From Antitrichia curtipendula (taxonomy: Eukaryota; Streptophyta; Bryopsida; Hypnales; Leucodontaceae), in assembly GCA_951230915.1 (NCBI GenBank), contig OX579635.1:47244001-47308000 (forward strand): a DNA stretch of 64,000 nt, read 5' to 3'. Below, piece by piece: positions 1 through 64,000 of this stretch (its first letter is position 1; each line of letters opens with the position of its first letter). Both the position numbers and the translations under genes were made by a program. The notes under the pieces were generated by a model, which saw nothing but the letters and a program-made list of their open reading frames with translations, searched no databases and was not told where the DNA came from.

Positions 1-2370
1 AAGACAAAGTGGCCATTGATTGATTCACCTCCACTCAAGGTGAATTGAGTTTGCGATACTACTTCTCCAAGCCAGACAAAGTGGCCTTTGATTCACCTCG
101 AATCAAGGTGATTTGAGTTTGGAATATTACTTCTACATGAAGACAAAGTGGCCATTGATTGATTCACCTCCACTCAAGGTGAATTGAGTTTGCGATACTA
201 CTTCTCCAAGCAAGACAAAGTGGCCTTTGATTCACCTCGAATCAAGGTGATTTGAGTTTGGAATATTACTTCTACATGAAGACAAAGTGGCCATTGATTG
301 ATTCACCTCCACTCAAGGTGAATTGAGTTTGCGATACTACTTCTCCAAGCAAGACAAAGTGGCCTTTGATTCACCTCGAATCAAGGTGATTTGAGTTTGG
401 AATACTACTTCTACATGAAGACAAAGTGGCCATTGCTTGATTCACCTCCACTCAAGGTGAATTGAGTTTGAGATACTACTTCTCCAAGCAAGACAAAGTG
501 GCCTTTGATTCACCTCGAATTAAGGTGATTTGAGTTTGGAATACTACTTCTACATGAAGACAAAGTGGCCATTGATTGATACACCTCCACTCAAGGTGAA
601 TTGAGTTTGAGGTACTACTTCTGCAAGCAAGAGAAAGTGGCCTTTGATTCACCTCCACTCAAGGTGAATTGAGTTTGAGATACTACTTATTCAAGCAAGA
701 CAAAGTGGCCATTGATTGATTCACCTCCAGTCAAGGTGAATTGAGTTTGAGATACTACTTCTCCAAGCAAGACAAAGTGGCCTTTGATTCACCTCGAATT
801 AAGGTGATTTGAGTTTGGAATACTACTTCTACATGAAGACAAAGTGGCCATTGATTGATACACCTCCACTCAAGGTGAATTGAGTTTGAGGTACTACTTC
901 TACAAGCAAGACAAAGTGGCCTTTGATTCACCTCGAATCAAGGTGATTTGAGTTTGGAATACTACTTCTACATGAAGACAAAGTGGCCATTGATTGATTC
1001 ACCTCCACTCAAGGTGAATTGAGTTTGAGATACTACTTCTACAAGCAAGACAAAGTGGCCATTGATTGATTCACCTCCACTCAAGGTGAATTGAGTTTGA
1101 GATACTACTTCTACAAGCAAGACAAAGTGGCCTTTGATTCACCTCGAATTAAGGTGATTTGAGTTTGGAATACTACTTCTACATGAAGACAAAGTGGCCA
1201 TTGATTGATTCACCTCCACTCAAGGTGAATTGAGTTTGCGATACTACTTCTCCAAGCAAGACAAAGTGGCCTTTGATTCACCTCGAATCAAGGTGATTTG
1301 AGTTTGGAATATTACTTCTACATGAAGACAAAGTGGCCATTGATTGATTCACCTCCACTCAAGGTGAATTGAGTTTGCGATACTACTTCTCCAAGCAAGA
1401 CAAAGTGGCCTTTGATTCACCTCGAATCAAGGTGATTTGAGTTTGGAATATTACTTCTACATGAAGACAAAGTGGCCATTGATTGATTCACCTCCACTCA
1501 AGGTGAATTGAGTTTGCGATACTACTTCTCCAAGCAAGACAAAGTGGCCTTTGATTCACCTCGAATCAAGGTGATTTGAGTTTGGAATACTACTTCTACA
1601 TGAAGACAAAGTGGCCATTGCTTGATTCACCTCCACTCAAGGTGAATTGAGTTTGAGATACTACTTCTCCAAGCAAGACAAAGTGGCCTTTGATTCACCT
1701 CGAATTAAGGTGATTTGAGTTTGGAATACTACTTCTACATGAAGACAAAGTGGCCATTGATTGATACACCTCCACTCAAGGTGAATTGAGTTTGAGGTAC
1801 TACTTCTGCAAGCAAGAGAAAGTGGCCTTTGATTCACCTCCACTCAAGGTGAATTGAGTTTGAGATACTACTTATTCAAGCAAGACAAAGTGGCCATTGA
1901 TTGATTCACCTCCACTCAAGGTGAATTGAGTTTGAGATACTACTTCTCCAAGCAAGACAAAGTGGCCTTTGATTCACCTCGAATTAAGGTGATTTGAGTT
2001 TGGAATACTACTTCTACATGAAGACAAAGTGGCCATTGATTGATACACCTCCACTCAAGGTGAATTGAGTTTGAGGTACTACTTCTACAAGCAAGACAAA
2101 GTGGCCTTTGATTCACCTCGAATCAAGGTGATTTGAGTTTGGAATACTACTTCTACATGAAGACAAAGTGGCCATTGATTGATTCACCTCCACTCAAGGT
2201 GAATTGAGTTTGAGATACTACTTCTACAAGCAAGACAAAGTGGCCATTGATTGATTCACCTCCACTCAAGGTGAATTGAGTTTGAGATACTACTTCTACA
2301 AGCAAGACAAAGTGGCCATTGATTCACCTCGAATCAAGGTGATTTGAGTTTGGAATACTACTTCTACATG
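1..2370. repeat. Higher-order repeat of 1185 bp inside the satellite
   Basis: The pattern of monomer variants (TTTGCGATAC, ATTGCTTGATT, TACTTATTCAAGC) at 1-1185 recurs at 1186-2370 with an offset of 1185 bp. Markers at 51 and 1236 and at 476 and 1661 show it. A related block follows from about 2790. This is local amplification of a multi-monomer block. Confidence 0.75.
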
Positions 2371-4469
2371 AAGACAAAGTGGCCATTGCTTGATTCACCT
2401 CCACTCAAGGTGAATTGAGTTTGAGATACTACTTCTCCAAGCAAGACAAAGTGGCCTTTGATTCACCTCGAATTAAGGTGATTTGAGTTTGGAATACTAC
2501 TTCTACATGAAGACAAAGTGGCCATTGATTGATACACCTCCACTCAAGGTGAATTGAGTTTGAGGTACTACTTCTGCAAGCAAGAGAAAGTGGCCTTTGA
2601 TTCACCTCCACTCAAGGTGAATTGAGTTTGAGATACTACTTATTCAAGCAAGTCAAAGTGGCCATTGATTGATTCACCTCCACTCAAGGTGAATTGAGTT
2701 TGAGGTACTACTTCTGCAAGCAAGACAAAGTGGCCTTTGATTCACCTCGAATTAAGGTGATTTGAGTTTGGAATACTACTTCTACATGAAGACAAAGTGG
2801 CCATTGATTGATTCACCTCCACTCAAGGTGAATTGAGTTTGCGATACTACTTCTCCAAGCAAGACAAAGTGGCCTTTGATTCACCTCGAATCAAGGTGAT
2901 TTGAGTTTGGAATATTACTTCTACATGAAGACAAAGTGGCCATTGATTGATTCACCTCCACTCAAGGTGAATTGAGTTTGCGATACTACTTCTCCAAGCA
3001 AGACAAAGTGGCCTTTGATTCACCTCGAATCAAGGTGATTTGAGTTTGGAATATTACTTCTACATGAAGACAAAGTGGCCATTGATTGATTCACCTCCAC
3101 TCAAGGTGAATTGAGTTTGCGATACTACTTCTCCAAGCAAGACAAAGTGGCCTTTGATTCACCTCGAATCAAGGTGATTTGAGTTTGGAATACTACTTCT
3201 ACATGAAGACAAAGTGGCCATTGCTTGATTCACCTCCACTCAAGGTGAATTGAGTTTGAGATACTACTTCTCCAAGCAAGACAAAGTGGCCTTTGATTCA
3301 CCTCGAATTAAGGTGATTTGAGTTTGGAATACTACTTCTACATGAAGACAAAGTGGCCATTGATTGATTCACCTCCACTCAAGGTGAATTGAGTTTGAGG
3401 TACTACTTCTGCAAGCAAGAGAAAGTGGCCTTTGATTCACCTCCACTCAAGGTGAATTGAGTTTGAGATACTACTTATTCAAGCAAGACAAAGTGGCCAT
3501 TGATTGATTCACCTCCACTCAAGGTGAATTGAGTTTGAGATACTACTTCTCCAAGCAAGACAAAGTGGCCTTTGATTCACCTCGAATTAAGGTGATTTGA
3601 GTTTGGAATACTACTTCTACATGAAGACAAAGTGGCCATTGATTGATACACCTCCACTCAAGGTGAATTGAGTTTGAGGTACTACTTCTACAAGCAAGAC
3701 AAAGTGGCCTTTGATTCACCTCGAATCAAGGTGATTTGAGTTTGGAATACTACTTCTACATGAAGACAAAGTGGCCATTGATTGATTCACCTCCACTCAA
3801 GGTGAATTGAGTTTGAGATACTACTTCTACAAGCAAGACAAAGTGGCCTTTGATTGATTCACCTCCACTCAAGGTGAATTGAGTTTGAGATACTACTTCT
3901 ACAAGCAAGACAAAGTGGCCTTTGATTCACCTCGAATCAAGGTGATTTGAGTTTGGAATACTACTTCTACATGAAGACAAAGTGGCCATTGATTGATTCA
4001 CCTCCACTCAAGGTGAATTGAGTTTGAGGTGCTACTTCTACAAGCAAGACAAAGTGGCCTTTGATTCACCTCGAATCAAGGTGATTTGAGTTTGGAATAC
4101 TACTTCTACATGAAGACAAAGTGGCCATTGATTGATTCACCTCCACTCAAGGTGAATTGAGTTTGAGGTACTACTTCTACAAGCAAGACAAAGTGGCCTT
4201 TGATTCACCTCGAATCAAGGTGATTTGAGTTTGGAATACTACTTCTACATGAAGACAAAGTGGCCACTGATTGATTCACCTCCACTCAAGGTGAATTGAG
4301 TTGGAGATACTACTTCTCCAAGCAAGACAAAGTGGCCATTGATTGATTCACCTCCACTCAAGGTGAATTGAGTTTGAGATACTACTTCTACAAGCAAGAC
4401 AAAGTGGCCATTGATTGATTCACCTCCACTCAAGGTGAATTGAGTTTGAGGTACTACTTCTGCAAGCAA

Positions 4470-7400
4470 GACAAAGTGGCCTTTGATTCACCTCGAATCA
4501 AGGTGATTTGAGTTTGGAATACTACTTCTACATGAAGACAAAGTGGCCACTGATTGATTCACCTCCACTCAAGGTGAATTGAGTTGGAGATACTACTTCT
4601 CCAAGCAAGACAAAGTGGCCATTGATTGATTCACCTCCACTCAAGGTGAATTGAGTTTGCGATACTACTTCTCCAAGCAAGACAAAGTGGCCTTTGGTTC
4701 ACCTCGAATCAAGGTGATTTGAGTTTGGAATATTACTTCTACATGAAGACAAAGTGGCCATTGATTGATTCACCTCCAGTCAAGGTGAATTGAGTTTGCG
4801 ATACTACTTCTACAAGCAAGACAAAGTGGCCTTTGATTCACCTCGAATCAAGGTGATTTGATTTTGGAATACTACTTCTACATGAAGACAAAGTGGCCAT
4901 TGATTGATTCACCTCCACTCAAGGTGAATTGAGTTTGAGATACTACTTCTACAAGCAAGACAAAGTGGCCTTTGATTCACCTCGAATCAAGGTGATTTGA
5001 GTTTGGAATACTACATCTACATGAAGACAAAGTGGCCATTGATTGATTCACCTCCAGTCAAGGTGAATTGAGTTTGAGATACTACTTCTCCAAGCAAGAC
5101 AAAGTGGCCTTTGATTCACCTTGAATCAAGGTGATTTGAGTTTGGAATACTACTTCTACATGAAGACAAAGTGGCCATTGATTGATTCACCTCCACTCAA
5201 GGTGAATTGAGTTTGAGATACTACTTCTCCAAGCAAGACAAGGTGGCCTTTGATTCACCTCGAATCAAGGTGATTTGAGTTTGGAATACTACTTCTACAT
5301 GAAGACAAACTGGCCATTGATTGATTCACCTCCACTCAAGGTGAATTGAGTTTGAGGTACTACTTCTACAAGCAAGACAAAGTGGCCTTTGATTCACCTC
5401 GAATCAAGGTGATTTGAGTTTGGAATACTACTTCTACATGAAGACAAAGTGGCCATTGATTGATTCACCTCCAGTCAAGGTGAATTGAGTTTGAGGTACT
5501 ACTTCTACAAGCAAGACAAAGTGGCCTTTGATTCACCTCGAATCAAGGTGATTTGAGTTTGGAATACTACTTCTACATGAAGACAAAGTGGCCATTGATT
5601 GATTCACCTCCAGTCAAGGTGAATTGAGTTTGAGATACTACTTCTACAAGCAAGACAAAGTGGCCATTGATTGATTCACCTCCACTCAAGGTGAATTGAG
5701 TTTGAGATACTACTTCTCCAAGCAAGACAAAGTGGCCTTTGATTCACCTCGAATCAAGGTGATTTGAGTTTGGAATACTACTTCTACATGAAGACAAAGT
5801 GGCCATTGATTGATTCACCTCCACTCAAGGTGAATTGAGTTTGAGGTACTACTTCTCCAAGCAAGACAAAGTGGCCTTTGATTCACCTCGAATCAAGGTG
5901 ATTTGAGTTTGGAATACTACTTCTCCAAGCAAGACAAAGTGGCCATTGATTGATTCACCTCCACTCAAGGTGATTTGAGTTTGAGGTACTACTTCTACAA
6001 GCAAGACAAAGTGGCCTTTGATTCACCTCGAATCAAGGTGATTTGAGTTTGGAATACTACTTCTACATGAAGACAAAGTGGCCATTGATTGATTCACCTC
6101 CAGTCAAGGTGAATTGAGTTTGAGGTACTACTTCTCCAAGCAAGACAAAGTGGCCTTTGATTCACCTCGAATCCAGGTGATTTGAGTTTGGAATACTACT
6201 TCTCCAAGCAAGACAAAGTGGCCATTGATTGATTCACCTCCACTCAAGGTGAATTGAGTTTGAGGTACTACTTCTACAAGCAAGACAAAGTGGCCTTTGA
6301 TTCACCTCGAATCAAGGTGATTTGAGTTTGGAATACTACTTCTACATGAAGACAAAGTGGCCATTGATTGATTCACCTCCACTCAAGGTGAATTGAGTTT
6401 GCGATACTACTTCTCCAATCAAGACAAAGTGGCCTTTGATTCACCTCGAATCAAGGTGATTTGAGTTTGGAATACTACTTCTACATGAAGACAAAGTGGC
6501 CACTGATTGATTCACCTCCACTCAAGGTGAATTGAGTTGGAGATACTACTTCTCCAAGCAAGACAAAGTGGCCATTGATTGATTCACCTCCACTCAAGGT
6601 GAATTGAGTTTGCGATACTACTTCTCCAAGCAAGACAAAGTGGCCTTTGGTTCACCTCGAATCAAGGTGATTTGAGTTTGGAATATTACTTCTACATGAA
6701 GACAAAGTGGCCATTGATTGATTCACCTCCAGTCAAGGTGAATTGAGTTTGCGATACTACTTCTACAAGCAAGACAAAGTGGCCTTTGATTCACCTCGAA
6801 TCAAGGTGATTTGATTTTGGAATACTACTTCTACATGAAGACAAAGTGGCCATTGATTGATTCACCTCCACTCAAGGTGAATTGAGTTTGAGATACTACT
6901 TCTACAAGCAAGACAAAGTGGCCTTTGATTCACCTCGAATCAAGGTGATTTGAGTTTGGAATACTACATCTACATGAAGACAAAGTGGCCATTGATTGAT
7001 TCACCTCCAGTCAAGGTGAATTGAGTTTGAGATACTACTTCTCCAAGCAAGACAAAGTGGCCTTTGATTCACCTTGAATCAAGGTGATTTGAGTTTGGAA
7101 TACTACTTCTACATGAAGACAAAGTGGCCATTGATTGATTCACCTCCACTCAAGGTGAATTGAGTTTGAGATACTACTTCTCCAAGCAAGACAAGGTGGC
7201 CTTTGATTCACCTCGAATCAAGGTGATTTGAGTTTGGAATACTACTTCTACATGAAGACAAACTGGCCATTGATTGATTCACCTCCACTCAAGGTGAATT
7301 GAGTTTGAGGTACTACTTCTACAAGCAAGACAAAGTGGCCTTTGATTCACCTCGAATCAAGGTGATTTGAGTTTGGAATACTACTTCTACATGAAGACAA

Positions 7401-8375
7401 AGTGGCCATTGATTGATTCACCTCCAGTCAAGGTGAATTGAGTTTGAGGTACTACTTCTACAAGCAAGACAAAGTGGCCTTTGATTCACCTCGAATCAAG
7501 GTGATTTGAGTTTGGAATACTACTTCTACATGAAGACAAAGTGGCCATTGATTGATTCACCTCCAGTCAAGGTGAATTGAGTTTGAGATACTACTTCTAC
7601 AAGCAAGACAAAGTGGCCATTGATTGATTCACCTCCACTCAAGGTGAATTGAGTTTGAGATACTACTTCTCCAAGCAAGACAAAGTGGCCTTTGATTCAC
7701 CTCGAATCAAGGTGATTTGAGTTTGGAATACTACTTCTACATGAAGACAAAGTGGCCATTGATTGATTCACCTCCACTCAAGGTGAATTGAGTTTGAGGT
7801 ACTACTTCTCCAAGCAAGACAAAGTGGCCTTTGATTCACCTCGAATCAAGGTGATTTGAGTTTGGAATACTACTTCTCCAAGCAAGACAAAGTGGCCATT
7901 GATTGATTCACCTCCACTCAAGGTGATTTGAGTTTGAGGTACTACTTCTACAAGCAAGACAAAGTGGCCTTTGATTCACCTCGAATCAAGGTGATTTGAG
8001 TTTGGAATACTACTTCTACATGAAGACAAAGTGGCCATTGATTGATTCACCTCCAGTCAAGGTGAATTGAGTTTGAGGTACTACTTCTCCAAGCAAGACA
8101 AAGTGGCCTTTGATTCACCTCGAATCCAGGTGATTTGAGTTTGGAATACTACTTCTCCAAGCAAGACAAAGTGGCCATTGATTGATTCACCTCCACTCAA
8201 GGTGAATTGAGTTTGAGGTACTACTTCTACAAGCAAGACAAAGTGGCCTTTGATTCACCTCGAATCAAGGTGATTTGAGTTTGGAATACTACTTCTACAT
8301 GAAGACAAAGTGGCCATTGCTTGATTCACCTCCACTCAAGGTGAATTGAGTTTGCGATACTACTTCTCCAATCAA
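4470..8375. repeat. Higher-order repeat: two 1953-bp blocks in tandem
   Basis: Rare variants recur at exactly 1953 bp: GGCCACTGATTG (4545/6498), CTTTGGTTC (4692/6645), TTGATTTTGG (4858/6811) and ATCCAGGTG (6171/8124). Copy one spans about 4470-6422 and copy two about 6423-8375. The two blocks look almost identical by eye, so the duplication is recent. Confidence 0.85.
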
Positions 8376-8847
8376 GACAAAGTGGCCTTTGATTCACCTC
8401 GAATCAAGGTGATTTGAGTTTGGAATACTACTTCTACATGAAGACAAAGTGGCCATTGATTGATTCACCTCTACTCAAGGTGAATTGAGTTTGAGATACT
8501 ACTTCTACAAGCAAGACAAAGTGGCCTTTGATTCACCTCGAATCAAGGTGATTTGAGTTTGGAATACTACTTCTACATGAAGACAAAGTGGCCATTGATT
8601 GATTCACCTCCACTTAAGGTGAATTGAGTTTGCGATACTACTTCTACAAGCAAGATAAAGTAGCCTTTGATTCACCTCGAATCAAGGTGATTTGAGTTTG
8701 GAATACTACTTCTACATGAAGACAAAGTGGCCATTGATTGATTCACCTCCACTCAAGGTGAATTGAGTTTGAGATACTACTTCTGCATGAAAGGCAATGT
8801 GGCCTTTGATTCACCTCCACTCAAGGTGAATTGAGGTGGGGATACTA

Positions 8848-9000
8848 CACTACAAGGAAATGCGGTTAAAATTGATAGAATGTTGACAGGTTTTGTCCAA
8901 GTTGACAGGTGATATGTTTTCCTTCCATTCTCTTGTCAATTTTGTGAAAATTTAGACTTTCTGTCATTGTTTTGGACTTTTCGTGTTAATACTATGTCAA
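8848..9000. repeat. CACTA left terminus: 14-bp TIR and subterminal TGACA motifs
   Basis: After the CACTAC terminus, TTGACAGG appears at 8883 and 8902. Inverse TGTCA words follow at about 8934, 8962 and 8995. In the En/Spm family such subterminal repeats bind the TNPA-type protein; that role is inferred here. Confidence 0.8.
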
Positions 9001-11384
9001 TTTCGTAGCTTCTAATTTTATCAGAAGTAATCACTGAAGATGTTAAATCGAAGTGTCTATTTAACCAACTGAAGATTTCGGTGCTTGTTTTCTTTTTAAT
9101 AAGAACATGCTGAAGTCCTTAATAAATTGTTTAATTACAGTTCCGGACTGAAAGCATTTCCTGCTGATAAAATAGGCATGCATTCTTATATTATATGCTT
9201 CGGTTATCTTTCAATCACGCAGACACAGCCATTTGGAGGAGGCTTAATTACCTCATGGACATTAAAATAAAATTACATAGACTACCAATATTCAACCAAA
9301 TTTGTGGTGCCGGTGCTTATTAAGTAAAAATCATCCAAACATGGTACTGTTCGAAGATGGACTTAAAGACTTCTGAGTTTTTTACTGAAAAAAGTAAAGC
9401 CGCACAGAAGAAACTAGTACTCTATGGTAATGTTTTCAGCATCCTCGACTTCCCAAAACCGTCAGAGTGAGCAGATTACAGTTCATGGATGGAAAAAATC
9501 TCCTCTTTTTTTTTCCAAGCTAAATAAGCTTTGAGTGCTCCTTACATTCCTGTACAGTATTGCTGAAGAAATGAAGAACTCATTTGTGACTGTCAACAAA
9601 ATCTACTACTTCATGATGATATGTTCATATAACCTTTCTACCCTACTGTACAATTGACTCACGAAGAAGGCAATCTCACTTGCACAGTTCTTCGTGTGCT
9701 TGCACCTCGAAGTTCTTACCATATCCCCGCCTGCAAATGTAAAAAGGTAGTCTTCTGTAGGGTCTAGTTCCGAGCGCCATTAGCACTTGCATTGGAGGGC
9801 TGCAACCAAATCCAAAATAAACAAGTTGTTCAAAAAACAAACAAAATTTATACAAATGAATCTTTCTATTTACGTTTCCATTATCCCCTGAATATGCGTA
9901 TGCACTATCATTATTTGGGAGAGGACACTGCTTGCACTTATTTTTTAACAAAATCTTTCCCCTTCCCACAATTTGCTACTGCTTTTATTTTTGTTATAGC
10001 AATAATGAACACATAAGCATAGCCCAAACAGTAATCGTATTTTGGAACCGACGTGCACTGTACCTGTGTTCCAACATTCCGTGCTGGGAAATGCATTGAC
10101 ATGTGGGATCTGCTGAAATTTGACTAATTTGGATACTTGCTCTCTCTGCATTGTGGAAAACCAGATGACCACGGTAAGACTATTTAGCCATGTAATTTAC
10201 ATTTTTGTGTCCGAAATCTCCGTATGGGCTGCAGCGCCTTTGCATTTCTCTTCCTAGCGGTTTCTACCTTCACATATGCACGACAATAGGAGTAACAGAA
10301 TCAATAAACCTGGAAACGTTATTACGAAAAATATAAACTGCTACATCCCTACCCACTTTGCGAACACATTCATGTCTTTTTCCATTTACGACAATAGAAA
10401 AAGTGCTTCCCTCAATCACCGATGGCTCCGTCATCATACATTGCACTAACCATTCATTGTAGAAATCACGCGCCATTTCACAAGGAATTGTTTCCTGCAA
10501 AGTCATACACCTTCACTGCGAACAAAGTTTCACGTCCGCAATCCTGCGTGATGAATGTCAATTCCAACAGTCATCAGTCTTGACAGTTCCAAAGATGACT
10601 TCATTCGCCTAAAATGCTGCAACAGCCAATTTGCATAGTGCTGCATTCGGAAACAATTCAAGACTCAACACAACGTCCTACATTCATAAAATGAAAATCC
10701 ATCAATCCAATGCAATTGGAACTAGCAATCACTTTCACTATGGCATTTACGAAATTCACATTCACATGACAAGACATACAAGGACCTCTCCCTCAATTTA
10801 ATTCAGTCAATGATTGAACCTCCCAAAATGAAATACACAATCGTTTCTGCTCAAAACAAAATCGTCTAAATACGCAATCATCACTTCTGCTGTCCTGAAT
10901 ATGCTCTCACTTCCTCAATTTTAGACTTGAACTTCATTTCCATGGAGATACTGCGAGATATACACAGATACAATTCAAATTTGCAGATTTGGAACTGTAC
11001 CATGTATTTATTACTGTCTTTGCCGTACAACTTAATCTACATCATTGCAATTTCAATTTTCTGTGTTTACCAGACCCCTGCCTTCTTCTGTTGTAATGCA
11101 TTAGTACCACTGACGTCCTCATGCTTACCTCATTGCATTTGCGGACACGCACGTTCTCACAGTTTCCTCTCTGTCTTCTGTAGAACTCCATCTCTTCATC
11201 CAGCACTTGTACAATGCCGACTTCAAAGCCAAACTGCCATCTTTTAGACCGGTGCTTCGAAAAAACCATCAAGAGGACGTCATTTGAATCCTTGGTCAGT
11301 TCTCCCTCCTATGCTGCGCATGCTGTCAAATTCTCTTTGTTTTTCTGCGTTTTGTATGAAATTGATTTTTGTTTGTTGCTGTAG
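9001..11384. other. CACTA left arm, no confident gene
   Basis: AT-rich sequence with only short open frames. A 78-codon minus-strand frame at 10270-10506 (motif VNGKRHECVRKVGRDVAVYI) looks protein-like and could be an isolated exon, but I recognise no family. A 97-codon minus-strand frame at 9676-9969 has no recognisable features. Confidence 0.5.
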
Positions 11385-11690
11385 ACGATTCCAAGCTGGT
11401 TTATTTGCGCTCATGCCGATAAGATCCAGCAGAACGTTCGCGTGAGCTATGAAGGAAACAGATCTTCGTGGACTGTAAGGCTGGCTATAAATTTCATATC
11501 AACCGATCCCCAAGTTGCTTTCTGTTCCGGTTGGAAGGACTTCGCGCGCTCTCACAACGTCCAGGAAGGAGATCGCCTCAAATTCGTCCTCGCGCGCACT
11601 TCACACTTCGACGTGTATCATGCGGCACGCAACAACGATGACTTCTCCAGGTTCGGCGAGGAGGACGTCGCTAGCAGCGAAACTTGCTGA
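11385..11690 (+). CDS. B3 DNA-binding domain exon
   Basis: A frame opening directly after a splice acceptor (GTTGCTGTAG, ending 11384) encodes about 101 residues and ends at a TGA. It begins TIPSWFICAHADKI, continues SSWTVRL, then GWKDFARSHNVQEGDRLKFV and FDVYHA. The order IP-W-F, W-V-L, GW-x-x-F, GD-x-x-x-F is that of the plant B3 fold (REM/ARF/ABI3 group), which binds DNA in the nucleus. It is a near-complete single domain. No start codon or upstream exon could be assigned, so the gene may be a captured fragment or may start further left. It sits inside the CACTA left arm and could be transposon cargo or a DNA-binding partner of transposition. The domain call is strong; the role is inferred. 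Confidence 0.8.
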   Translation, partial: TIPSWFICAHADKIQQNVRVSYEGNRSSWTVRLAINFISTDPQVAFCSGWKDFARSHNVQEGDRLKFVLARTSHFDVYHAARNNDDFSRFGEEDVASSETC

Positions 11691-14600
11691 TTGTCTAGGA
11701 GAGCTTTTTCACTCGTCGTATTTTTCAAGAAACATGGACACAGCACACAACTTCAACACAGTATCAAACTGACGAAGACGTACAAATTCAACGTCAGCCG
11801 CCTCCGCCGCGTGAGGTTTCCAAAACGCTTACCCTTATTTCAAATCAAGCTTCCAATTCAGCACAGGAGTTACTATCTTCTCGGCTTACCAGTACATACT
11901 CTTTGACCTTCACTGCACTTCCTTAATGTGAGGAACTTCATTGTTCTATGCATGCAAAACAATGCAGCATTTTATGCCGTCAGTAGGTTATAGTCACAGT
12001 TACGACTGATGGAGAAGCTTTTGATTACTTGGAACGGTATACAGTTGTATAGGCACCGTCTGTGGCTGCGAACATGAAAAAAATAGTCTTTGTAATTAGT
12101 TGCTAAACAATACTTCTTTTCACTTTCTTGAACATCCGAACTGTACATATACGTATTGCATGGTCTGATTATATCAAGACCTTCTATAGTAATCTACGAA
12201 GACAAGAGCAGTCTACAAAATTTGCTTTCTTCTAGTTCTAATTTCTAGAGTTTCATATCAAGAACTTTTTCTTCCTCTGATCCAGCCAAATTAACCTTCT
12301 TCCCACTAGTTCTGTTGACCGAAATTGCTAGCGAACACATTATGTCTCCATTACTGTCAATCCAGACACGCTAAACTTCTGAGCTTCTCGGCATGATTTG
12401 TCTCCAGACGCATACATCACGAAGATGAACCAACATCTACTGTTTTTCCACTGCACTCTTCCCTCTGCCAAAACAAAAACAAAGTAACTGTAATGAATAG
12501 ACGTAATTTTCTGGTCTGTACATTTTTCCAATTTGTTTTATAGCTTATAAGTAAACTACGGCCCTATGCACATTGCATAGAAGTAGTTCGTTCCAGTACT
12601 CCACATCAGCACATCAGGTTCTCCATGGTAGGTCTATCCCTATTTCAACATTGACGGTTTGTCACTTCCTCTTCCTCTATTTAAATAGAAATCATTTGAT
12701 ACTAATAAAGAGCAATTCAAGAAGTAACACATACTGACAGGATGATCATCTTGCCTTCTGCCGTGACGTTTGCTTGAACACCTCCACCGACAGATCTCCA
12801 TTAAGCCTCCCAAGTGCTGCAAACAGAGTACACAATTGTAATGAATCTATTTCAGAGCGTTCAAATTGTGTAAGTACTAACACAACAAATACACAAACAT
12901 GAAATGCAGAACATGAGACTTGAAACAGCATTTCACGATGCAAGTATTTATAAAACCATATTCACGTTTCTATAGAAAAAAGAAGAAAGAATAAAAAATG
13001 TTCAGAAAGGGTTTCGACATCAAGTACTATGTTCAAAATGAAAGGTGCTTCCAGTAACGTAGGTGTCTTCCACTTTCAGATTGGTCTACCTTTCCAACGG
13101 CATGAAATACACACTTCCTTGGACCGTCAGCCTTGCTTATCAAATCATGCAATCATGTCTCCAAAAAGAATACATATAAGCCTCGTTGAGCTTAAAGTTG
13201 AACTCAAATGAAGTATTTCAGTCTTCCCATGTACAGTGAAGTATTTACCTGCAGGACTGTAGATGGACATACGAAGATTCACATGCTCCCAACACTCATC
13301 GAAATAACCAGGGGACGGAATGGACAAAGAAGAAGCACACACTGAAAATGCATCGGAATATGCTAAACATTTTATTTTAATTCATTTTAAACATCAATGA
13401 CAATAACTAAGTAAAACTCCATCTGCTGTAACACAAAAAACTGCCATTCAAAAGTGGTACAACGACATAAAATAAGCTCGTGCATTTGCCGCATGGAAAA
13501 TAAAAAAAAAGACGTACAAAAAAACCTCAATGGTACCTAGGGTTAAAAAAACAGAAATTATATAGGTCCAAAGCAAACACAAGTATCAACACTTTACCAT
13601 CACCGGCAACAAACTTGTCTACCTACAAACCCAGCGTACACATATTTCATCTTCAAACAAACTCAGTAGTCCAGCCACCTGAAGGCATTCCACATCTTGT
13701 AAGTACTATTGAATTTACAAGTCACGTAAGGATTATCGATTCATGGAACCTTTCAGCTTCCAGAATATCGAGTACGCGAGATTGTAGGGAATCTCGAACC
13801 CTAAATGCGAACTTGTAAATGTTGATCTGGGAAAGAAAGTATCACTTCATCGACGAAGGAGTTTCAATAATTTCAAAATCAACGAACTGGATGCACGAAT
13901 AAAAATTTCTAGAAATTGCTCAGTACAGTATTACTTAGATGCAGCGGCGGTACAACATAACAGACGAGACTACAAGCTTACTCGGTAATGAGAAGATCCG
14001 TCTCCAAGCTATCTATCTGGCCAGCGACAACATGACGATGAGGAGTCCTGCTATAGTCTACCGAGTACACAACGGTGCCATCCTAGGCATCAGGCCCCGA
14101 CATCGCTGCTCCGAGTAATTGCTTTCATATGAAATAACTAAATTCCGATGAATACATAATTCACCATGTTACGCATATGCATAGGTGTGTGTTCTAAAAC
14201 AATCTCATGGCCTGCATAATACGCTCGGATTACAAGATCCGCATTCCTGGTCACTGTCTGCCACAAGACGACCGCAGTCACTGTAAGACAACCCCAAGTC
14301 TTTTTAGAACAAAACCCCAAAACCCTAATGCAAAACTACTAAAATGTGTCCTAACTCTATTGAGGTATCGTCAACCAAGTGCAAATACAAACTAACTGAA
14401 AATAGTTCTTGCAGCTCACAGTGCACGCTCTTGAGAGTGTTTTAGGGATACTTTCAGGTACTGTACATATTAACTAGCATTGTGAATTCACATTCATGTC
14501 GAGCAGTAAGTGAAGAAAAAACGTTGAATGTATCATGTACAAATTTGACTACCTCCACCAGACTCCGTTTCCTCCTAAATTTTTTTGGTGCTAAGGCTAT

Positions 14601-15667
14601 TGATTAAATCCCTTACTCCATGAGTACATGAAACACAAAGTGAGATAAAAATAGTCAATCCTAGAAAGAAAACATACCCTTCTTCATGCACTTCTGAGCG
14701 TGGAGAACTTTGAATTGTTGTACCTCGCCTTTCCTATCCAACATGACTTTGCGATATTGTTCCTCCACCGGAGGTAATACTGCTTTGGTTGGATACTGAG
14801 CATCTTAAATATTTCTCCAAATTGACGAGGAAAAATTAACTATGGCTCACTTGCTCGCTTCTCAAACAACACAGTAATGAAAAACATTAATTGCTGCATG
14901 CTTCAAGAAGCTGATTAACAAAAACATATCACATTTGCACTTATAGTCATATATATTGGTTAATCGTAACCACAAACGTCAGTGACACACGGAAGAGCAC
15001 CAGTGTGATCCACATACGTGCACACACCTACATCCGTGTTGCCTCTAAAAAAACAAAAAAAAAGAGACGGCGACACAAACAATGAAATAAAATGATTACA
15101 GATTGTAGTACTTCCAACAAAATGTCTCACAAACAAGGCATCCACAATTTCCTCGAAAAAAAAACAAAAAACCCATCCCACGACTCTAAGGAAACACAAC
15201 CCCTTTTTTCAGACCACATGTTCATCCGCACTTTGTATCCAAGTCATTATGGTACGCCGCACCAAATCCGTTGTCCTCTTTCTTCTTAATCAGATTCCAT
15301 GTCCATGTCCTGCAGCAAGTCGATCAATACATTAAAACAAGTCGACCCATTCTGACCTTATTCAAAGTTGAACTGAGCATGGAAATATAACAGGAAATTA
15401 TGTTTCGATTAAAATTCCTCTTTTTCCATTACTACATTTCAGAATATAGGTTCTACTGAACATCAATCTTACACACTATGCGGCTATGTAACAATGAAAT
15501 TGTGTAACTCTTACTTTATGGAAACAACATTTTTTAATACACAGAAACAACTTGTCATTGTACAATTCAGTAGCCCATGCATTTTCGGAAGTGCGAATGC
15601 AGAGTCCGCCGCAAAATACTACAGCTTACATTTCACTCTGTTTTCATTTCTGCAACACGAAAAAATA
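11691..15667. other. CACTA left arm, unassigned
   Basis: AT-rich sequence with short frames only. A minus-strand frame at 13145-13342 starts near IPSPGYFDECWEHVNLR and could be a second, weak B3-like exon, but I cannot support it. No RNA gene or clear repeat is seen. The segment is probably 3' flank or intron of the minus-strand transposase gene. Confidence 0.4.
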
Positions 15668-16372
15668 CTAAGTGAAAAGAAGCAGGATGTCATATAAGCT
15701 TGCCACGTTTTCCTCGATGCCTTCGGAAGAATGCGGTCCAGATGAACTTGATGTCCTCATGAAGGAATTGCTTCCATCATACTCCGCAGATGAGGCTTGT
15801 TCATGTTGCGAACCATTGACTGAATGAAATGTTTGTCCACGAAGTCCTAAACCACGAGTCGAAGGTCTTTCTACGTCTCCTCCTTCACCTGCACCTTGAC
15901 ATTGCAGGTTCTCTGAAAACAGCAATTCGGCTTCCAACCTATCTTCAACTTCTTCGGAAGAGTCTTCAGCGTCTACTTGTTGCACAGGTCGTCTTTGCCC
16001 ATTCCGTCCCCGGGCACTTCCATGCCTGGTAGTTCTAGAGCGCCCTCTCTGTTTGTTTGCTCTCATTGGTCCTGTAGCCACTCTTCTGCCCGGTCGTCTT
16101 ACGGGTTTGAGAATCACATTTTCACCGGTTGCTGCTAGAGGAATAATTTCTTCGCCCACTTCTCGATCAGGCCTGAGGCCATCGAAGTCATCGTCAACGC
16201 CCATTTCGAACATTGGTGTTTGAAAATCGTCACTATCATTGGGTAACACTCTCTTTCCCCTGACATCTTTCCTTAAGACGACTTGCCATCCGGGGGACTC
16301 TACTGCCTCCGAATAATAAACTTGCTCACAGTGCACCGGAAATGCAAAACTGTCACAACAAATGTTCCCATA
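15668..16372 (-). pseudogene. CACTA transposase (Tnp2-type), C-terminal part
   Basis: The frame begins in the segment after DUF4216, where CEQVYYSEAVESPGWQVVL matches the usual CACTA sequence around '...QVFYVxDPxxxxWxVVL'. It continues about 190 residues into an arginine-rich patch (VRRPGRRVATGPMRANKQRG) and an acidic and serine-rich tail ending at 15668. Joining it to the upstream DUF4216 frame needs removal of one base near 16373 (AAGAAG-G-TATGGG). With that base removed, the reading would pass through SFAFPVHCEQVYY. I therefore see a 1-bp frameshift, either a real inactivating mutation or a sequence error. Confidence 0.75.
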
Positions 16373-16374
16373 CC

Positions 16375-16916
16375 TTCTTCTGTAGTTTGCTAATGTAAAA
16401 CCCCCACTTATCTTTTTTTATAGTTGCATTATTGCCACTATAATTTGCTTTCACAAAATCACAGACCAAGACCACTAGACAATGTCGTCGGTAGTTCAAT
16501 TCCAATATTTCTTCAATGTGTCCCACGTATTCAACATCAGCATTCACCTGATTAGTATCCCGCATTCCATTTCTGCATACTTGTCTAAATGTAGCCGCCA
16601 CTCCATTGTTTGCTGTTTTAAGCGACTGTTCTGAGCTCCGTACCCTATAATGGTTATTATAAGCATACATTGCTTTATACGCAGCAGCTGTTGGTAGTGG
16701 ACCTCTTGTAGTGTCCAAGACCTCAGCATCCACGGTAACACCCTCCTGCCGTACCCAGTTGGAAAAGTCCGGTAATTCTCTAAGTTCATCTGGAAACGTC
16801 AGACGCTGTCGACGACCTCCTCTACGCTGCTGCCGGCGATAATTCTCTCTCTTGAAGACGGTCCCTGACACACACCACGTACCTCTTGCATGGCAACCAT
16901 TCCACGAACAGTACAA
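16375..16916 (-). pseudogene. CACTA transposase, DUF4216 region
   Basis: The segment encodes a basic patch (RRQQRRGGRRQR), then LPDFSNWVRQEG, NNGVAATFRQVC, and VEYVGHIEEILELNYRRHC with LVVLVCDFVKANY and KDKWGF. This is the DUF4216 pattern that follows the transposase core in many plant CACTA elements. Typical elements have 'NSGVxV...YYGxIEEIxELxY...VxLFxCxW' here. The upstream splice boundary is unclear. It is separated from the previous exon by an AT-rich intron of roughly 350 nt and ends in the frameshift near 16373. Confidence 0.8.
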
Positions 16917-17283
16917 GTAGTAAATTTTATTTTTTTAAAACAAAGATGTAGCGGTCTCCACTAGCAACGCTCTCAATCCCTCTCCCACAAAACAAAAAAA
17001 CAACCTGAGGACTCTCAATAGCAGTGACTTACTAAAATATAATAATACATTCATCTGCAACTCCGTCAACTTTTCGAATCACTACAATACTTAAAGTACT
17101 GTGGAACTAAATCTATTTCAATAGAAGGATAGTAGGCACATTGAAACTTTCGTGTCCAACAGTTTCATAGTAAATGATTTTAGACATTAAAATAAAATGT
17201 TTCCGAAATTAAAAAACGTTGAAGACAATGAATAACAAATGCTTCATTGAAAATACTTCTACAAGAAAGTTCAAATACTGTAC

Positions 17284-18179
17284 CTCCTGTAGGGCTCCAT
17301 GTGAGACGTATTGTCCAAGACAAAGCCATGAATGAGCTTTCGGAACTCAACAGTCATAACTTGGTCTCGTTTTCCTCCTTCAAGAATTTCATCGTACATT
17401 GTTGGCTCCTCCTCCGCATCCCATGAACGTTTCGTAGTGGCATTATACTCTGACAGGTACTCATTCATAAATCCAATTGACTCTTCCCTCATGTAGCCAT
17501 AGGCCATACTACCTTCAGGTCTGGCTTTGTTTTTTACAAATCCCTTCAGACCCTTCATGAAGCGCTCAATTGGGTACATAGACCGTGTATGCACCGGTCC
17601 ACATAAAAATAATTCTTCAACCAAATGTAATGGAAGATGAAGCATAATGACGAATATGGATGGAGGGAACTCTTTCTCTAATGTACATATGGTTTCTGCA
17701 ACCTCTTCTAATATTTGTTCCTTTTGATTGCAGTCGACCACCTTGGCAAAAATTTTACGGAAAAGTCTGCTCACACGCATAATTGCTCCAACCACTTTCT
17801 TGTCGCAAATGTTTCTCAGGGACAACGGAAGTACCTGTTGAAGTAAAACATGGAAGTCATGTGTTTTCATTCTGCTCATTTTTCCATTGTGAACCCGGTT
17901 ACTGAGGTTCCCTACATAGTTTGTTGGGAACTTCAATTTCTTAATTGTATTTAAAAACGTCTGTCTGTCTTCTTTCTTGAGTACGTACGGTGCATCGGGC
18001 TTGAAAAAAGTTTGCCCATCACCATTCGGCACTAGGTGTAGATGCGGACGAATTCCCCTTGCTCGCATGTCTTCTCTGGATTTGGTTCCATCTGTTTCTC
18101 CAAGTAGAGTGCGGAGCAGAACTTCACAAATATTTTTTTCACAGTGCATAGGATCAAGTGTGTGCCGAATGGGAAGTTC
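17284..18179 (-). CDS. CACTA transposase (Tnp2-type), second core exon with DUF4218
   Basis: The exon starts after an acceptor (TCAATAG, about 18180) and ends at a GTACAG donor (17278-17283). It opens ELPIRHTLDPMHCEKNICEVLL, the conserved 'LPYW...LRHxLDxMHxEKN' junction of Tnp2. The aspartate in LDPMH is the expected second catalytic acid. MKTHDFHVLLQQVLPLSLRNI, then VVEELFLCGPVHTRSMYPIERFMKGLKGFVKNKARPEGSMAYGY-type motifs are DUF4218. The intron to the preceding exon is 176 nt (18180-18355) and the phase joins cleanly at LPYWQ/ELPIR. The frame is intact within this exon. Confidence 0.9.
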
Positions 18180-18355
18180 CTATTGACATTAGTGTTCATC
18201 AAAAAATAAAGATAAGTCACCATGTTAACATAAGTAATGTATATAAAACATTTCAAAAGGAAATTAATAATTCATTACATTACGTTAAGGAAATGAAGAA
18301 GTACGGGCACGTTCATTGAATGGGAAAAAAAATTCAGTGCTGACTGTGATTTTAC

Positions 18356-19486
18356 CTGCCAATACGGTAAAGTAAAAAGAATACTTATTCTTTTTACTCC
18401 TGTTTTCTTCACGGGGTCTCCTTTTGAGTTTGGCCTCCCTCCGCATAGCAGAAATGACTCTCGCCACCCACCTCGTTGAACAATAGTCAGACCAGACTGC
18501 CAAGGTGGAGCGTGATCATGGTTTCGCTTGCCATCGAATGCGGCTCTCGCATCCCTCCACCTATGATTGTGTCGTAACCACCTCCTATTTCCCAAGAAAA
18601 CTGTCTTGTCTACACAGGTTGAGTGCTCTGCAACAGTACGCTCTCCACAAATTGGACAACCGGCATATCCTTTACCGGCTTGTCCTGAAATTAAAGTGTA
18701 TGCCGGAAAGTCGTTAATAGTCTTCAAGAAAATACCACGCATCTTAAAGTTACGAGATGTCCCTGCTGCTTCAGACATATCAACCGCAGGAACCTCCTCC
18801 CACAGGTTTTTTAAGTCGTTCACCAATGGTTGCAAGAAAACATCAATTTTGTGTTCGGAAGGAGAGTTGGGCCCCGGAATGAGCATAGTTAAAGAAATAA
18901 AGAAACGTTTTGTGACCAAATATGGTGGTAGGTTATAGAATACCATCATTAAAGGCCACACCGAATGTTTTGTTGACTGTAGGCTATGTGGGTTAATCCC
19001 ATCCAACGCCAATCCCAATCTGATGTTCCGTGGTTCTATACCAAAGTCTAGATAACGCTCTTGTACAAAACGCCATTGCTCGCTGTCCACAACAGACCTC
19101 ATTTTTCCGTCCTGAGAGTGATTATTGGAATGCCATCTGAAATGTTTAGCAATAGTGGGGCATCTAAACATTCTTCTCAACCTTGTGATTATAGAAAAGT
19201 ACCGAAGGACTCGAAGTGGCACTATCTGAGAGCCTTCCACATACCTTGACTTTCTGCAATGTGGACATTTGTCGAGCTCCGCATTCTCCTCCCAGTACAG
19301 TGTTCTTCCACAATCGCAGCAGTGGATGCTTTGGTGTGAGAGACCAAGTTTCATCAGAAGTGTCTTCATTTCATATGAGTTCTTTGGGCAATTGTTGTTG
19401 GACGGAAGAACATCATGTTTGAGGAAAGTTAGAATTTCATCAAGACAATGATGACTCACTGAAAATAAAGTGCACAGGGACATTAG
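18356..19486 (-). CDS. CACTA transposase (Tnp2-type), first core exon, cut by the nested element
   Basis: The product carries HHCLDEILTFLKHDVLP, a zinc-binding CCDCGRTLYW...CPHCRKSRY pair, VLRYFSIITRLRRMFRCP, LGLALDGINPHSL (first catalytic aspartate), HSVWPLMMVFYNLPP, MLIPGPNSPSEHKIDVFLQPL and a second CPICG knuckle. It ends LPYWQ at a GTAAAA donor (18351-18355). This is the transposase Tnp2 family core, the DDE enzyme of CACTA elements. The exon does not begin at its ATG (19483). Its natural upstream sequence lies at 40843-41188, beyond the 21.35-kb insertion, and the two frames join exactly when that insertion and one TTAG copy are removed. Confidence 0.95.
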
Positions 19487-19513
19487 AAGGCCTTATTCAT
19501 TAAAATGAGACAA
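19487..19513. repeat. Left 27-bp terminal inverted repeat of the nested element
   Basis: Matches the inverse of 40812-40838 base for base. Preceded by the TTAG duplication at 19483-19486. Confidence 0.95.
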
Positions 19514-19997
19514 TTTGGCACATTTGAGACTTTGGAAATTGGGGTGTGAAGGTCCATTGTGGTAACAATTGTTGAACACAAAGGTAAATTACTCTGAACA
19601 TACAAAAAACAGAAAACAAACAAACCATGATCAGCCAAATGCGTCCAAGCAATTGAAGAGGGAAAAATATCGATTGGTGAAATGATGGGAAACTATTTTC
19701 ATTGTTCAATGCCAGAAACAATTGAGCGATCATCACAAAGCACCCAAACACATACTCAGTAAGTTTAATATTTTTCAAAAATTTTAATACACAAAAAGGA
19801 TGCAACTTTCACTGATGGTGTCAGCAAAATAGAACCAATGGTGTAAATGAGTAAAACCATGTGGGCAGTGGGGAGGCTTACTGTACATGAAGCTCCCTAA
19901 TTTTTGTATTTAATGTTAATCTGTACTTATTATTTACCACGCTTTAATAGTAAAGGATGCTCAGAAGCCAAAGGCTTCGAAAACTTTTTAGGCTACC
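19514..19997. other. Nested element left subterminal region
   Basis: AT-rich, no gene. The inner edge repeats the TTGAGAC/ATGAGAC word. Probably 3' flank of the minus-strand cargo locus. Confidence 0.5.
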
Positions 19998-20875
19998 CTA
20001 AACATCGTTATCGCCTGTACAATTACTCTTGGTTGCTTCCAACGCTTTCAACTTCGCCAAGCCCTTCAAAACATCCTCCCGTTGAGAACGATAGTGGGGC
20101 CCACCTGCCCCGACCATCCCACTAGGGAAGCCCACACTCTGCGAGCCATCCTCTTTTCGCTTCCTAATTCGAATGTTTGGAGAAACCTCGGATGTAGAAT
20201 GAGATTTGGCCCCCCCACGAGGCGGCCTTTGAACCATTGTAGCGACATCATTTACGTACGGTACTCTAGATCCAATTGACTTTGAGTCGAGAGAACAACA
20301 TTGGTCTCTGATAATCCTCTGACGGAAAAGCGAATCAGCTGAGGCGATCGCTTAACCCCCACAGACAGCGAAGCACGAGGATCAAAATTCGCAATTTTTG
20401 CCCCAACTTCAACACTTCTCGTGTACCCAACTCGAGCGCAGGGGGCTGTCATCTCATCCATATGCGAACGTGCGAGGGTTTTCGGATGGATATCCTCGTC
20501 TTGAGGATCCATGCTGCCCCCGCTGACGGTCAGGTCTAGCTTCCGACTGGTCCCAGCCTCATTGCGTGGAGCCGGCGAGAAACAACACCCTTGAGCCGAG
20601 GACAACCGCTTCAACAGGGACGGTGAGCAGATGGGAGTCCTTTCAGGGCCGCGACTAGAGGGGCTGTCAACGGCGCCGTCCTCGACGTCCCCCTTCGAGA
20701 AATCGATGGCCGCAGACGTTGCGTCCTGTGCTGTGCGCATCATGAGCGGGCCTGAAAACACAGAGGGCTTCATGCTCCCCCCACCGGATTCGGAAAGCGA
20801 CTTCTGGGATCCGGAAAGGAGACTCCTTGTGAGCCCGTGTTGGTTATGCAAGGCTCCAGCAACTGGAGCGTCTAC
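19998..20875 (-). CDS. Cargo locus: low-complexity C-terminal exon(s), function unknown
   Basis: After an acceptor (CGTACAG, 20876) an open frame runs to 20252 (VDAPVAGALHNQHGL, SGPLMMRTAQDATS, KRSPQLIRFSVRGLS). A second frame covers 20237-19998 (MVQRPPRGGAKSHS, RKRKEDGSQSVG, EDVLKGLAKLKALEA). The composition is GC-richer than the flanks, as in the rest of the cargo locus. Serine, proline and charged residues dominate. I recognise no domain. It may be the tail of the FCP1-like gene upstream or a separate gene. The frame change near 20250 is either an intron or a frameshift. Confidence 0.45.
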
Positions 20876-21076
20876 CTGTACGAACACAAGAGTAGAGATG
20901 TCTTGCAAGCATCAACCCTCCAACAAGAGCACGAAGATCAGCATCACAATCCGAATGCAGAATGAGACACGTAGAAAATATGACTATGTCAAAATCCAAA
21001 TTGAATTTATTATTTACAAGTGAAATTCCTGTACAATATGTACACACTACAAAATTGTCTTCCGGTCCGGAGAGAT

Positions 21077-21908
21077 CTACGTCCTACGCCCGCCGGGCTC
21101 TATCACTAAATTAAACGCCGGAAGTTCAAACCGCGAACCCACATTTCGGGTGGACTCTCTCATCCCATGGACTATCCCACGGACCACCTTGGACAAAAAA
21201 GCAAGTGGGTCTCTGCCTATCCGATTCACTGACACATATTCTCGGAGGCCACTGGGTTCGCACTCGGATTCTAGACGCGAAAGCCACGGCAGGAGATCTC
21301 CCATGAGGAAGTTGTCCAGCCGTTGCGGGTGGCGCCAGGAGCGGAGGAATATGGCGTTGCCCTTCTCATTGCAGACACTCTTCTTGGGAGAGTCATCGAT
21401 GAGAAGGGTATTGTCCGCTGTGAAGGATACATCCCCACCCGACATGGAGAAGATCTTCTCCGAGAGCACCTTAAGAAACACGGGCTTCGACCCATCGTGA
21501 AGAAACCGACCCCACGTGGTTTCTATTTGCCGACAGTGCTCCTATCTGAGGACTTCAAAAGGGGCCCTGTTTCCCTTGAACAGGAATTCCGCCACCATCT
21601 CAGTAGTCGAAAGCTTCATCGAGGACCACACTACAACCCTGGCCGTGATCTGCGAGATATCGTGAAGGAATTCCCGCAGATTTGGCCTGCCAAAGACCAC
21701 TTTCGGTCCAATGATGGTGGGATTCATGTGGCAAAGTATATTTTGTTCGACACTATATGGCTTAAATTTTTTTAGCGTACGATCTTGACTCGCACTGGCA
21801 CAAGATTCCGTTTAGGTCGAACACAATATTCAGCCACTTTCCCCTCGGTTCGGGCACTACTGGAGAGACACTTCGCGGCACGATCTCTCCGCGTTCCACC
21901 GATTCTAC
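21077..21908 (-). pseudogene. FCP1/NIF-like HAD phosphatase, broken
   Basis: After an acceptor (TTTCATCAG) the product reads PEPRGKWLNIVFDLNGILCQ. DLNG is the variant HAD motif I seen in plant NLI-interacting-factor-like phosphatases. Then VVFGRPNLREFLHDI, ARVVVWSSM (motif II region), IETTWGRFLHDGSKPVFLKVL, and NTLLIDDSPKKSVCN (motif III) followed by NAIFLRSW, DNFLMGDLLPWL. The order and spacing are those of an FCP1-like catalytic domain (Ser/Thr phosphatase or related). Two breaks are visible: a 1-bp shift in a run of A near 21773, and an in-frame TAG at 21542-21544 where relatives have Gln in 'VLxQEHC'. Position 2 of the DxD motif is Asn, so catalysis would be atypical. It lies downstream of the ParB/methylase-like exons on the same strand. 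Confidence 0.8.
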
Positions 21909-22573
21909 CTGATGAAAGCAAGACAACAAAGAAATGGAGTTACTTGTTTGAATGCAAAGTCAGGTGACCCAGACAACGGAACGGAGCACTGAAATCCACT
22001 AATCCATTGCTTGCTCCCCTTAGGAAGGGCTTTGACGGGCATCGGGCGATGCAAACCAACAGTAATGTTTGGCTGAGTAAAAAAGACAGTGTCAACAGAG
22101 TACAATTAGATCGACGCATCTACCAAAATACTGCATGTCTATTTTTATTTACAAGAAAAATAATATACATAATCGCATACAACGCTGTCATTCGAGAGCG
22201 GAACTATTCGCATGGCACTACTACGCTATACTTCTCAAGACGGTGATTGCTGGTAGGAGTGTCTTTCGACGCCAAACTATACAGGAGGACCCTCCTACCA
22301 AACAAAATACGTATTGTATGAGTGACTAGCACTACGGAAACGAGGGACCTATACATCGATCAGGTACACCATGTTCAGTTTTACCCTCGACTCGAGGCTA
22401 ATCCATTACAAGTCATTGAGATATGTGTTTAGTGTCAGCGTTAGTGGATTAGACAGCAAATGCATTGTCCGGGCTCAAGAGGGAGTCATATGGGTCAGGG
22501 GATTGTACCTGTCCGGCTACTTCGTCTTCTTCCCGGACGTTGTCGAGGATGATGTCCTCTTTGTCACCGTAGT
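21909..22573. other. Intron-like region of the cargo locus with a 21-bp palindrome
   Basis: Contains a palindrome copy at about 22380-22402 and a coding-like minus-strand stretch (YGDKEDIILDNVREEDEV) ending at a CAGGTAC donor near 22510. It links the coiled-coil exon to the FCP1-like exon. Confidence 0.45.
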
Positions 22574-24280
22574 CTACACGATCGAGCTCTGGCGATCGCT
22601 GAATCGGTCCAGTCCCCTCCCGCCCGGATGCCGGACGGGGAAAAATGCTGCTGCAGCAACCCCATGATCCTCAGCCAGCAGAGCAGCATCACCGATCTCG
22701 ACTTCAGAAACTCCCGTCTGTGATTTACCCTCGACTCGAGGGTAAACGCCAGCAACAACTACGCTGGATGAAGGAGGAGCCACTGGAGCCCCTGTAACTC
22801 TGACGTCAGCCCTCAAAGCCGAGGTATCTGGCATTAGATCGGGGAGTTCATCGGCTGGTGTGGACGCCACGATGTCTTCACCAGACGGAGGGTCTTTGGT
22901 TGGAGTACCCTCGTGTCAAAGATCCGACATGCCCGTGACCAAGTCCCATACCTCCTCCGACAGGTCCAGCGCGGGGCCAGCCTGAGAGGGTACTTGACTT
23001 TGCGTGGACTGGGAATGCTGTTGGCTCGGAACGGACTGCGACTGTGACGCGGCCAGGGCATGCTGGCTGGCAAAGAAGGCTTCCATTAGCTTGGCCATGA
23101 TGTCCATCTGCGCCTGCGTCTTCTGCGTTTGTTCCTTCAACTCCTCGCTAATCCGGAGGGCCTCAACAATCTGCTTGTCCTTCGCCGCCAGCTGATCCTT
23201 CATGGCCTTATTCCTTGCATCCTTCTTCGCCCTCCGCTCCATCTTGGCCTCGTGCCACCCGGTCTGGATTTTTCCGGGGATTGGAGTAGGGGGGACCTCC
23301 TCGGCTTCCTCGACCGGGTCACCGGCGCTATCGGTGTCGTCGTAGTCCGAGGTGTGCAAAAGCGAGTCCGAGTCGACGTCGCTCAAGTCCACAGTTGGAC
23401 GCTCGACCTTGGACTTTAATTTCGCTCCCTTCCTCGCCGTCTTATGGCGACGTCGTTGACCGCCTGAGGAGGACTTCCCCATAGCCTTCCTCTTGTCTTT
23501 GTGACTAGCGCGTGCCCGCTCCTTTTGCTGCTGCTCGACGAACTCAGAGTCAGTCTCCACGTCCTCCACCGCCAAATTGGGAATCTCCGCAGGGCCTCGA
23601 GGGATAGCCTTCCATCGCTGGATGTCAATCGTGTTCGTGCCGTACTCGTCGATCCCTTCCATTCCCACATCCGATTCCCTGCGAGCAGAACCAGGTAACA
23701 GCACGCCCTCCATTTCGGTTGCCCGATGAATACCAGACGATGTCGCTGCAGCAGTCGCGTGCCTTGGCGGGATAACTTTCTCTTGCGCATCCCCCTGATC
23801 ACGCTCACGTAACCCTAGGTCTTCATCGGTATTCCTCTCGACGGATCTCGGGGATCTGGCGTCCCCTCCCGAGTTTCTTTTATGCTAAGCGGGTGTTAAT
23901 TCAACATCATGACTTCTACGATGTTGTTCCTCGGGACCCTCATCGTTATCGGATGAGTTCCTCCGACCGGGTAGAGGGAGGTCGTCGTCTCCGTCACCGC
24001 CCAACGAGTCCTCCTCGTCCGATCCATCAGACTCTCTTTCTTCCGCGTCCTGTGATCCCTCCGGACTGCTTGGAGGAGAAAGCAGTTCCCCAGCTGTCGG
24101 GGGGGAGACGGAAACCAACACCGGCGCCTCCACGTACAGTGGTCTCAGATACTGCGCTGAGTATGGTGAATTTGAGTGGAGAAAGTCATTCATGTCCAGG
24201 TACGCACTTGATTTTGTGTACGCCCTATGCCTCGCGGTCAATGACTTCTCAACCAGGCCGTAGTAGTATGACCCATATAA
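22574..24280 (-). pseudogene. Cargo locus: end of methylase-like domain plus acidic and coiled-coil tail
   Basis: After an acceptor (TTGTTCAG, 24281) one reading frame runs about 1.7 kb with two stops, TAG at 23885-23887 and TGA at 22916-22918. It begins LYGSYYYGLVEKSLTARHRAY, which continues the methyltransferase-like motif of the exon upstream. It then passes through acidic segments (DAEERESDGSDEEDS) and a basic nuclear-type patch (RRRHKTARKGAKLKSK). A Lys/Glu-rich coiled coil follows (KMERRAKKDARNKAMKDQL...EELKEQTQKTQAQMDIM) and then a Gln/Ser tail. A 21-bp palindrome at 22724-22745 is embedded in frame (AGVYPRVEGK). Frame continuity across both stops suggests a recently inactivated or read-through gene. 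Confidence 0.65.
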
Positions 24281-24523
24281 CTGAACAAGTAATAAACAAA
24301 CAGGTGTTAGTCGACAAGGCATACGGATAAATAGCCTCGACTTGAGGTTACAAGGTAATGTCACCAGACATCATCCCTCATTACATACTGAACATCGATT
24401 CATCACATAAACAAGTTATCCTCGACTCGAGGGTAAATGGTAATCCCTACGGCAACCAATAAATTTTGCGGAAAGCGTTTCATGAAATGATAGAAGTTAC
24501 CTTCGAGTCGAGGGTAGACATAC
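24281..24523 (-). other. 243-nt intron with three 21-bp palindromes
   Basis: Minus-strand donor GTATGT (24518-24523) and acceptor TTGTTCAG. Palindromes lie at about 24497-24517 (just inside the donor), 24416-24437 (middle) and 24331-24350 (towards the acceptor). Confidence 0.7.
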
Positions 24524-25849
24524 CTTTGCAGCCATGGCACACTTGGCCCCTGCGAAAATGCCCAGGACGTTTTCATTCCGTACTGCGAAGCACTGCAGGA
24601 TTTGAAGGTAAAACTCCATCCGCAGTTCGCTTGCGTAGATTCTCCACTTGGCCTCGTTGTTGTATTTGGCCTCGTTGTAGTACAAAATATCTGCAGGGCG
24701 ATATTCTACCACCACCCTGTCGCGGACAGCATCCGCATGACAGTCACCTCTTTTAAAGAGGAACAGCATACGAACGTCTGGGGCCACTCTCAAGTGATTA
24801 GACACGTTGTCTAGTCGCTCCGCCCTCGATGGCAGGTACACCGACTTCACGATGTCGTAGTCCGGCATGTCCACCGTCGCGAAGTTGAGTGCAGCGTCAA
24901 AGTCCTCGTCGCCGCCTAGAATCCAGAGCCAAACGCTGGCCTCCTTGGCATCTGGCTCTAGTTTTGTAGTCATGTACTCGAGAAACGGCAGAAGACTCGA
25001 CGTGTTCTTGTTTACAGCTGGCCTTTCCATATCCCGGACGTCCAGAATGGCGAGTTTGAGGGGACGGTTTACGTATATGTACATCTGCGTTTCCACTTGC
25101 ACTCGAGCGCGCGCGTCTAGTCCACGGAATTCGAACCCTCCAGATTGTTCACCAAGTCGATACTTTGACTTCATGAATCTCTGGAACATTGTGGCCTCGT
25201 CCGAGAACTTGTCGCCAAGGTCTTTTGCCCTCTTCAGCTTGGCGTCGTTTGTTAAGCGTTTACTGAAGAACGACGGCTTCGGGTAGGAGAGTAGAAAATC
25301 CTACGTCGTCGATGAGAATAGGTGCCTCTTCTTCTAGGACCTCCAGACATCAAGGATGGTGTCATTATTCTCGTTGCGCAGTTTGAGATCGGATTTGACT
25401 GACATCATCTCCTCGTGAATGATTTTCTTCTTCTTCCTGCGCTCCACCCAATCCTGTGCCGTCTAATTATCCGGCACAAGATACTTTGTCTTCCCGACTG
25501 ATACTTTGGGATGTTTGTGCCGGCGGTCCTCTGTCAAATTCAGCAAATGTCTAGCGAAGACCTCGAGGTCGTGGTCCGTGAAGTGACCAATATGCTTGAA
25601 GAATTCCCTCTTCAACGCAAACGACTTGCGATTGAAGTCGTCCATGTCCCGGAAGAGCTGTCGAGTGACCGGTTCGATAAGCTCGCCCTCTGGGTACTTG
25701 GTGAGAAAATCCTTCCACAGCTTCCAGATATCATCCCGCAGCGTGATGATCTTAATTTCGCTCTTCAAGTCCAGGGGGGCCTTGATATTCTTTCCTTCCT
25801 TCTCAGGGTTGATATTCTGGAATCGCTTCACAACTGCGTCCGAGAAGCT
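24524..25849 (-). pseudogene. Cargo locus: DNA methyltransferase-like exon
   Basis: One minus-strand frame spans the exon between an acceptor (CTTGCAG) and a GTATGT donor. It has Lys/Glu-rich helices first (VVKRFQNINPEKEGK, DDIWKLWKDFLTKYPEGE). It then has LKLAILDVRDMERPAV, NFATVDMPDYDIVKSV, VRMLFLFKRG and finally RNENVLGIFAGAKCAMAAK. The last motif, continued in the next exon by LYGSYYYGLVEKS, resembles the 'NVLDxFxGxGTTxxAAxxxGxxxxGxE' SAM-binding motif at the C-terminus of beta-class N4/N6 amino-methylases. DMPDYDI may be a degenerate DPPY motif. An in-frame TAG sits at 25463-25465, and further TAGs near 25357 and 25303 lie in a stretch where another frame (VLEEEAPILIDDVGFSTLLP) looks coding, so frameshifts are likely. 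Confidence 0.55.
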
Positions 25850-26047
25850 CTGCAAGACCATCCACACTGTGACATTAAAACACCTCATCTACCTTCGTCT
25901 CGAAGCTAATCAAGCATCTATTGCTATTGACATTGATGACCAACTTCGTGTTCTGCAGCAAGCTAGTATTACGTTGCCTGCAGGACCCTAACAAGAAACC
26001 GTAGTATTAGCCTCGACACGAGGGTAATGGTTTAGAAGGTAGTCTAC
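25850..26047 (-). other. 198-nt intron flanked internally by two palindromes
   Basis: The minus-strand donor AAG/GTAGAC lies at 26042-26047 and the acceptor CTTGCAG near 25850. Palindrome copies lie at about 26006-26028 (donor side) and 25889-25912 (acceptor side), about 95 bp apart. Confidence 0.6.
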
Positions 26048-27478
26048 CTTCCACTTGGCCTCGCTCAGGACAGATGCATTCCTCCTCCTTACGGGATCCT
26101 CGGCAAAGAGTGTCGGTCGAAGGCAATTGATCCAGACATTCCGGGAGCTAATGACTTGGCTACCCCACGTCGGCTGAGCGTGGTTGAGGTGATTCGTCGA
26201 GTTGTAGAACTGGGAGATGTTCACCAACTTCGACGCATCCAGGGTCCAGACAATGTACGCTTCCCACGTCCTGAGTTCCTTACGGCGTTGCTCGCTGCAC
26301 TTTTCCAACTGCAGGTCTTTGGATGCTTGCACACTGTGTTGACCGTTGATGATCATGAACTTTCCCTTTTTGATATCCTCCCATCTCTGCGGCGGCTCCT
26401 TGAGCAAGCGGTTTTGATTGTCCACCGGCGTAATACAAAGCCGTTGTCGCTCTCTGATATGACCAAGGGCGATCAAGTTGCGCTTCACGGTTTCCGTAAT
26501 CTTGTCCTCCATTCCCCGGATGACGTACTCGTCTCTTGCTTTATGGCACTGGTTGATGTGGACGATTTTTGGATCTTCTCCAAGTATGTAGCAGGCCCGG
26601 TGCTCCGCCCAGAAGTCCCGCTGAATGAGCCCGAACTTATCTGCTACATCCATTGGGGCCTCGGAGTCTGAGGTCTGTGCAACATTCGTCAGAGCTGATC
26701 CTGAACTTCCGGTAGCCGCAGCAGCTTTCGATTTCTGATGCTTATTTGTCCCGTCACCTACCGCCGCACCTCCCGACTGAGTTTTGGCTCGTTTCCGGGA
26801 TTCTGATTGGACCTGCCCCTGTCCGCTTGCGCCGCTACCGGACCCTGGTGGCGCTGACAGGCTTCTTTTTGCCCCTACAAGCTCTTTCTGTTTCTTTCGC
26901 TGCGAACCGAGATGTGGGCAGGGCTTCACGGTCTTTACCGCGTGTTTGTCCAGCGCAATCCAGATGTTTAGGATTCTGTGGGTCATTGTCGTGGGCGGGC
27001 CTTCTGTCCAAGGCAGATATTTTGCCGTCTTGAATGTCTGGATCAGGTAGTCAACCTTTGCATCCTCCAGGAATCTTTCGATCTCCTGCTTGTCAAACCT
27101 TGCTCCGGGTCCGACTCCGTCCACAACAATGGAGTGCATGTGATCTCCGTCACTGCCGTCTTCGTTTACTTCCTGTAGCACGATCACCATATATCGCTGG
27201 CAGACACACTCAATGCGCGACACCTTCTCCTGCTGATGCTAGACGAAGAAGTTCCTCGTGGTTATCGTCTAGTATCGGAGGTGGACAAAGTCCTGAAACC
27301 GGTTTATACCAAATGACCACTTAGCAACATTCCCCAAAATTGCCAGAGTTTCCTGCACGACTCCTTGTCGTCATCAAGGAACGGCTCGCCCTCAACAGAA
27401 TTGTCGAACGGTTCCATAAAGTGCTGTGTCATTTTGTAGTCGTAGGATTCATCTCCTGCCATCTTCAGGTACTTGTTC
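26048..27478 (-). CDS. Cargo locus: ParB/DGQHR-like domain exon
   Basis: An intact 390-residue frame runs from 27223 to the donor at 26048. The upstream part (to an acceptor near 27479) is coding-like but switches frame (MAGDESYDYKMTQHFMEPF, ILGNVAKWSFGINRFQDFVHLRY). The protein has RYMVIVLQEV and HMHSIVVDGVGPGARFDKQEI near its start. A Lys/Ser/Gly linker follows, then PKIVHINQCHKARDEYV, and GKFMIINGQHSVQASKDL at about 26325-26370. INGQHS followed by a helix is the ParB/DGQHR-type signature. ParB-like domains fused to N4/N6 methylases are known in phages and bacteria. This exon lies just upstream of a methylase-like exon on the same strand. Function in plants is unknown to me. Confidence 0.6.
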
Positions 27479-27837
27479 CTGCGAAACCAATGTGTTGTTA
27501 GTTTACCCTCAACTCGAGGCTATTGTCTAAATAAGTAATCGTGACATTCGTCCATGTGCTTATTCTGGTTTCTGTTTCGATAGTTGTTGATTCTTGTCGA
27601 CCCGTGGGCGCAACCTTCTTTTATGTGTTCTTGGGTGTCGTGATCCTCGGAAGTTCAGGTCACCTTACCGTATTATGGTGTACCGTTTGCTTACTACATA
27701 AAGGTGGTGGCTGCGTTCTTGTGCATGACGATATTGGACAGAGGAGATGGTTTGCATTTACTAACACGGACCTCCTAGGATCTTCGAGTTGTTAATGGGA
27801 CATGGTTGCTACAGTTTACCTTCGACTCGAAGGTAAT

Positions 27838-28003
27838 CGGGTTGTGCTCTCATAGATTGCGGATAGTGGTTCTTCAGGTTCGGACCTTTCACTGCTTTGC
27901 TGCGGTACCCTCCGCGTAGAGGCTTCTGTGTGGCTTGTGTTTGGCTTCTGTCTGTCTTCTGTTCGGCTTTCAGACTTTGTCTGTAATTGGCAGCCTTGGC
28001 CAT
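27838..28003 (-). CDS. Cargo locus: putative first coding exon
   Basis: A short frame starts MAKAANYRQSLKAEQKTD and runs about 55 residues, rich in Lys, Arg and Gln, to a 21-bp palindrome at 27814-27837. The palindrome's AAGGTAAAC could serve as a splice donor. Another palindrome (28003-28026) lies directly upstream of the ATG. It precedes the ParB-like exon on the same strand, so it may be the start of that gene. No domain is recognised. Confidence 0.4.
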
Positions 28004-28350
28004 AATTAGCTTCGTCTCAAGGGTAACTAGAGAAATCTTTGCTACCTATTACCTTCGACTCGAAGCTAATCGGACGGCTCTCGTGGTTTTGGGTGTTGTC
28101 ATGTCTTAGGTTAGGATTCTACTATGTTTGTCTTTATTACCTTCGACTCAAAGGTAAACCAGTTGGACTGAACATTTGCTTCTTCTAGGCATTCGGGATA
28201 CGTAATTCCTTGACGGTTTCGATTTTTGCAAATCACTGATATAATTACCCTCAAGTCAAGGCTAATTACCCTCAAGTCGAGGCTAATTACCCTCAACTCG
28301 AGGGTAATTAGGCTCGGTTCGAGGGTAATTAGCCTCGAACCGAAGTTTTA

Positions 28351-30199
28351 GGGTGGATAGAAGATGTAGGCATTTTTATAAGTGACTTCTTGTGCATAAA
28401 TCCTAAGGCTTAAACCCTAAATCCAAGAGTGTGGTCTGTAGAATTCATTACCTCCAAATTCAATTGTTTGATGTTCCTGGGAAAGCTTTGAATTCAATTT
28501 GAACATCGAGAGTGAGACCTACAATCACAGGAATACAACGTTATTGCAATTTTAAGGAAGACACCTGCATGAATCAATGAGATTGAATGAAGAAAATCAA
28601 CGTCATAATACTACTGTTCACTTACTATGAAAGTGCTTAGGATTCTAATTTTGAAACCCTGGACTCGTCATAGTAATGCGAGAACATACACAACACGAAA
28701 TCCACAATAGTAATCAAGACATAAAACTAAACCTCCAAAAGAAAACATATATGAAGAAAAGGTTGTGAATTAAACGAAAGGAGCGCCCTGCAAGTGTTCA
28801 CTGAGATATATGGAAGTCAATACCTGCGGAATTTCAATGATGAGGACAATCCCGAACTCAAAAAATCACCGAAAAGAAAACTTTGAAGTGCAAGACCGCC
28901 GCGGCTTCTCCACTGCAAATCGCAACGCGAAATTCTGCACCGCGAACTGAAGCGGCCAGCTGAAACGAGAACTAAACCGCACGACGAATCTCTCACGCTC
29001 AAATCTCCAATGCATCAAACTCACACCTCGGAGCTAAAACTGCCAAACTACCGCTGTCACGCATAGGTACAAGCGAGCCGCCACAAAGCCCCAGCTTGCA
29101 AAACCAAGCTTACACCGCGAATCTACCACGCCCCAAGCACTCATGCAACAAGCTCAACCTGTACCATGACAAAAAGGAAGTATACAAGCGCGTTAGCGGC
29201 AATCAGTACCCAACTTCCAACTAATGAACATCGAAATAACAAAAAACAGAATTACAAATTTCAGACCACCATTTTCAGATTGCAGACAAAAGATAGGGTA
29301 GATTTTGAACCGCGATTCTCACACCTGTACGCACATACCACTGAGCTCACACCGCTACGCCAGGATAGAACGACGAACCGCGATGCACACACCTGTACGC
29401 ACAAATCTCTCACAAAACACCGCTAACGACGAATCGCGATGCTCACAACTATACGCACAAATCTCTCATAAGACACCGCAACGGCAAGAAAGAACGACGC
29501 CTTAAACCCTAATGCACCTGTACACACACGACACCCACAATGCGGGGAAGACCGCAAGGCGCGACGAAGAAAACGAGAAGAATACGCGACGAAGAAAACG
29601 AGAAGAATACGCGACGAAGAAAACGAGGAGAAGACGGTGCAAAAAAAAATGCAAATGACAGGGCGTGCGCGGGGGAGGGAGATGACCGCCCGAACCCGAC
29701 CCGAGCCGCCAAACCTGGTTCGGGGCAGGTGCGACGGTTTCGAACCTGCCATGGACCCCCCCAAGCCTCCGATTCCGCCTTGGCCAAAGCCGGACTTGCT
29801 ACTTCAGTCCCAATCCTGCGCCGAGCCAAACAACAGCCTCGAAACTTGCCTTGTGCCCCTCCAAACCTAATGCTTTGGTCTTGAACCTCAGAGAAACATC
29901 CCCAAGCCTATAATAAATTGAAAATTTGAAAAAACAAACAAAGTGCAAGTGTAAATAATTATTTCCTTTCACTTTCATTGTCAAAATCTTGGTGTCTTTG
30001 TGGTCAAAATTTCTGAAGTGTTATTATACATACTTTCTTAGTAGTGTAGGCAATACAAGTTTCTATACTTTGATAAATTAGTGAAGCACAAAAATATAAA
30101 GTTTCTTGCTTTTTCGCATATAAGAAGCTAATTTAGGTGTGTTTTGATGAAATCAAAGTCAAATTAATACAATTTATTGCATAGAACTGAAATCATAAA
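28351..30199. other. Intergenic region between divergent cargo genes
   Basis: No convincing gene. Likely upstream of the minus-strand cargo locus. Contains an AAACCCTAAA telo-box-like word at about 28414 and GC-richer sequence at 28900-29880. A promoter is plausible but no TATA box could be assigned. Confidence 0.4.
29558..29636. repeat. 24-bp minisatellite, about three copies
   Basis: GCGACGAAGAAAACGAGAAG recurs three times with a 24-bp period. Confidence 0.8.
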
Positions 30200-31080
30200 A
30201 CTGAAGACATAGAATTTCCTGTCAAATTTAACACTAATTTTGAAAGAAACTACAATACAATAGAATATAGAAGTTGGAAATATCTTCAAGTACGTGAAAG
30301 TAAATAAAAACTTAATTTCTAAATCACTTCAATCCGCTTCTACAGAATACCAAAAAACTGAACAAAAAAGAACGAACATATACTTTAATGATGTGAAAAA
30401 TCAAATGTCATAGAATTCCATTTTGAAAGCGAGTTGAACCAAATCGTACAAGTTAGAAATATCCCCAAGTATTTGAATAACCACAAATATTAAATTCATG
30501 TGTAATTGCAATCCACACGCACGTGGATTCAAAAAAATATATATTAAGGTTGAACCTGTACTTTAATGGTGTGAAAAATCAAATGTCATAGAATTCCATT
30601 TTGAAAGCGAGTTGAACCAAATCGTACAAGTTAGAAATACCCCCAAGTATTTGAATAACCACAAATATTAAATTGAAAGGTAATTGCATCCAACCGCACC
30701 TCAAATCAAAAAAATATAGAATAAGGTCGATCTTGTACTTTAATGGTGTCAAACATCAAATATCATAGAATTCTATTTTGAAAGCGACTTGAACCAAATC
30801 GTACAAGTTGGAAATACCCCCAAGTATTTGAATAATTACAAATACTAAATTCATATGTAATTGCAAGTCACACGCACGTGGATTCAAAAAAATATAGAAT
30901 AAGGTCGAACCAGTACTTTAATGGTATCAAACATCAAATGTCATAGAATTCCATTTTGAAAGCGACTTGAACCAAATCGTACAAGTTGGAAATACCCGGC
31001 CTCAAGTATTTGAATGACCACAAATACTAAATTCATGTGTAATTGCAATCCACCCATACATCAATCTAGAAATAATTGGA
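30200..31080. repeat. ~178-bp tandem repeat, four clear units plus a degenerate one
   Basis: The marker TACTTTAATG occurs at 30381, 30559, 30736 and 30914 (periods 178, 177, 178). Each unit also has TCATAGAATTCCATTTTGAA and ACCAAATCGTACAAGTT. A degenerate unit precedes the first at about 30200. The period is nucleosome-sized and resembles centromeric satellites, but it lies inside a transposon. Confidence 0.88.
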
Positions 31081-32954
31081 ATGTTAAAAGTAACCTGTGC
31101 GAGACCTGAATGTCTGTTAATACTAAATGTCATAGAAATTGATGTGACAATAATTAGTGTCTTTCATATTGGAATATCTTTGCATTAATTTTGTAATGTC
31201 ATGCCTTGATTTGTATAGGCAGACTTTGTTCTTATAAACCCAAATCTCAAATTTGCTTCAAGTGTAGGGAAGTTAAATTCATTGTAATAAAAATAATTTG
31301 ATCTTGAAGTGGGAATTGCTTTAAAATGACCGATGATAGATTTCCATGTCTTTTTTTTTTGCAAGAGTATGCTTTAAATAGGAATGACATTGAATATGAA
31401 ACTGACAGAGGATGTTTTCTTAAGATTTTAACAAATTCATTGGAACCATTATTTTAGTTGGAGGTTGAAATATTAATTTGGATTTGTGAAAAAGATTCAC
31501 ATGTTCATTTACACGTGGTCCATGGTTTTGGGAAAGTTAGTTTATAGCTATTTAGCACTTTTAAACATAGTTCTACTATAGTCAATAAAATTATTACCTT
31601 CCTATCTTGTGCACATTTTTTTGAGAAGTCCCCGGAGTATCTTGTTTAACTAAAATCCTAAACTCTATTTTTTGGAGGCAGACGCTAAAACCTATAATTG
31701 AACTCATGAACCCTACATTCTAAAACATGACCTCTGAACATCCACTGAATTTGAGAGTTCCTTTAGTTGAGACATAAAGAATATGAAATATTCTAAAGTG
31801 AAATAAATAGCCAACATGCGTAAAAATAATTCTAAATTCGCATGAACTTCTCAATATCTTTTGGACACAATCAAAATAAATAAATTTAAACTTGTAAGGT
31901 AGGACTCAGGTTCCAAAGTGGTGCAGGCTTGAAAATGAAGCCCTACCTTTTAAGTGTGCATTGTCTGTACATTTTTTTTTCCATAGCCCTTATAAATGTA
32001 CAGATAGTGTACATTTTACACGGGCAACTTTAGAGCCCTATGCCCGTCCATCTTCAAAATTCCGTATTTAATTCCGAAAAGCTCAAAAAAATGTGAAACG
32101 ACTTGGGTTATATGCCAAATCCACTTCTCTTTCAGGTAAAGTTCACTGAAAATTATTTCAAAAAGTTATATGTTCCCCTATTTCAATTCCAGATCTTAGG
32201 TGGGTGGATTATGGACCTGCTATCTTAGTCATATACAGAATGTCAACGATCTCACAAAAAGCGGCTAGAGAATGTGGAACCCATGTTCCATCATGCTGAG
32301 TGCGCATAATCTTTGGAAAAGGCACTCCAGAAATAGTTGTGGGAGAAGTCTCCCCGGGGACGCGGCTCCTTTTCATTTATTGCAACGGAATGTAAGGAAA
32401 AGTCGTGCATGATAAGGATAAGCACAGCCTGCGCGCAAAATTGGAGTCCGTTTGAATTCAAGAATGTGGCGCGCTATTCTTCCCGCGTCTTCTTCCCGTC
32501 TTCTTCCCTCTAGCTTGCACGCTTAGCTCGGATCGCTCACGGCGATGGAGGCGTTTTGCAGTCATTCTCGTACTTGTTGTTGTTCCTTCTCCACCTGACC
32601 AGATGAGAGCAGAGATGCATAGATTTCGAGACTTACGTCCGTGTTCGCTGTTTCTGGCACTTGCAAGCGACTTGTGTACATCTAAGCAGTTTTCGTAGTG
32701 AAGAATGGCCTGTAAGGAAATCCTGTGTCTTTTGTAAGGTTGTTTTGTCTACATTTTGCGATATTGTTCATGTATTTGCATTTTTCAACACTTCATTGAT
32801 ACGAAATGACAGATGCACGTCTTATTGAATTCCTCTACTTATGTTTGTGGTAATCTGTGATTGCGCCTTATATTGTATGTTTGCGGCGTTGTCAATATAA
32901 TTCATGAACTGTACCGATTTTTACGCCGTGAATTTCTAAGCGAGGTTACAAATT
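31081..32954. other. AT-rich spacer, probable upstream region of the DUF7869 gene
   Basis: No gene seen. A GC- and CT-rich patch at about 32340-32560 may be the promoter or 5' leader of the plus-strand gene; this is inference only. Confidence 0.35.
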
Positions 32955-33275
32955 CCATATTATCTTTGACTCGAAGGTAATGTAGGTGTAGCGTTGAACC
33001 ATCACCATTTACCCTCGAGTCGAAGGTAATGTAGGTGTAGCGTTGAACCATCACCGTTTACCCTCGAGTCGAAGGTAATGTAGGTGTAGCGTTGAACCAT
33101 CACCGTTTACCCTCGAGTCGAAGGTAATGTAGGTGTAGCGTTGAACCATCACGTTTACCCTCGAGTCGAAGGTAATGTAGGTGTAGCATTGAACCATCAC
33201 CATTTACCGTCGAGTCGAAGGTAATGTAGATGTAGCCTTGAATCAACACCGTTTACCCTCAATTCGTAGGTATGA
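32955..33275. repeat. 49-bp tandem array, each unit with a 21-bp palindrome
   Basis: TTTACC marks unit starts at 33008, 33057, 33106, 33154, 33203 and 33252 (periods 49, 49, 48, 49, 49), with one further degenerate unit before. The spacer is GTAGGTGTAGCGTTGAACCA. Single palindromes follow at about 33318, 33573 and 33708. The array lies about 0.75 kb upstream of the first DUF7869 exon. Confidence 0.92.
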
Positions 33276-34021
33276 AAGGGAAGTGGAGTGTTGTCGTCGG
33301 AATCCACAGTGTGCTGAATTTACCTTCGTCACGAAGGTAATAAATGGAAGCTACAGTTATGCTATATATATTCGGGTGACAATTGAATATTGTGTACAAC
33401 AGAGGAAATCGAGAATCCTGATATTAGGATTTGGTTCGTCTGCTAATTTTACTTCGGCTGAGGGGTAGTATGATGACTGTTCTTTTTTATCTTTAAACAA
33501 TGTAGGTTTAGAGGGGCGTCTCATGGAAATGTCTTCAATAAGTAATTTGTATTGTTTAGTTCAATGACATGGTAATTTACCTTCGAGTCGAGGGTAATTG
33601 TTCTGTGGTACTGAGTGTCAATGACCTCTACTATGTTGCTCGTATGTGGCTCTGGAATAAATTCCTTTGTTGGTTTTGTGGCGCTCCTTAGTAATGTTGA
33701 ATTTACCTTCAACACGAAGCTTAGTTGGTGTTGGCTTCCTACTATAGTACTGGTTATGCCTCCTCATTGTAGATCAAGTTTGTGACTGCTGGTGTGTGGG
33801 CTAGATTTGGCTGTACTTATTATTGCAGTGGCCGTACTAGATGAGAGGATTGATGAGTGGAATGCGATTACGTTATGACTGTATAGGGTCAATATGACAA
33901 GTACATTTTCTTGTATGTATGTTCTTGTGGAAATCATGTATTTTCGTGTCGAAGATGAGTACTATGAAATCATCGTTACTTGGCGGCTTCCAATGACTTG
34001 TGCTTGTTTTTGTGCTCGTAG

Positions 34022-34081
34022 GATGGACATCCATGGTCTCGACAATTTTGCTATCCCTATTCCAATTTTGGCTTCGGATGT
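34022..34081 (+). pseudogene. DUF7869 gene, first recognised exon fragment before the LTR insertion
   Basis: After a possible acceptor (GTGCTCGTAG, ending 34020) the frame reads MDIHGLDNFAIPIPILASDV and stops being meaningful at the LTR-like insertion. Its last five bases, GATGT, are repeated at 37476-37480. With the insertion removed the frame continues as VDCDGIPRSSWNTKCV. I treat this ATG as the probable start, though earlier exons are possible. Confidence 0.6.
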
Positions 34082-34386
34082 TGTCGCAGTCCGAATTTTT
34101 GGTTTTCAGTTGTTAATCTAGAAAACGGAACGGAAACTATCGATTAGTATGTAGGCTTTGTCTAGAAACAGCAGAGGACGGAAAATTAGGAAAGACATTG
34201 AAATAGTGGAGTAGTTTGAACGAATCCAATCCTAGTGGTGACACCCAGGAACCGGATTGGAATCGGATCCTTGTCCGGAAGTAGCAGTGGACCGGATTGG
34301 GGGTATAGAACCGGATTAGGGTTAGACCGGATTGGTGGGACCGGATCGGTAAATGTCATCATGACGAATTTTAGGTTAGGAGAGAC

Positions 34387-34394
34387 TATAAAAG
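34387..34394 (+). promoter_or_regulatory. TATA box of LTR-like copy 1
   Basis: TATAAAAG within GAGACTATAAAAGCCC, about 305 bp from the left end and about 260 bp before the first ATG of the frame. The equivalent site is present in copy 2. Confidence 0.6.
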
Positions 34395-34654
34395 CCCAGG
34401 ACCTCCTCAGTCACTCCCCATTTCCAAACGCTGTTTGGTGAGAGTATTTTTGGCGCTCCTCGTTTTCAAGTGTTGTGAGCGTGCGCGTATTTGTGTGAGC
34501 AGTAGAGGTGTGCTGCAGGGTAGGTTTCCGGTTGCGTACCGATCGCTGTGCAGGTTTCCGGTTGAGATCGGAGAGAGAATGTGAGAACGTGACGTGCGGC
34601 TAGGACTGTGTGAGGTAGAATCGGAAAGGACTGTCTTAGATCTAGTCTGTGTCC

Positions 34655-36293
34655 ATGCCGCAGCTTAGGCGGAACAGACCAGGCCCATCCACGTCGTCGG
34701 CTCCGGTCAAACTCCGGAAGGTTGTTCCGGTTCTCCCTTCGACAGAGGAGGAGATGGAGATGCTCCGGTTGGATCTCAACCGGATGGGGTGCCAGGGTTT
34801 GCTCGACAAACCCTGGGGTTTTAAAGGACGAGCGGATGGTGAAGGAGATCCAGGGGAAGTGGACAAACCAGTTCGACAACACGATCCGCTGTGTTCCACA
34901 TCAATGGACGGAAGAGATCTGGAGGGAGGTTTATAAGTTCCGGGCAGGAGGCCATGGGATGGCAAACCGGAAGGACGAGTACGTCCGGGGCAAGTTCTGA
35001 GGAGCGGTCAACCCCAAGGACGGATACGCGGTGGAAGACTGCATCGACGACCGGCACCGGAAACTGTTACAGTTTTTGATCCCGATCCTCCATCCGGAGA
35101 AGCCGACAAGGGTGACAATCACCCTCGGCAACACTATTTTCGGTGCCCTGAGCGGTGACCGGAAAGCGGACTGGGCCCGGATCATGTTCGATCTGGTGGC
35201 CCAGTTGGCGACGAGGGTCGGAAGGAGTAGGCCGACACCCGTGTGTCCCTACCTCTTCCACCTCTATGAGCAACACCAGCTCCTTTTAGACTCGGAAGAG
35301 AAGGAGTGGAAGGCCCAGGAAAATCTCCTGAAATACGGAGAATCGGAAACGGACGAGGAGGAAGAGGAAACCGGATCCGAGACCGAAGAAGAAGAAGAAG
35401 ATGAAGAAGAGGCGGAGAGGCAGCCCAAGCGGCACAAGACGAATTCTCCGACCGGAAGAGGATCTCCACTCGGTGATAAAACCAGAAAGGAGAAGACACC
35501 GGAAGGGGAGAAGACAGGCTGTTCAAAGAAGGGACCGGTCGACCCGTTCGAGAAATTGGTGAAGATCCTCGTCGACATCCGCACGGACTGGGAGGCGAAG
35601 AGAATCGCCCTACACCAGATCGGAGAGTTGGTGCAGGCAACACTAGATAGCAAGTTGCCAGGGAAGGTAGCGGAGTGCATCACCAATCCGGTCGAGATCC
35701 GGAAGCAGGAAGCGGAGATCCGTCGACTTCAAGAGGAGGTCGACATGTTGAAGGCGGAAGTGGCCACCTTCAAGGAAGATATGGCCGCCACCCGGATAAT
35801 GGCGGACGAGACGCAGAAGGTGGCGGAATCGGTGAAGGCGACTTTCGGTGAGACCGGAAGCGTGGCAGTCAGGGCCAGACTCTTCGATGAGAAGGTCTTG
35901 GAGGAGAAGAAACTATCCGGTACCCGGATAGTCCGGATCCTGACTGACTTCACCGAGCAAGTGGAGAAGAATTTGGTCTTGGCACGAGGAGCGGCGGACC
36001 GGATGGAGGAGTGTATACAGAAGCTGACCGGATCGATGAGGGTCCACCTATCGGACATCTCCATGCCGGAATCGTTTCCGGAAGTGCCAGACCCAAGGGA
36101 AGGAAGGGACCAGACTCCGCAGTCAAAGCCGAGTCAGCCTTCTCAGACCGCGCCGATCAACATCGAAGACTCTCCCGGTTCTGACATGCCAAATCCGATG
36201 GCCGGAGAGCGGAACAGGAACTTGGAAGAAGTCTTCGAGCAATTGGAGGCGGAGCCCAAAAGTCCTTCGTTGGGGCGCGGGATAGCGATGTAG
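34655..36293 (+). pseudogene. LTR-like copy 1: gag-like protein with coiled coil, frameshifted
   Basis: The frame starts MPQLRRNRPGPSTSSAP. It needs a +1 shift near 34818 (GGGGTTTTAAAGG) to enter VLKDERMVKEIQGKWTNQF, then meets an in-frame TGA at 34998-35000 and continues as a clean 420-codon frame (35031-36293). The C-terminal part has a helical segment (LLQFLIPILHPEKPTRVTI), a Glu-rich tract (DEEEEETGSETEEEEEDEEE) with a basic patch, and a long coiled coil (IRKQEAEIRRLQEEVDMLKA). This fits a structural (gag-like) protein, but there is no zinc knuckle and I recognise no named family. Both copies share the shift and the stop. Confidence 0.55.
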
Positions 36294-37480
36294 AATAAGT
36301 TAGGAAGGATAGGATAGGAACGGATCCGGATTAGTAATCCGATCCGGTAGTGTTAGGAGGACCAGAAGTTAGGATCCGGATTTAGGTTGACTTTTAACGG
36401 CTCTTTTTGCCTTTTGTTATTTTTGGAAGTTCTCAAAGTGTATATAATTTAGTCCTTGTGCTGAGGACTGGGAGTCTTTCCCTCTGCATCTTTCTTTGTG
36501 TTTTCTCCTTGTGCTTCTTTGTTGTACGATCTCCCATGTCTTGGCAGGATTGTGCGTGAGGGAGTTCGGAAGGCGCGAGCGGATGCGATGGGATTTCTCC
36601 CCTTGGTGTTTTCTTGGTTCTAAGTGCATGTGAGTGGATAGGATAGAGTTGGGAGTGAACTTCAGTGCCTCAGCGCGTCTAGAGTTTGAGATTCCGGGTG
36701 AGAAAGCCGTTGTTAGGCTAGGCGGATAGGGAGGGAGTCCTTAGTCGCGCTAGAACTCCTGGGTGAGAAATCCGGTTGAGTGTCCGATCTCTTGAGAGGT
36801 CTCACCATCTTAACAGTAAACGGAAGAATTCTAGTTGACGTTGGAATGGACGGGTGCACTTGTAACCGCCTTAGCTTCGCACGGAATAGAATGACATCAG
36901 GGTCGTTGTAGTATTGAGAGGATCGTACGGGGGGTCTTTGTGTGACCAGTGGACCGGATTGCAATCTGGATTGCTGTGAAGGACCAAACCGGATCCGTAC
37001 TAGCCTAGGAAGGAAGAGATTTGGAAAGTGGGTCTTCAGCCACTATAAGTCACGGAAGGTGTGGTGGGCCTACCACTCTCAAAAGCAAGCGGCGAACCCT
37101 CTGATGGCTAAACAGAGGTAAAACCAAACCGGATAGGAGAGGAAATGGTTGTGATTTGTCTAGAGCGGATTGGCCTAGACGGATACCCGGACCGGAAGAG
37201 ATAGGGTCCTGGGGTTGTGTTGGATTCGATAACCGGAAGACTAGCTGGAATTGGAAGATAGAAAGAATCCGGTCCTTTGTTTTCTGGGTGTTTTTGGTTC
37301 CGGTCATAGGAAGAGGACCGGAAAAGATGACTGTTGTCCCTGACTTGACTTAGTTCGTTAATAGAGTTAGATACTTCACAGAATCTCGTGGGTTTGATCT
37401 TTAGAGTCACTTTGTTATGCTTTAGAGTGGTTTTTGGGAGTATAACATGGGAATTGCTTATCCTGTGCTGCGACAGATGT

Positions 37481-38014
37481 TGTTGACTGTGATGGAATTC
37501 CTCGTTCGTCTTGGAATACAAAATGTGTTACTTTGCGTAACGAAGCTGGAAATGACGTCGCCAAAGGAATCTGTCGTAGCGTTGATGCCGATCTCGTCAT
37601 TGACAGTGATGGAAAGCCCCTTGGTGATGATCGTGTCGCTGTTCAAATTGCGGAATCATTATGTGAAATGGAGGTTCCATCAGCTTGGATGTGGTCAATG
37701 CGTTCCTGGCATATTGCGCGAGTATTTTTTAACGGTGTTAGCCTCTACGATCATCAACAAACAAATTTGTACAACACTGCTGTAAATGCTTCCAGTTGTC
37801 GTGCGCGTGTGGGAGTGCGCTCTTATGAGAGTTCTCGAGAGAGGAGGGAGCTTGATCTCCCTCCTAAAAAAGAATCCCTTCTCAGCACCCAATCGATTGT
37901 TGGAGTGTCCACTTTATCTTGTTGCTATAAGAATTGCTTGCAGCATTTCCCTTGTAGCGAAATTCAGACGATTCGTTCTGAATTGCATGTAACTGGTGGA
38001 GTGTATGTCCGCAA
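37481..38014 (+). pseudogene. DUF7869 gene, N-terminal part after the LTR insertion
   Basis: The frame entered from 34081 continues through WNTKCVTLRNEAGNDVAKG, DSDGKPLGDDRVAVQIAESL, EVPSAWMWSMRSWH and then CCYKNCLQHFPCSEIQTIRSE. The last motif is the Cys-rich 'CCxxxCLxxFxxxEIxxIR' start common to DUF7869 proteins. It runs to a TGA at 38012-38014. The sequence 38015-38078 still looks coding in other frames (SDAFLKRIGRSTKTK, then VGKEWIT), so two small frameshifts, or a short unusual intron, separate it from the long frame. Confidence 0.65.
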
Positions 38015-38078
38015 GTGATGCCTTCTTGAAGCGCATAGGTAGAAGCACAAAGACCAAGTAGGGAAGGAATGGATAACA

Positions 38079-40295
38079 TTGAAAAGTATTGATGTTTGCC
38101 TTCCTGCCTGGTGGACTATCCACGGGATATCAAAAGCGACCTTCTACAGGTTCAAGCGCATGGCTAATGATGGGAAGATAGCAGAGTCGCATGGGAATTT
38201 GGGGTCTAAGAAGCCACGCACACAGACTGTGCAAGCCACTGCCACACTTCGGACTTTGGTTGTAGGGCAAGCAGACAAAATGCCGCACAAATCGAGAACA
38301 TTAGCTTCAGGAGAGAAAGTACCCGCAATGGTTTTGTCCTCTGTGTTTCAATGGAGTGACCAACTACCAAAAATCAATGAAGCCAATGCCAAGTTCGATT
38401 TGCCGCCGATTTCTTCCAGTGGATTGAGTGGCATTCGACGTGCTTCTTTTCCTGAGTATTCTGCAAAGGCACGTGGGGACACTTTTGCAAGGTGTGGTCT
38501 ATGCGATACTTACAAGCAGTTGAGGAATGCTTGCACTCCATTGTCTACAGCACAGGGCAAGTGGGACAGAATTTTGAACACCCATCTTTGTGGACAAGAG
38601 GCCCACAGAGTATTGTACTATTCAAATCGATATGTGTCAGAGGAGTTTCCTGAAAAAATGTTGTGCATCATCCACGATAAAATGGATCACTCGAAGACTG
38701 CTTCTCCGCACTTCTCTCACAAGACCAAAGCAACAGATTCGTACATGAAATTGCCAGTTGCTGTCACCGGCATGATTGCTCATGGCCATGGCGACATTCA
38801 ATATGCATACTATGGGTTGGAGATTTTTCCTACAGACTCAAACCATATTGTTGGGTCTATTGCAAGGTTGTTGCGTGATTTTGAAGGAGTTCCGAAGAAT
38901 TCATCTCGCATTCTGTTTTCTACGGAGGACAACCAATCCCCTTTAATCCAAGCGGTATTGGAAGGTTCAAATATATGTTTGGACTCCCTTCTTCCTCCTC
39001 CACAGGAACCAATCGCTCATTGTCCTTTACCGCCTATATTGACTTTACAGCTAGACAATGCGTCTGGGGACAACAAGAACCGATGGGTTTTTGCTTTTTG
39101 TTCTTTACTTGTGTTCAAAGGCATTTTTCGTGAGATATACATCAACTTCCTCAATGTTGGGCATACTCATGAAGATATAGACGCTCTCTTTGGTCGATGG
39201 AGCACGATGTTGAAGATGAAAGACTACGAAACACTTCCTAGGCTTATGAAATCCTTCATGGATTGTGAAAGTCATCCCGTCATTCCTCACTTCATCGAGG
39301 AAGTTCCTGATTTTAAGCTATTTATGCAGGGATACTTAGGTACAGGTGGAGACTTCTTGGAAGGTCATTCTACGTCCCAGCAGTTCAAATTTTATATGGA
39401 TTCAAGTGGATGGCCTTTGATGGAGTACAAGAATTTGTGTACAGACAAGGACTGGTTGCCAGAGCATGATAGAGGGATTCGGTTGTGGTCTGAGACAGAA
39501 GACGGTCGTCCCAAAGTGCCAAGCGGAAGTCCAACACCTTTGGCTCCACAACAAATGCGGGCAGTAGGTGAAATCAAGAAGGGTTTGGATGGTTTTATTT
39601 CACACTGGAACAGAATGGCAAATATCGAAGAGTCTGGAGAGTTCAGGCTTCTAAATGGTCCCATAAAAGAGTATTGGAAGGGTGTGAGGGCGGCTTTAGA
39701 TAAACCTCTAGTGGTTCGTGAGACGTTGAAAGATGGATTTTGGCCGGCTTCTAGGATCACTGAAGAACCGGAGGACCGAATGCGAGAAGATGGTACAGTG
39801 CGTGAAGAATTTGCTCAAGATAGACCTTTTGTTGGGCGTAGGCGCGACCATCCTAGACCTTCATTTTGTATTGATAAGGATTTGTTTGCGGGATATTTTG
39901 TCGTTGTGCGACCCACTGATGATGACCCAAAGCCCTTCTGGCTTGCTAGAGCACTTACGAATCCGAATCCGGATCCGGGACATATGCATTTGATCCAAAT
40001 TCAGTACTGGACACCTACATCAGGTCGTTTCATTGACTTGGATATGTATGCTGGGTGGGACACAAAAGCAGGGAATGTGTGGCGTATGGATCGTATAATC
40101 CCTCCTTGTTGGTCAAACACGGACTGTATCATGACGGCATTCAAGCCACGTGGAAAGAAAGTGGTCGACAATATTCTTCAAGTGATTTCGAGAGTTACTA
40201 TTCCGAAGGCACAAATGAACATCATCAAATCATCAGTGGCAAACTTTATGCCAAATTGCAATAACGATGATGTCTTGGATGAAGATGAAGAGTAG
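38079..40295 (+). CDS. DUF7869-type protein, candidate RNase H-like transposase
   Basis: An intact frame of 738 codons; its first codon here is TTG inside a longer coding stretch, so this is not the true start. HGISKATFYRFK looks like a helix-turn-helix near the N-terminus. A CGLC/Cys segment (ARCGLCDTYKQL) follows. The core has IIHDKMDHSK (D200/D203), LQLDNASGDNKN (D326) and NVGHTHEDIDALFGRWS (E365). D326-x38-E365 spacing with the first aspartate upstream fits a DDE RNase H fold. The C-terminal third has FVVVRPTDDDPKPFWLARAL, a possible BAH/chromo-like segment, and ends in DDVLDEDEE. It lies inside the 27-bp-TIR element and is its best transposase candidate. DUF7869 membership is from motif memory, and the enzymatic role is inferred. 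Confidence 0.75.
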   Translation: MKSIDVCLPAWWTIHGISKATFYRFKRMANDGKIAESHGNLGSKKPRTQTVQATATLRTLVVGQADKMPHKSRTLASGEKVPAMVLSSVFQWSDQLPKINEANAKFDLPPISSSGLSGIRRASFPEYSAKARGDTFARCGLCDTYKQLRNACTPLSTAQGKWDRILNTHLCGQEAHRVLYYSNRYVSEEFPEKMLCIIHDKMDHSKTASPHFSHKTKATDSYMKLPVAVTGMIAHGHGDIQYAYYGLEIFPTDSNHIVGSIARLLRDFEGVPKNSSRILFSTEDNQSPLIQAVLEGSNICLDSLLPPPQEPIAHCPLPPILTLQLDNASGDNKNRWVFAFCSLLVFKGIFREIYINFLNVGHTHEDIDALFGRWSTMLKMKDYETLPRLMKSFMDCESHPVIPHFIEEVPDFKLFMQGYLGTGGDFLEGHSTSQQFKFYMDSSGWPLMEYKNLCTDKDWLPEHDRGIRLWSETEDGRPKVPSGSPTPLAPQQMRAVGEIKKGLDGFISHWNRMANIEESGEFRLLNGPIKEYWKGVRAALDKPLVVRETLKDGFWPASRITEEPEDRMREDGTVREEFAQDRPFVGRRRDHPRPSFCIDKDLFAGYFVVVRPTDDDPKPFWLARALTNPNPDPGHMHLIQIQYWTPTSGRFIDLDMYAGWDTKAGNVWRMDRIIPPCWSNTDCIMTAFKPRGKKVVDNILQVISRVTIPKAQMNIIKSSVANFMPNCNNDDVLDEDEE

Positions 40296-40811
40296 TTTGT
40301 AGCTGTATTAGAAGAGTATTATTTTTAGATCTTTGATTCTATACGCTTTTGCATTTAGATATTTTGAGTTGTTTGCAGTTCTATGTTGTATTGTTTTTAT
40401 CATAATGTAGCAATGATGTAACATACTTGATTTCTATTAATAGTATTTGTTCACCTTCTCTTTGCATTTTCATGTAGAGCATTTACATATGTTTCCCTAC
40501 TTTTATCTTGTGAAAGGTTTGTGATGGAAAGTGTTGTATTACAATCATTTAGAGTAAGGTTTTGGCACAAGCAAGTCTCAATTTAATGAAATGCTTCACT
40601 TCATAACTTTTTGGTCTCTTTTATTTCTTTATCTATTACGAAATAAAAATAAATAGAATGTTTATTGAGGGATGTAGCTTTTTTTTTTAGAACTATGTAA
40701 ATGTATTAAATCACAATTTATTTTATGTGAGTATCAATTTATTGAAGAGTCTCATTTTAATGAACACTAATTGTACTCTAAATATAGAATGCATTAAAAT
40801 GAGACCCGAAC
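40296..40811. other. 3' flank and right subterminal region of the nested element
   Basis: AT-rich. The TIR word GTCTCATTTTAATGAA recurs at about 40748, inverted at about 40793, and in diverged form at about 40577. These could be subterminal binding sites. No gene. Confidence 0.6.
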
Positions 40812-40838
40812 TTGTCTCATTTTAATGAATAAGGCCTT
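40812..40838. repeat. Right 27-bp terminal inverted repeat of the nested element
   Basis: Perfect inverse of 19487-19513, followed by TTAG at 40839-40842. Confidence 0.95.
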
Positions 40839-40842
40839 TTAG

Positions 40843-41188
40843 AATGATGTTGAATTGTAATGTACTTGTCGCCAAACCATCGAATAAAGGCTCAGTGGAC
40901 TGTCAGAGCAATTCTTCAATGACGTAATTGTCGTCAGACTCTCCATCAAGGGAGCACATGTTTTCAAAATCCAGTAAAGAATCTTCGTCTCCAGAGAATT
41001 GCTGGTGAATTTCATCTACCCTTGCGAAATAATTTTGTGCCATGTCTTCGAAATTGACGAAAGTGTTTGGTGGTGCTGGGTCGAAATTCCCAAAATCTTC
41101 AGCGTTAACAAAGACATCATCGTCGTGCAGTTCTTTGTCGTCAACAGGATGATCTCCGCCCGTCTGTGCAGGTTGGTCTATTTTTCCC
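40843..41188 (-). pseudogene. CACTA transposase N-terminal acidic region, displaced by the nested element
   Basis: After an acceptor (ACAG, about 41189) the minus strand reads GKIDQPAQTGG, DDKELHDDDVFVNAEDFGNF, QQFSGDEDSLLDFENM, YVIEELL, a TGA stop, then QSTEPLFDGLATSTLQFNIIL. Plant Tnp2 proteins have '...EPLFxGxxxSxLxxxLLL' just before the LDELLxFLK segment found here at 19460. The stop (plus 40903-40905) is in frame and would inactivate the protein. The region ends at the TTAG duplication bordering the 21.35-kb insertion. Confidence 0.85.
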
Positions 41189-41458
41189 TGTAATCGCCAG
41201 ATATGTAGAAGTGAGTGATTGCAAAAACTAAGTTCACCTCATTCTATAATTGTTTTCTGTCATCATGTTTTTTGTTCCAGTTACCTCTTCCATCGAGGAC
41301 ATTCTAAATTCAAATGAAAGCCAAGAGAAAGTTTATGTTATATATATTCAAATAACAGATTACTGTATTGAAAGCAACAGAGTATTGGTCAAATTTGTGA
41401 GAGCAAGCCAATCGAAAAAGAAGTGCAGTTCTATAATGCAATGGATGGAAATTTTTTA

Positions 41459-41640
41459 CCAAAAGAGGTTCCTGCAAGTGCGGATCTTGGCCGTACTTAC
41501 GATGGTGAGTCTGCACAACCTGAATTGATTGGGTTTTGAATCCGTGGCATCGTTTGCATCCACAAGGATATCTGCCGATTCCTTGACGTGCAGCGTGTGA
41601 CCTTTCGATGTGGTAAGCGTGTCCAAGTCTGTCTTCCCTC
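41459..41640 (-). CDS. CACTA transposase N-terminal exon
   Basis: After an acceptor (GTGCTGCAG) the exon has a start codon in MREDRLGHAYHIE, followed by GIGRYPCGCKRCHGFKTQ and VQTHHRKYGQDPHLQEPLL. It ends at a GTAAAA donor near 41458. Tnp2 proteins begin with a Cys-rich 'xxCPCxxCxN...HL/HHxxxGxxxxY' segment, which this resembles. The intron to the next exon is roughly 270 nt. An internal GTAAGT (at HHR) is an alternative donor. This is probably the first coding exon. Confidence 0.7.
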
Positions 41641-43639
41641 ATTCTGCAGCACAACTAAGAACAAATGAGTGATGTCTTATTCTGCTTCAACTCAAGCATT
41701 TGTCGATCGATAAACCGGCTTTGCATTGTTGAAGCCGGTTTGTGATGAAAGACCGACTTGTACTAGGTGACCCGCTATTCCAAAATAGTTTAATTAAACA
41801 TGAAGTACTCATTTCTGTAGTGCAACTGGATTTGGAAACAGGGAACAGTGAAACGGAGGGTCAAAGAAATTGACATGGCACTTGACGAACTCTATGACAT
41901 CCGACAGGGACATTTCCTCAATGAGGTGAATGTATTTCAAAAGTAGTAGTGGCTTTATCCTTAAAAAGGAGGACACGAAAGAAGTGAAAACAGTTTCTGT
42001 GTAAACGGACGTATGAATGTAGCCGTGGACATGGACCTTCGCTGTTGGAAAAAATGGGTTCTCTCTACGTGGAAAAGGACTACATGACTGCAACTAAGAG
42101 GTATGACTATAAATGGGAAATTGTTCACAAAAATAGCAGTAGGAGAAGGTGTCATTATTTGTATATGATGCACACTCGGAGAGCCATAAGAACTAAGGCA
42201 GCATCAAAAAAAGAGTTACGGAAATGATTCCTGTAAACGTTACAACAAGTGCAAATGTCATTGCTCACTACACTTACATAGCCTGGAAGTGAGTGGCACT
42301 AGACTGTTAATATGTTGTATGATGCTCCAAAGGAAGCCGTCGTCGTGCATTCACGACTATGGAATGTGCAGTTTGCCAATTCCCTTTTGAGGCGGTAGGT
42401 AGTTCAGAAAACGTTGTTTTCATTTATTGTCGCACCGTGCATCTGATATGAAGTATAACTCCAACTCTGTTTGACATACAAAGATTCCGTTAAGTAGTGT
42501 TCTTGTGGATACAGAAGAGGTTGAAAAAAGAGAAACCAACAGTCGCTCTCTCTGTGTTGGACAGTAGGAAATTCTATAGGAAGTGAAGCCAATACATTGA
42601 TGCAAATGACCTAAGTAGAAGCCCACAACAGTTTCGAAACATACAAGTCCGGAGTCTTCTGATGAAGCAGGGCAGTGCATCCATATTTGAATATGGTTTT
42701 TGTGTTGTAAAAAATACTACTGTTCACATCGTCGAAGTAGTAGGAGACAGCATCTGCACTTGTATTGTAATCCGTGTAGGTGGAAGTTGTATATTGGAAC
42801 TGTGATAAGGAATCTGCGGAGGCCGATACAACTGTCAGTAATATGCAGATGATTATGAAGTAACAGCAGCCTCACCGGAAAAAAGAAGGAGAGAATGAGT
42901 GAACATGTCGTCGAATTAAAATTACTTGAAGTGGACTTACTTGTTTCCACTGATCCAGAAATCCTAAAGTGGCAAAATAACAGAGTGACAGTGAATGGCA
43001 GAGGTTTGCTTAGAACAGCACATTTCTCGAACCGTAGAGTGCGCATGAAAACATGTCATAGTAAACCTAAAACCGCAGAAATGCACAGACAGAGAAGTTG
43101 TCGATGTGTATTTTCCAATGAAGACCACGACAGAAATGACTATGACTGAGCTTACATTGTTTTTGAATGAATCCGTGGTCTGATGAAGTTCCTGTACTGC
43201 AACCTGTACATTGGAGGGACTGGAATGGATGGCAGTGCAAAGTCTCTTCCGCTTCAGTGTCGCGTTCAGCGCCTGCACATGCTGAGAAAAGAAATAGATA
43301 GTGAAACCCTAAAGTATGGGAGTTGTACGAACATATATGACAGACCTTGTTTCGTCAATCTGTTATTATTTTCAAGTGCAGTGGACTGGGACTAGGTTTA
43401 GGACGGACGATGACATTAGTAGAATGCGTTTTCGAAGTTCTAGAGTTTCAGTTAATCTGATATCCTTGATTCATAAAAGCTAACAAGCTGTAATGATAGT
43501 GAAGGTACAAACTATGGCAACCCTACTTGCCGTTTTTATTTTTCAAGCTAGGATATTAGTCCACCAGACTCCGCCTCCACGAACGAGAAGTAGGGTTTAG
43601 GGATTACCTGACGACGACTACAGTTTCAATGCAGCAGGA
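41641..43639. other. CACTA right arm, upstream of the transposase gene
   Basis: No recognised gene. Short frames occur on both strands. A strong hairpin (AAACCGGCTT, 10-base loop, AAGCCGGTTT) lies at 41712-41741, just upstream of the first Tnp2 exon. Confidence 0.45.
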
Positions 43640-44004
43640 ATGGACTACCTCGTTCTTGCACTGGGGAAGAATTTCGAAGTGGACCGCACGAAAGACATGC
43701 AATTCTGGGAAATTTACATGATAAAAGAGTTGTGTATCAAAATAATTCTTTTCTCGGAAAAACAGTGCACAATGCTGTTAGACAGATCTACTGTACAGAA
43801 AGATCGTTCATTGCAGCTTTCGGAGGTCGCACAATTGGAGAGAGTACTAACTCAGTACATTTCGGAGACGACGGAGTTTTCAGTCAAGCATTTGACATTA
43901 ATGAAGAGCAACGGAGGCGCGCTCAGTCGTTTGTGGGGAAGAAGCCGTTCGTGGAAAAAGGAAAACAGGTGTGCGTGAAAAAAAGTTTAACCTTTCTTTT
44001 CTAA
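43640..44004 (+). CDS. Unassigned exon-like frame
   Basis: Overlapping plus-strand frames. The second (43732-44004) reads TVHNAVRQIYCTERSFIAAF, RTIGESTNSVHFGDDGVF and QRRRAQSFVGKKPFVEKGK. The composition looks protein-like. No domain is recognised. It could be an upstream exon of the degraded plus-strand gene at 47-49.5 kb. Confidence 0.3.
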
Positions 44005-47000
44005 TATAGTGAAAATTGATCGTGCGCTTGTAGCACGCTAATTTAAGTTATAAATTGTTGCAAAACGTGGAGAGGCTGACGTGCTGTGCATGGACGATGC
44101 GTAGACGAACTAATTTAGGAATGAAGTATTAATTTCCGAGTTGCACCTCTTCTTGTAATGGTAGATTAGCGAATTTGAAGCGTACATCAGAACCTCAGAA
44201 GCCACAAGGTAAACGAGTGAAGTAGGGTTTTTTTAGCTAAATCCATCAATGCAGGTTAAATTTGGAGGTGCCGCAATCGAGCAGCAGACTTCCAGTATAA
44301 CTGCCTAGAGATACGTGCCATGAAGGGAGGAAGTCTCGAGGACGCCGCCTTCTTTTTTTAGATGTCAATACTTTTGGGGCTACGATTTGTTGGCAGCTTC
44401 GCAAACATCTTTGGGTGTACAGTGATATTAGAAGTAGGAAGTGGGTCAGCATGCGATAACTTTTTGTGTGCACTTCCAAGATGTGGATTGCTAGTGCGGC
44501 GAGTTCCAAGTCTGTCTATCCAAAAAATTGAAGTCTTTGGCAACAACAGATTCAGGTATCGTATGTCCAGCACTGGTGGAAGCTACAAGTCTAAACTTTG
44601 AGCCGCTTCAGCAGTATCTGAAGGTGGAAGGAGGGCAGTACTATATGCGACAGAGGCATCAATGTCTTAAGGCAAGTTTGCATGCTTAAGTAAAGGATGT
44701 TTTAGGTCTAGCGATTTAAAATTTTCTCGAAAGTTATGTTCCCATGAGTACTATGCGTGTGATGAAAACATCCACTAATCGGAAGAAGTTGTACATACGG
44801 AATGGAAGGAAAACCAGAAGTCAATAAAACTATAAAGTGAATGTAAGAAAAAAAAGAAGTTTTTGAATTATTTTGGTCGTACACTAGATGACAGTGTAGG
44901 ATGCGAATACTTGCATGCTAGATGGTTTCAGGACTTCAGTCATTCGTAGTGAGGTGAAAATAATGGAAGTAGCTGTTCGGTCTGCTGCGAAGTCGAGGAG
45001 TGTGGACGTAATCACTATTTGGGTTTGAAGTTCAGCTGTCATTGCGGCAGTCGTATGCAGCTCACAGTTAGTCGAAATTCCTTTGCAGGTGCACAGTGTT
45101 TCTCAGAGTCTCATACAATTGAATAGAGGTACGTCGTTAAGGTGCGGCAGTGCGCTATGGAACTTTAGATGTGTACTATGTCATGCATTGCTAGTGTGTT
45201 TGAATGAAGAGTAGGACAGGTTTGAATGGAAGAGGCAGAAGAGGACAATTACCGTGTGGCTTGTTTTGCACTGTGTGTTGTAAAGTTGTGACTGTTGTGG
45301 TAATATCCATTGAAAAGAATACAAGTCATTACCTCTGCATGCATTACAAAATGAAATTCACTTCTTGAATTTTGCAGAGGATTATTGTATTGTTTCGTAA
45401 CTTGTAGTGAATTTGAGAACGGCGGAGAAGAGAAAGGAGCAAATCAGCCCTGAAAACGAACAACTTTTTGGAAATAGTCGAGGTGAATTTCACATATACT
45501 TTCAAGGTTTCATCGTCATGTTCAATGAGGTCGTCGTCAAAGGTAATGAAGCGCGTTAGTTGTTTGTTTGTAAGTAAAGAAGGATCCCTGGAATATAGCA
45601 GAATTCGCGAACTTGAAGTGGACCGAAATAGTGTGTATATTCATAGACAATAACAAAAAATAGCATGACAGGATTGAGCAGAATAGGATGAGTAGGACAT
45701 GTGCCTTACTGTACTCATTGTTTCAGTGAGTTTGTCGCCGCGCGTTCCTAATGAGCTGTTGTTGTAGAGGTTTTCAAGCGGAGAATGATCGTTACTAACG
45801 TGAGTACATGTAATAAACAAACAGTGCACAATCATTGCAGAAGTTCTGTTTACAATATCGTCATTTCGAATCACTTATCGAACGTGATTTAGGCTGAAAC
45901 TACAGCCTGTTTGGACTGAAGCAGAGCACATTTTCGGAAGTCGACGACTTCCTTAGTAGACGGACTTCGATTGTATCGTAGTCGTTGTTTATGAGGTCGA
46001 CGGAAGAGGTAACGATTCGCAGATTTGAATGTGTTTGCGTCTTTGGGTAGAACCATATCCCCCATTGAATGGAAGGTTATTACGGAATAATAAATAGGAA
46101 AACGAAAAGCAGTATCAGTTATAAATGGATGCAGTGACATCTCTTTTTTTGTGTTCGGCAGTCGTTGTACTGTGTTTACTAAAGGAAGATGGTAGAAATG
46201 AAAATGAAATTTGTATGTGGAAAACATTTCACTATTGGGCAAGATGAAGTCGCAATTCCTTGAATGAGTGCATTAAAGAACAAGACGTGCAGGTATGACT
46301 CTTGTTGAGAAAACCTTACCCATGTATTGGGGAGGTTAAAGTCAAAGGAAAACCAGGACTGTAATAACGGAGAAAGTGGCAGTCAATGGTGCTTTATTGG
46401 TCTGTAGTAGGAATAATTTTCTGTTCGAAAGTGGTCAAGAAATGAGTGCTGTCTATGAGAAGAGAACATTTAATTTCTGGAAAAGTAGATATTTGCAAAG
46501 AGAGGTATGCAGTGGTCTTTTTAATTTTTTAGCTTTTATTCATTGTGTATTAAATCCGTATAACGCCTTTTTAATTATTGTCGGAAGGCACAGTGCATGA
46601 TGATCAAGAGTGAAAAGCAGTAGTGGAACAGAACTTATGTAAATGTCAAGGTGGCAAGCACCCGTAGAGCAAGATGTCTGCTCCAAGGAATATGCAATTA
46701 CGTGAAAGAGCAAATACTAGCATTGCCTTCAGAATATAAGAAATGAAATGGGAAGTGACATCATTCTTTGAATGGATCTTTGGAGTAGTACTTCATTTGA
46801 ATTATGTTGTGAATTGAAGGAAGTAATGATTAACGCATGGTGCAGATGCTTGTGGGCAAAACATCGCAGCCTGTAGGGGAGGTATGTATCTTTGACGTTC
46901 TATTCGTGAAAGAGTTTAGATGTTTCTGAAAATTGTTAAATATTTTTTGTGTCTACGGTCTTTCGTGACAGTCTGCGAGCATGTTCGTACAAGCTTATGT

Positions 47001-47042
47001 CGTGCATGCTTTTAGTGTACATGATGAAGCCTTTGACTGAAA
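44005..47042. other. CACTA right arm, no confident gene
   Basis: AT-rich, short frames only. Possibly introns of the plus-strand gene. Nothing else supported. Confidence 0.4.
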
Positions 47043-47309
47043 TTGCAGGTCTTAGGAAATAAAAGAAGAGGAAGGAAGCAGTTGGAGTCGTTTGTGCCGT
47101 GGAAGAGTACTAAAGTTGCCGATGGAAGTCGTGAAAAAATTATTTCGGCACAGAAGGAGCCTCCAGCAAATGTCAAAACAAATGGAAGTCCAGTATTGAA
47201 GAGTGCGTGGATAGCGACTAAATCTGCTGGCGCTATTGGTGTGAAAAGAACAAGAGAAGCAGGCAATGGTAATGTGTCCTTTGCTTCACGTGACAGACAA
47301 GAAATGTAG
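47043..47309 (+). CDS. Plus-strand CACTA gene, basic exon
   Basis: An 88-residue basic frame: LGNKRRGRKQLESFVPWKST, SREKIISAQKEPPANVK, GVKRTREAGNG. An acceptor-like TGCAG precedes it at about 47048. No domain. It is consistent with the N-terminal, nuclear-localised part of a DNA-binding protein. Confidence 0.4.
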   Translation: MQVLGNKRRGRKQLESFVPWKSTKVADGSREKIISAQKEPPANVKTNGSPVLKSAWIATKSAGAIGVKRTREAGNGNVSFASRDRQEM

Positions 47310-47653
47310 TCATCAACCGGAAAGGAACCAGAGGAGCGAAAGGGAGAGTCAAGTAAAGGACGGCAAGAAGGTAGGAAACAATGTCACATGAGAAGTGATG
47401 TTTATAGGAAGAATTGAATGAATTTCAATTGTTCTAATGACACAGGAGTACAGGTATGTGGTAGTGTGGCACACGTAATAGTCTTCTCTGATTGACATTG
47501 CCGTGAACGGTGCGTATGTAGTGATGTGCACTGAATTGCAAGTCAGCAATGAGAGATACGATAATCAGCCGTCATGTGTACTGAACTGTGCATGTACGAC
47601 GACATTTTTCCTTTTGTTTTCTCTCATTTTTTTATTGTGATTTTAAATCACAG

Positions 47654-47994
47654 GAACTTTTTTGCACGGACGAAGAAGTTCCATACCAACTTATGCAGTG
47701 GATGGTGAAGATAGATCCATTGGCGCAGACCCTTCTACAAAATCATTGACATGTACCTCCTTGCCTAAGTTGCATGTTGAATTTTCAACCGAAACAGGGA
47801 ACGGCGTTTTGCTTGTCTGCAAGGTGTGCAGAAGGAGCATGGACGACCGCAGGCGTCAAGTTCGACAAAGAAGATGCAGATTTCCGGAGTTGCAGAGGAC
47901 AGTCTAGGGACTTCGAGAGCAGAACCTGAACGCTATGCAGCAGGAGAAGAGGAGGAACACGAATCTTTGGCAGTGGTTGGACAGGAGGACGCTG
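47654..47994 (+). pseudogene. Plus-strand CACTA gene, middle exon
   Basis: Opens after an acceptor (AAATCACAG) and ends at a strong donor (GCT/GTGAGT, 47995). The frame changes near 47825: the first part reads RRSSIPTYAVDGEDRSIGAD, the second TKKMQISGVAEDSLGTSRAE then AAGEEEEHESLAVVGQEDA. Function unknown. Confidence 0.4.
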
Positions 47995-48182
47995 TGAGTA
48001 TGGACAGAATTCTGATGGACATGCATGAGGACCTTGACGTGCTAGTTTTAGTAGTGAACAGTGCATTTGTTATATTTCGTCTTCATGGCTGTGGAAGTTT
48101 GGCTCTTAAACGTACTGCATGCTGAGTTGGGGCTTTTCTCTTGTTCCTACACCCATTTCTATTCATATATGGGACATGCACA

Positions 48183-48408
48183 GGCGCACGAGCATTCATT
48201 GGACGACAGTGAAGAGAACGGGTCCGCGTCACTGAGAATTACGAAGCGCATAGCGAAACCAAGGATCAGTGATAAGAGGGTCATGACTGAAGATCCCGAC
48301 GATGCGGACGTGGCAGACGAAGAGGATGTTGACGCAGCTGTAGTAGGGTATGTTGCAGAATCGAAACACAAATATGACAACACAGATCTTCATGAGATGT
48401 TTTACTAA
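48183..48408 (+). CDS. Plus-strand CACTA gene, acidic exon
   Basis: Opens after an acceptor (ATGCACAG). It reads AHEHSLDDSEENGSASLRI, then RVMTEDPDDADVADEEDVDA and KYDNTDLHEMFY before a TAA. The same frame continues past the stop as SQSDRKKERRQERAWREKDG, so the TAA may be a mutation or retained intron. Confidence 0.4.
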
Positions 48409-48419
48409 AGTCAGTCTGA

Positions 48420-49526
48420 TAGAAAGAAAGAGAGGAGGCAAGAGAGAGCATGGCGCGAAAAAGATGGGGATAGACGTCGGAAGGAAGGGCTGCCCCGCAA
48501 TTTTCTTCTGGTGGATGAATACACCAAGAAACCATACGGCGTGGGAGTGGGTGACTGGAGGAAGGAGCTGATGTTGCTTTCCAGAGATCTAGACCCAGCG
48601 ATTGGAAATATAAACAAACAACCGGAGGGAGCGGTGGCTGAAATAGTGGAGTGGATACAACATACTTGGGAATATAGCTTCCCTATAAAGTATGAGTATG
48701 TCAAAGAAGTTATCGCGCGTGGTGTTACCTTGAGGCGTGGTGATTTGTGGAAGCAAATCCATAATGGAGAAGATAAGCTAGAAGGGCTGTTGGACCGAAC
48801 ATGGTGGACTCTTCAAAGGCAGCTGGATAATCCAGCGTCAGTGAAGAAATCGGAGAATTGTTGGAAAGCCAATGCAGCAGGCTTAACTTTGGCAGAACAA
48901 GACCTTCAGGCAAGGTAGGAATAAGACACAAACTAAGAAGAATATTGAGGAGGTCGTCGGATCCAGAGGAAATTCGTTTCGAGATGAGGCGTGACAAAGG
49001 ATATGGTGGGCGTCACCAACAGGACAAACAGAGTTTGGAAGTCATACATGGAAGCGGTGGTCGAAGAATTTAGACAACAGAAATGCCACAGATATGTGTA
49101 GCAGCTAAAAACTCACGTGAAGGTCGCATTCCTGAACGGGAGGAAGAAGAGCAAGTGCAAGAAGAAGAGCAAGTGGAAGAAGAGGAGCAGATGGAGGGAG
49201 AAGAGCATGTGCAAGATGCAAGTCACGGAATTTACGTAGAAGACATGTCTAGAGGAGAAAGTGAAGAGACAGTTGTTGCAAAGAAAATTTCTTCACTATC
49301 GACTGAAGACATTGTCAAGCATTCCTTTGTTCTTAAGATGATGGAAAGACTAAAAGCTCTGGAAGATGGAAAGGCAAATACTCAATATGAAGGAATGTCT
49401 GCCGATGAAGAGGTCCGCAATAACCAGGAACGTCTGCATGTGTCAGGAGAAGCCAGAACTCTTCAGGAAGACGAGGTCAACTGTGTACCAGCCCTGCTTA
49501 CATATAATTGGCAAAATAGTCTGTGA
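48420..49526 (+). pseudogene. Possible second CACTA protein (TNPA/Transposase_24-like), frameshifted
   Basis: The frame reads KEGLPRNFLLVDEYTKKPYG, VGDWRKELMLLSRDLDPAIG, IQHTWEYSFPIKYEYVKEVI, GVTLRRGDLWKQI, DRTWWTLQRQLDNPASVKKS and NCWKANAAG. The layout (W...K..., then D..W..L...L..P..., then a N/K-rich step) recalls plant CACTA second proteins of the Transposase_24 type. After about 48880 the coding signal moves to another frame (GKVGIRHKLRRILRRSSDPE), and then to a third. It finishes as a clean frame with a Glu/Gln repeat (EEEEQVQEEEQVEEEEQ) and a coiled coil ending at 49526. At least two frameshifts are needed. It is on the opposite strand from Tnp2. Confidence 0.45.
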
Positions 49527-50589
49527 AGGAATACAACATTAGTGACAATGACATAGGCAACCAAACGTAAGGACTAATAGCTAGTTGTTTGTGGATGCAA
49601 CGTATTTTTTTTAATTCAAAATGTGCTCGTGTGCAGGATGCAATCCTTGCTTTGAATTTGAAAGGAAATGATGGTACGCAACCCGATACGCAACCATCGA
49701 AAAAGCAGAGGAAGAGAGGAAGACAAGCGTGACGAGAATCTATGGCAGAAGTTCAATGTAAGTGCCGTGCCTTTCATGAAGATTTTTCGAAGCACAGACT
49801 GTTATACAAACTCTACATACGGAGCAAATGTTGCAGGGAAAGTAGTTATGGCAGATGTTATCCCCTGGACTTGTAGCGAGTACTGTCGTGCACATGAAAG
49901 GCGTGTATGAGAGTAGTGACTGCAGTTTTTGAAGTTCTTAAATTTTCAGGGGTGTGAGATTAGTGACAGTATTTTTGGATGTTAGAAAATGTGGAGGATG
50001 TCAGAGTACTGACAGTAGTCTTTGATGTTTTAGAAATTAGAATACGCAAGCCAATATGAAATATTTGTGTTGACATACTATGGAAATGCAAAGTTAATTC
50101 ACACGTTATAGCTTACTTAGCTGTGTGTGATCATAGTTTTGAAAGTAATTTTCTAATACATGTACAAACTTTATTCAAGTACCCTCCCTATATGATTGTA
50201 GTTTTGAATGATATTTTGTAATACATATAGTAGTTTTAGTCATGCTGGAAAATATATGAAGTTGACGCACAGATGGAATGCTCTTTTATAATGTACATGC
50301 AGATGATGAGCATTTTAAACAATGAACATCGATACCAAACCAGATGTATTTCAATATAATTACAGTGTCAGATGTACATCAAGAAATACCGTTTTAGTGT
50401 TGTGTTCACTGTTGTCTATAGTCGAATGCACAGTATAATTGCCTTCATATGCAGAGAAGTATTTCTCAAGAAAAGGAAGTCCAAAACTGATTTGAATAGA
50501 ATCAAGTTACGAAACTGAATCAAAATCCCAACCAGCAAACGAAAGAAGCAGACGGAGCAGAAACAAAACATGTGCACGGTAAGGATATT
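49527..50589. other. CACTA right arm, distal part
   Basis: AT-rich with no gene. A possible small exon after GTGTGCAG at 49637 (ALNLKGNDG...) is too short to support. Confidence 0.4.
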
Positions 50590-50771
50590 ATAAAGCAAAA
50601 ATTTAAGTTGAGCCGAATTGACACGAGAATGACAGGAAACCATTCCAAATTGATTGAAAAATGACAAAGTCTTGTCAATGAAGCGGGCAAAACAATAGGT
50701 ACCCAATGACAAGGCATTTGACACAACCATGTCAAATTTCTGTCATTTATCACAAGGATTTCCTTGTAGTG
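50590..50771. repeat. CACTA right terminus: subterminal TGACA motifs and 14-bp TIR
   Basis: TTGACACG, ATGACAGG, ATGACAAAG, CTTGTCAATG, AATGACAAGG, TTTGACAC, ATGTCAAA and TTCTGTCATT occur in both orientations over 150 bp before the inverted CACTAC end. Confidence 0.8.
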
Positions 50772-51055
50772 CTACTTCTACAAGAAAGACAAAGCGGCCT
50801 TTGATTCACCTCGAATCACGGTGATTTGAGTTTGGAATACTACTTTTACAAGAAGACAATGCGGCCATTGATTGATTCACCTCTACTCAAGGTGAATTGA
50901 GTTTGGGATACTACTTCTACAAGAAGACAAAGCAACCTTCGATTCACCTTGAATCAAGGTGAATTGAGTTTGGGATATTAGTTCTACAAGAAAGATAAAG
51001 AGGCCTTTGATTCACCTCGAGTCAAGGTGATTTGAGTTTGGAATACTTGTTCTAG
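50772..51055. repeat. Continuation and edge of the satellite array
   Basis: Begins with the CTA duplication and the missing part of the unit broken at 8847. Four diverged monomers follow (GGCGGCC/GCAACC variants), then the array fades after about 51055. Greater divergence here fits an array edge. Confidence 0.92.
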
Positions 51056-52235
51056 ATATAGAATAGGAAAAGGGAAAAATCATTTTATGTAAGGGAAAGA
51101 CTAACATCCATTAAAATCGCTCACCTCTAACTTCACAAATGAAGATAAATAGCCAAAATTCCACGGAAGTCTTCCAAAAATTTGGATGTCGTACACGTTG
51201 CAAACAATCAAACCACATGCTGAAGTGAGATTGACATTCCTCAAAAACTAGTGACACCTCCACAATGTTACAATAGTTACAGCCTCAAGAACTGAAAGCA
51301 TTGGAAAGCTAATAATTAGAACTACTCATTGGAACCTAATTCTGAACTCTGGCTTTGAAACTGCTCATTTGAACTCTGCCTAAGGAGCTCACAAAGAATC
51401 AACAATGACTCAAATGCCTGTAAAGGTCACAAATAATGAACGATGACTGCAAAGCTCACAAATAATCAACGATGACTGCAAAGGCAACATGGTATACTCA
51501 CGGTCCTAAACCCTCAAGTATTCACAACGATTCTCTCAAAATTGATAAAGCGCCTCGAAAATCATTAAAATGCACAGTGAGCTTCCTCGAGTTTGAATTC
51601 ATAAACATGTTGGTTTAGGGTCTTCCTCCAGCTCGAAATCCATGAACATCTTGATTAGTCGATCACTGAATCAATGCAGCTAAACATAAACATCCTCAAT
51701 CACTGGATTCATAAACATCCTCGATCACTGGATCGATGCAGCTACCAAATCGGAGCAATCGAACTAACCTCATCGGGGCAATCTGATTGGTTCAAGGTTG
51801 ATCACTGGATCGATCTAACTAAGAATTTGGAAACGAAATGATCAGAAACGGAAACAATCTGATCGGTCATCAGACAATCACAAGATGAACCTAGCTACGA
51901 ATTAGTCAACTTACAATCTTAAAAGAATGAATGAAGATCCAGATCTCCAAGGAAGAGTACATAGAACTCAAACCAGTTCAAAATTCAAAACCAGGAAGAT
52001 AGAGAGTCTCTTTCGATTCCTTTGGCAATACAAGCTCATCCCAAAGAGCAAGGCTCAATTAACGTTGCCCTCCCACAGATCAATATACTGATCTACATCA
52101 AGGCAGCCAAAAAAAATTACAAGCAAAGACAATCAAGATTCTCTCCTGCAAATCAGAATTTGGCGACCACCATCGATGAAACAAAAAGTCAATAAACAAG
52201 CCTAGCAAATCCTCACCGAAAATCCTGAAACGAAA

Positions 52236-52365
52236 ATCCTCAACGAAAATCTTCACCGAAAATCCTCGATTGTTTCTTACAGACCTGTACAATCATTTTC
52301 CTCAACGAAAATCTTCACCGAAAAATCCTCGACTGTTTCTTACAAACCTGTACAATCATTTTTTC
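52236..52365. repeat. ~65-70-bp tandem duplication
   Basis: CTCAACGAAAATCTTCACCG followed by CTCGA(T/C)TGTTTCTTACA and CCTGTACAATCATTTT occurs twice in a row. Confidence 0.8.
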
Positions 52366-52826
52366 CATGATACACTCGGATACTTCTTTTAATCAGGCAG
52401 TTGCGCCAACCAGGTGTGTCCTCTTGGTCTCCATGACGAATTGCAAAAAATATGTATCCATTCTAAGCCTCACGACCACAGCGAAACGTACACGGACCGG
52501 ACCTGCTTCTGGTTCCAAAAATTAAAGACCTGCTTATCTACATCAGTGAGGATTTACTCTTGTTGGTGTCGTTTCTCCAAAATTAGGTAGCCGTTTGGCA
52601 AACCCAGAGAAGAGTAGGGTACGGGACCGCAAGACAAGAACTGCAAGACAAAAGTACATAAGTCACAAGAGACTGAGTTTCCGTGTCTACGTGACAATTT
52701 GCGATTCAGGAAGGCTAGTCGGCAAGCTTTACAAATAGCCAAAATTTGCACAATTTGAGAACCACTCAAAAGAGTTGCATCGAGTACCCTTGTAAAAAAT
52801 ACATTGACATTCACATGATATCCTGT

Positions 52827-53085
52827 CTCGGTCGCAGTTCGCTATGAAGATTGCATACCAGGTTGCTGCCTTCTGATGATATGATCAACTCATATGATCG
52901 TTCCGAATTTGGGGTTTAGGGTTCACGAATATCAACGTTCTCGTGGCGTCCATTACTCGGTCGCAGTTTGCTATGAAGATCACACACTAGGTTGCTTCCT
53001 TCTGATGACATGATCAGCTTATATGATCATTCTAACATTGAGGTGTGCTTGTTCATGAACACCAATGTTCTTGTGGCATCCATGA
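52827..53085. repeat. 129-bp diverged tandem duplication
   Basis: CTCGGTCGCAGTT(C/T)GCTATG at 52827 and 52956 begins two related units sharing GGTTGCT(G/T)CCTTCTGATGA and GTTCT(C/T)GTGGC. Confidence 0.75.
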
Positions 53086-53939
53086 CTCTAGTCCGAAACC
53101 GTCTCAAACACACCAAATCAGAGCCAACAGACTACAGGAGCAGATCTAGATCTGAAGCAAAGCAGTAAGAACAACGAAGTTCAGAAAAATCACCTAACTG
53201 CTTGTGCTCCTCGACGTGGTTGCAGGGACGTCCGTGGATTATGCCGCAACAGGCGCCGAGCAACTCCACAATCTAGCTCAGTCCGGTATGCCTTCGTCTT
53301 CTCCGCAACAGGGAACGAGACCTTGGTGGCAGCACCACTCACAACAGGGAACGAGACCTTGGTGGCAGAACTAAAAAAAACCTTGGTACACAGAAGCGCT
53401 CGCACGGAGGAACAAGCCGACCACATCGAGCACAACGAACAAGTAGAAGCCCGAGAAACCAAACCCCAAAAACCCTAGACAAAAAAGATAAGGCCCCTAC
53501 TAAAATCCGGACCTTGATTATACCCGGAACCAGGCTTCCTACCCGACCCAGTCCCCCTACCCGATCCAGTCCTCCTACCCGACCCAGGCCGTGAAAATTG
53601 AATTTTGGAGAGGTTAAAATATTTATTTTCTTAATTTTCCTTGAAAGACAATAAGAAATGACATCTAACCCAAGTTGTTTCATATTATTTGGAGGTTTGT
53701 GGAATTAGGTAAGAAATTTTGAAGTTGAAATGCCATACGGCTCTAAAAGTGACCACCTCCTAGAATGTACAGTTTCTGTACATTTTGGTACATTAAAGAA
53801 AGCAAAATGTACCTTTGTATCATGTTCGGTTCAAAATGCTTAATCATAGTGCAAGCCTCCTCCCTTAGTAGACAACAAACATACACTTTAAATGTTTAAC
53901 GCCAAACTGGTGATAAAAAAGAAATCATGCTTTTCGGTA

Positions 53940-54757
53940 CTTTGTGACATCATCCACTTTTAAAAAATTCATACCTCAAAACAGGCTGTTTGTTTTGTTT
54001 TATTTTGTTTGTTTGTTTGTCACATTGAAATCTCCCGGACCATGCATCCCCCGGGGGCGTGCTTTGTATTGTCGGAAAGCCCTCGACCAGGAGGGGTGCA
54101 CGGGCTTTGTTTCGTGGCATTTGGACTTATGGTGCAAAAGTTATTGAATTTCAAAAAAATTATGGATCAAAAAATTACTAAATTATGCTAAATTAAAAAA
54201 AATTTGAACTATGTGTCAAATTATGATGTTCTTGGTAGCACTGGAAAGCCCTCGACAAGGATGGCTTGGTTTTGTGGCGTTTGGATCTACGAAGGAAAAA
54301 TTATTGAATTTCAAAGTTCTTTTTAAATTAAAAAATTAAAAAATTACTTTTTGGGTGTGGCAACAACATAGGGCACACTTTGCTTTGTGGAGTTTGGACC
54401 TAGGGTGGTAAAATTATGGATTTTTGAGTTATTTTTGGTTTTAAATATAGCTTTTACTTTTGTTTTTATTGTGCTAGCGGCATAAGTCCATACCTTAAGT
54501 TTGGCTGTTTGTTTTGATTGTTTTGTTTTGTTTGTTTGTTTGTTACATAGAGATCTTCCGGACCGTGTGTTCCCCAAAGGTGTGCTTGGCATTGTCAAAA
54601 AGTCCTTGGCTAGGAGGGGTGCACGGGCTGCTTTTTGTGGCATTTGGACCTGCAATGTGAAAGTTATTGAATTTTGAAGTATTTATTGAATAAAAAAAAT
54701 AAAAAAATATTGTTACTTTTATTTTTTGGATTGTGGCAATGGCTCAGGGCACGCTAG
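53940..54757 (+). repeat. Dispersed repeat with three related subunits and a Helitron-like 3' end
   Basis: Related blocks (TTTGTTTGTTTGT, GACC..GC.T.CCCC, GGAGGGGTGCACGGGCT, TTTGTGGC.TTTGGAC, AAGTTATTGAATTT) start near 53990, 54240 and 54530. The last ends ATTGTGGCAATGGCTCAGGG CACGCTAG followed by T of a TA repeat. Plant Helitrons end CTRR/T after a CCCGTGC..GCACGGG-like hairpin, so a degenerate Helitron end is possible. An inverted copy is at 63783-64000. Confidence 0.45.
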
Positions 54758-55637
<880 letters not shown>

Positions 55638-55943
55638 TGTCGCAGTCCGAATTTTTGGTTTTCAGTTGTTTATCTAGAAAACGGAACGGAAACTATCGAT
55701 TAGTATGTAGGTTTTGTCTAGAAACAGCAGAGGACGGAAAATTAGGAAAGACATTGAAATAGTGGAGTAGTTCGAACGAATCCAATCCTAGTGGTGACAC
55801 CCAGGAACTGGATGGAAATCGGATCCTTGTCCGGAAGTAGTAGTGGACCGGATTGGGGGTTAGAGAACCGGATTAGGGTTAAACCGGATTGGTGGGACCG
55901 GACCGGTAAATGTCATCATGACGACTTTTAGGTCAGGAGAGAC

Positions 55944-55951
55944 TATAAAAG
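55944..55951 (+). promoter_or_regulatory. TATA box of LTR-like copy 2
   Basis: TATAAAAG in GAGACTATAAAAGGCC, equivalent to 34387 in copy 1. Confidence 0.6.
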
Positions 55952-56193
55952 GCCAACACCTCCTCAGTCGCACTCCTTTTTCCAAACTCCGTTTGGTGAG
56001 AGTGTTTTGTCGCGCTCCTCATGTTTCGGCGCTGTGTGAGTGTTCGCGTGTGTGCGTGAGTGTGCGAGTGTTAGAGGTGTGTTGCAGGGTAGGTTTCCGG
56101 TTGAGATCGGAGAGAGAATGTGAGAACGTGACGTGCGGCTAGGACTGTGTGAGGTAGAATCGGAAAGGACTGTCTTAGATCTAGTCTGTGTCC

Positions 56194-57832
56194 ATGCCGC
56201 AGCTTAGGCGGAACAGACCAGGCCCATCCACGTCGTCGGCTCCGGTCAAACTCCGGAAGGTTGTTCCGGTTCTCCCTTCGACAGAGGAGGAGATGGAGAT
56301 GCTCCGGTTGGATCTCAACCGGATGGGGTGCCAGGGTTTGCTCGACAAACCCTGGGGTTTTAAAGGACGAGCGGATGGTGAAGGAGATCCAGGGGAAGTG
56401 GACAAACCAGTTCGACAACACGATCCGCTGTGTTCCACATCAATGGACGGAAGAGATCTGGAGGGAGGTTTATAAGTTCCGGGCAGGAGGCCATGGGATG
56501 GCAAACCGGAAGGACGAGTACGTCCGGGGCAAGTTCTGAGGAGCGGTCAACCCCAAGGACGGATACGCGGTGGAAGACTGCATCGACGACCGGCACCGGA
56601 AACTGTTACAGTTTTTGATCCCGATCCTCCATCCGGAGAAGCCGACAAGGGTGACAATCACCCTCGGCAACACTATTTTCGGTGCCCTGAGCGGTGACCG
56701 GAAAGCGGACTGGGCCCGGATCATGTTCGATCTGGTGGCCCAGTTGGCGACGAGGGTCGGAAGGAGTAGGCCGACACCCGTGTGTCCCTACCTCTTCCAC
56801 CTCTATGAGCAACACCAGCTCCTTTTAGACTCGGAAGAGAAGGAGTGGAAGGCCCAGGAAAATCTCCTGAAATACGGAGAATCGGAAACGGACGAGGAGG
56901 AAGAGGAAACCGGATCCGAGACCGAAGAAGAAGAAGAAGATGAAGAAGAGGCGGAGAGGCAGCCCAAGCGGCACAAGACGAATTCTCCGACCGGAAGAGG
57001 ATCTCCACTCGGTGATAAAACCAGAAAGGAGAAGACACCGGAAGGGGAGAAGACAGGCTGTTCAAAGAAGGGACCGGTCGACCCGTTCGAGAAATTGGTG
57101 AAGATCCTCGTCGACATCCGCACGGACTGGGAGGCGAAGAGAATCGCCCTACACCAGATCGGAGAGTTGGTGCAGGCAACACTAGATAGCAAGTTGCCAG
57201 GGAAGGTAGCGGAGTGCATCACCAATCCGGTCGAGATCCGGAAGCAGGAAGCGGAGATCCGTCGACTTCAAGAGGAGGTCGACATGTTGAAGGCGGAAGT
57301 GGCCACCTTCAAGGAAGATATGGCCGCCACCCGGATAATGGCGGACGAGACGCAGAAGGTGGCGGAATCGGTGAAGGCGACTTTCGGTGAGACCGGAAGC
57401 GTGGCAGTCAGGGCCAGACTCTTCGATGAGAAGGTCTTGGAGGAGAAGAAACTATCCGGTACCCGGATAGTCCGGATCCTGACTGACTTCACCGAGCAGG
57501 TGGAGAAGAATTTGGTCTTGGCACGAGGAGCGGCGGACCGGATGGAGGAGTGTACACAGAAGCTGACCGGATCGATGAGGGTCCACCTATCGGACATCTC
57601 CATGCCGGAATCGTTTCCGGAAGTGCCAGACCCAAGGGAAGGAAGGGACCAGACTCCGCAGTCAAAGCCGAGTCAGCCTTCTCAGACCGCGCCGATCAAC
57701 ATCGAAGACTCTCCCGGTTCTGACATGCCAAATCCGATGGCCGGAGAGCGGAACAGGAACTTGGAAGAAGTCTTCGAGCAATTGGAGGCGGAGCCCAAAA
57801 GTCCTTCGTTGGGGCGCGGGATAGCGATGTAG
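56194..57832 (+). pseudogene. LTR-like copy 2: gag-like protein with coiled coil, frameshifted
   Basis: Same layout as copy 1: start MPQLRRNRPG, +1 shift near 56357, in-frame TGA at 56537-56539, then a clean 420-codon frame from 56570. It differs from copy 1 by one residue in that frame (EECTQKL instead of EECIQKL). A clean long frame alongside a shared stop suggests that both copies descend from one defective or specially decoded master. Confidence 0.55.
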
Positions 57833-59019
57833 AATAAGTTAGGAAGGATAGGATAGGAACGGATCCGGATTAGTAATCCGATCCGGTAGTGTTAGGAGGA
57901 CCAGAAGTTAGGATCCGGATTTAGGTTGACTTTTAACGGCTCTTTTTGCCTTTTGTTATTTTTGGAAGTTCTCAAAGTGTATATAATTTAGTCCTTGTGC
58001 TGAGGACTGGGAGTCTTTCCCTCTGCATCTTTCTTTGTGTTTTCTCCTTGTGCTTCTTTGTTGTACGATCTCCCATGTCTTGGCAGGATTGTGCGTGAGG
58101 GAGTTCGGAAGGCGCGAGCGGATGCGATGGGATTTCTCCCCTTGGTGTTTTCTTGGTTCTAAGTGCATATGAGCGGATAGGATAGAGTTGGGAGTGAACT
58201 TCAGTGCCTCAGCGCGTCTAGAGTTTGAGATTCCGGGTGAGAAAGCCGTTGTTAGGCTAGGCGGATAGGGAGGGAGTCCTTAGTCGCGCTAGAACTCCTG
58301 GGTGAGAAATCCGGTTGAGTGTCCGATCTCTTGAGAGGTCTCACCATCTTAACAGTAAACGGAAGAATTCTAGTTGACGTTGGAATGGACGGGTGCACTT
58401 GTAACCGCCTTAGCTTCGCACAGAATAGAATGACATCAGGGTCGTTGTAGTATTGAGAGGATCGTACGGGGGGTCTTTGTGTGACCAGTGGACCGGATTG
58501 CAATCTGGATTGCTGTGAAGGACCAAACCGGATCCGTACTAGCCTAGGAAGGAAGAGATTTGGAAAGTGGGTCTTCAGCCACTATAAGTCACGGAAGGTG
58601 TGGTGGGCCTACCACTCTCAAAAGCAAGCGGCGAACCCTCTGATGGCTAAACAGAGGTAAAACCAAACCGGATAGGAGAGGAAATGGTTGTGATTTGTCT
58701 AGAGCGGATTGGCCTAGACGGATACCCGGACCGGAAGAGATAGGGTCCTGGGGTTGTGTTGGATTCGATAACCGGAAGACTAGCTGGAATTGGAAGATAG
58801 AAAGAATCCGGTCCTTTGTTTTCTGGGTGTTTTTGGTTCCGGTCATAGGAAGAGGACCGGAAAAGATGACTGTTGTCCCTGACTTGACTTAGTTCGTTAA
58901 TAGAGTTAGATACTTCACAGAATCTCGTGGGTTCGATCTTTAGAGTCACTTTGTTATGCTTTAGAGTGGTTTTTGGGAGTATAACATGGGAATTGCTTAT
59001 CCTGTGCTGCGACAGAAAT

Positions 59020-61699
59020 CATTTAAAAAAATTGTAGAGTACATTTTGAAAAGACATGAACTGGTTTGAATTATGTATAATATGTTCTTCATCTTCATAT
59101 TTTTTTGGTGAGAAATTTGACATGTGACAAGAAGATAGGAAGACTTGAAATCATTCACATAAAAAAAAATTCAAAACAATTTAGAACTTTGTTTTTTATA
59201 CAAAGTATTTTTAACTGCATAGAAAGATTTGATTTAAAAGATTTTGGGACAAAATCCAGACATGCTACACTGTACTATGTTCTCAACATTTTTGAATTTT
59301 AAATTCAAAAAGAGATGTTGAACATGAATATTATATAATTATTTGAATAATTCTATTAAGTTTTTTTTAATAATTCTATTGAAAAAAGTTGGTTAGTGTA
59401 GTGCTTGATCTAATTACCGGTACCTAAATGTGATGTATGCATCACATTTTCCAAATTATGTTTCATTGTCATCTTCAATTTGTTCTTTGATGTTGCATTT
59501 TATAATAATATTTGCAATTTTGCAATTTTAGACATTTCTTTGGTCCTACATTTGACTATATATTAATATTTCTAACAAATAGAGAAAAAACAAGCGATTT
59601 TGAATGTTTACTCTAATATTAAGCTCAAAAGAAATCGTCAAAATTTTACACAAGGTAATTTTTAAAAGCGTTGATCATTGCCCTCCATAATTAACCTTTC
59701 TAGAAGCTTTAATGTAGAATGATGATGAAATGGCCTTGAAGAGAATGATTGCTATTTAGAGATTTTGAGGTAGTACCCAACAATGACGGGTTTAATTGAA
59801 TTATTTTATTCTAAATGCTCTAAATATTATATTTAGAGGTCATAATGGAAATATTGTGGCGTAATAAAGTGCACATATTCCTAAAAAAATTTATAGTTTA
59901 TAAATGGACATTTCATATTTCATGTTAACACAAAATGCGGTTATAAGTAATTCATGCTTTAAATTCTAGTACCCTTTATGTTATTGTTGCAACTAATATT
60001 GACACTTTCATGTAATGCAAAATAATCATGAACTTAACCAAACGTTGAATTGACAATCACCATTGCGCATTGTAACATTGTAAACATTTATTCTGGTTAA
60101 TTGTGTAATGATTGCCAAAATGCAACTAAATTAGGTGCTCCATTGTATTCCACTAAAATAATTCAGATTTTGTGACACTTTTCCTTTATAGGCTTTACAA
60201 ATATTCTTAATGTTTGACACACCAAATCAATCGTTCAGTACACAAGTAAAAGTATGTGTAGTAGAAATTTAAAAAACTTCTCCCGCATGTTTAGCAAGAT
60301 CTTTGCATTTAAAGTAAAGAACGCCAATTGTTTTGGCACCTTCCGTGATTTGATTTTGTTACTTTGAATCTATTTAACTAAAATACCACAGCTCTAATAG
60401 GTATTGAATAAAAAAATTGTGTTGAAGACGTCAATTGAGGGTCACTTTATATTTTTGTTTTAAAAGCACACTTCATTTTAATTCTTCAAGAAATTGAAAT
60501 GTTGAAGCAAATACTCCATATGAAATACCACAATCAAGGAAAAAATGAACTCTTCAGTACTTGACTATAAGATGGAATTTAAATACACTAATTGCAACAA
60601 TGACATTGTTTTAGCTAGCAACCCTACCCACGTGCAACTTCTTTTCTTACAAAAATGTAAAAGTGGAGTTCAATAAAGAACCATGAGTCATTTTTGAAGA
60701 AGATGATGAGATTGCTTGATAAATAAAACACTCCATAACTTTTTCATCACTAGTCCAAAATTAATGGGATGAATGAAGTTCTTTAATACCCACAATAGTA
60801 CAGAGTATTTTTGATGAGAAAGGTAAACTTCTCAATTTATAATTTTAGTTTTTGTGATTTTTTTGGGTGACCAAAAAATTGATCGATTCTCTTAGCAAGG
60901 CATACCTTCAAGTAGAAAGCACTCATTGTAATAAAAAGGCTATAAGATCCCAACAAATTAATAGGAGACAATTTTGGCATAACGATTGCTTTTTTTAAAG
61001 AATCTTTGTTCTGATTATTGGGTATGCCTTAAAACATGAAATTTTTTGGTAGTGCTTTGCTTTTTACTTACGGCTATTCGACATAATACAACACTCAATA
61101 TTGATGTTAAATTTCTAAGTTTGAATAAATTAAACCAAAATGTAGTTGTAAGCACTCATTCAGTCATCCATATTAATGGTTCTTCAATTCATCCAATTGA
61201 GTGGTATTTCAGATGAATAAGCAACAATTTCTGTTAGAATATTCCAATAAGAATCTGCATGAGCACCTCAATAACGTCCAATACTAGCTCCTATTACTGT
61301 GGTTTGAACCTATATATCTACCTCAGTCATATATATTTAGAATAGGAAAAAATCAAATGCAAACTTTTCATGGCCTCTTGTACATATTTATATTAGACAT
61401 TTGTTGGCACTAATGACTACTGGGTAGAACCTCATTTTCAAAAAGTTTAAGAATGTCTGCTTCATGTTTTATTGTTATGAATGTGTTTATTACTTTCCAA
61501 AAATTGAAAACATTGACCAACACTGTCTATCTCTTTGAAGTGTTCTATTCAAACAATTAGTATGCATAAAATTGTAGAAAGTAATTTTAATTTTCCGAAG
61601 TTGGACCTACTGCAATGCTTACTACATTAATCAAATATTAAAAATCTATAACAAAGTGGAACTTAAATAAATATCCTAAACTACCTAAAGTGTCATAAC
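59020..61699. other. AT-rich intergenic sequence
   Basis: No gene, RNA or repeat structure that I can support. Confidence 0.5.
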
Positions 61700-62015
61700 T
61701 CATAAGAATTGGAAGGTAAGGAAAATATAACTACCTTCAGTCCAAAAAAATGGGAAGGGAAAGAAATTGTAAACTACCTTAATCACCAAAAGAATGGGAA
61801 GGGAAAGAAATTGTAAACTACCTTAATCACCAAAAAAATGGAAAGGGAAAGAAATTGTGAACTACCTTAATCACCAAAAAAATGGAAAGGGACAAAAATC
61901 AAAAACTACGTTCAGCCCCAAAGAATGGGAAGGAAAAATAACCATAAACTACTTTTAACTCTAAAAAAATGGGAAGGGAAGAGTTCTCCAAAAGTCATGC
62001 CAAAATTGCTTGCAA
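61700..62015. repeat. 44-bp minisatellite, about seven units
   Basis: TGG(G/A)AAGGGA marks units at 61751, 61795, 61839, 61883, 61926 and 61970 (period 43-44 bp), with AAACTACCTTAATCACC between. The ends are diverged. Confidence 0.88.
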
Positions 62016-63782
62016 ACCAAATAAATTAGAAGGTAAAAAGAACTCTTTAGGCAATATCGGCCAAGAAAAATGGAAAAAATAATAAATGGTAAACTTACGT
62101 AACCTAAATAAATGGGGAGGTAGAAAACTGTAAAGGAGCAAGAACTTCAAACTGGCTGCAACAAAATTCTGGTGGTTTTTCATTCACTACTTGGCTAGCA
62201 CTTCCTAAATTTGTAACCGGCCAGTTCAAACAACATCAGTAGAAGAACCTTGGAATTTGCACTCAAAGTTAGAAAATTTAAACTGATACTGTAAGCAGGC
62301 TTAAAAAATTAAAAGCCACAGACACAAATCATATACTGTCTAGTATAATATGTGAATACTACAGTATGCAACACAATATGCACTACAGTATGTGAATACT
62401 ACAAAATGTACAGGAATCCTCAAACCAGTTCAATTGCACCCAAAATCCTAACCGCCCTAAAGTTGGCACGTTGCTAAGGAACAGATACTATTGGGCAAAA
62501 TCGCCCATCCAAATTTGACCAATACCAATATTTCTTCTTCCCTTGAACAGATCAGCAGTCCTATAGTTTGAACATAGTAATAATAAATTTCTAGCATCTA
62601 TATCTTGTATCCTACATTTGGTACAATTTTTAAAATATGTGGTAGTACTTACCTATATATCTTACTTATAATTAGAGTGCATATGATTTAGTGCACCATT
62701 TATTAGCTCTAAGTTATTACTAAATTATAGATGTTGTGAATTAATTTTGGAGATTGCATTTATTGGGAAAGTGGTTAAGGATAAATTTTTTAGCACATTA
62801 TACTAGTTGAACTCTAGTAACCTAATATACTCTTTCAACATACAAAATTATAAAAAAATATGAAATGAATTTTCAATTGTTATAAATTATTGAATTACTT
62901 AGTTTGAATTTATAGACTTCTCAACCTTGATATAATTTTTAATACTACAAAATTGCAGTCTTCATTTTTTTCTCTTATGACCAATGAAATTAATGTTATA
63001 TTTTATGCTAAAAATATCCTATTAAAAAAATTAGAATCATGATTAGTAATGTACGTATTGGATAGATTGAATACAAAATAATCCCCAAATAATTACATTG
63101 TTTTTGTAAATTCCAATGTATTAAAAAAGTCACCTTGAGTCATATTTTTATCTTTAGCTTTTATCTAATCTTACAGTTTGGAAATAATTAAATATTAAAT
63201 AAAGATGTGCCACCCTTTATCTTCACTTACAATATTAGTCTCATTACATTGAAAGGCATAGATATAAATATATATTTAAAATAGTTACTTTGATGTATTG
63301 AGAAGTACAAATCAGTACCACTAACTTTGTGCGCTCTACTTTAACTAAAGAAATTGATTGACTCACAAGCAAATACAAGCATATCATTTCTATATGGTTT
63401 GAGACATATTACAACGTAATATTCTAACATCAGAAAGGATAAAGTAAAGAGTATTCATTGTAAATTTGATGAATCTCTTGTCGTGTGTGGTAAGTTTTCA
63501 TTTACAATGTAAAATGTTTTTTTATGCATGATTTTTGGCTAGTTAGTTGACTAGTTTCACTAAGAAAAAACTTTGATTTACTTTATTCAAAATGATCAAA
63601 TCACTATTATTTCTTAAAACTAATATTGAATTTCACCTAAGTATGTATCACTTACTTTTGATATTTATTCCAGTCAATAAATATCACTTTAGTGTGATCC
63701 AAGTATCACATGAGTATTGAGGAAGTAGTTTGCTTCTTTTCTAGAATAATTCCTATAAAATCGCTCTGAGTGCCCTTCTTTA
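62016..63782. other. AT-rich intergenic sequence
   Basis: No gene seen. Short direct repeat ACTACA(G/A)TATG at about 62350-62400 only. Confidence 0.5.
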
Positions 63783-64000
63783 GTTTTAACTAGTGTAGCC
63801 CTGTGTCGTTGCCACAACCTAAACAAAAGGAAGAGTCATTTTTAAAACCAAAAATAACTCAGTATGCTCGATTTTTTCTACTGTAGCTTAAAATGCCACA
63901 AAACAAAGCTTCTGCACCCCTCCTTGTCAAGGGCTTTCCAATAGTACAAAGAATGTGACAAATTGACACACGGTTCAATAGATACATAATTTAGCATAAT
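63783..64000 (-). repeat. Inverted copy of the 53.9-54.7 kb repeat with Helitron-like end
   Basis: On the minus strand this reads AAAGCCCTTGACAAGGAGG GGTGCAG... TTTGTGGCATTTTAAGC, then GTTGTGGCAACGACACAGGG CTACACTAG followed by T. It matches the end of the 54.7-kb copy, including the CTAG/T boundary, and runs off the window edge. Confidence 0.5.

Follow-up and report, generated by a model that had tools for sequence, protein, structure and literature searches.

A decayed giant moss transposon, probably Sola-type, carries a ParB-like gene and arrays of a 21-bp palindrome

The window, that is, the whole 64,000-nucleotide stretch of Antitrichia curtipendula DNA analysed here, contains a 21.35-kb element bounded by perfect 27-bp terminal inverted repeats (TIRs). 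Within these TIRs lie a DUF7869 candidate transposase gene and, on the opposite strand, a ParB-like/methylase-like gene and an FCP1/NIF-like gene, together with recurrent copies of a 21-bp palindrome (consensus TTASCYTCGASTCGARGSTAA in the window copy, core TCGASTCGA). The features are as follows.

19483..19486, unstranded: target site duplication TTAG, left copy, abutting the TIR
19487..19513, plus: left 27-bp TIR, exact pair of 40812-40838
21155..21842, minus: FCP1/NIF-like phosphatase-fold gene with DLNG motif; frameshift and stop in the window copy (PF03031, 8.2e-12, read through)
22381..22745, unstranded: pair of palindromes in the DNA separating the ParB-like and NIF-like genes
23889..24279, minus: following exon of the ParB-like gene, in which an SNSPYS motif is conserved and precedes an acidic low-complexity tail (comparison among copies)
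24331..24517, unstranded: three palindromes, intron of the methylase-like part
24511..25849, minus: ParB-like gene continued, helical part and methylase-like part; three in-frame stops (matching part of copy C6, none)
25889..26027, unstranded: pair of palindromes separating the ParB-like exon from the exon that follows; same place in other copies and in some relatives' open reading frame tails
26045..27462, minus: ParB-like exon encoding a PH-like N-terminal region, a disordered linker and the ParB domain, broken by a frameshift and two in-frame stops (45% to P0122, 87% to copy C6; fold of P0122)
27503..28328, unstranded: array of palindromes on the upstream side of the ParB-like gene, including a 21-bp tandem run that begins at 28245
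32960..33723, unstranded: palindromes arrayed upstream of the transposase gene, chiefly in 49-bp tandem repeats
34023..34081, plus: start of the DUF7869 transposase gene (MDIHG...), severed from the remainder by the insert (comparison by eye with relative P0001)
34082..37475, unstranded: nested insert foreign to the element, 3,394 bases, ends TGTCGCAG...CTGCGACA, 5-bp duplication GATGT
37476..40295, plus: main part of the DUF7869 transposase gene, two in-frame stops (PF25273, 4.1e-44)
40812..40838, minus: right 27-bp TIR, exact pair of 19487-19513
40839..40842, unstranded: target site duplication TTAG, right copy, abutting the right TIR

The exact TIR pair with TTAG at both ends and the plus-strand DUF7869 candidate transposase had both been read correctly in the first-pass annotation. 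To these we add the palindrome arrays, an insert nested within the transposase gene, and the breakage of all three genes. No third match to the 27-bp TIR was found in the window at up to three mismatches, and none in 100 shuffles. The element is inserted within a CACTA transposase gene, the left part of which matches Transposase_21 (1.2e-62); when the flanks are joined with a single TTAG, the CACTA frame reads through the junction uninterrupted, and one stop lies upstream of that point. The observed/expected CpG ratio reaches 0.92 for the element, compared with 0.64 for the remaining window, a contrast that we leave uninterpreted because the nested insert has 0.93 and the transposase part 0.72.

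The main part of the transposase gene is 73% identical to P0001 across 37449-40265, stops counted, and the 3.4-kb insert that interrupts the gene has a 98% copy at 55638-59014 flanked by its own duplication, GAAAT. All three genes of the window copy are broken by stops or frameshifts, which identifies it as a decayed copy. The DUF7869 protein is best explained as the transposase of the element; a Foldseek search of its fold against the PDB returned nothing at E 0.001 or better, and we found no mention of DUF7869 in the literature searched. Three DUF7869 relatives turned up in a scan of genome contigs, on contigs of bacterial MAGs (L002 being nearly complete, residues 18-939, 47%); we take them as contamination. 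The FCP1-like assignment holds for a reading that passes over a frameshift and a stop (PF03031, 45.5 bits versus a curated 21.8); the intact-frame piece alone scores 17.3, under the cut-off. Its DLNG motif, present in 8/8 copies, occupies the position at which NIF/FCP1-like proteins usually have DxDG.

The ParB domain is backed by fold, as relative P0122 gives ParB/sulfiredoxin fold matches, with no support from Pfam; the DGQHR reading is refined to a fold of ParB type carrying NGQHS. The C-terminal part is methylase-like by its motifs, and this portion of the earlier reading is retained without the backing of a profile: Pfam, NCBIfam and PHROGs gave no methyltransferase family match, neither phage tblastn nor sequence searches of the PDB yielded a usable match, and we set aside matches to RhoA and to arginine methyltransferases (the latter at E 0.05) as chance or as too weak. 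Neither scans of viral contigs nor a scan of genome contigs with the ParB-like alignment revealed a relative.

A genome search with the 27-bp TIR, as suggested in the first-pass annotation, found 273 + 264 = 537 places at up to three mismatches and none for the reversed control. Further copies were taken among the TIR matches listed from these places; among the 30 places examined, L025 and L026 overlap and several are ends of copies counted elsewhere. Seven of the eight further TIR pairs read contain, between the TIRs, the DUF7869 gene, the opposite-strand ParB-like/methylase-like gene and the FCP1/NIF-like gene, one of them being the 34,190-base C4 copy, of which 20,000 bases were read, and another copy, C7, including 200 N; wider-spaced TIR pairs (~48 kb on C2, ~36 kb on C5) lie outside the pairs read. 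The ParB-like/methylase-like gene lies opposite to the transposase within the same TIRs in 7/7 copies and in the partly read C4 copy. All eight gene-bearing copies have exact 4-bp duplications (TTAG, ATAC, TATA, GCTT, CTAC, TTTC, ATGC and CAAA), and the cargo is therefore part of the element, as had been proposed. TIR copies without genes, which the first-pass annotation held to be refuting, do exist: L051 is a gene-less 2.8-kb pair with no exact 4-bp duplication and no palindrome, and a gene-less 256-bp MITE with the same TIRs was seen twice. Because genes are present in every long pair read, we regard both as non-autonomous derivatives. A comparison of copies revealed purifying selection on the cargo genes; the window copy entered none of the sets for ParB, transposase and NIF, C10 was omitted from that for ParB, stop codons were skipped, and the transposase and NIF of C1b were compared over part of their length.

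Each of seven copies contains 16-26 palindromes, and all 150 sites lie outside recognised exons, mostly within introns and in the stretches upstream of both main genes. The 42.6 kb of the window beyond the element contains none at up to two mismatches. The 256-bp MITE retains two, located ~40 and ~70 bp from the ends in the copy analysed. Two palindrome variants are split by ParB lineage and not by transposase lineage, in the one contrast available. Upstream of the ParB gene, the motif columns are 85.2% conserved versus 80.6% for their surroundings, a small difference. Among 69 ParB-like relatives, 35 were excluded (anchor not found, or tail shorter than 10 residues), and the palindrome at up to one mismatch was not found in the tails of 25 of the other 34; a stricter pattern gave nothing on these tails and the mismatch-tolerant one gave matches. 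Viral contigs yielded the palindrome in one 4-kb contig, about chance level by a rough estimate.

KDZ transposons make 8-bp target duplications, and the 4-bp duplications in all eight gene-bearing copies led us to reject membership of that group. The Sola superfamily has 4-bp target duplications, TIRs of 11-1124 bp and lengths of mostly 2-9 kb with some above 15 kb, and occurs in the moss Physcomitrella (PMC10741241). Judged against this description, the moss element is probably Sola-type: its duplications and 27-bp TIR both fit, and its size is above most Sola elements. The view that elements with this gene set had gone undescribed is not supported, since the available text of PMC12477816 describes Sola1-1_Ec32 of the brown alga Ectocarpus, a 21.5-kb element with a ParB-like and methyltransferase protein opposite the transposase strand, and similar proteins from green and red algal transposons. 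By description, the two elements share their approximate size and the ParB plus methylase-type gene opposite the transposase, so that the moss element is a variant of a kind already in print. Sola1-1_Ec32 has a methyltransferase domain with a predicted N4C/N6A activity, whereas the moss methylase-like part lacks the usual motifs; 'FCP1' is absent from the main text of that report, and its available text makes no mention of a target motif (PMC12477816). Nor did the available texts of the literature searched give a target site for ParB-methylase transposon proteins.

Three other systems invite comparison. Bacterial ParB, Noc and KorB have a palindromic parS-type site repeated near the gene, and the moss protein shares with them the ParB/sulfiredoxin fold and a repeated palindrome nearby, but it resides in a eukaryotic transposon and carries NGQHS, and no ParA-like gene was noticed in passing. 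VANDAL elements of Arabidopsis are Mutator-like. Their anti-silencing VANC proteins have a short motif arrayed in introns and upstream regions that varies by family with the protein, that of VANC21 being a 9-mer arrayed in a single orientation (PMC5735166, PMC10398659). The moss element resembles them, as seen in its sequence, in its non-coding arrays and in motif variants that follow the cargo lineage (one contrast), and differs in its 21-bp palindrome and ParB-fold protein. In fungi, several DNA transposon lineages carry TET/JBP genes related to DNA modification and thought to aid escape from silencing; these encode demethylating dioxygenases and travel with other transposases, in contrast to the ParB-like/methylase-like cargo (PMC12730594).

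A ParB-like gene beside many copies of one palindrome suggests that the element marks its own DNA for self-control or self-protection. Our favoured reading, with a probability of about 0.5, is that the window holds the decayed remains of a giant Sola-like moss transposon that moved by cut-and-paste and whose self-acting ParB-like module works at the palindromes, controlling transcription and countering silencing. The ParB-like protein with its methylase-like C-terminal part would bind the palindrome in the promoters, introns and intergenic DNA of the element; binding would control transcription of transposase and cargo and counter host silencing, by analogy with VANC and the VANDAL motif arrays. 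The ParB fold may allow loading at palindromes followed by clamp-like spreading, and in the methylase-like part catalysis may have given way to DNA recognition. Weighing against this reading are the single phylogenetic contrast that links motif and cargo, the small margin of conservation in the motif columns, the lack of a convincing profile match for the methylase-like region, the 25 relatives' tails and the L051 pair in which no palindrome was found, and the broken state of every gene in the window copy. A more specific version is less likely than not: a eukaryotic parS-like transposon system in which a ParB-fold protein with a catalytically dead methylase recognises the dispersed palindromes, spreads and shields promoters from silencing, protein and palindrome co-diverging by family and gene-less MITEs profiting through the same sites.

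The palindromes might instead be transposase binding sites, internal counterparts of subterminal repeats, with another role for the ParB-like protein. One array adjoins the transposase gene, and gene-less MITEs keep two palindromes, as expected of sites required for mobilisation; however, full-length copies have internal sites that are also intronic and upstream of the cargo gene, the motif type tracks the cargo in the one contrast, and L051 bears TIRs with no palindrome, and we consider this unlikely. Somewhat less probable again is an active adenine or N4-cytosine methyltransferase marking the palindromes at GASTC or TCGA, the kind of self-mark proposed for the Ectocarpus protein. The core GASTC fits a GANTC-type site, and SNSPYS, whose NSPY is present in the exon after B/C in 7/8 copies, could be a variant catalytic motif. 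ParB plus methyltransferase proteins of like type have been proposed to bind and modify their own transposon (PMC12477816). Against this, the catalytic (D/N/S)PP(Y/F/W) is absent from exon B/C in 7/7 copies, in which the sole FxGxG-like string is FTGSG in C5, outside its expected place; GxxxG(A/P)K and LDVR(D/E) are conserved instead, profile matches are lacking as described above, some sites miss the central GASTC, and GANTC is not enriched in the element (4.8 per kb versus 6.2 per kb outside).

We think it improbable that the palindromes are host transcription factor or splicing sites acquired by the element with the cargo as passenger: locations within introns and upstream of both main genes would suit such sites, but the surrounding window lacks them, their two variants split by cargo lineage, and every long copy read retains the cargo under purifying selection. 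Delivery of the cargo by a separate insertion is effectively ruled out; the window copy does hold one nested insert, but this is an unrelated 3.4-kb element, and the same cargo recurs in seven further TIR pairs.

For ParB-methylase transposon proteins, action on their own element is already a published proposal (PMC12477816), and the palindrome arrays provide a concrete candidate target. If the self-acting module is real, it would add to VANC a further anti-silencing system of the plant lineage, built on a bacterial-type DNA clamp fold, and would give a reason why giant transposons retain such cargo. A motif type that shifts with the cargo lineage would, moreover, open the co-evolution of protein and site to testing.

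The transposon in the window, a decayed copy (W), carries a DUF7869 transposase and, on the opposite strand, a cargo consisting of a ParB-like gene with a methylase-like continuation and a NIF-like gene.

19487–40838: element, 21,352 bases, with perfect 27-bp TIRs and TTAG flanking either end
21155–21842, minus strand: NIF-like gene (PF03031, 8.2e-12), reading through one frameshift and one stop

The element is inserted inside a CACTA transposase gene, the left part of which matches PF02992 (1.2e-62). When the flanks are joined with a single TTAG, the CACTA transposase frame stays open over the junction; a single stop interrupts it further upstream. An AT-rich unit of ~178 bp is present in three to four tandem copies within the element (30365–31082). 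The window also holds two 3.4-kb elements, 98% identical and with TG...CA ends, at 34082–37475 and 55638–59014 (5-bp duplications GATGT and GAAAT); the former holds a 430-residue open reading frame, and self-comparison found no long terminal repeats in it.

A scan of the source genome (400,189,583 bases, 303 contigs) for the TIR with up to three mismatches revealed 273 + 264 places, versus 0 for the reversed pattern used as a control. From the first places listed we took facing pairs, comprising six complete pairs, a seventh (C4) represented by its two ends (20,000 of 34,190 bases covered) and one 2.8-kb pair. The transposase, ParB-like gene, methylase-like continuation and NIF-like gene are all present in all eight long copies (the seven long pairs and W), each with an exact 4-bp duplication whose sequence differs between copies, and the DLNG motif of the NIF-like gene is kept in 8/8. 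The covered piece of C4 shows transposase residues 16–603. Genes, palindrome and exact duplication were all looked for in the 2.8-kb pair (L051), and none was found. Two additional long pairs were located outside the eight-copy gene count. At 19 of the 30 best TIR places, some of which overlap and others of which are ends of long copies already counted, a transposase lies within 1.5 kb of the TIR, the span examined.

Comparing the C6, C10 and W/C1a/C7 lineages with one another gives dN/dS values of 0.07–0.14 for the ParB-like and methylase-like exons, 0.14–0.18 for NIF and 0.16–0.24 for the transposase, with copy membership varying by gene; cargo comparisons with C1b or C5 almost all show saturation at synonymous sites. 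The closest copies give higher values (0.27–0.85 for C1a versus C7), as expected for decay once inserted. For C6 versus C1a, synonymous divergence (pS) is 0.10 in the transposase but 0.24 in NIF and 0.35–0.37 in the ParB-like and methylase-like exons, and the parts of the element therefore seem to differ in history. The unequal divergence of the transposase and ParB/methylase-like parts in C6, C1a and C10 (L035–L041; pS 0.10 versus 0.24–0.37) is a sign of module exchange between elements.

The element is studded with a 21-bp palindrome, TTASCYTCGASTCGARGSTAA, of which all 24 window sites (up to three mismatches; 0.01 expected) lie within its borders; a 19-bp form (up to two mismatches) has 23 sites in the element and 0 in the rest of the window. 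The palindrome's degenerate positions mirror each other and allow few bases, mostly C/G at position 7 and C/T at position 5 from the centre. Seven copies contain 23, 23, 26, 24, 17, 16 and 21 sites, versus 0–0.2 in simulations. Recognised exons take up 30%, and none of the 150 sites falls within one. The sites are concentrated upstream of both the ParB-like and the transposase genes, with further clusters in two introns and ahead of the NIF-like gene. A point against the palindrome evidence is that, at the sites upstream of the ParB-like gene, palindrome columns are only a little more conserved than other columns (85.2% versus 80.6%). A tandem satellite at 1–9000 (spacing 139 and 72 bp; CpG observed/expected just 0.19) has a unit containing the palindrome-like TTCACCTCCACTCAAGGTGAA, and two related units lie near 51 kb, at about 50876–51031.

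The form of the palindrome differs between copies. The first form predominates in W, C1a, C6, C10 and C7 (23, 22, 24, 19 and 18 sites, versus 1–4 of the second), whereas the second form, TATCKTCGASTCGAMGATA, predominates in C1b (14 versus 5) and C5 (12 versus 0). In the ParB-like exon the nearest copy to C5 is C1b (pN 0.306 versus 0.38–0.39), as it is in the methylase-like part (0.278 versus about 0.34), whereas the C5 transposase is nearest to the first-form copies (0.12, versus 0.21, over 499 codons, for C1b), and the palindromes adjoining that transposase are of the second form. The motif form in C5 matches cargo kinship rather than transposase kinship; although a single contrast, this points to the cargo protein as the putative reader of the site.

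Palindromes also persist in MITEs carrying the element's TIRs.

L054:101–356: MITE locus, 4-bp duplication CTCT
L010:1501–1760: MITE locus, 4-bp duplication TTCT

One MITE, 256 bp long and flanked by a 4-bp duplication, has TIRs that are nearly identical, altered at one end, and retains two second-form palindromes, one perfect and one near-perfect; a second copy (85% identity) retains two, both altered. Among relatives in public data, open reading frames continuing beyond the ParB exon yielded 34 usable tails from 69 proteins, and 9 of the 34 encode the TTANNNTCGASTCGANNNTAA form (up to one mismatch); shuffled tails give 0.44 and protein-body pieces 0.1.

Within the 120 listed of the transposase's 201 relatives, the named ones belong to Ceratodon purpureus and Physcomitrium patens, so the host is probably a moss. 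A locus filed under a cyanobacterial MAG (L002) codes for a moss-like DUF7869 transposase that is almost complete (residues 18–939, 47% identity, no stop) and is probably contamination. Three contig sizes, including 46,150 bases (P0005 and P0126), are common to the DUF7869 and ParB-like relatives (112 and 69 compared), which suggests that the two proteins share contigs in other genomes too.

The first-pass annotation knew of no described element with this gene set. PMC12477816, however, describes a Sola1 element of 21.5 kb that carries, on the opposite strand, a 1,104-residue ParB-like and methyltransferase protein, and it refers to similar proteins from green and red algae; the gene set is therefore of a kind already known. 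That paper also suggests that such proteins act on their own transposon by binding and modifying it. Our literature search, which covered few subscription papers and neither of the two algal works cited there, brought up no paper recognised as describing the gene set in a moss or a target palindrome. In the likeliest mechanism, the ParB-like protein would bind the palindromes of its own element and thereby alter that element's transcription and silencing, and it may act through spreading and anti-silencing. The nearest working parallel is VANC, whose motifs, according to PMC5735166, are arrayed within introns and upstream regions of VANDAL elements and vary from family to family.
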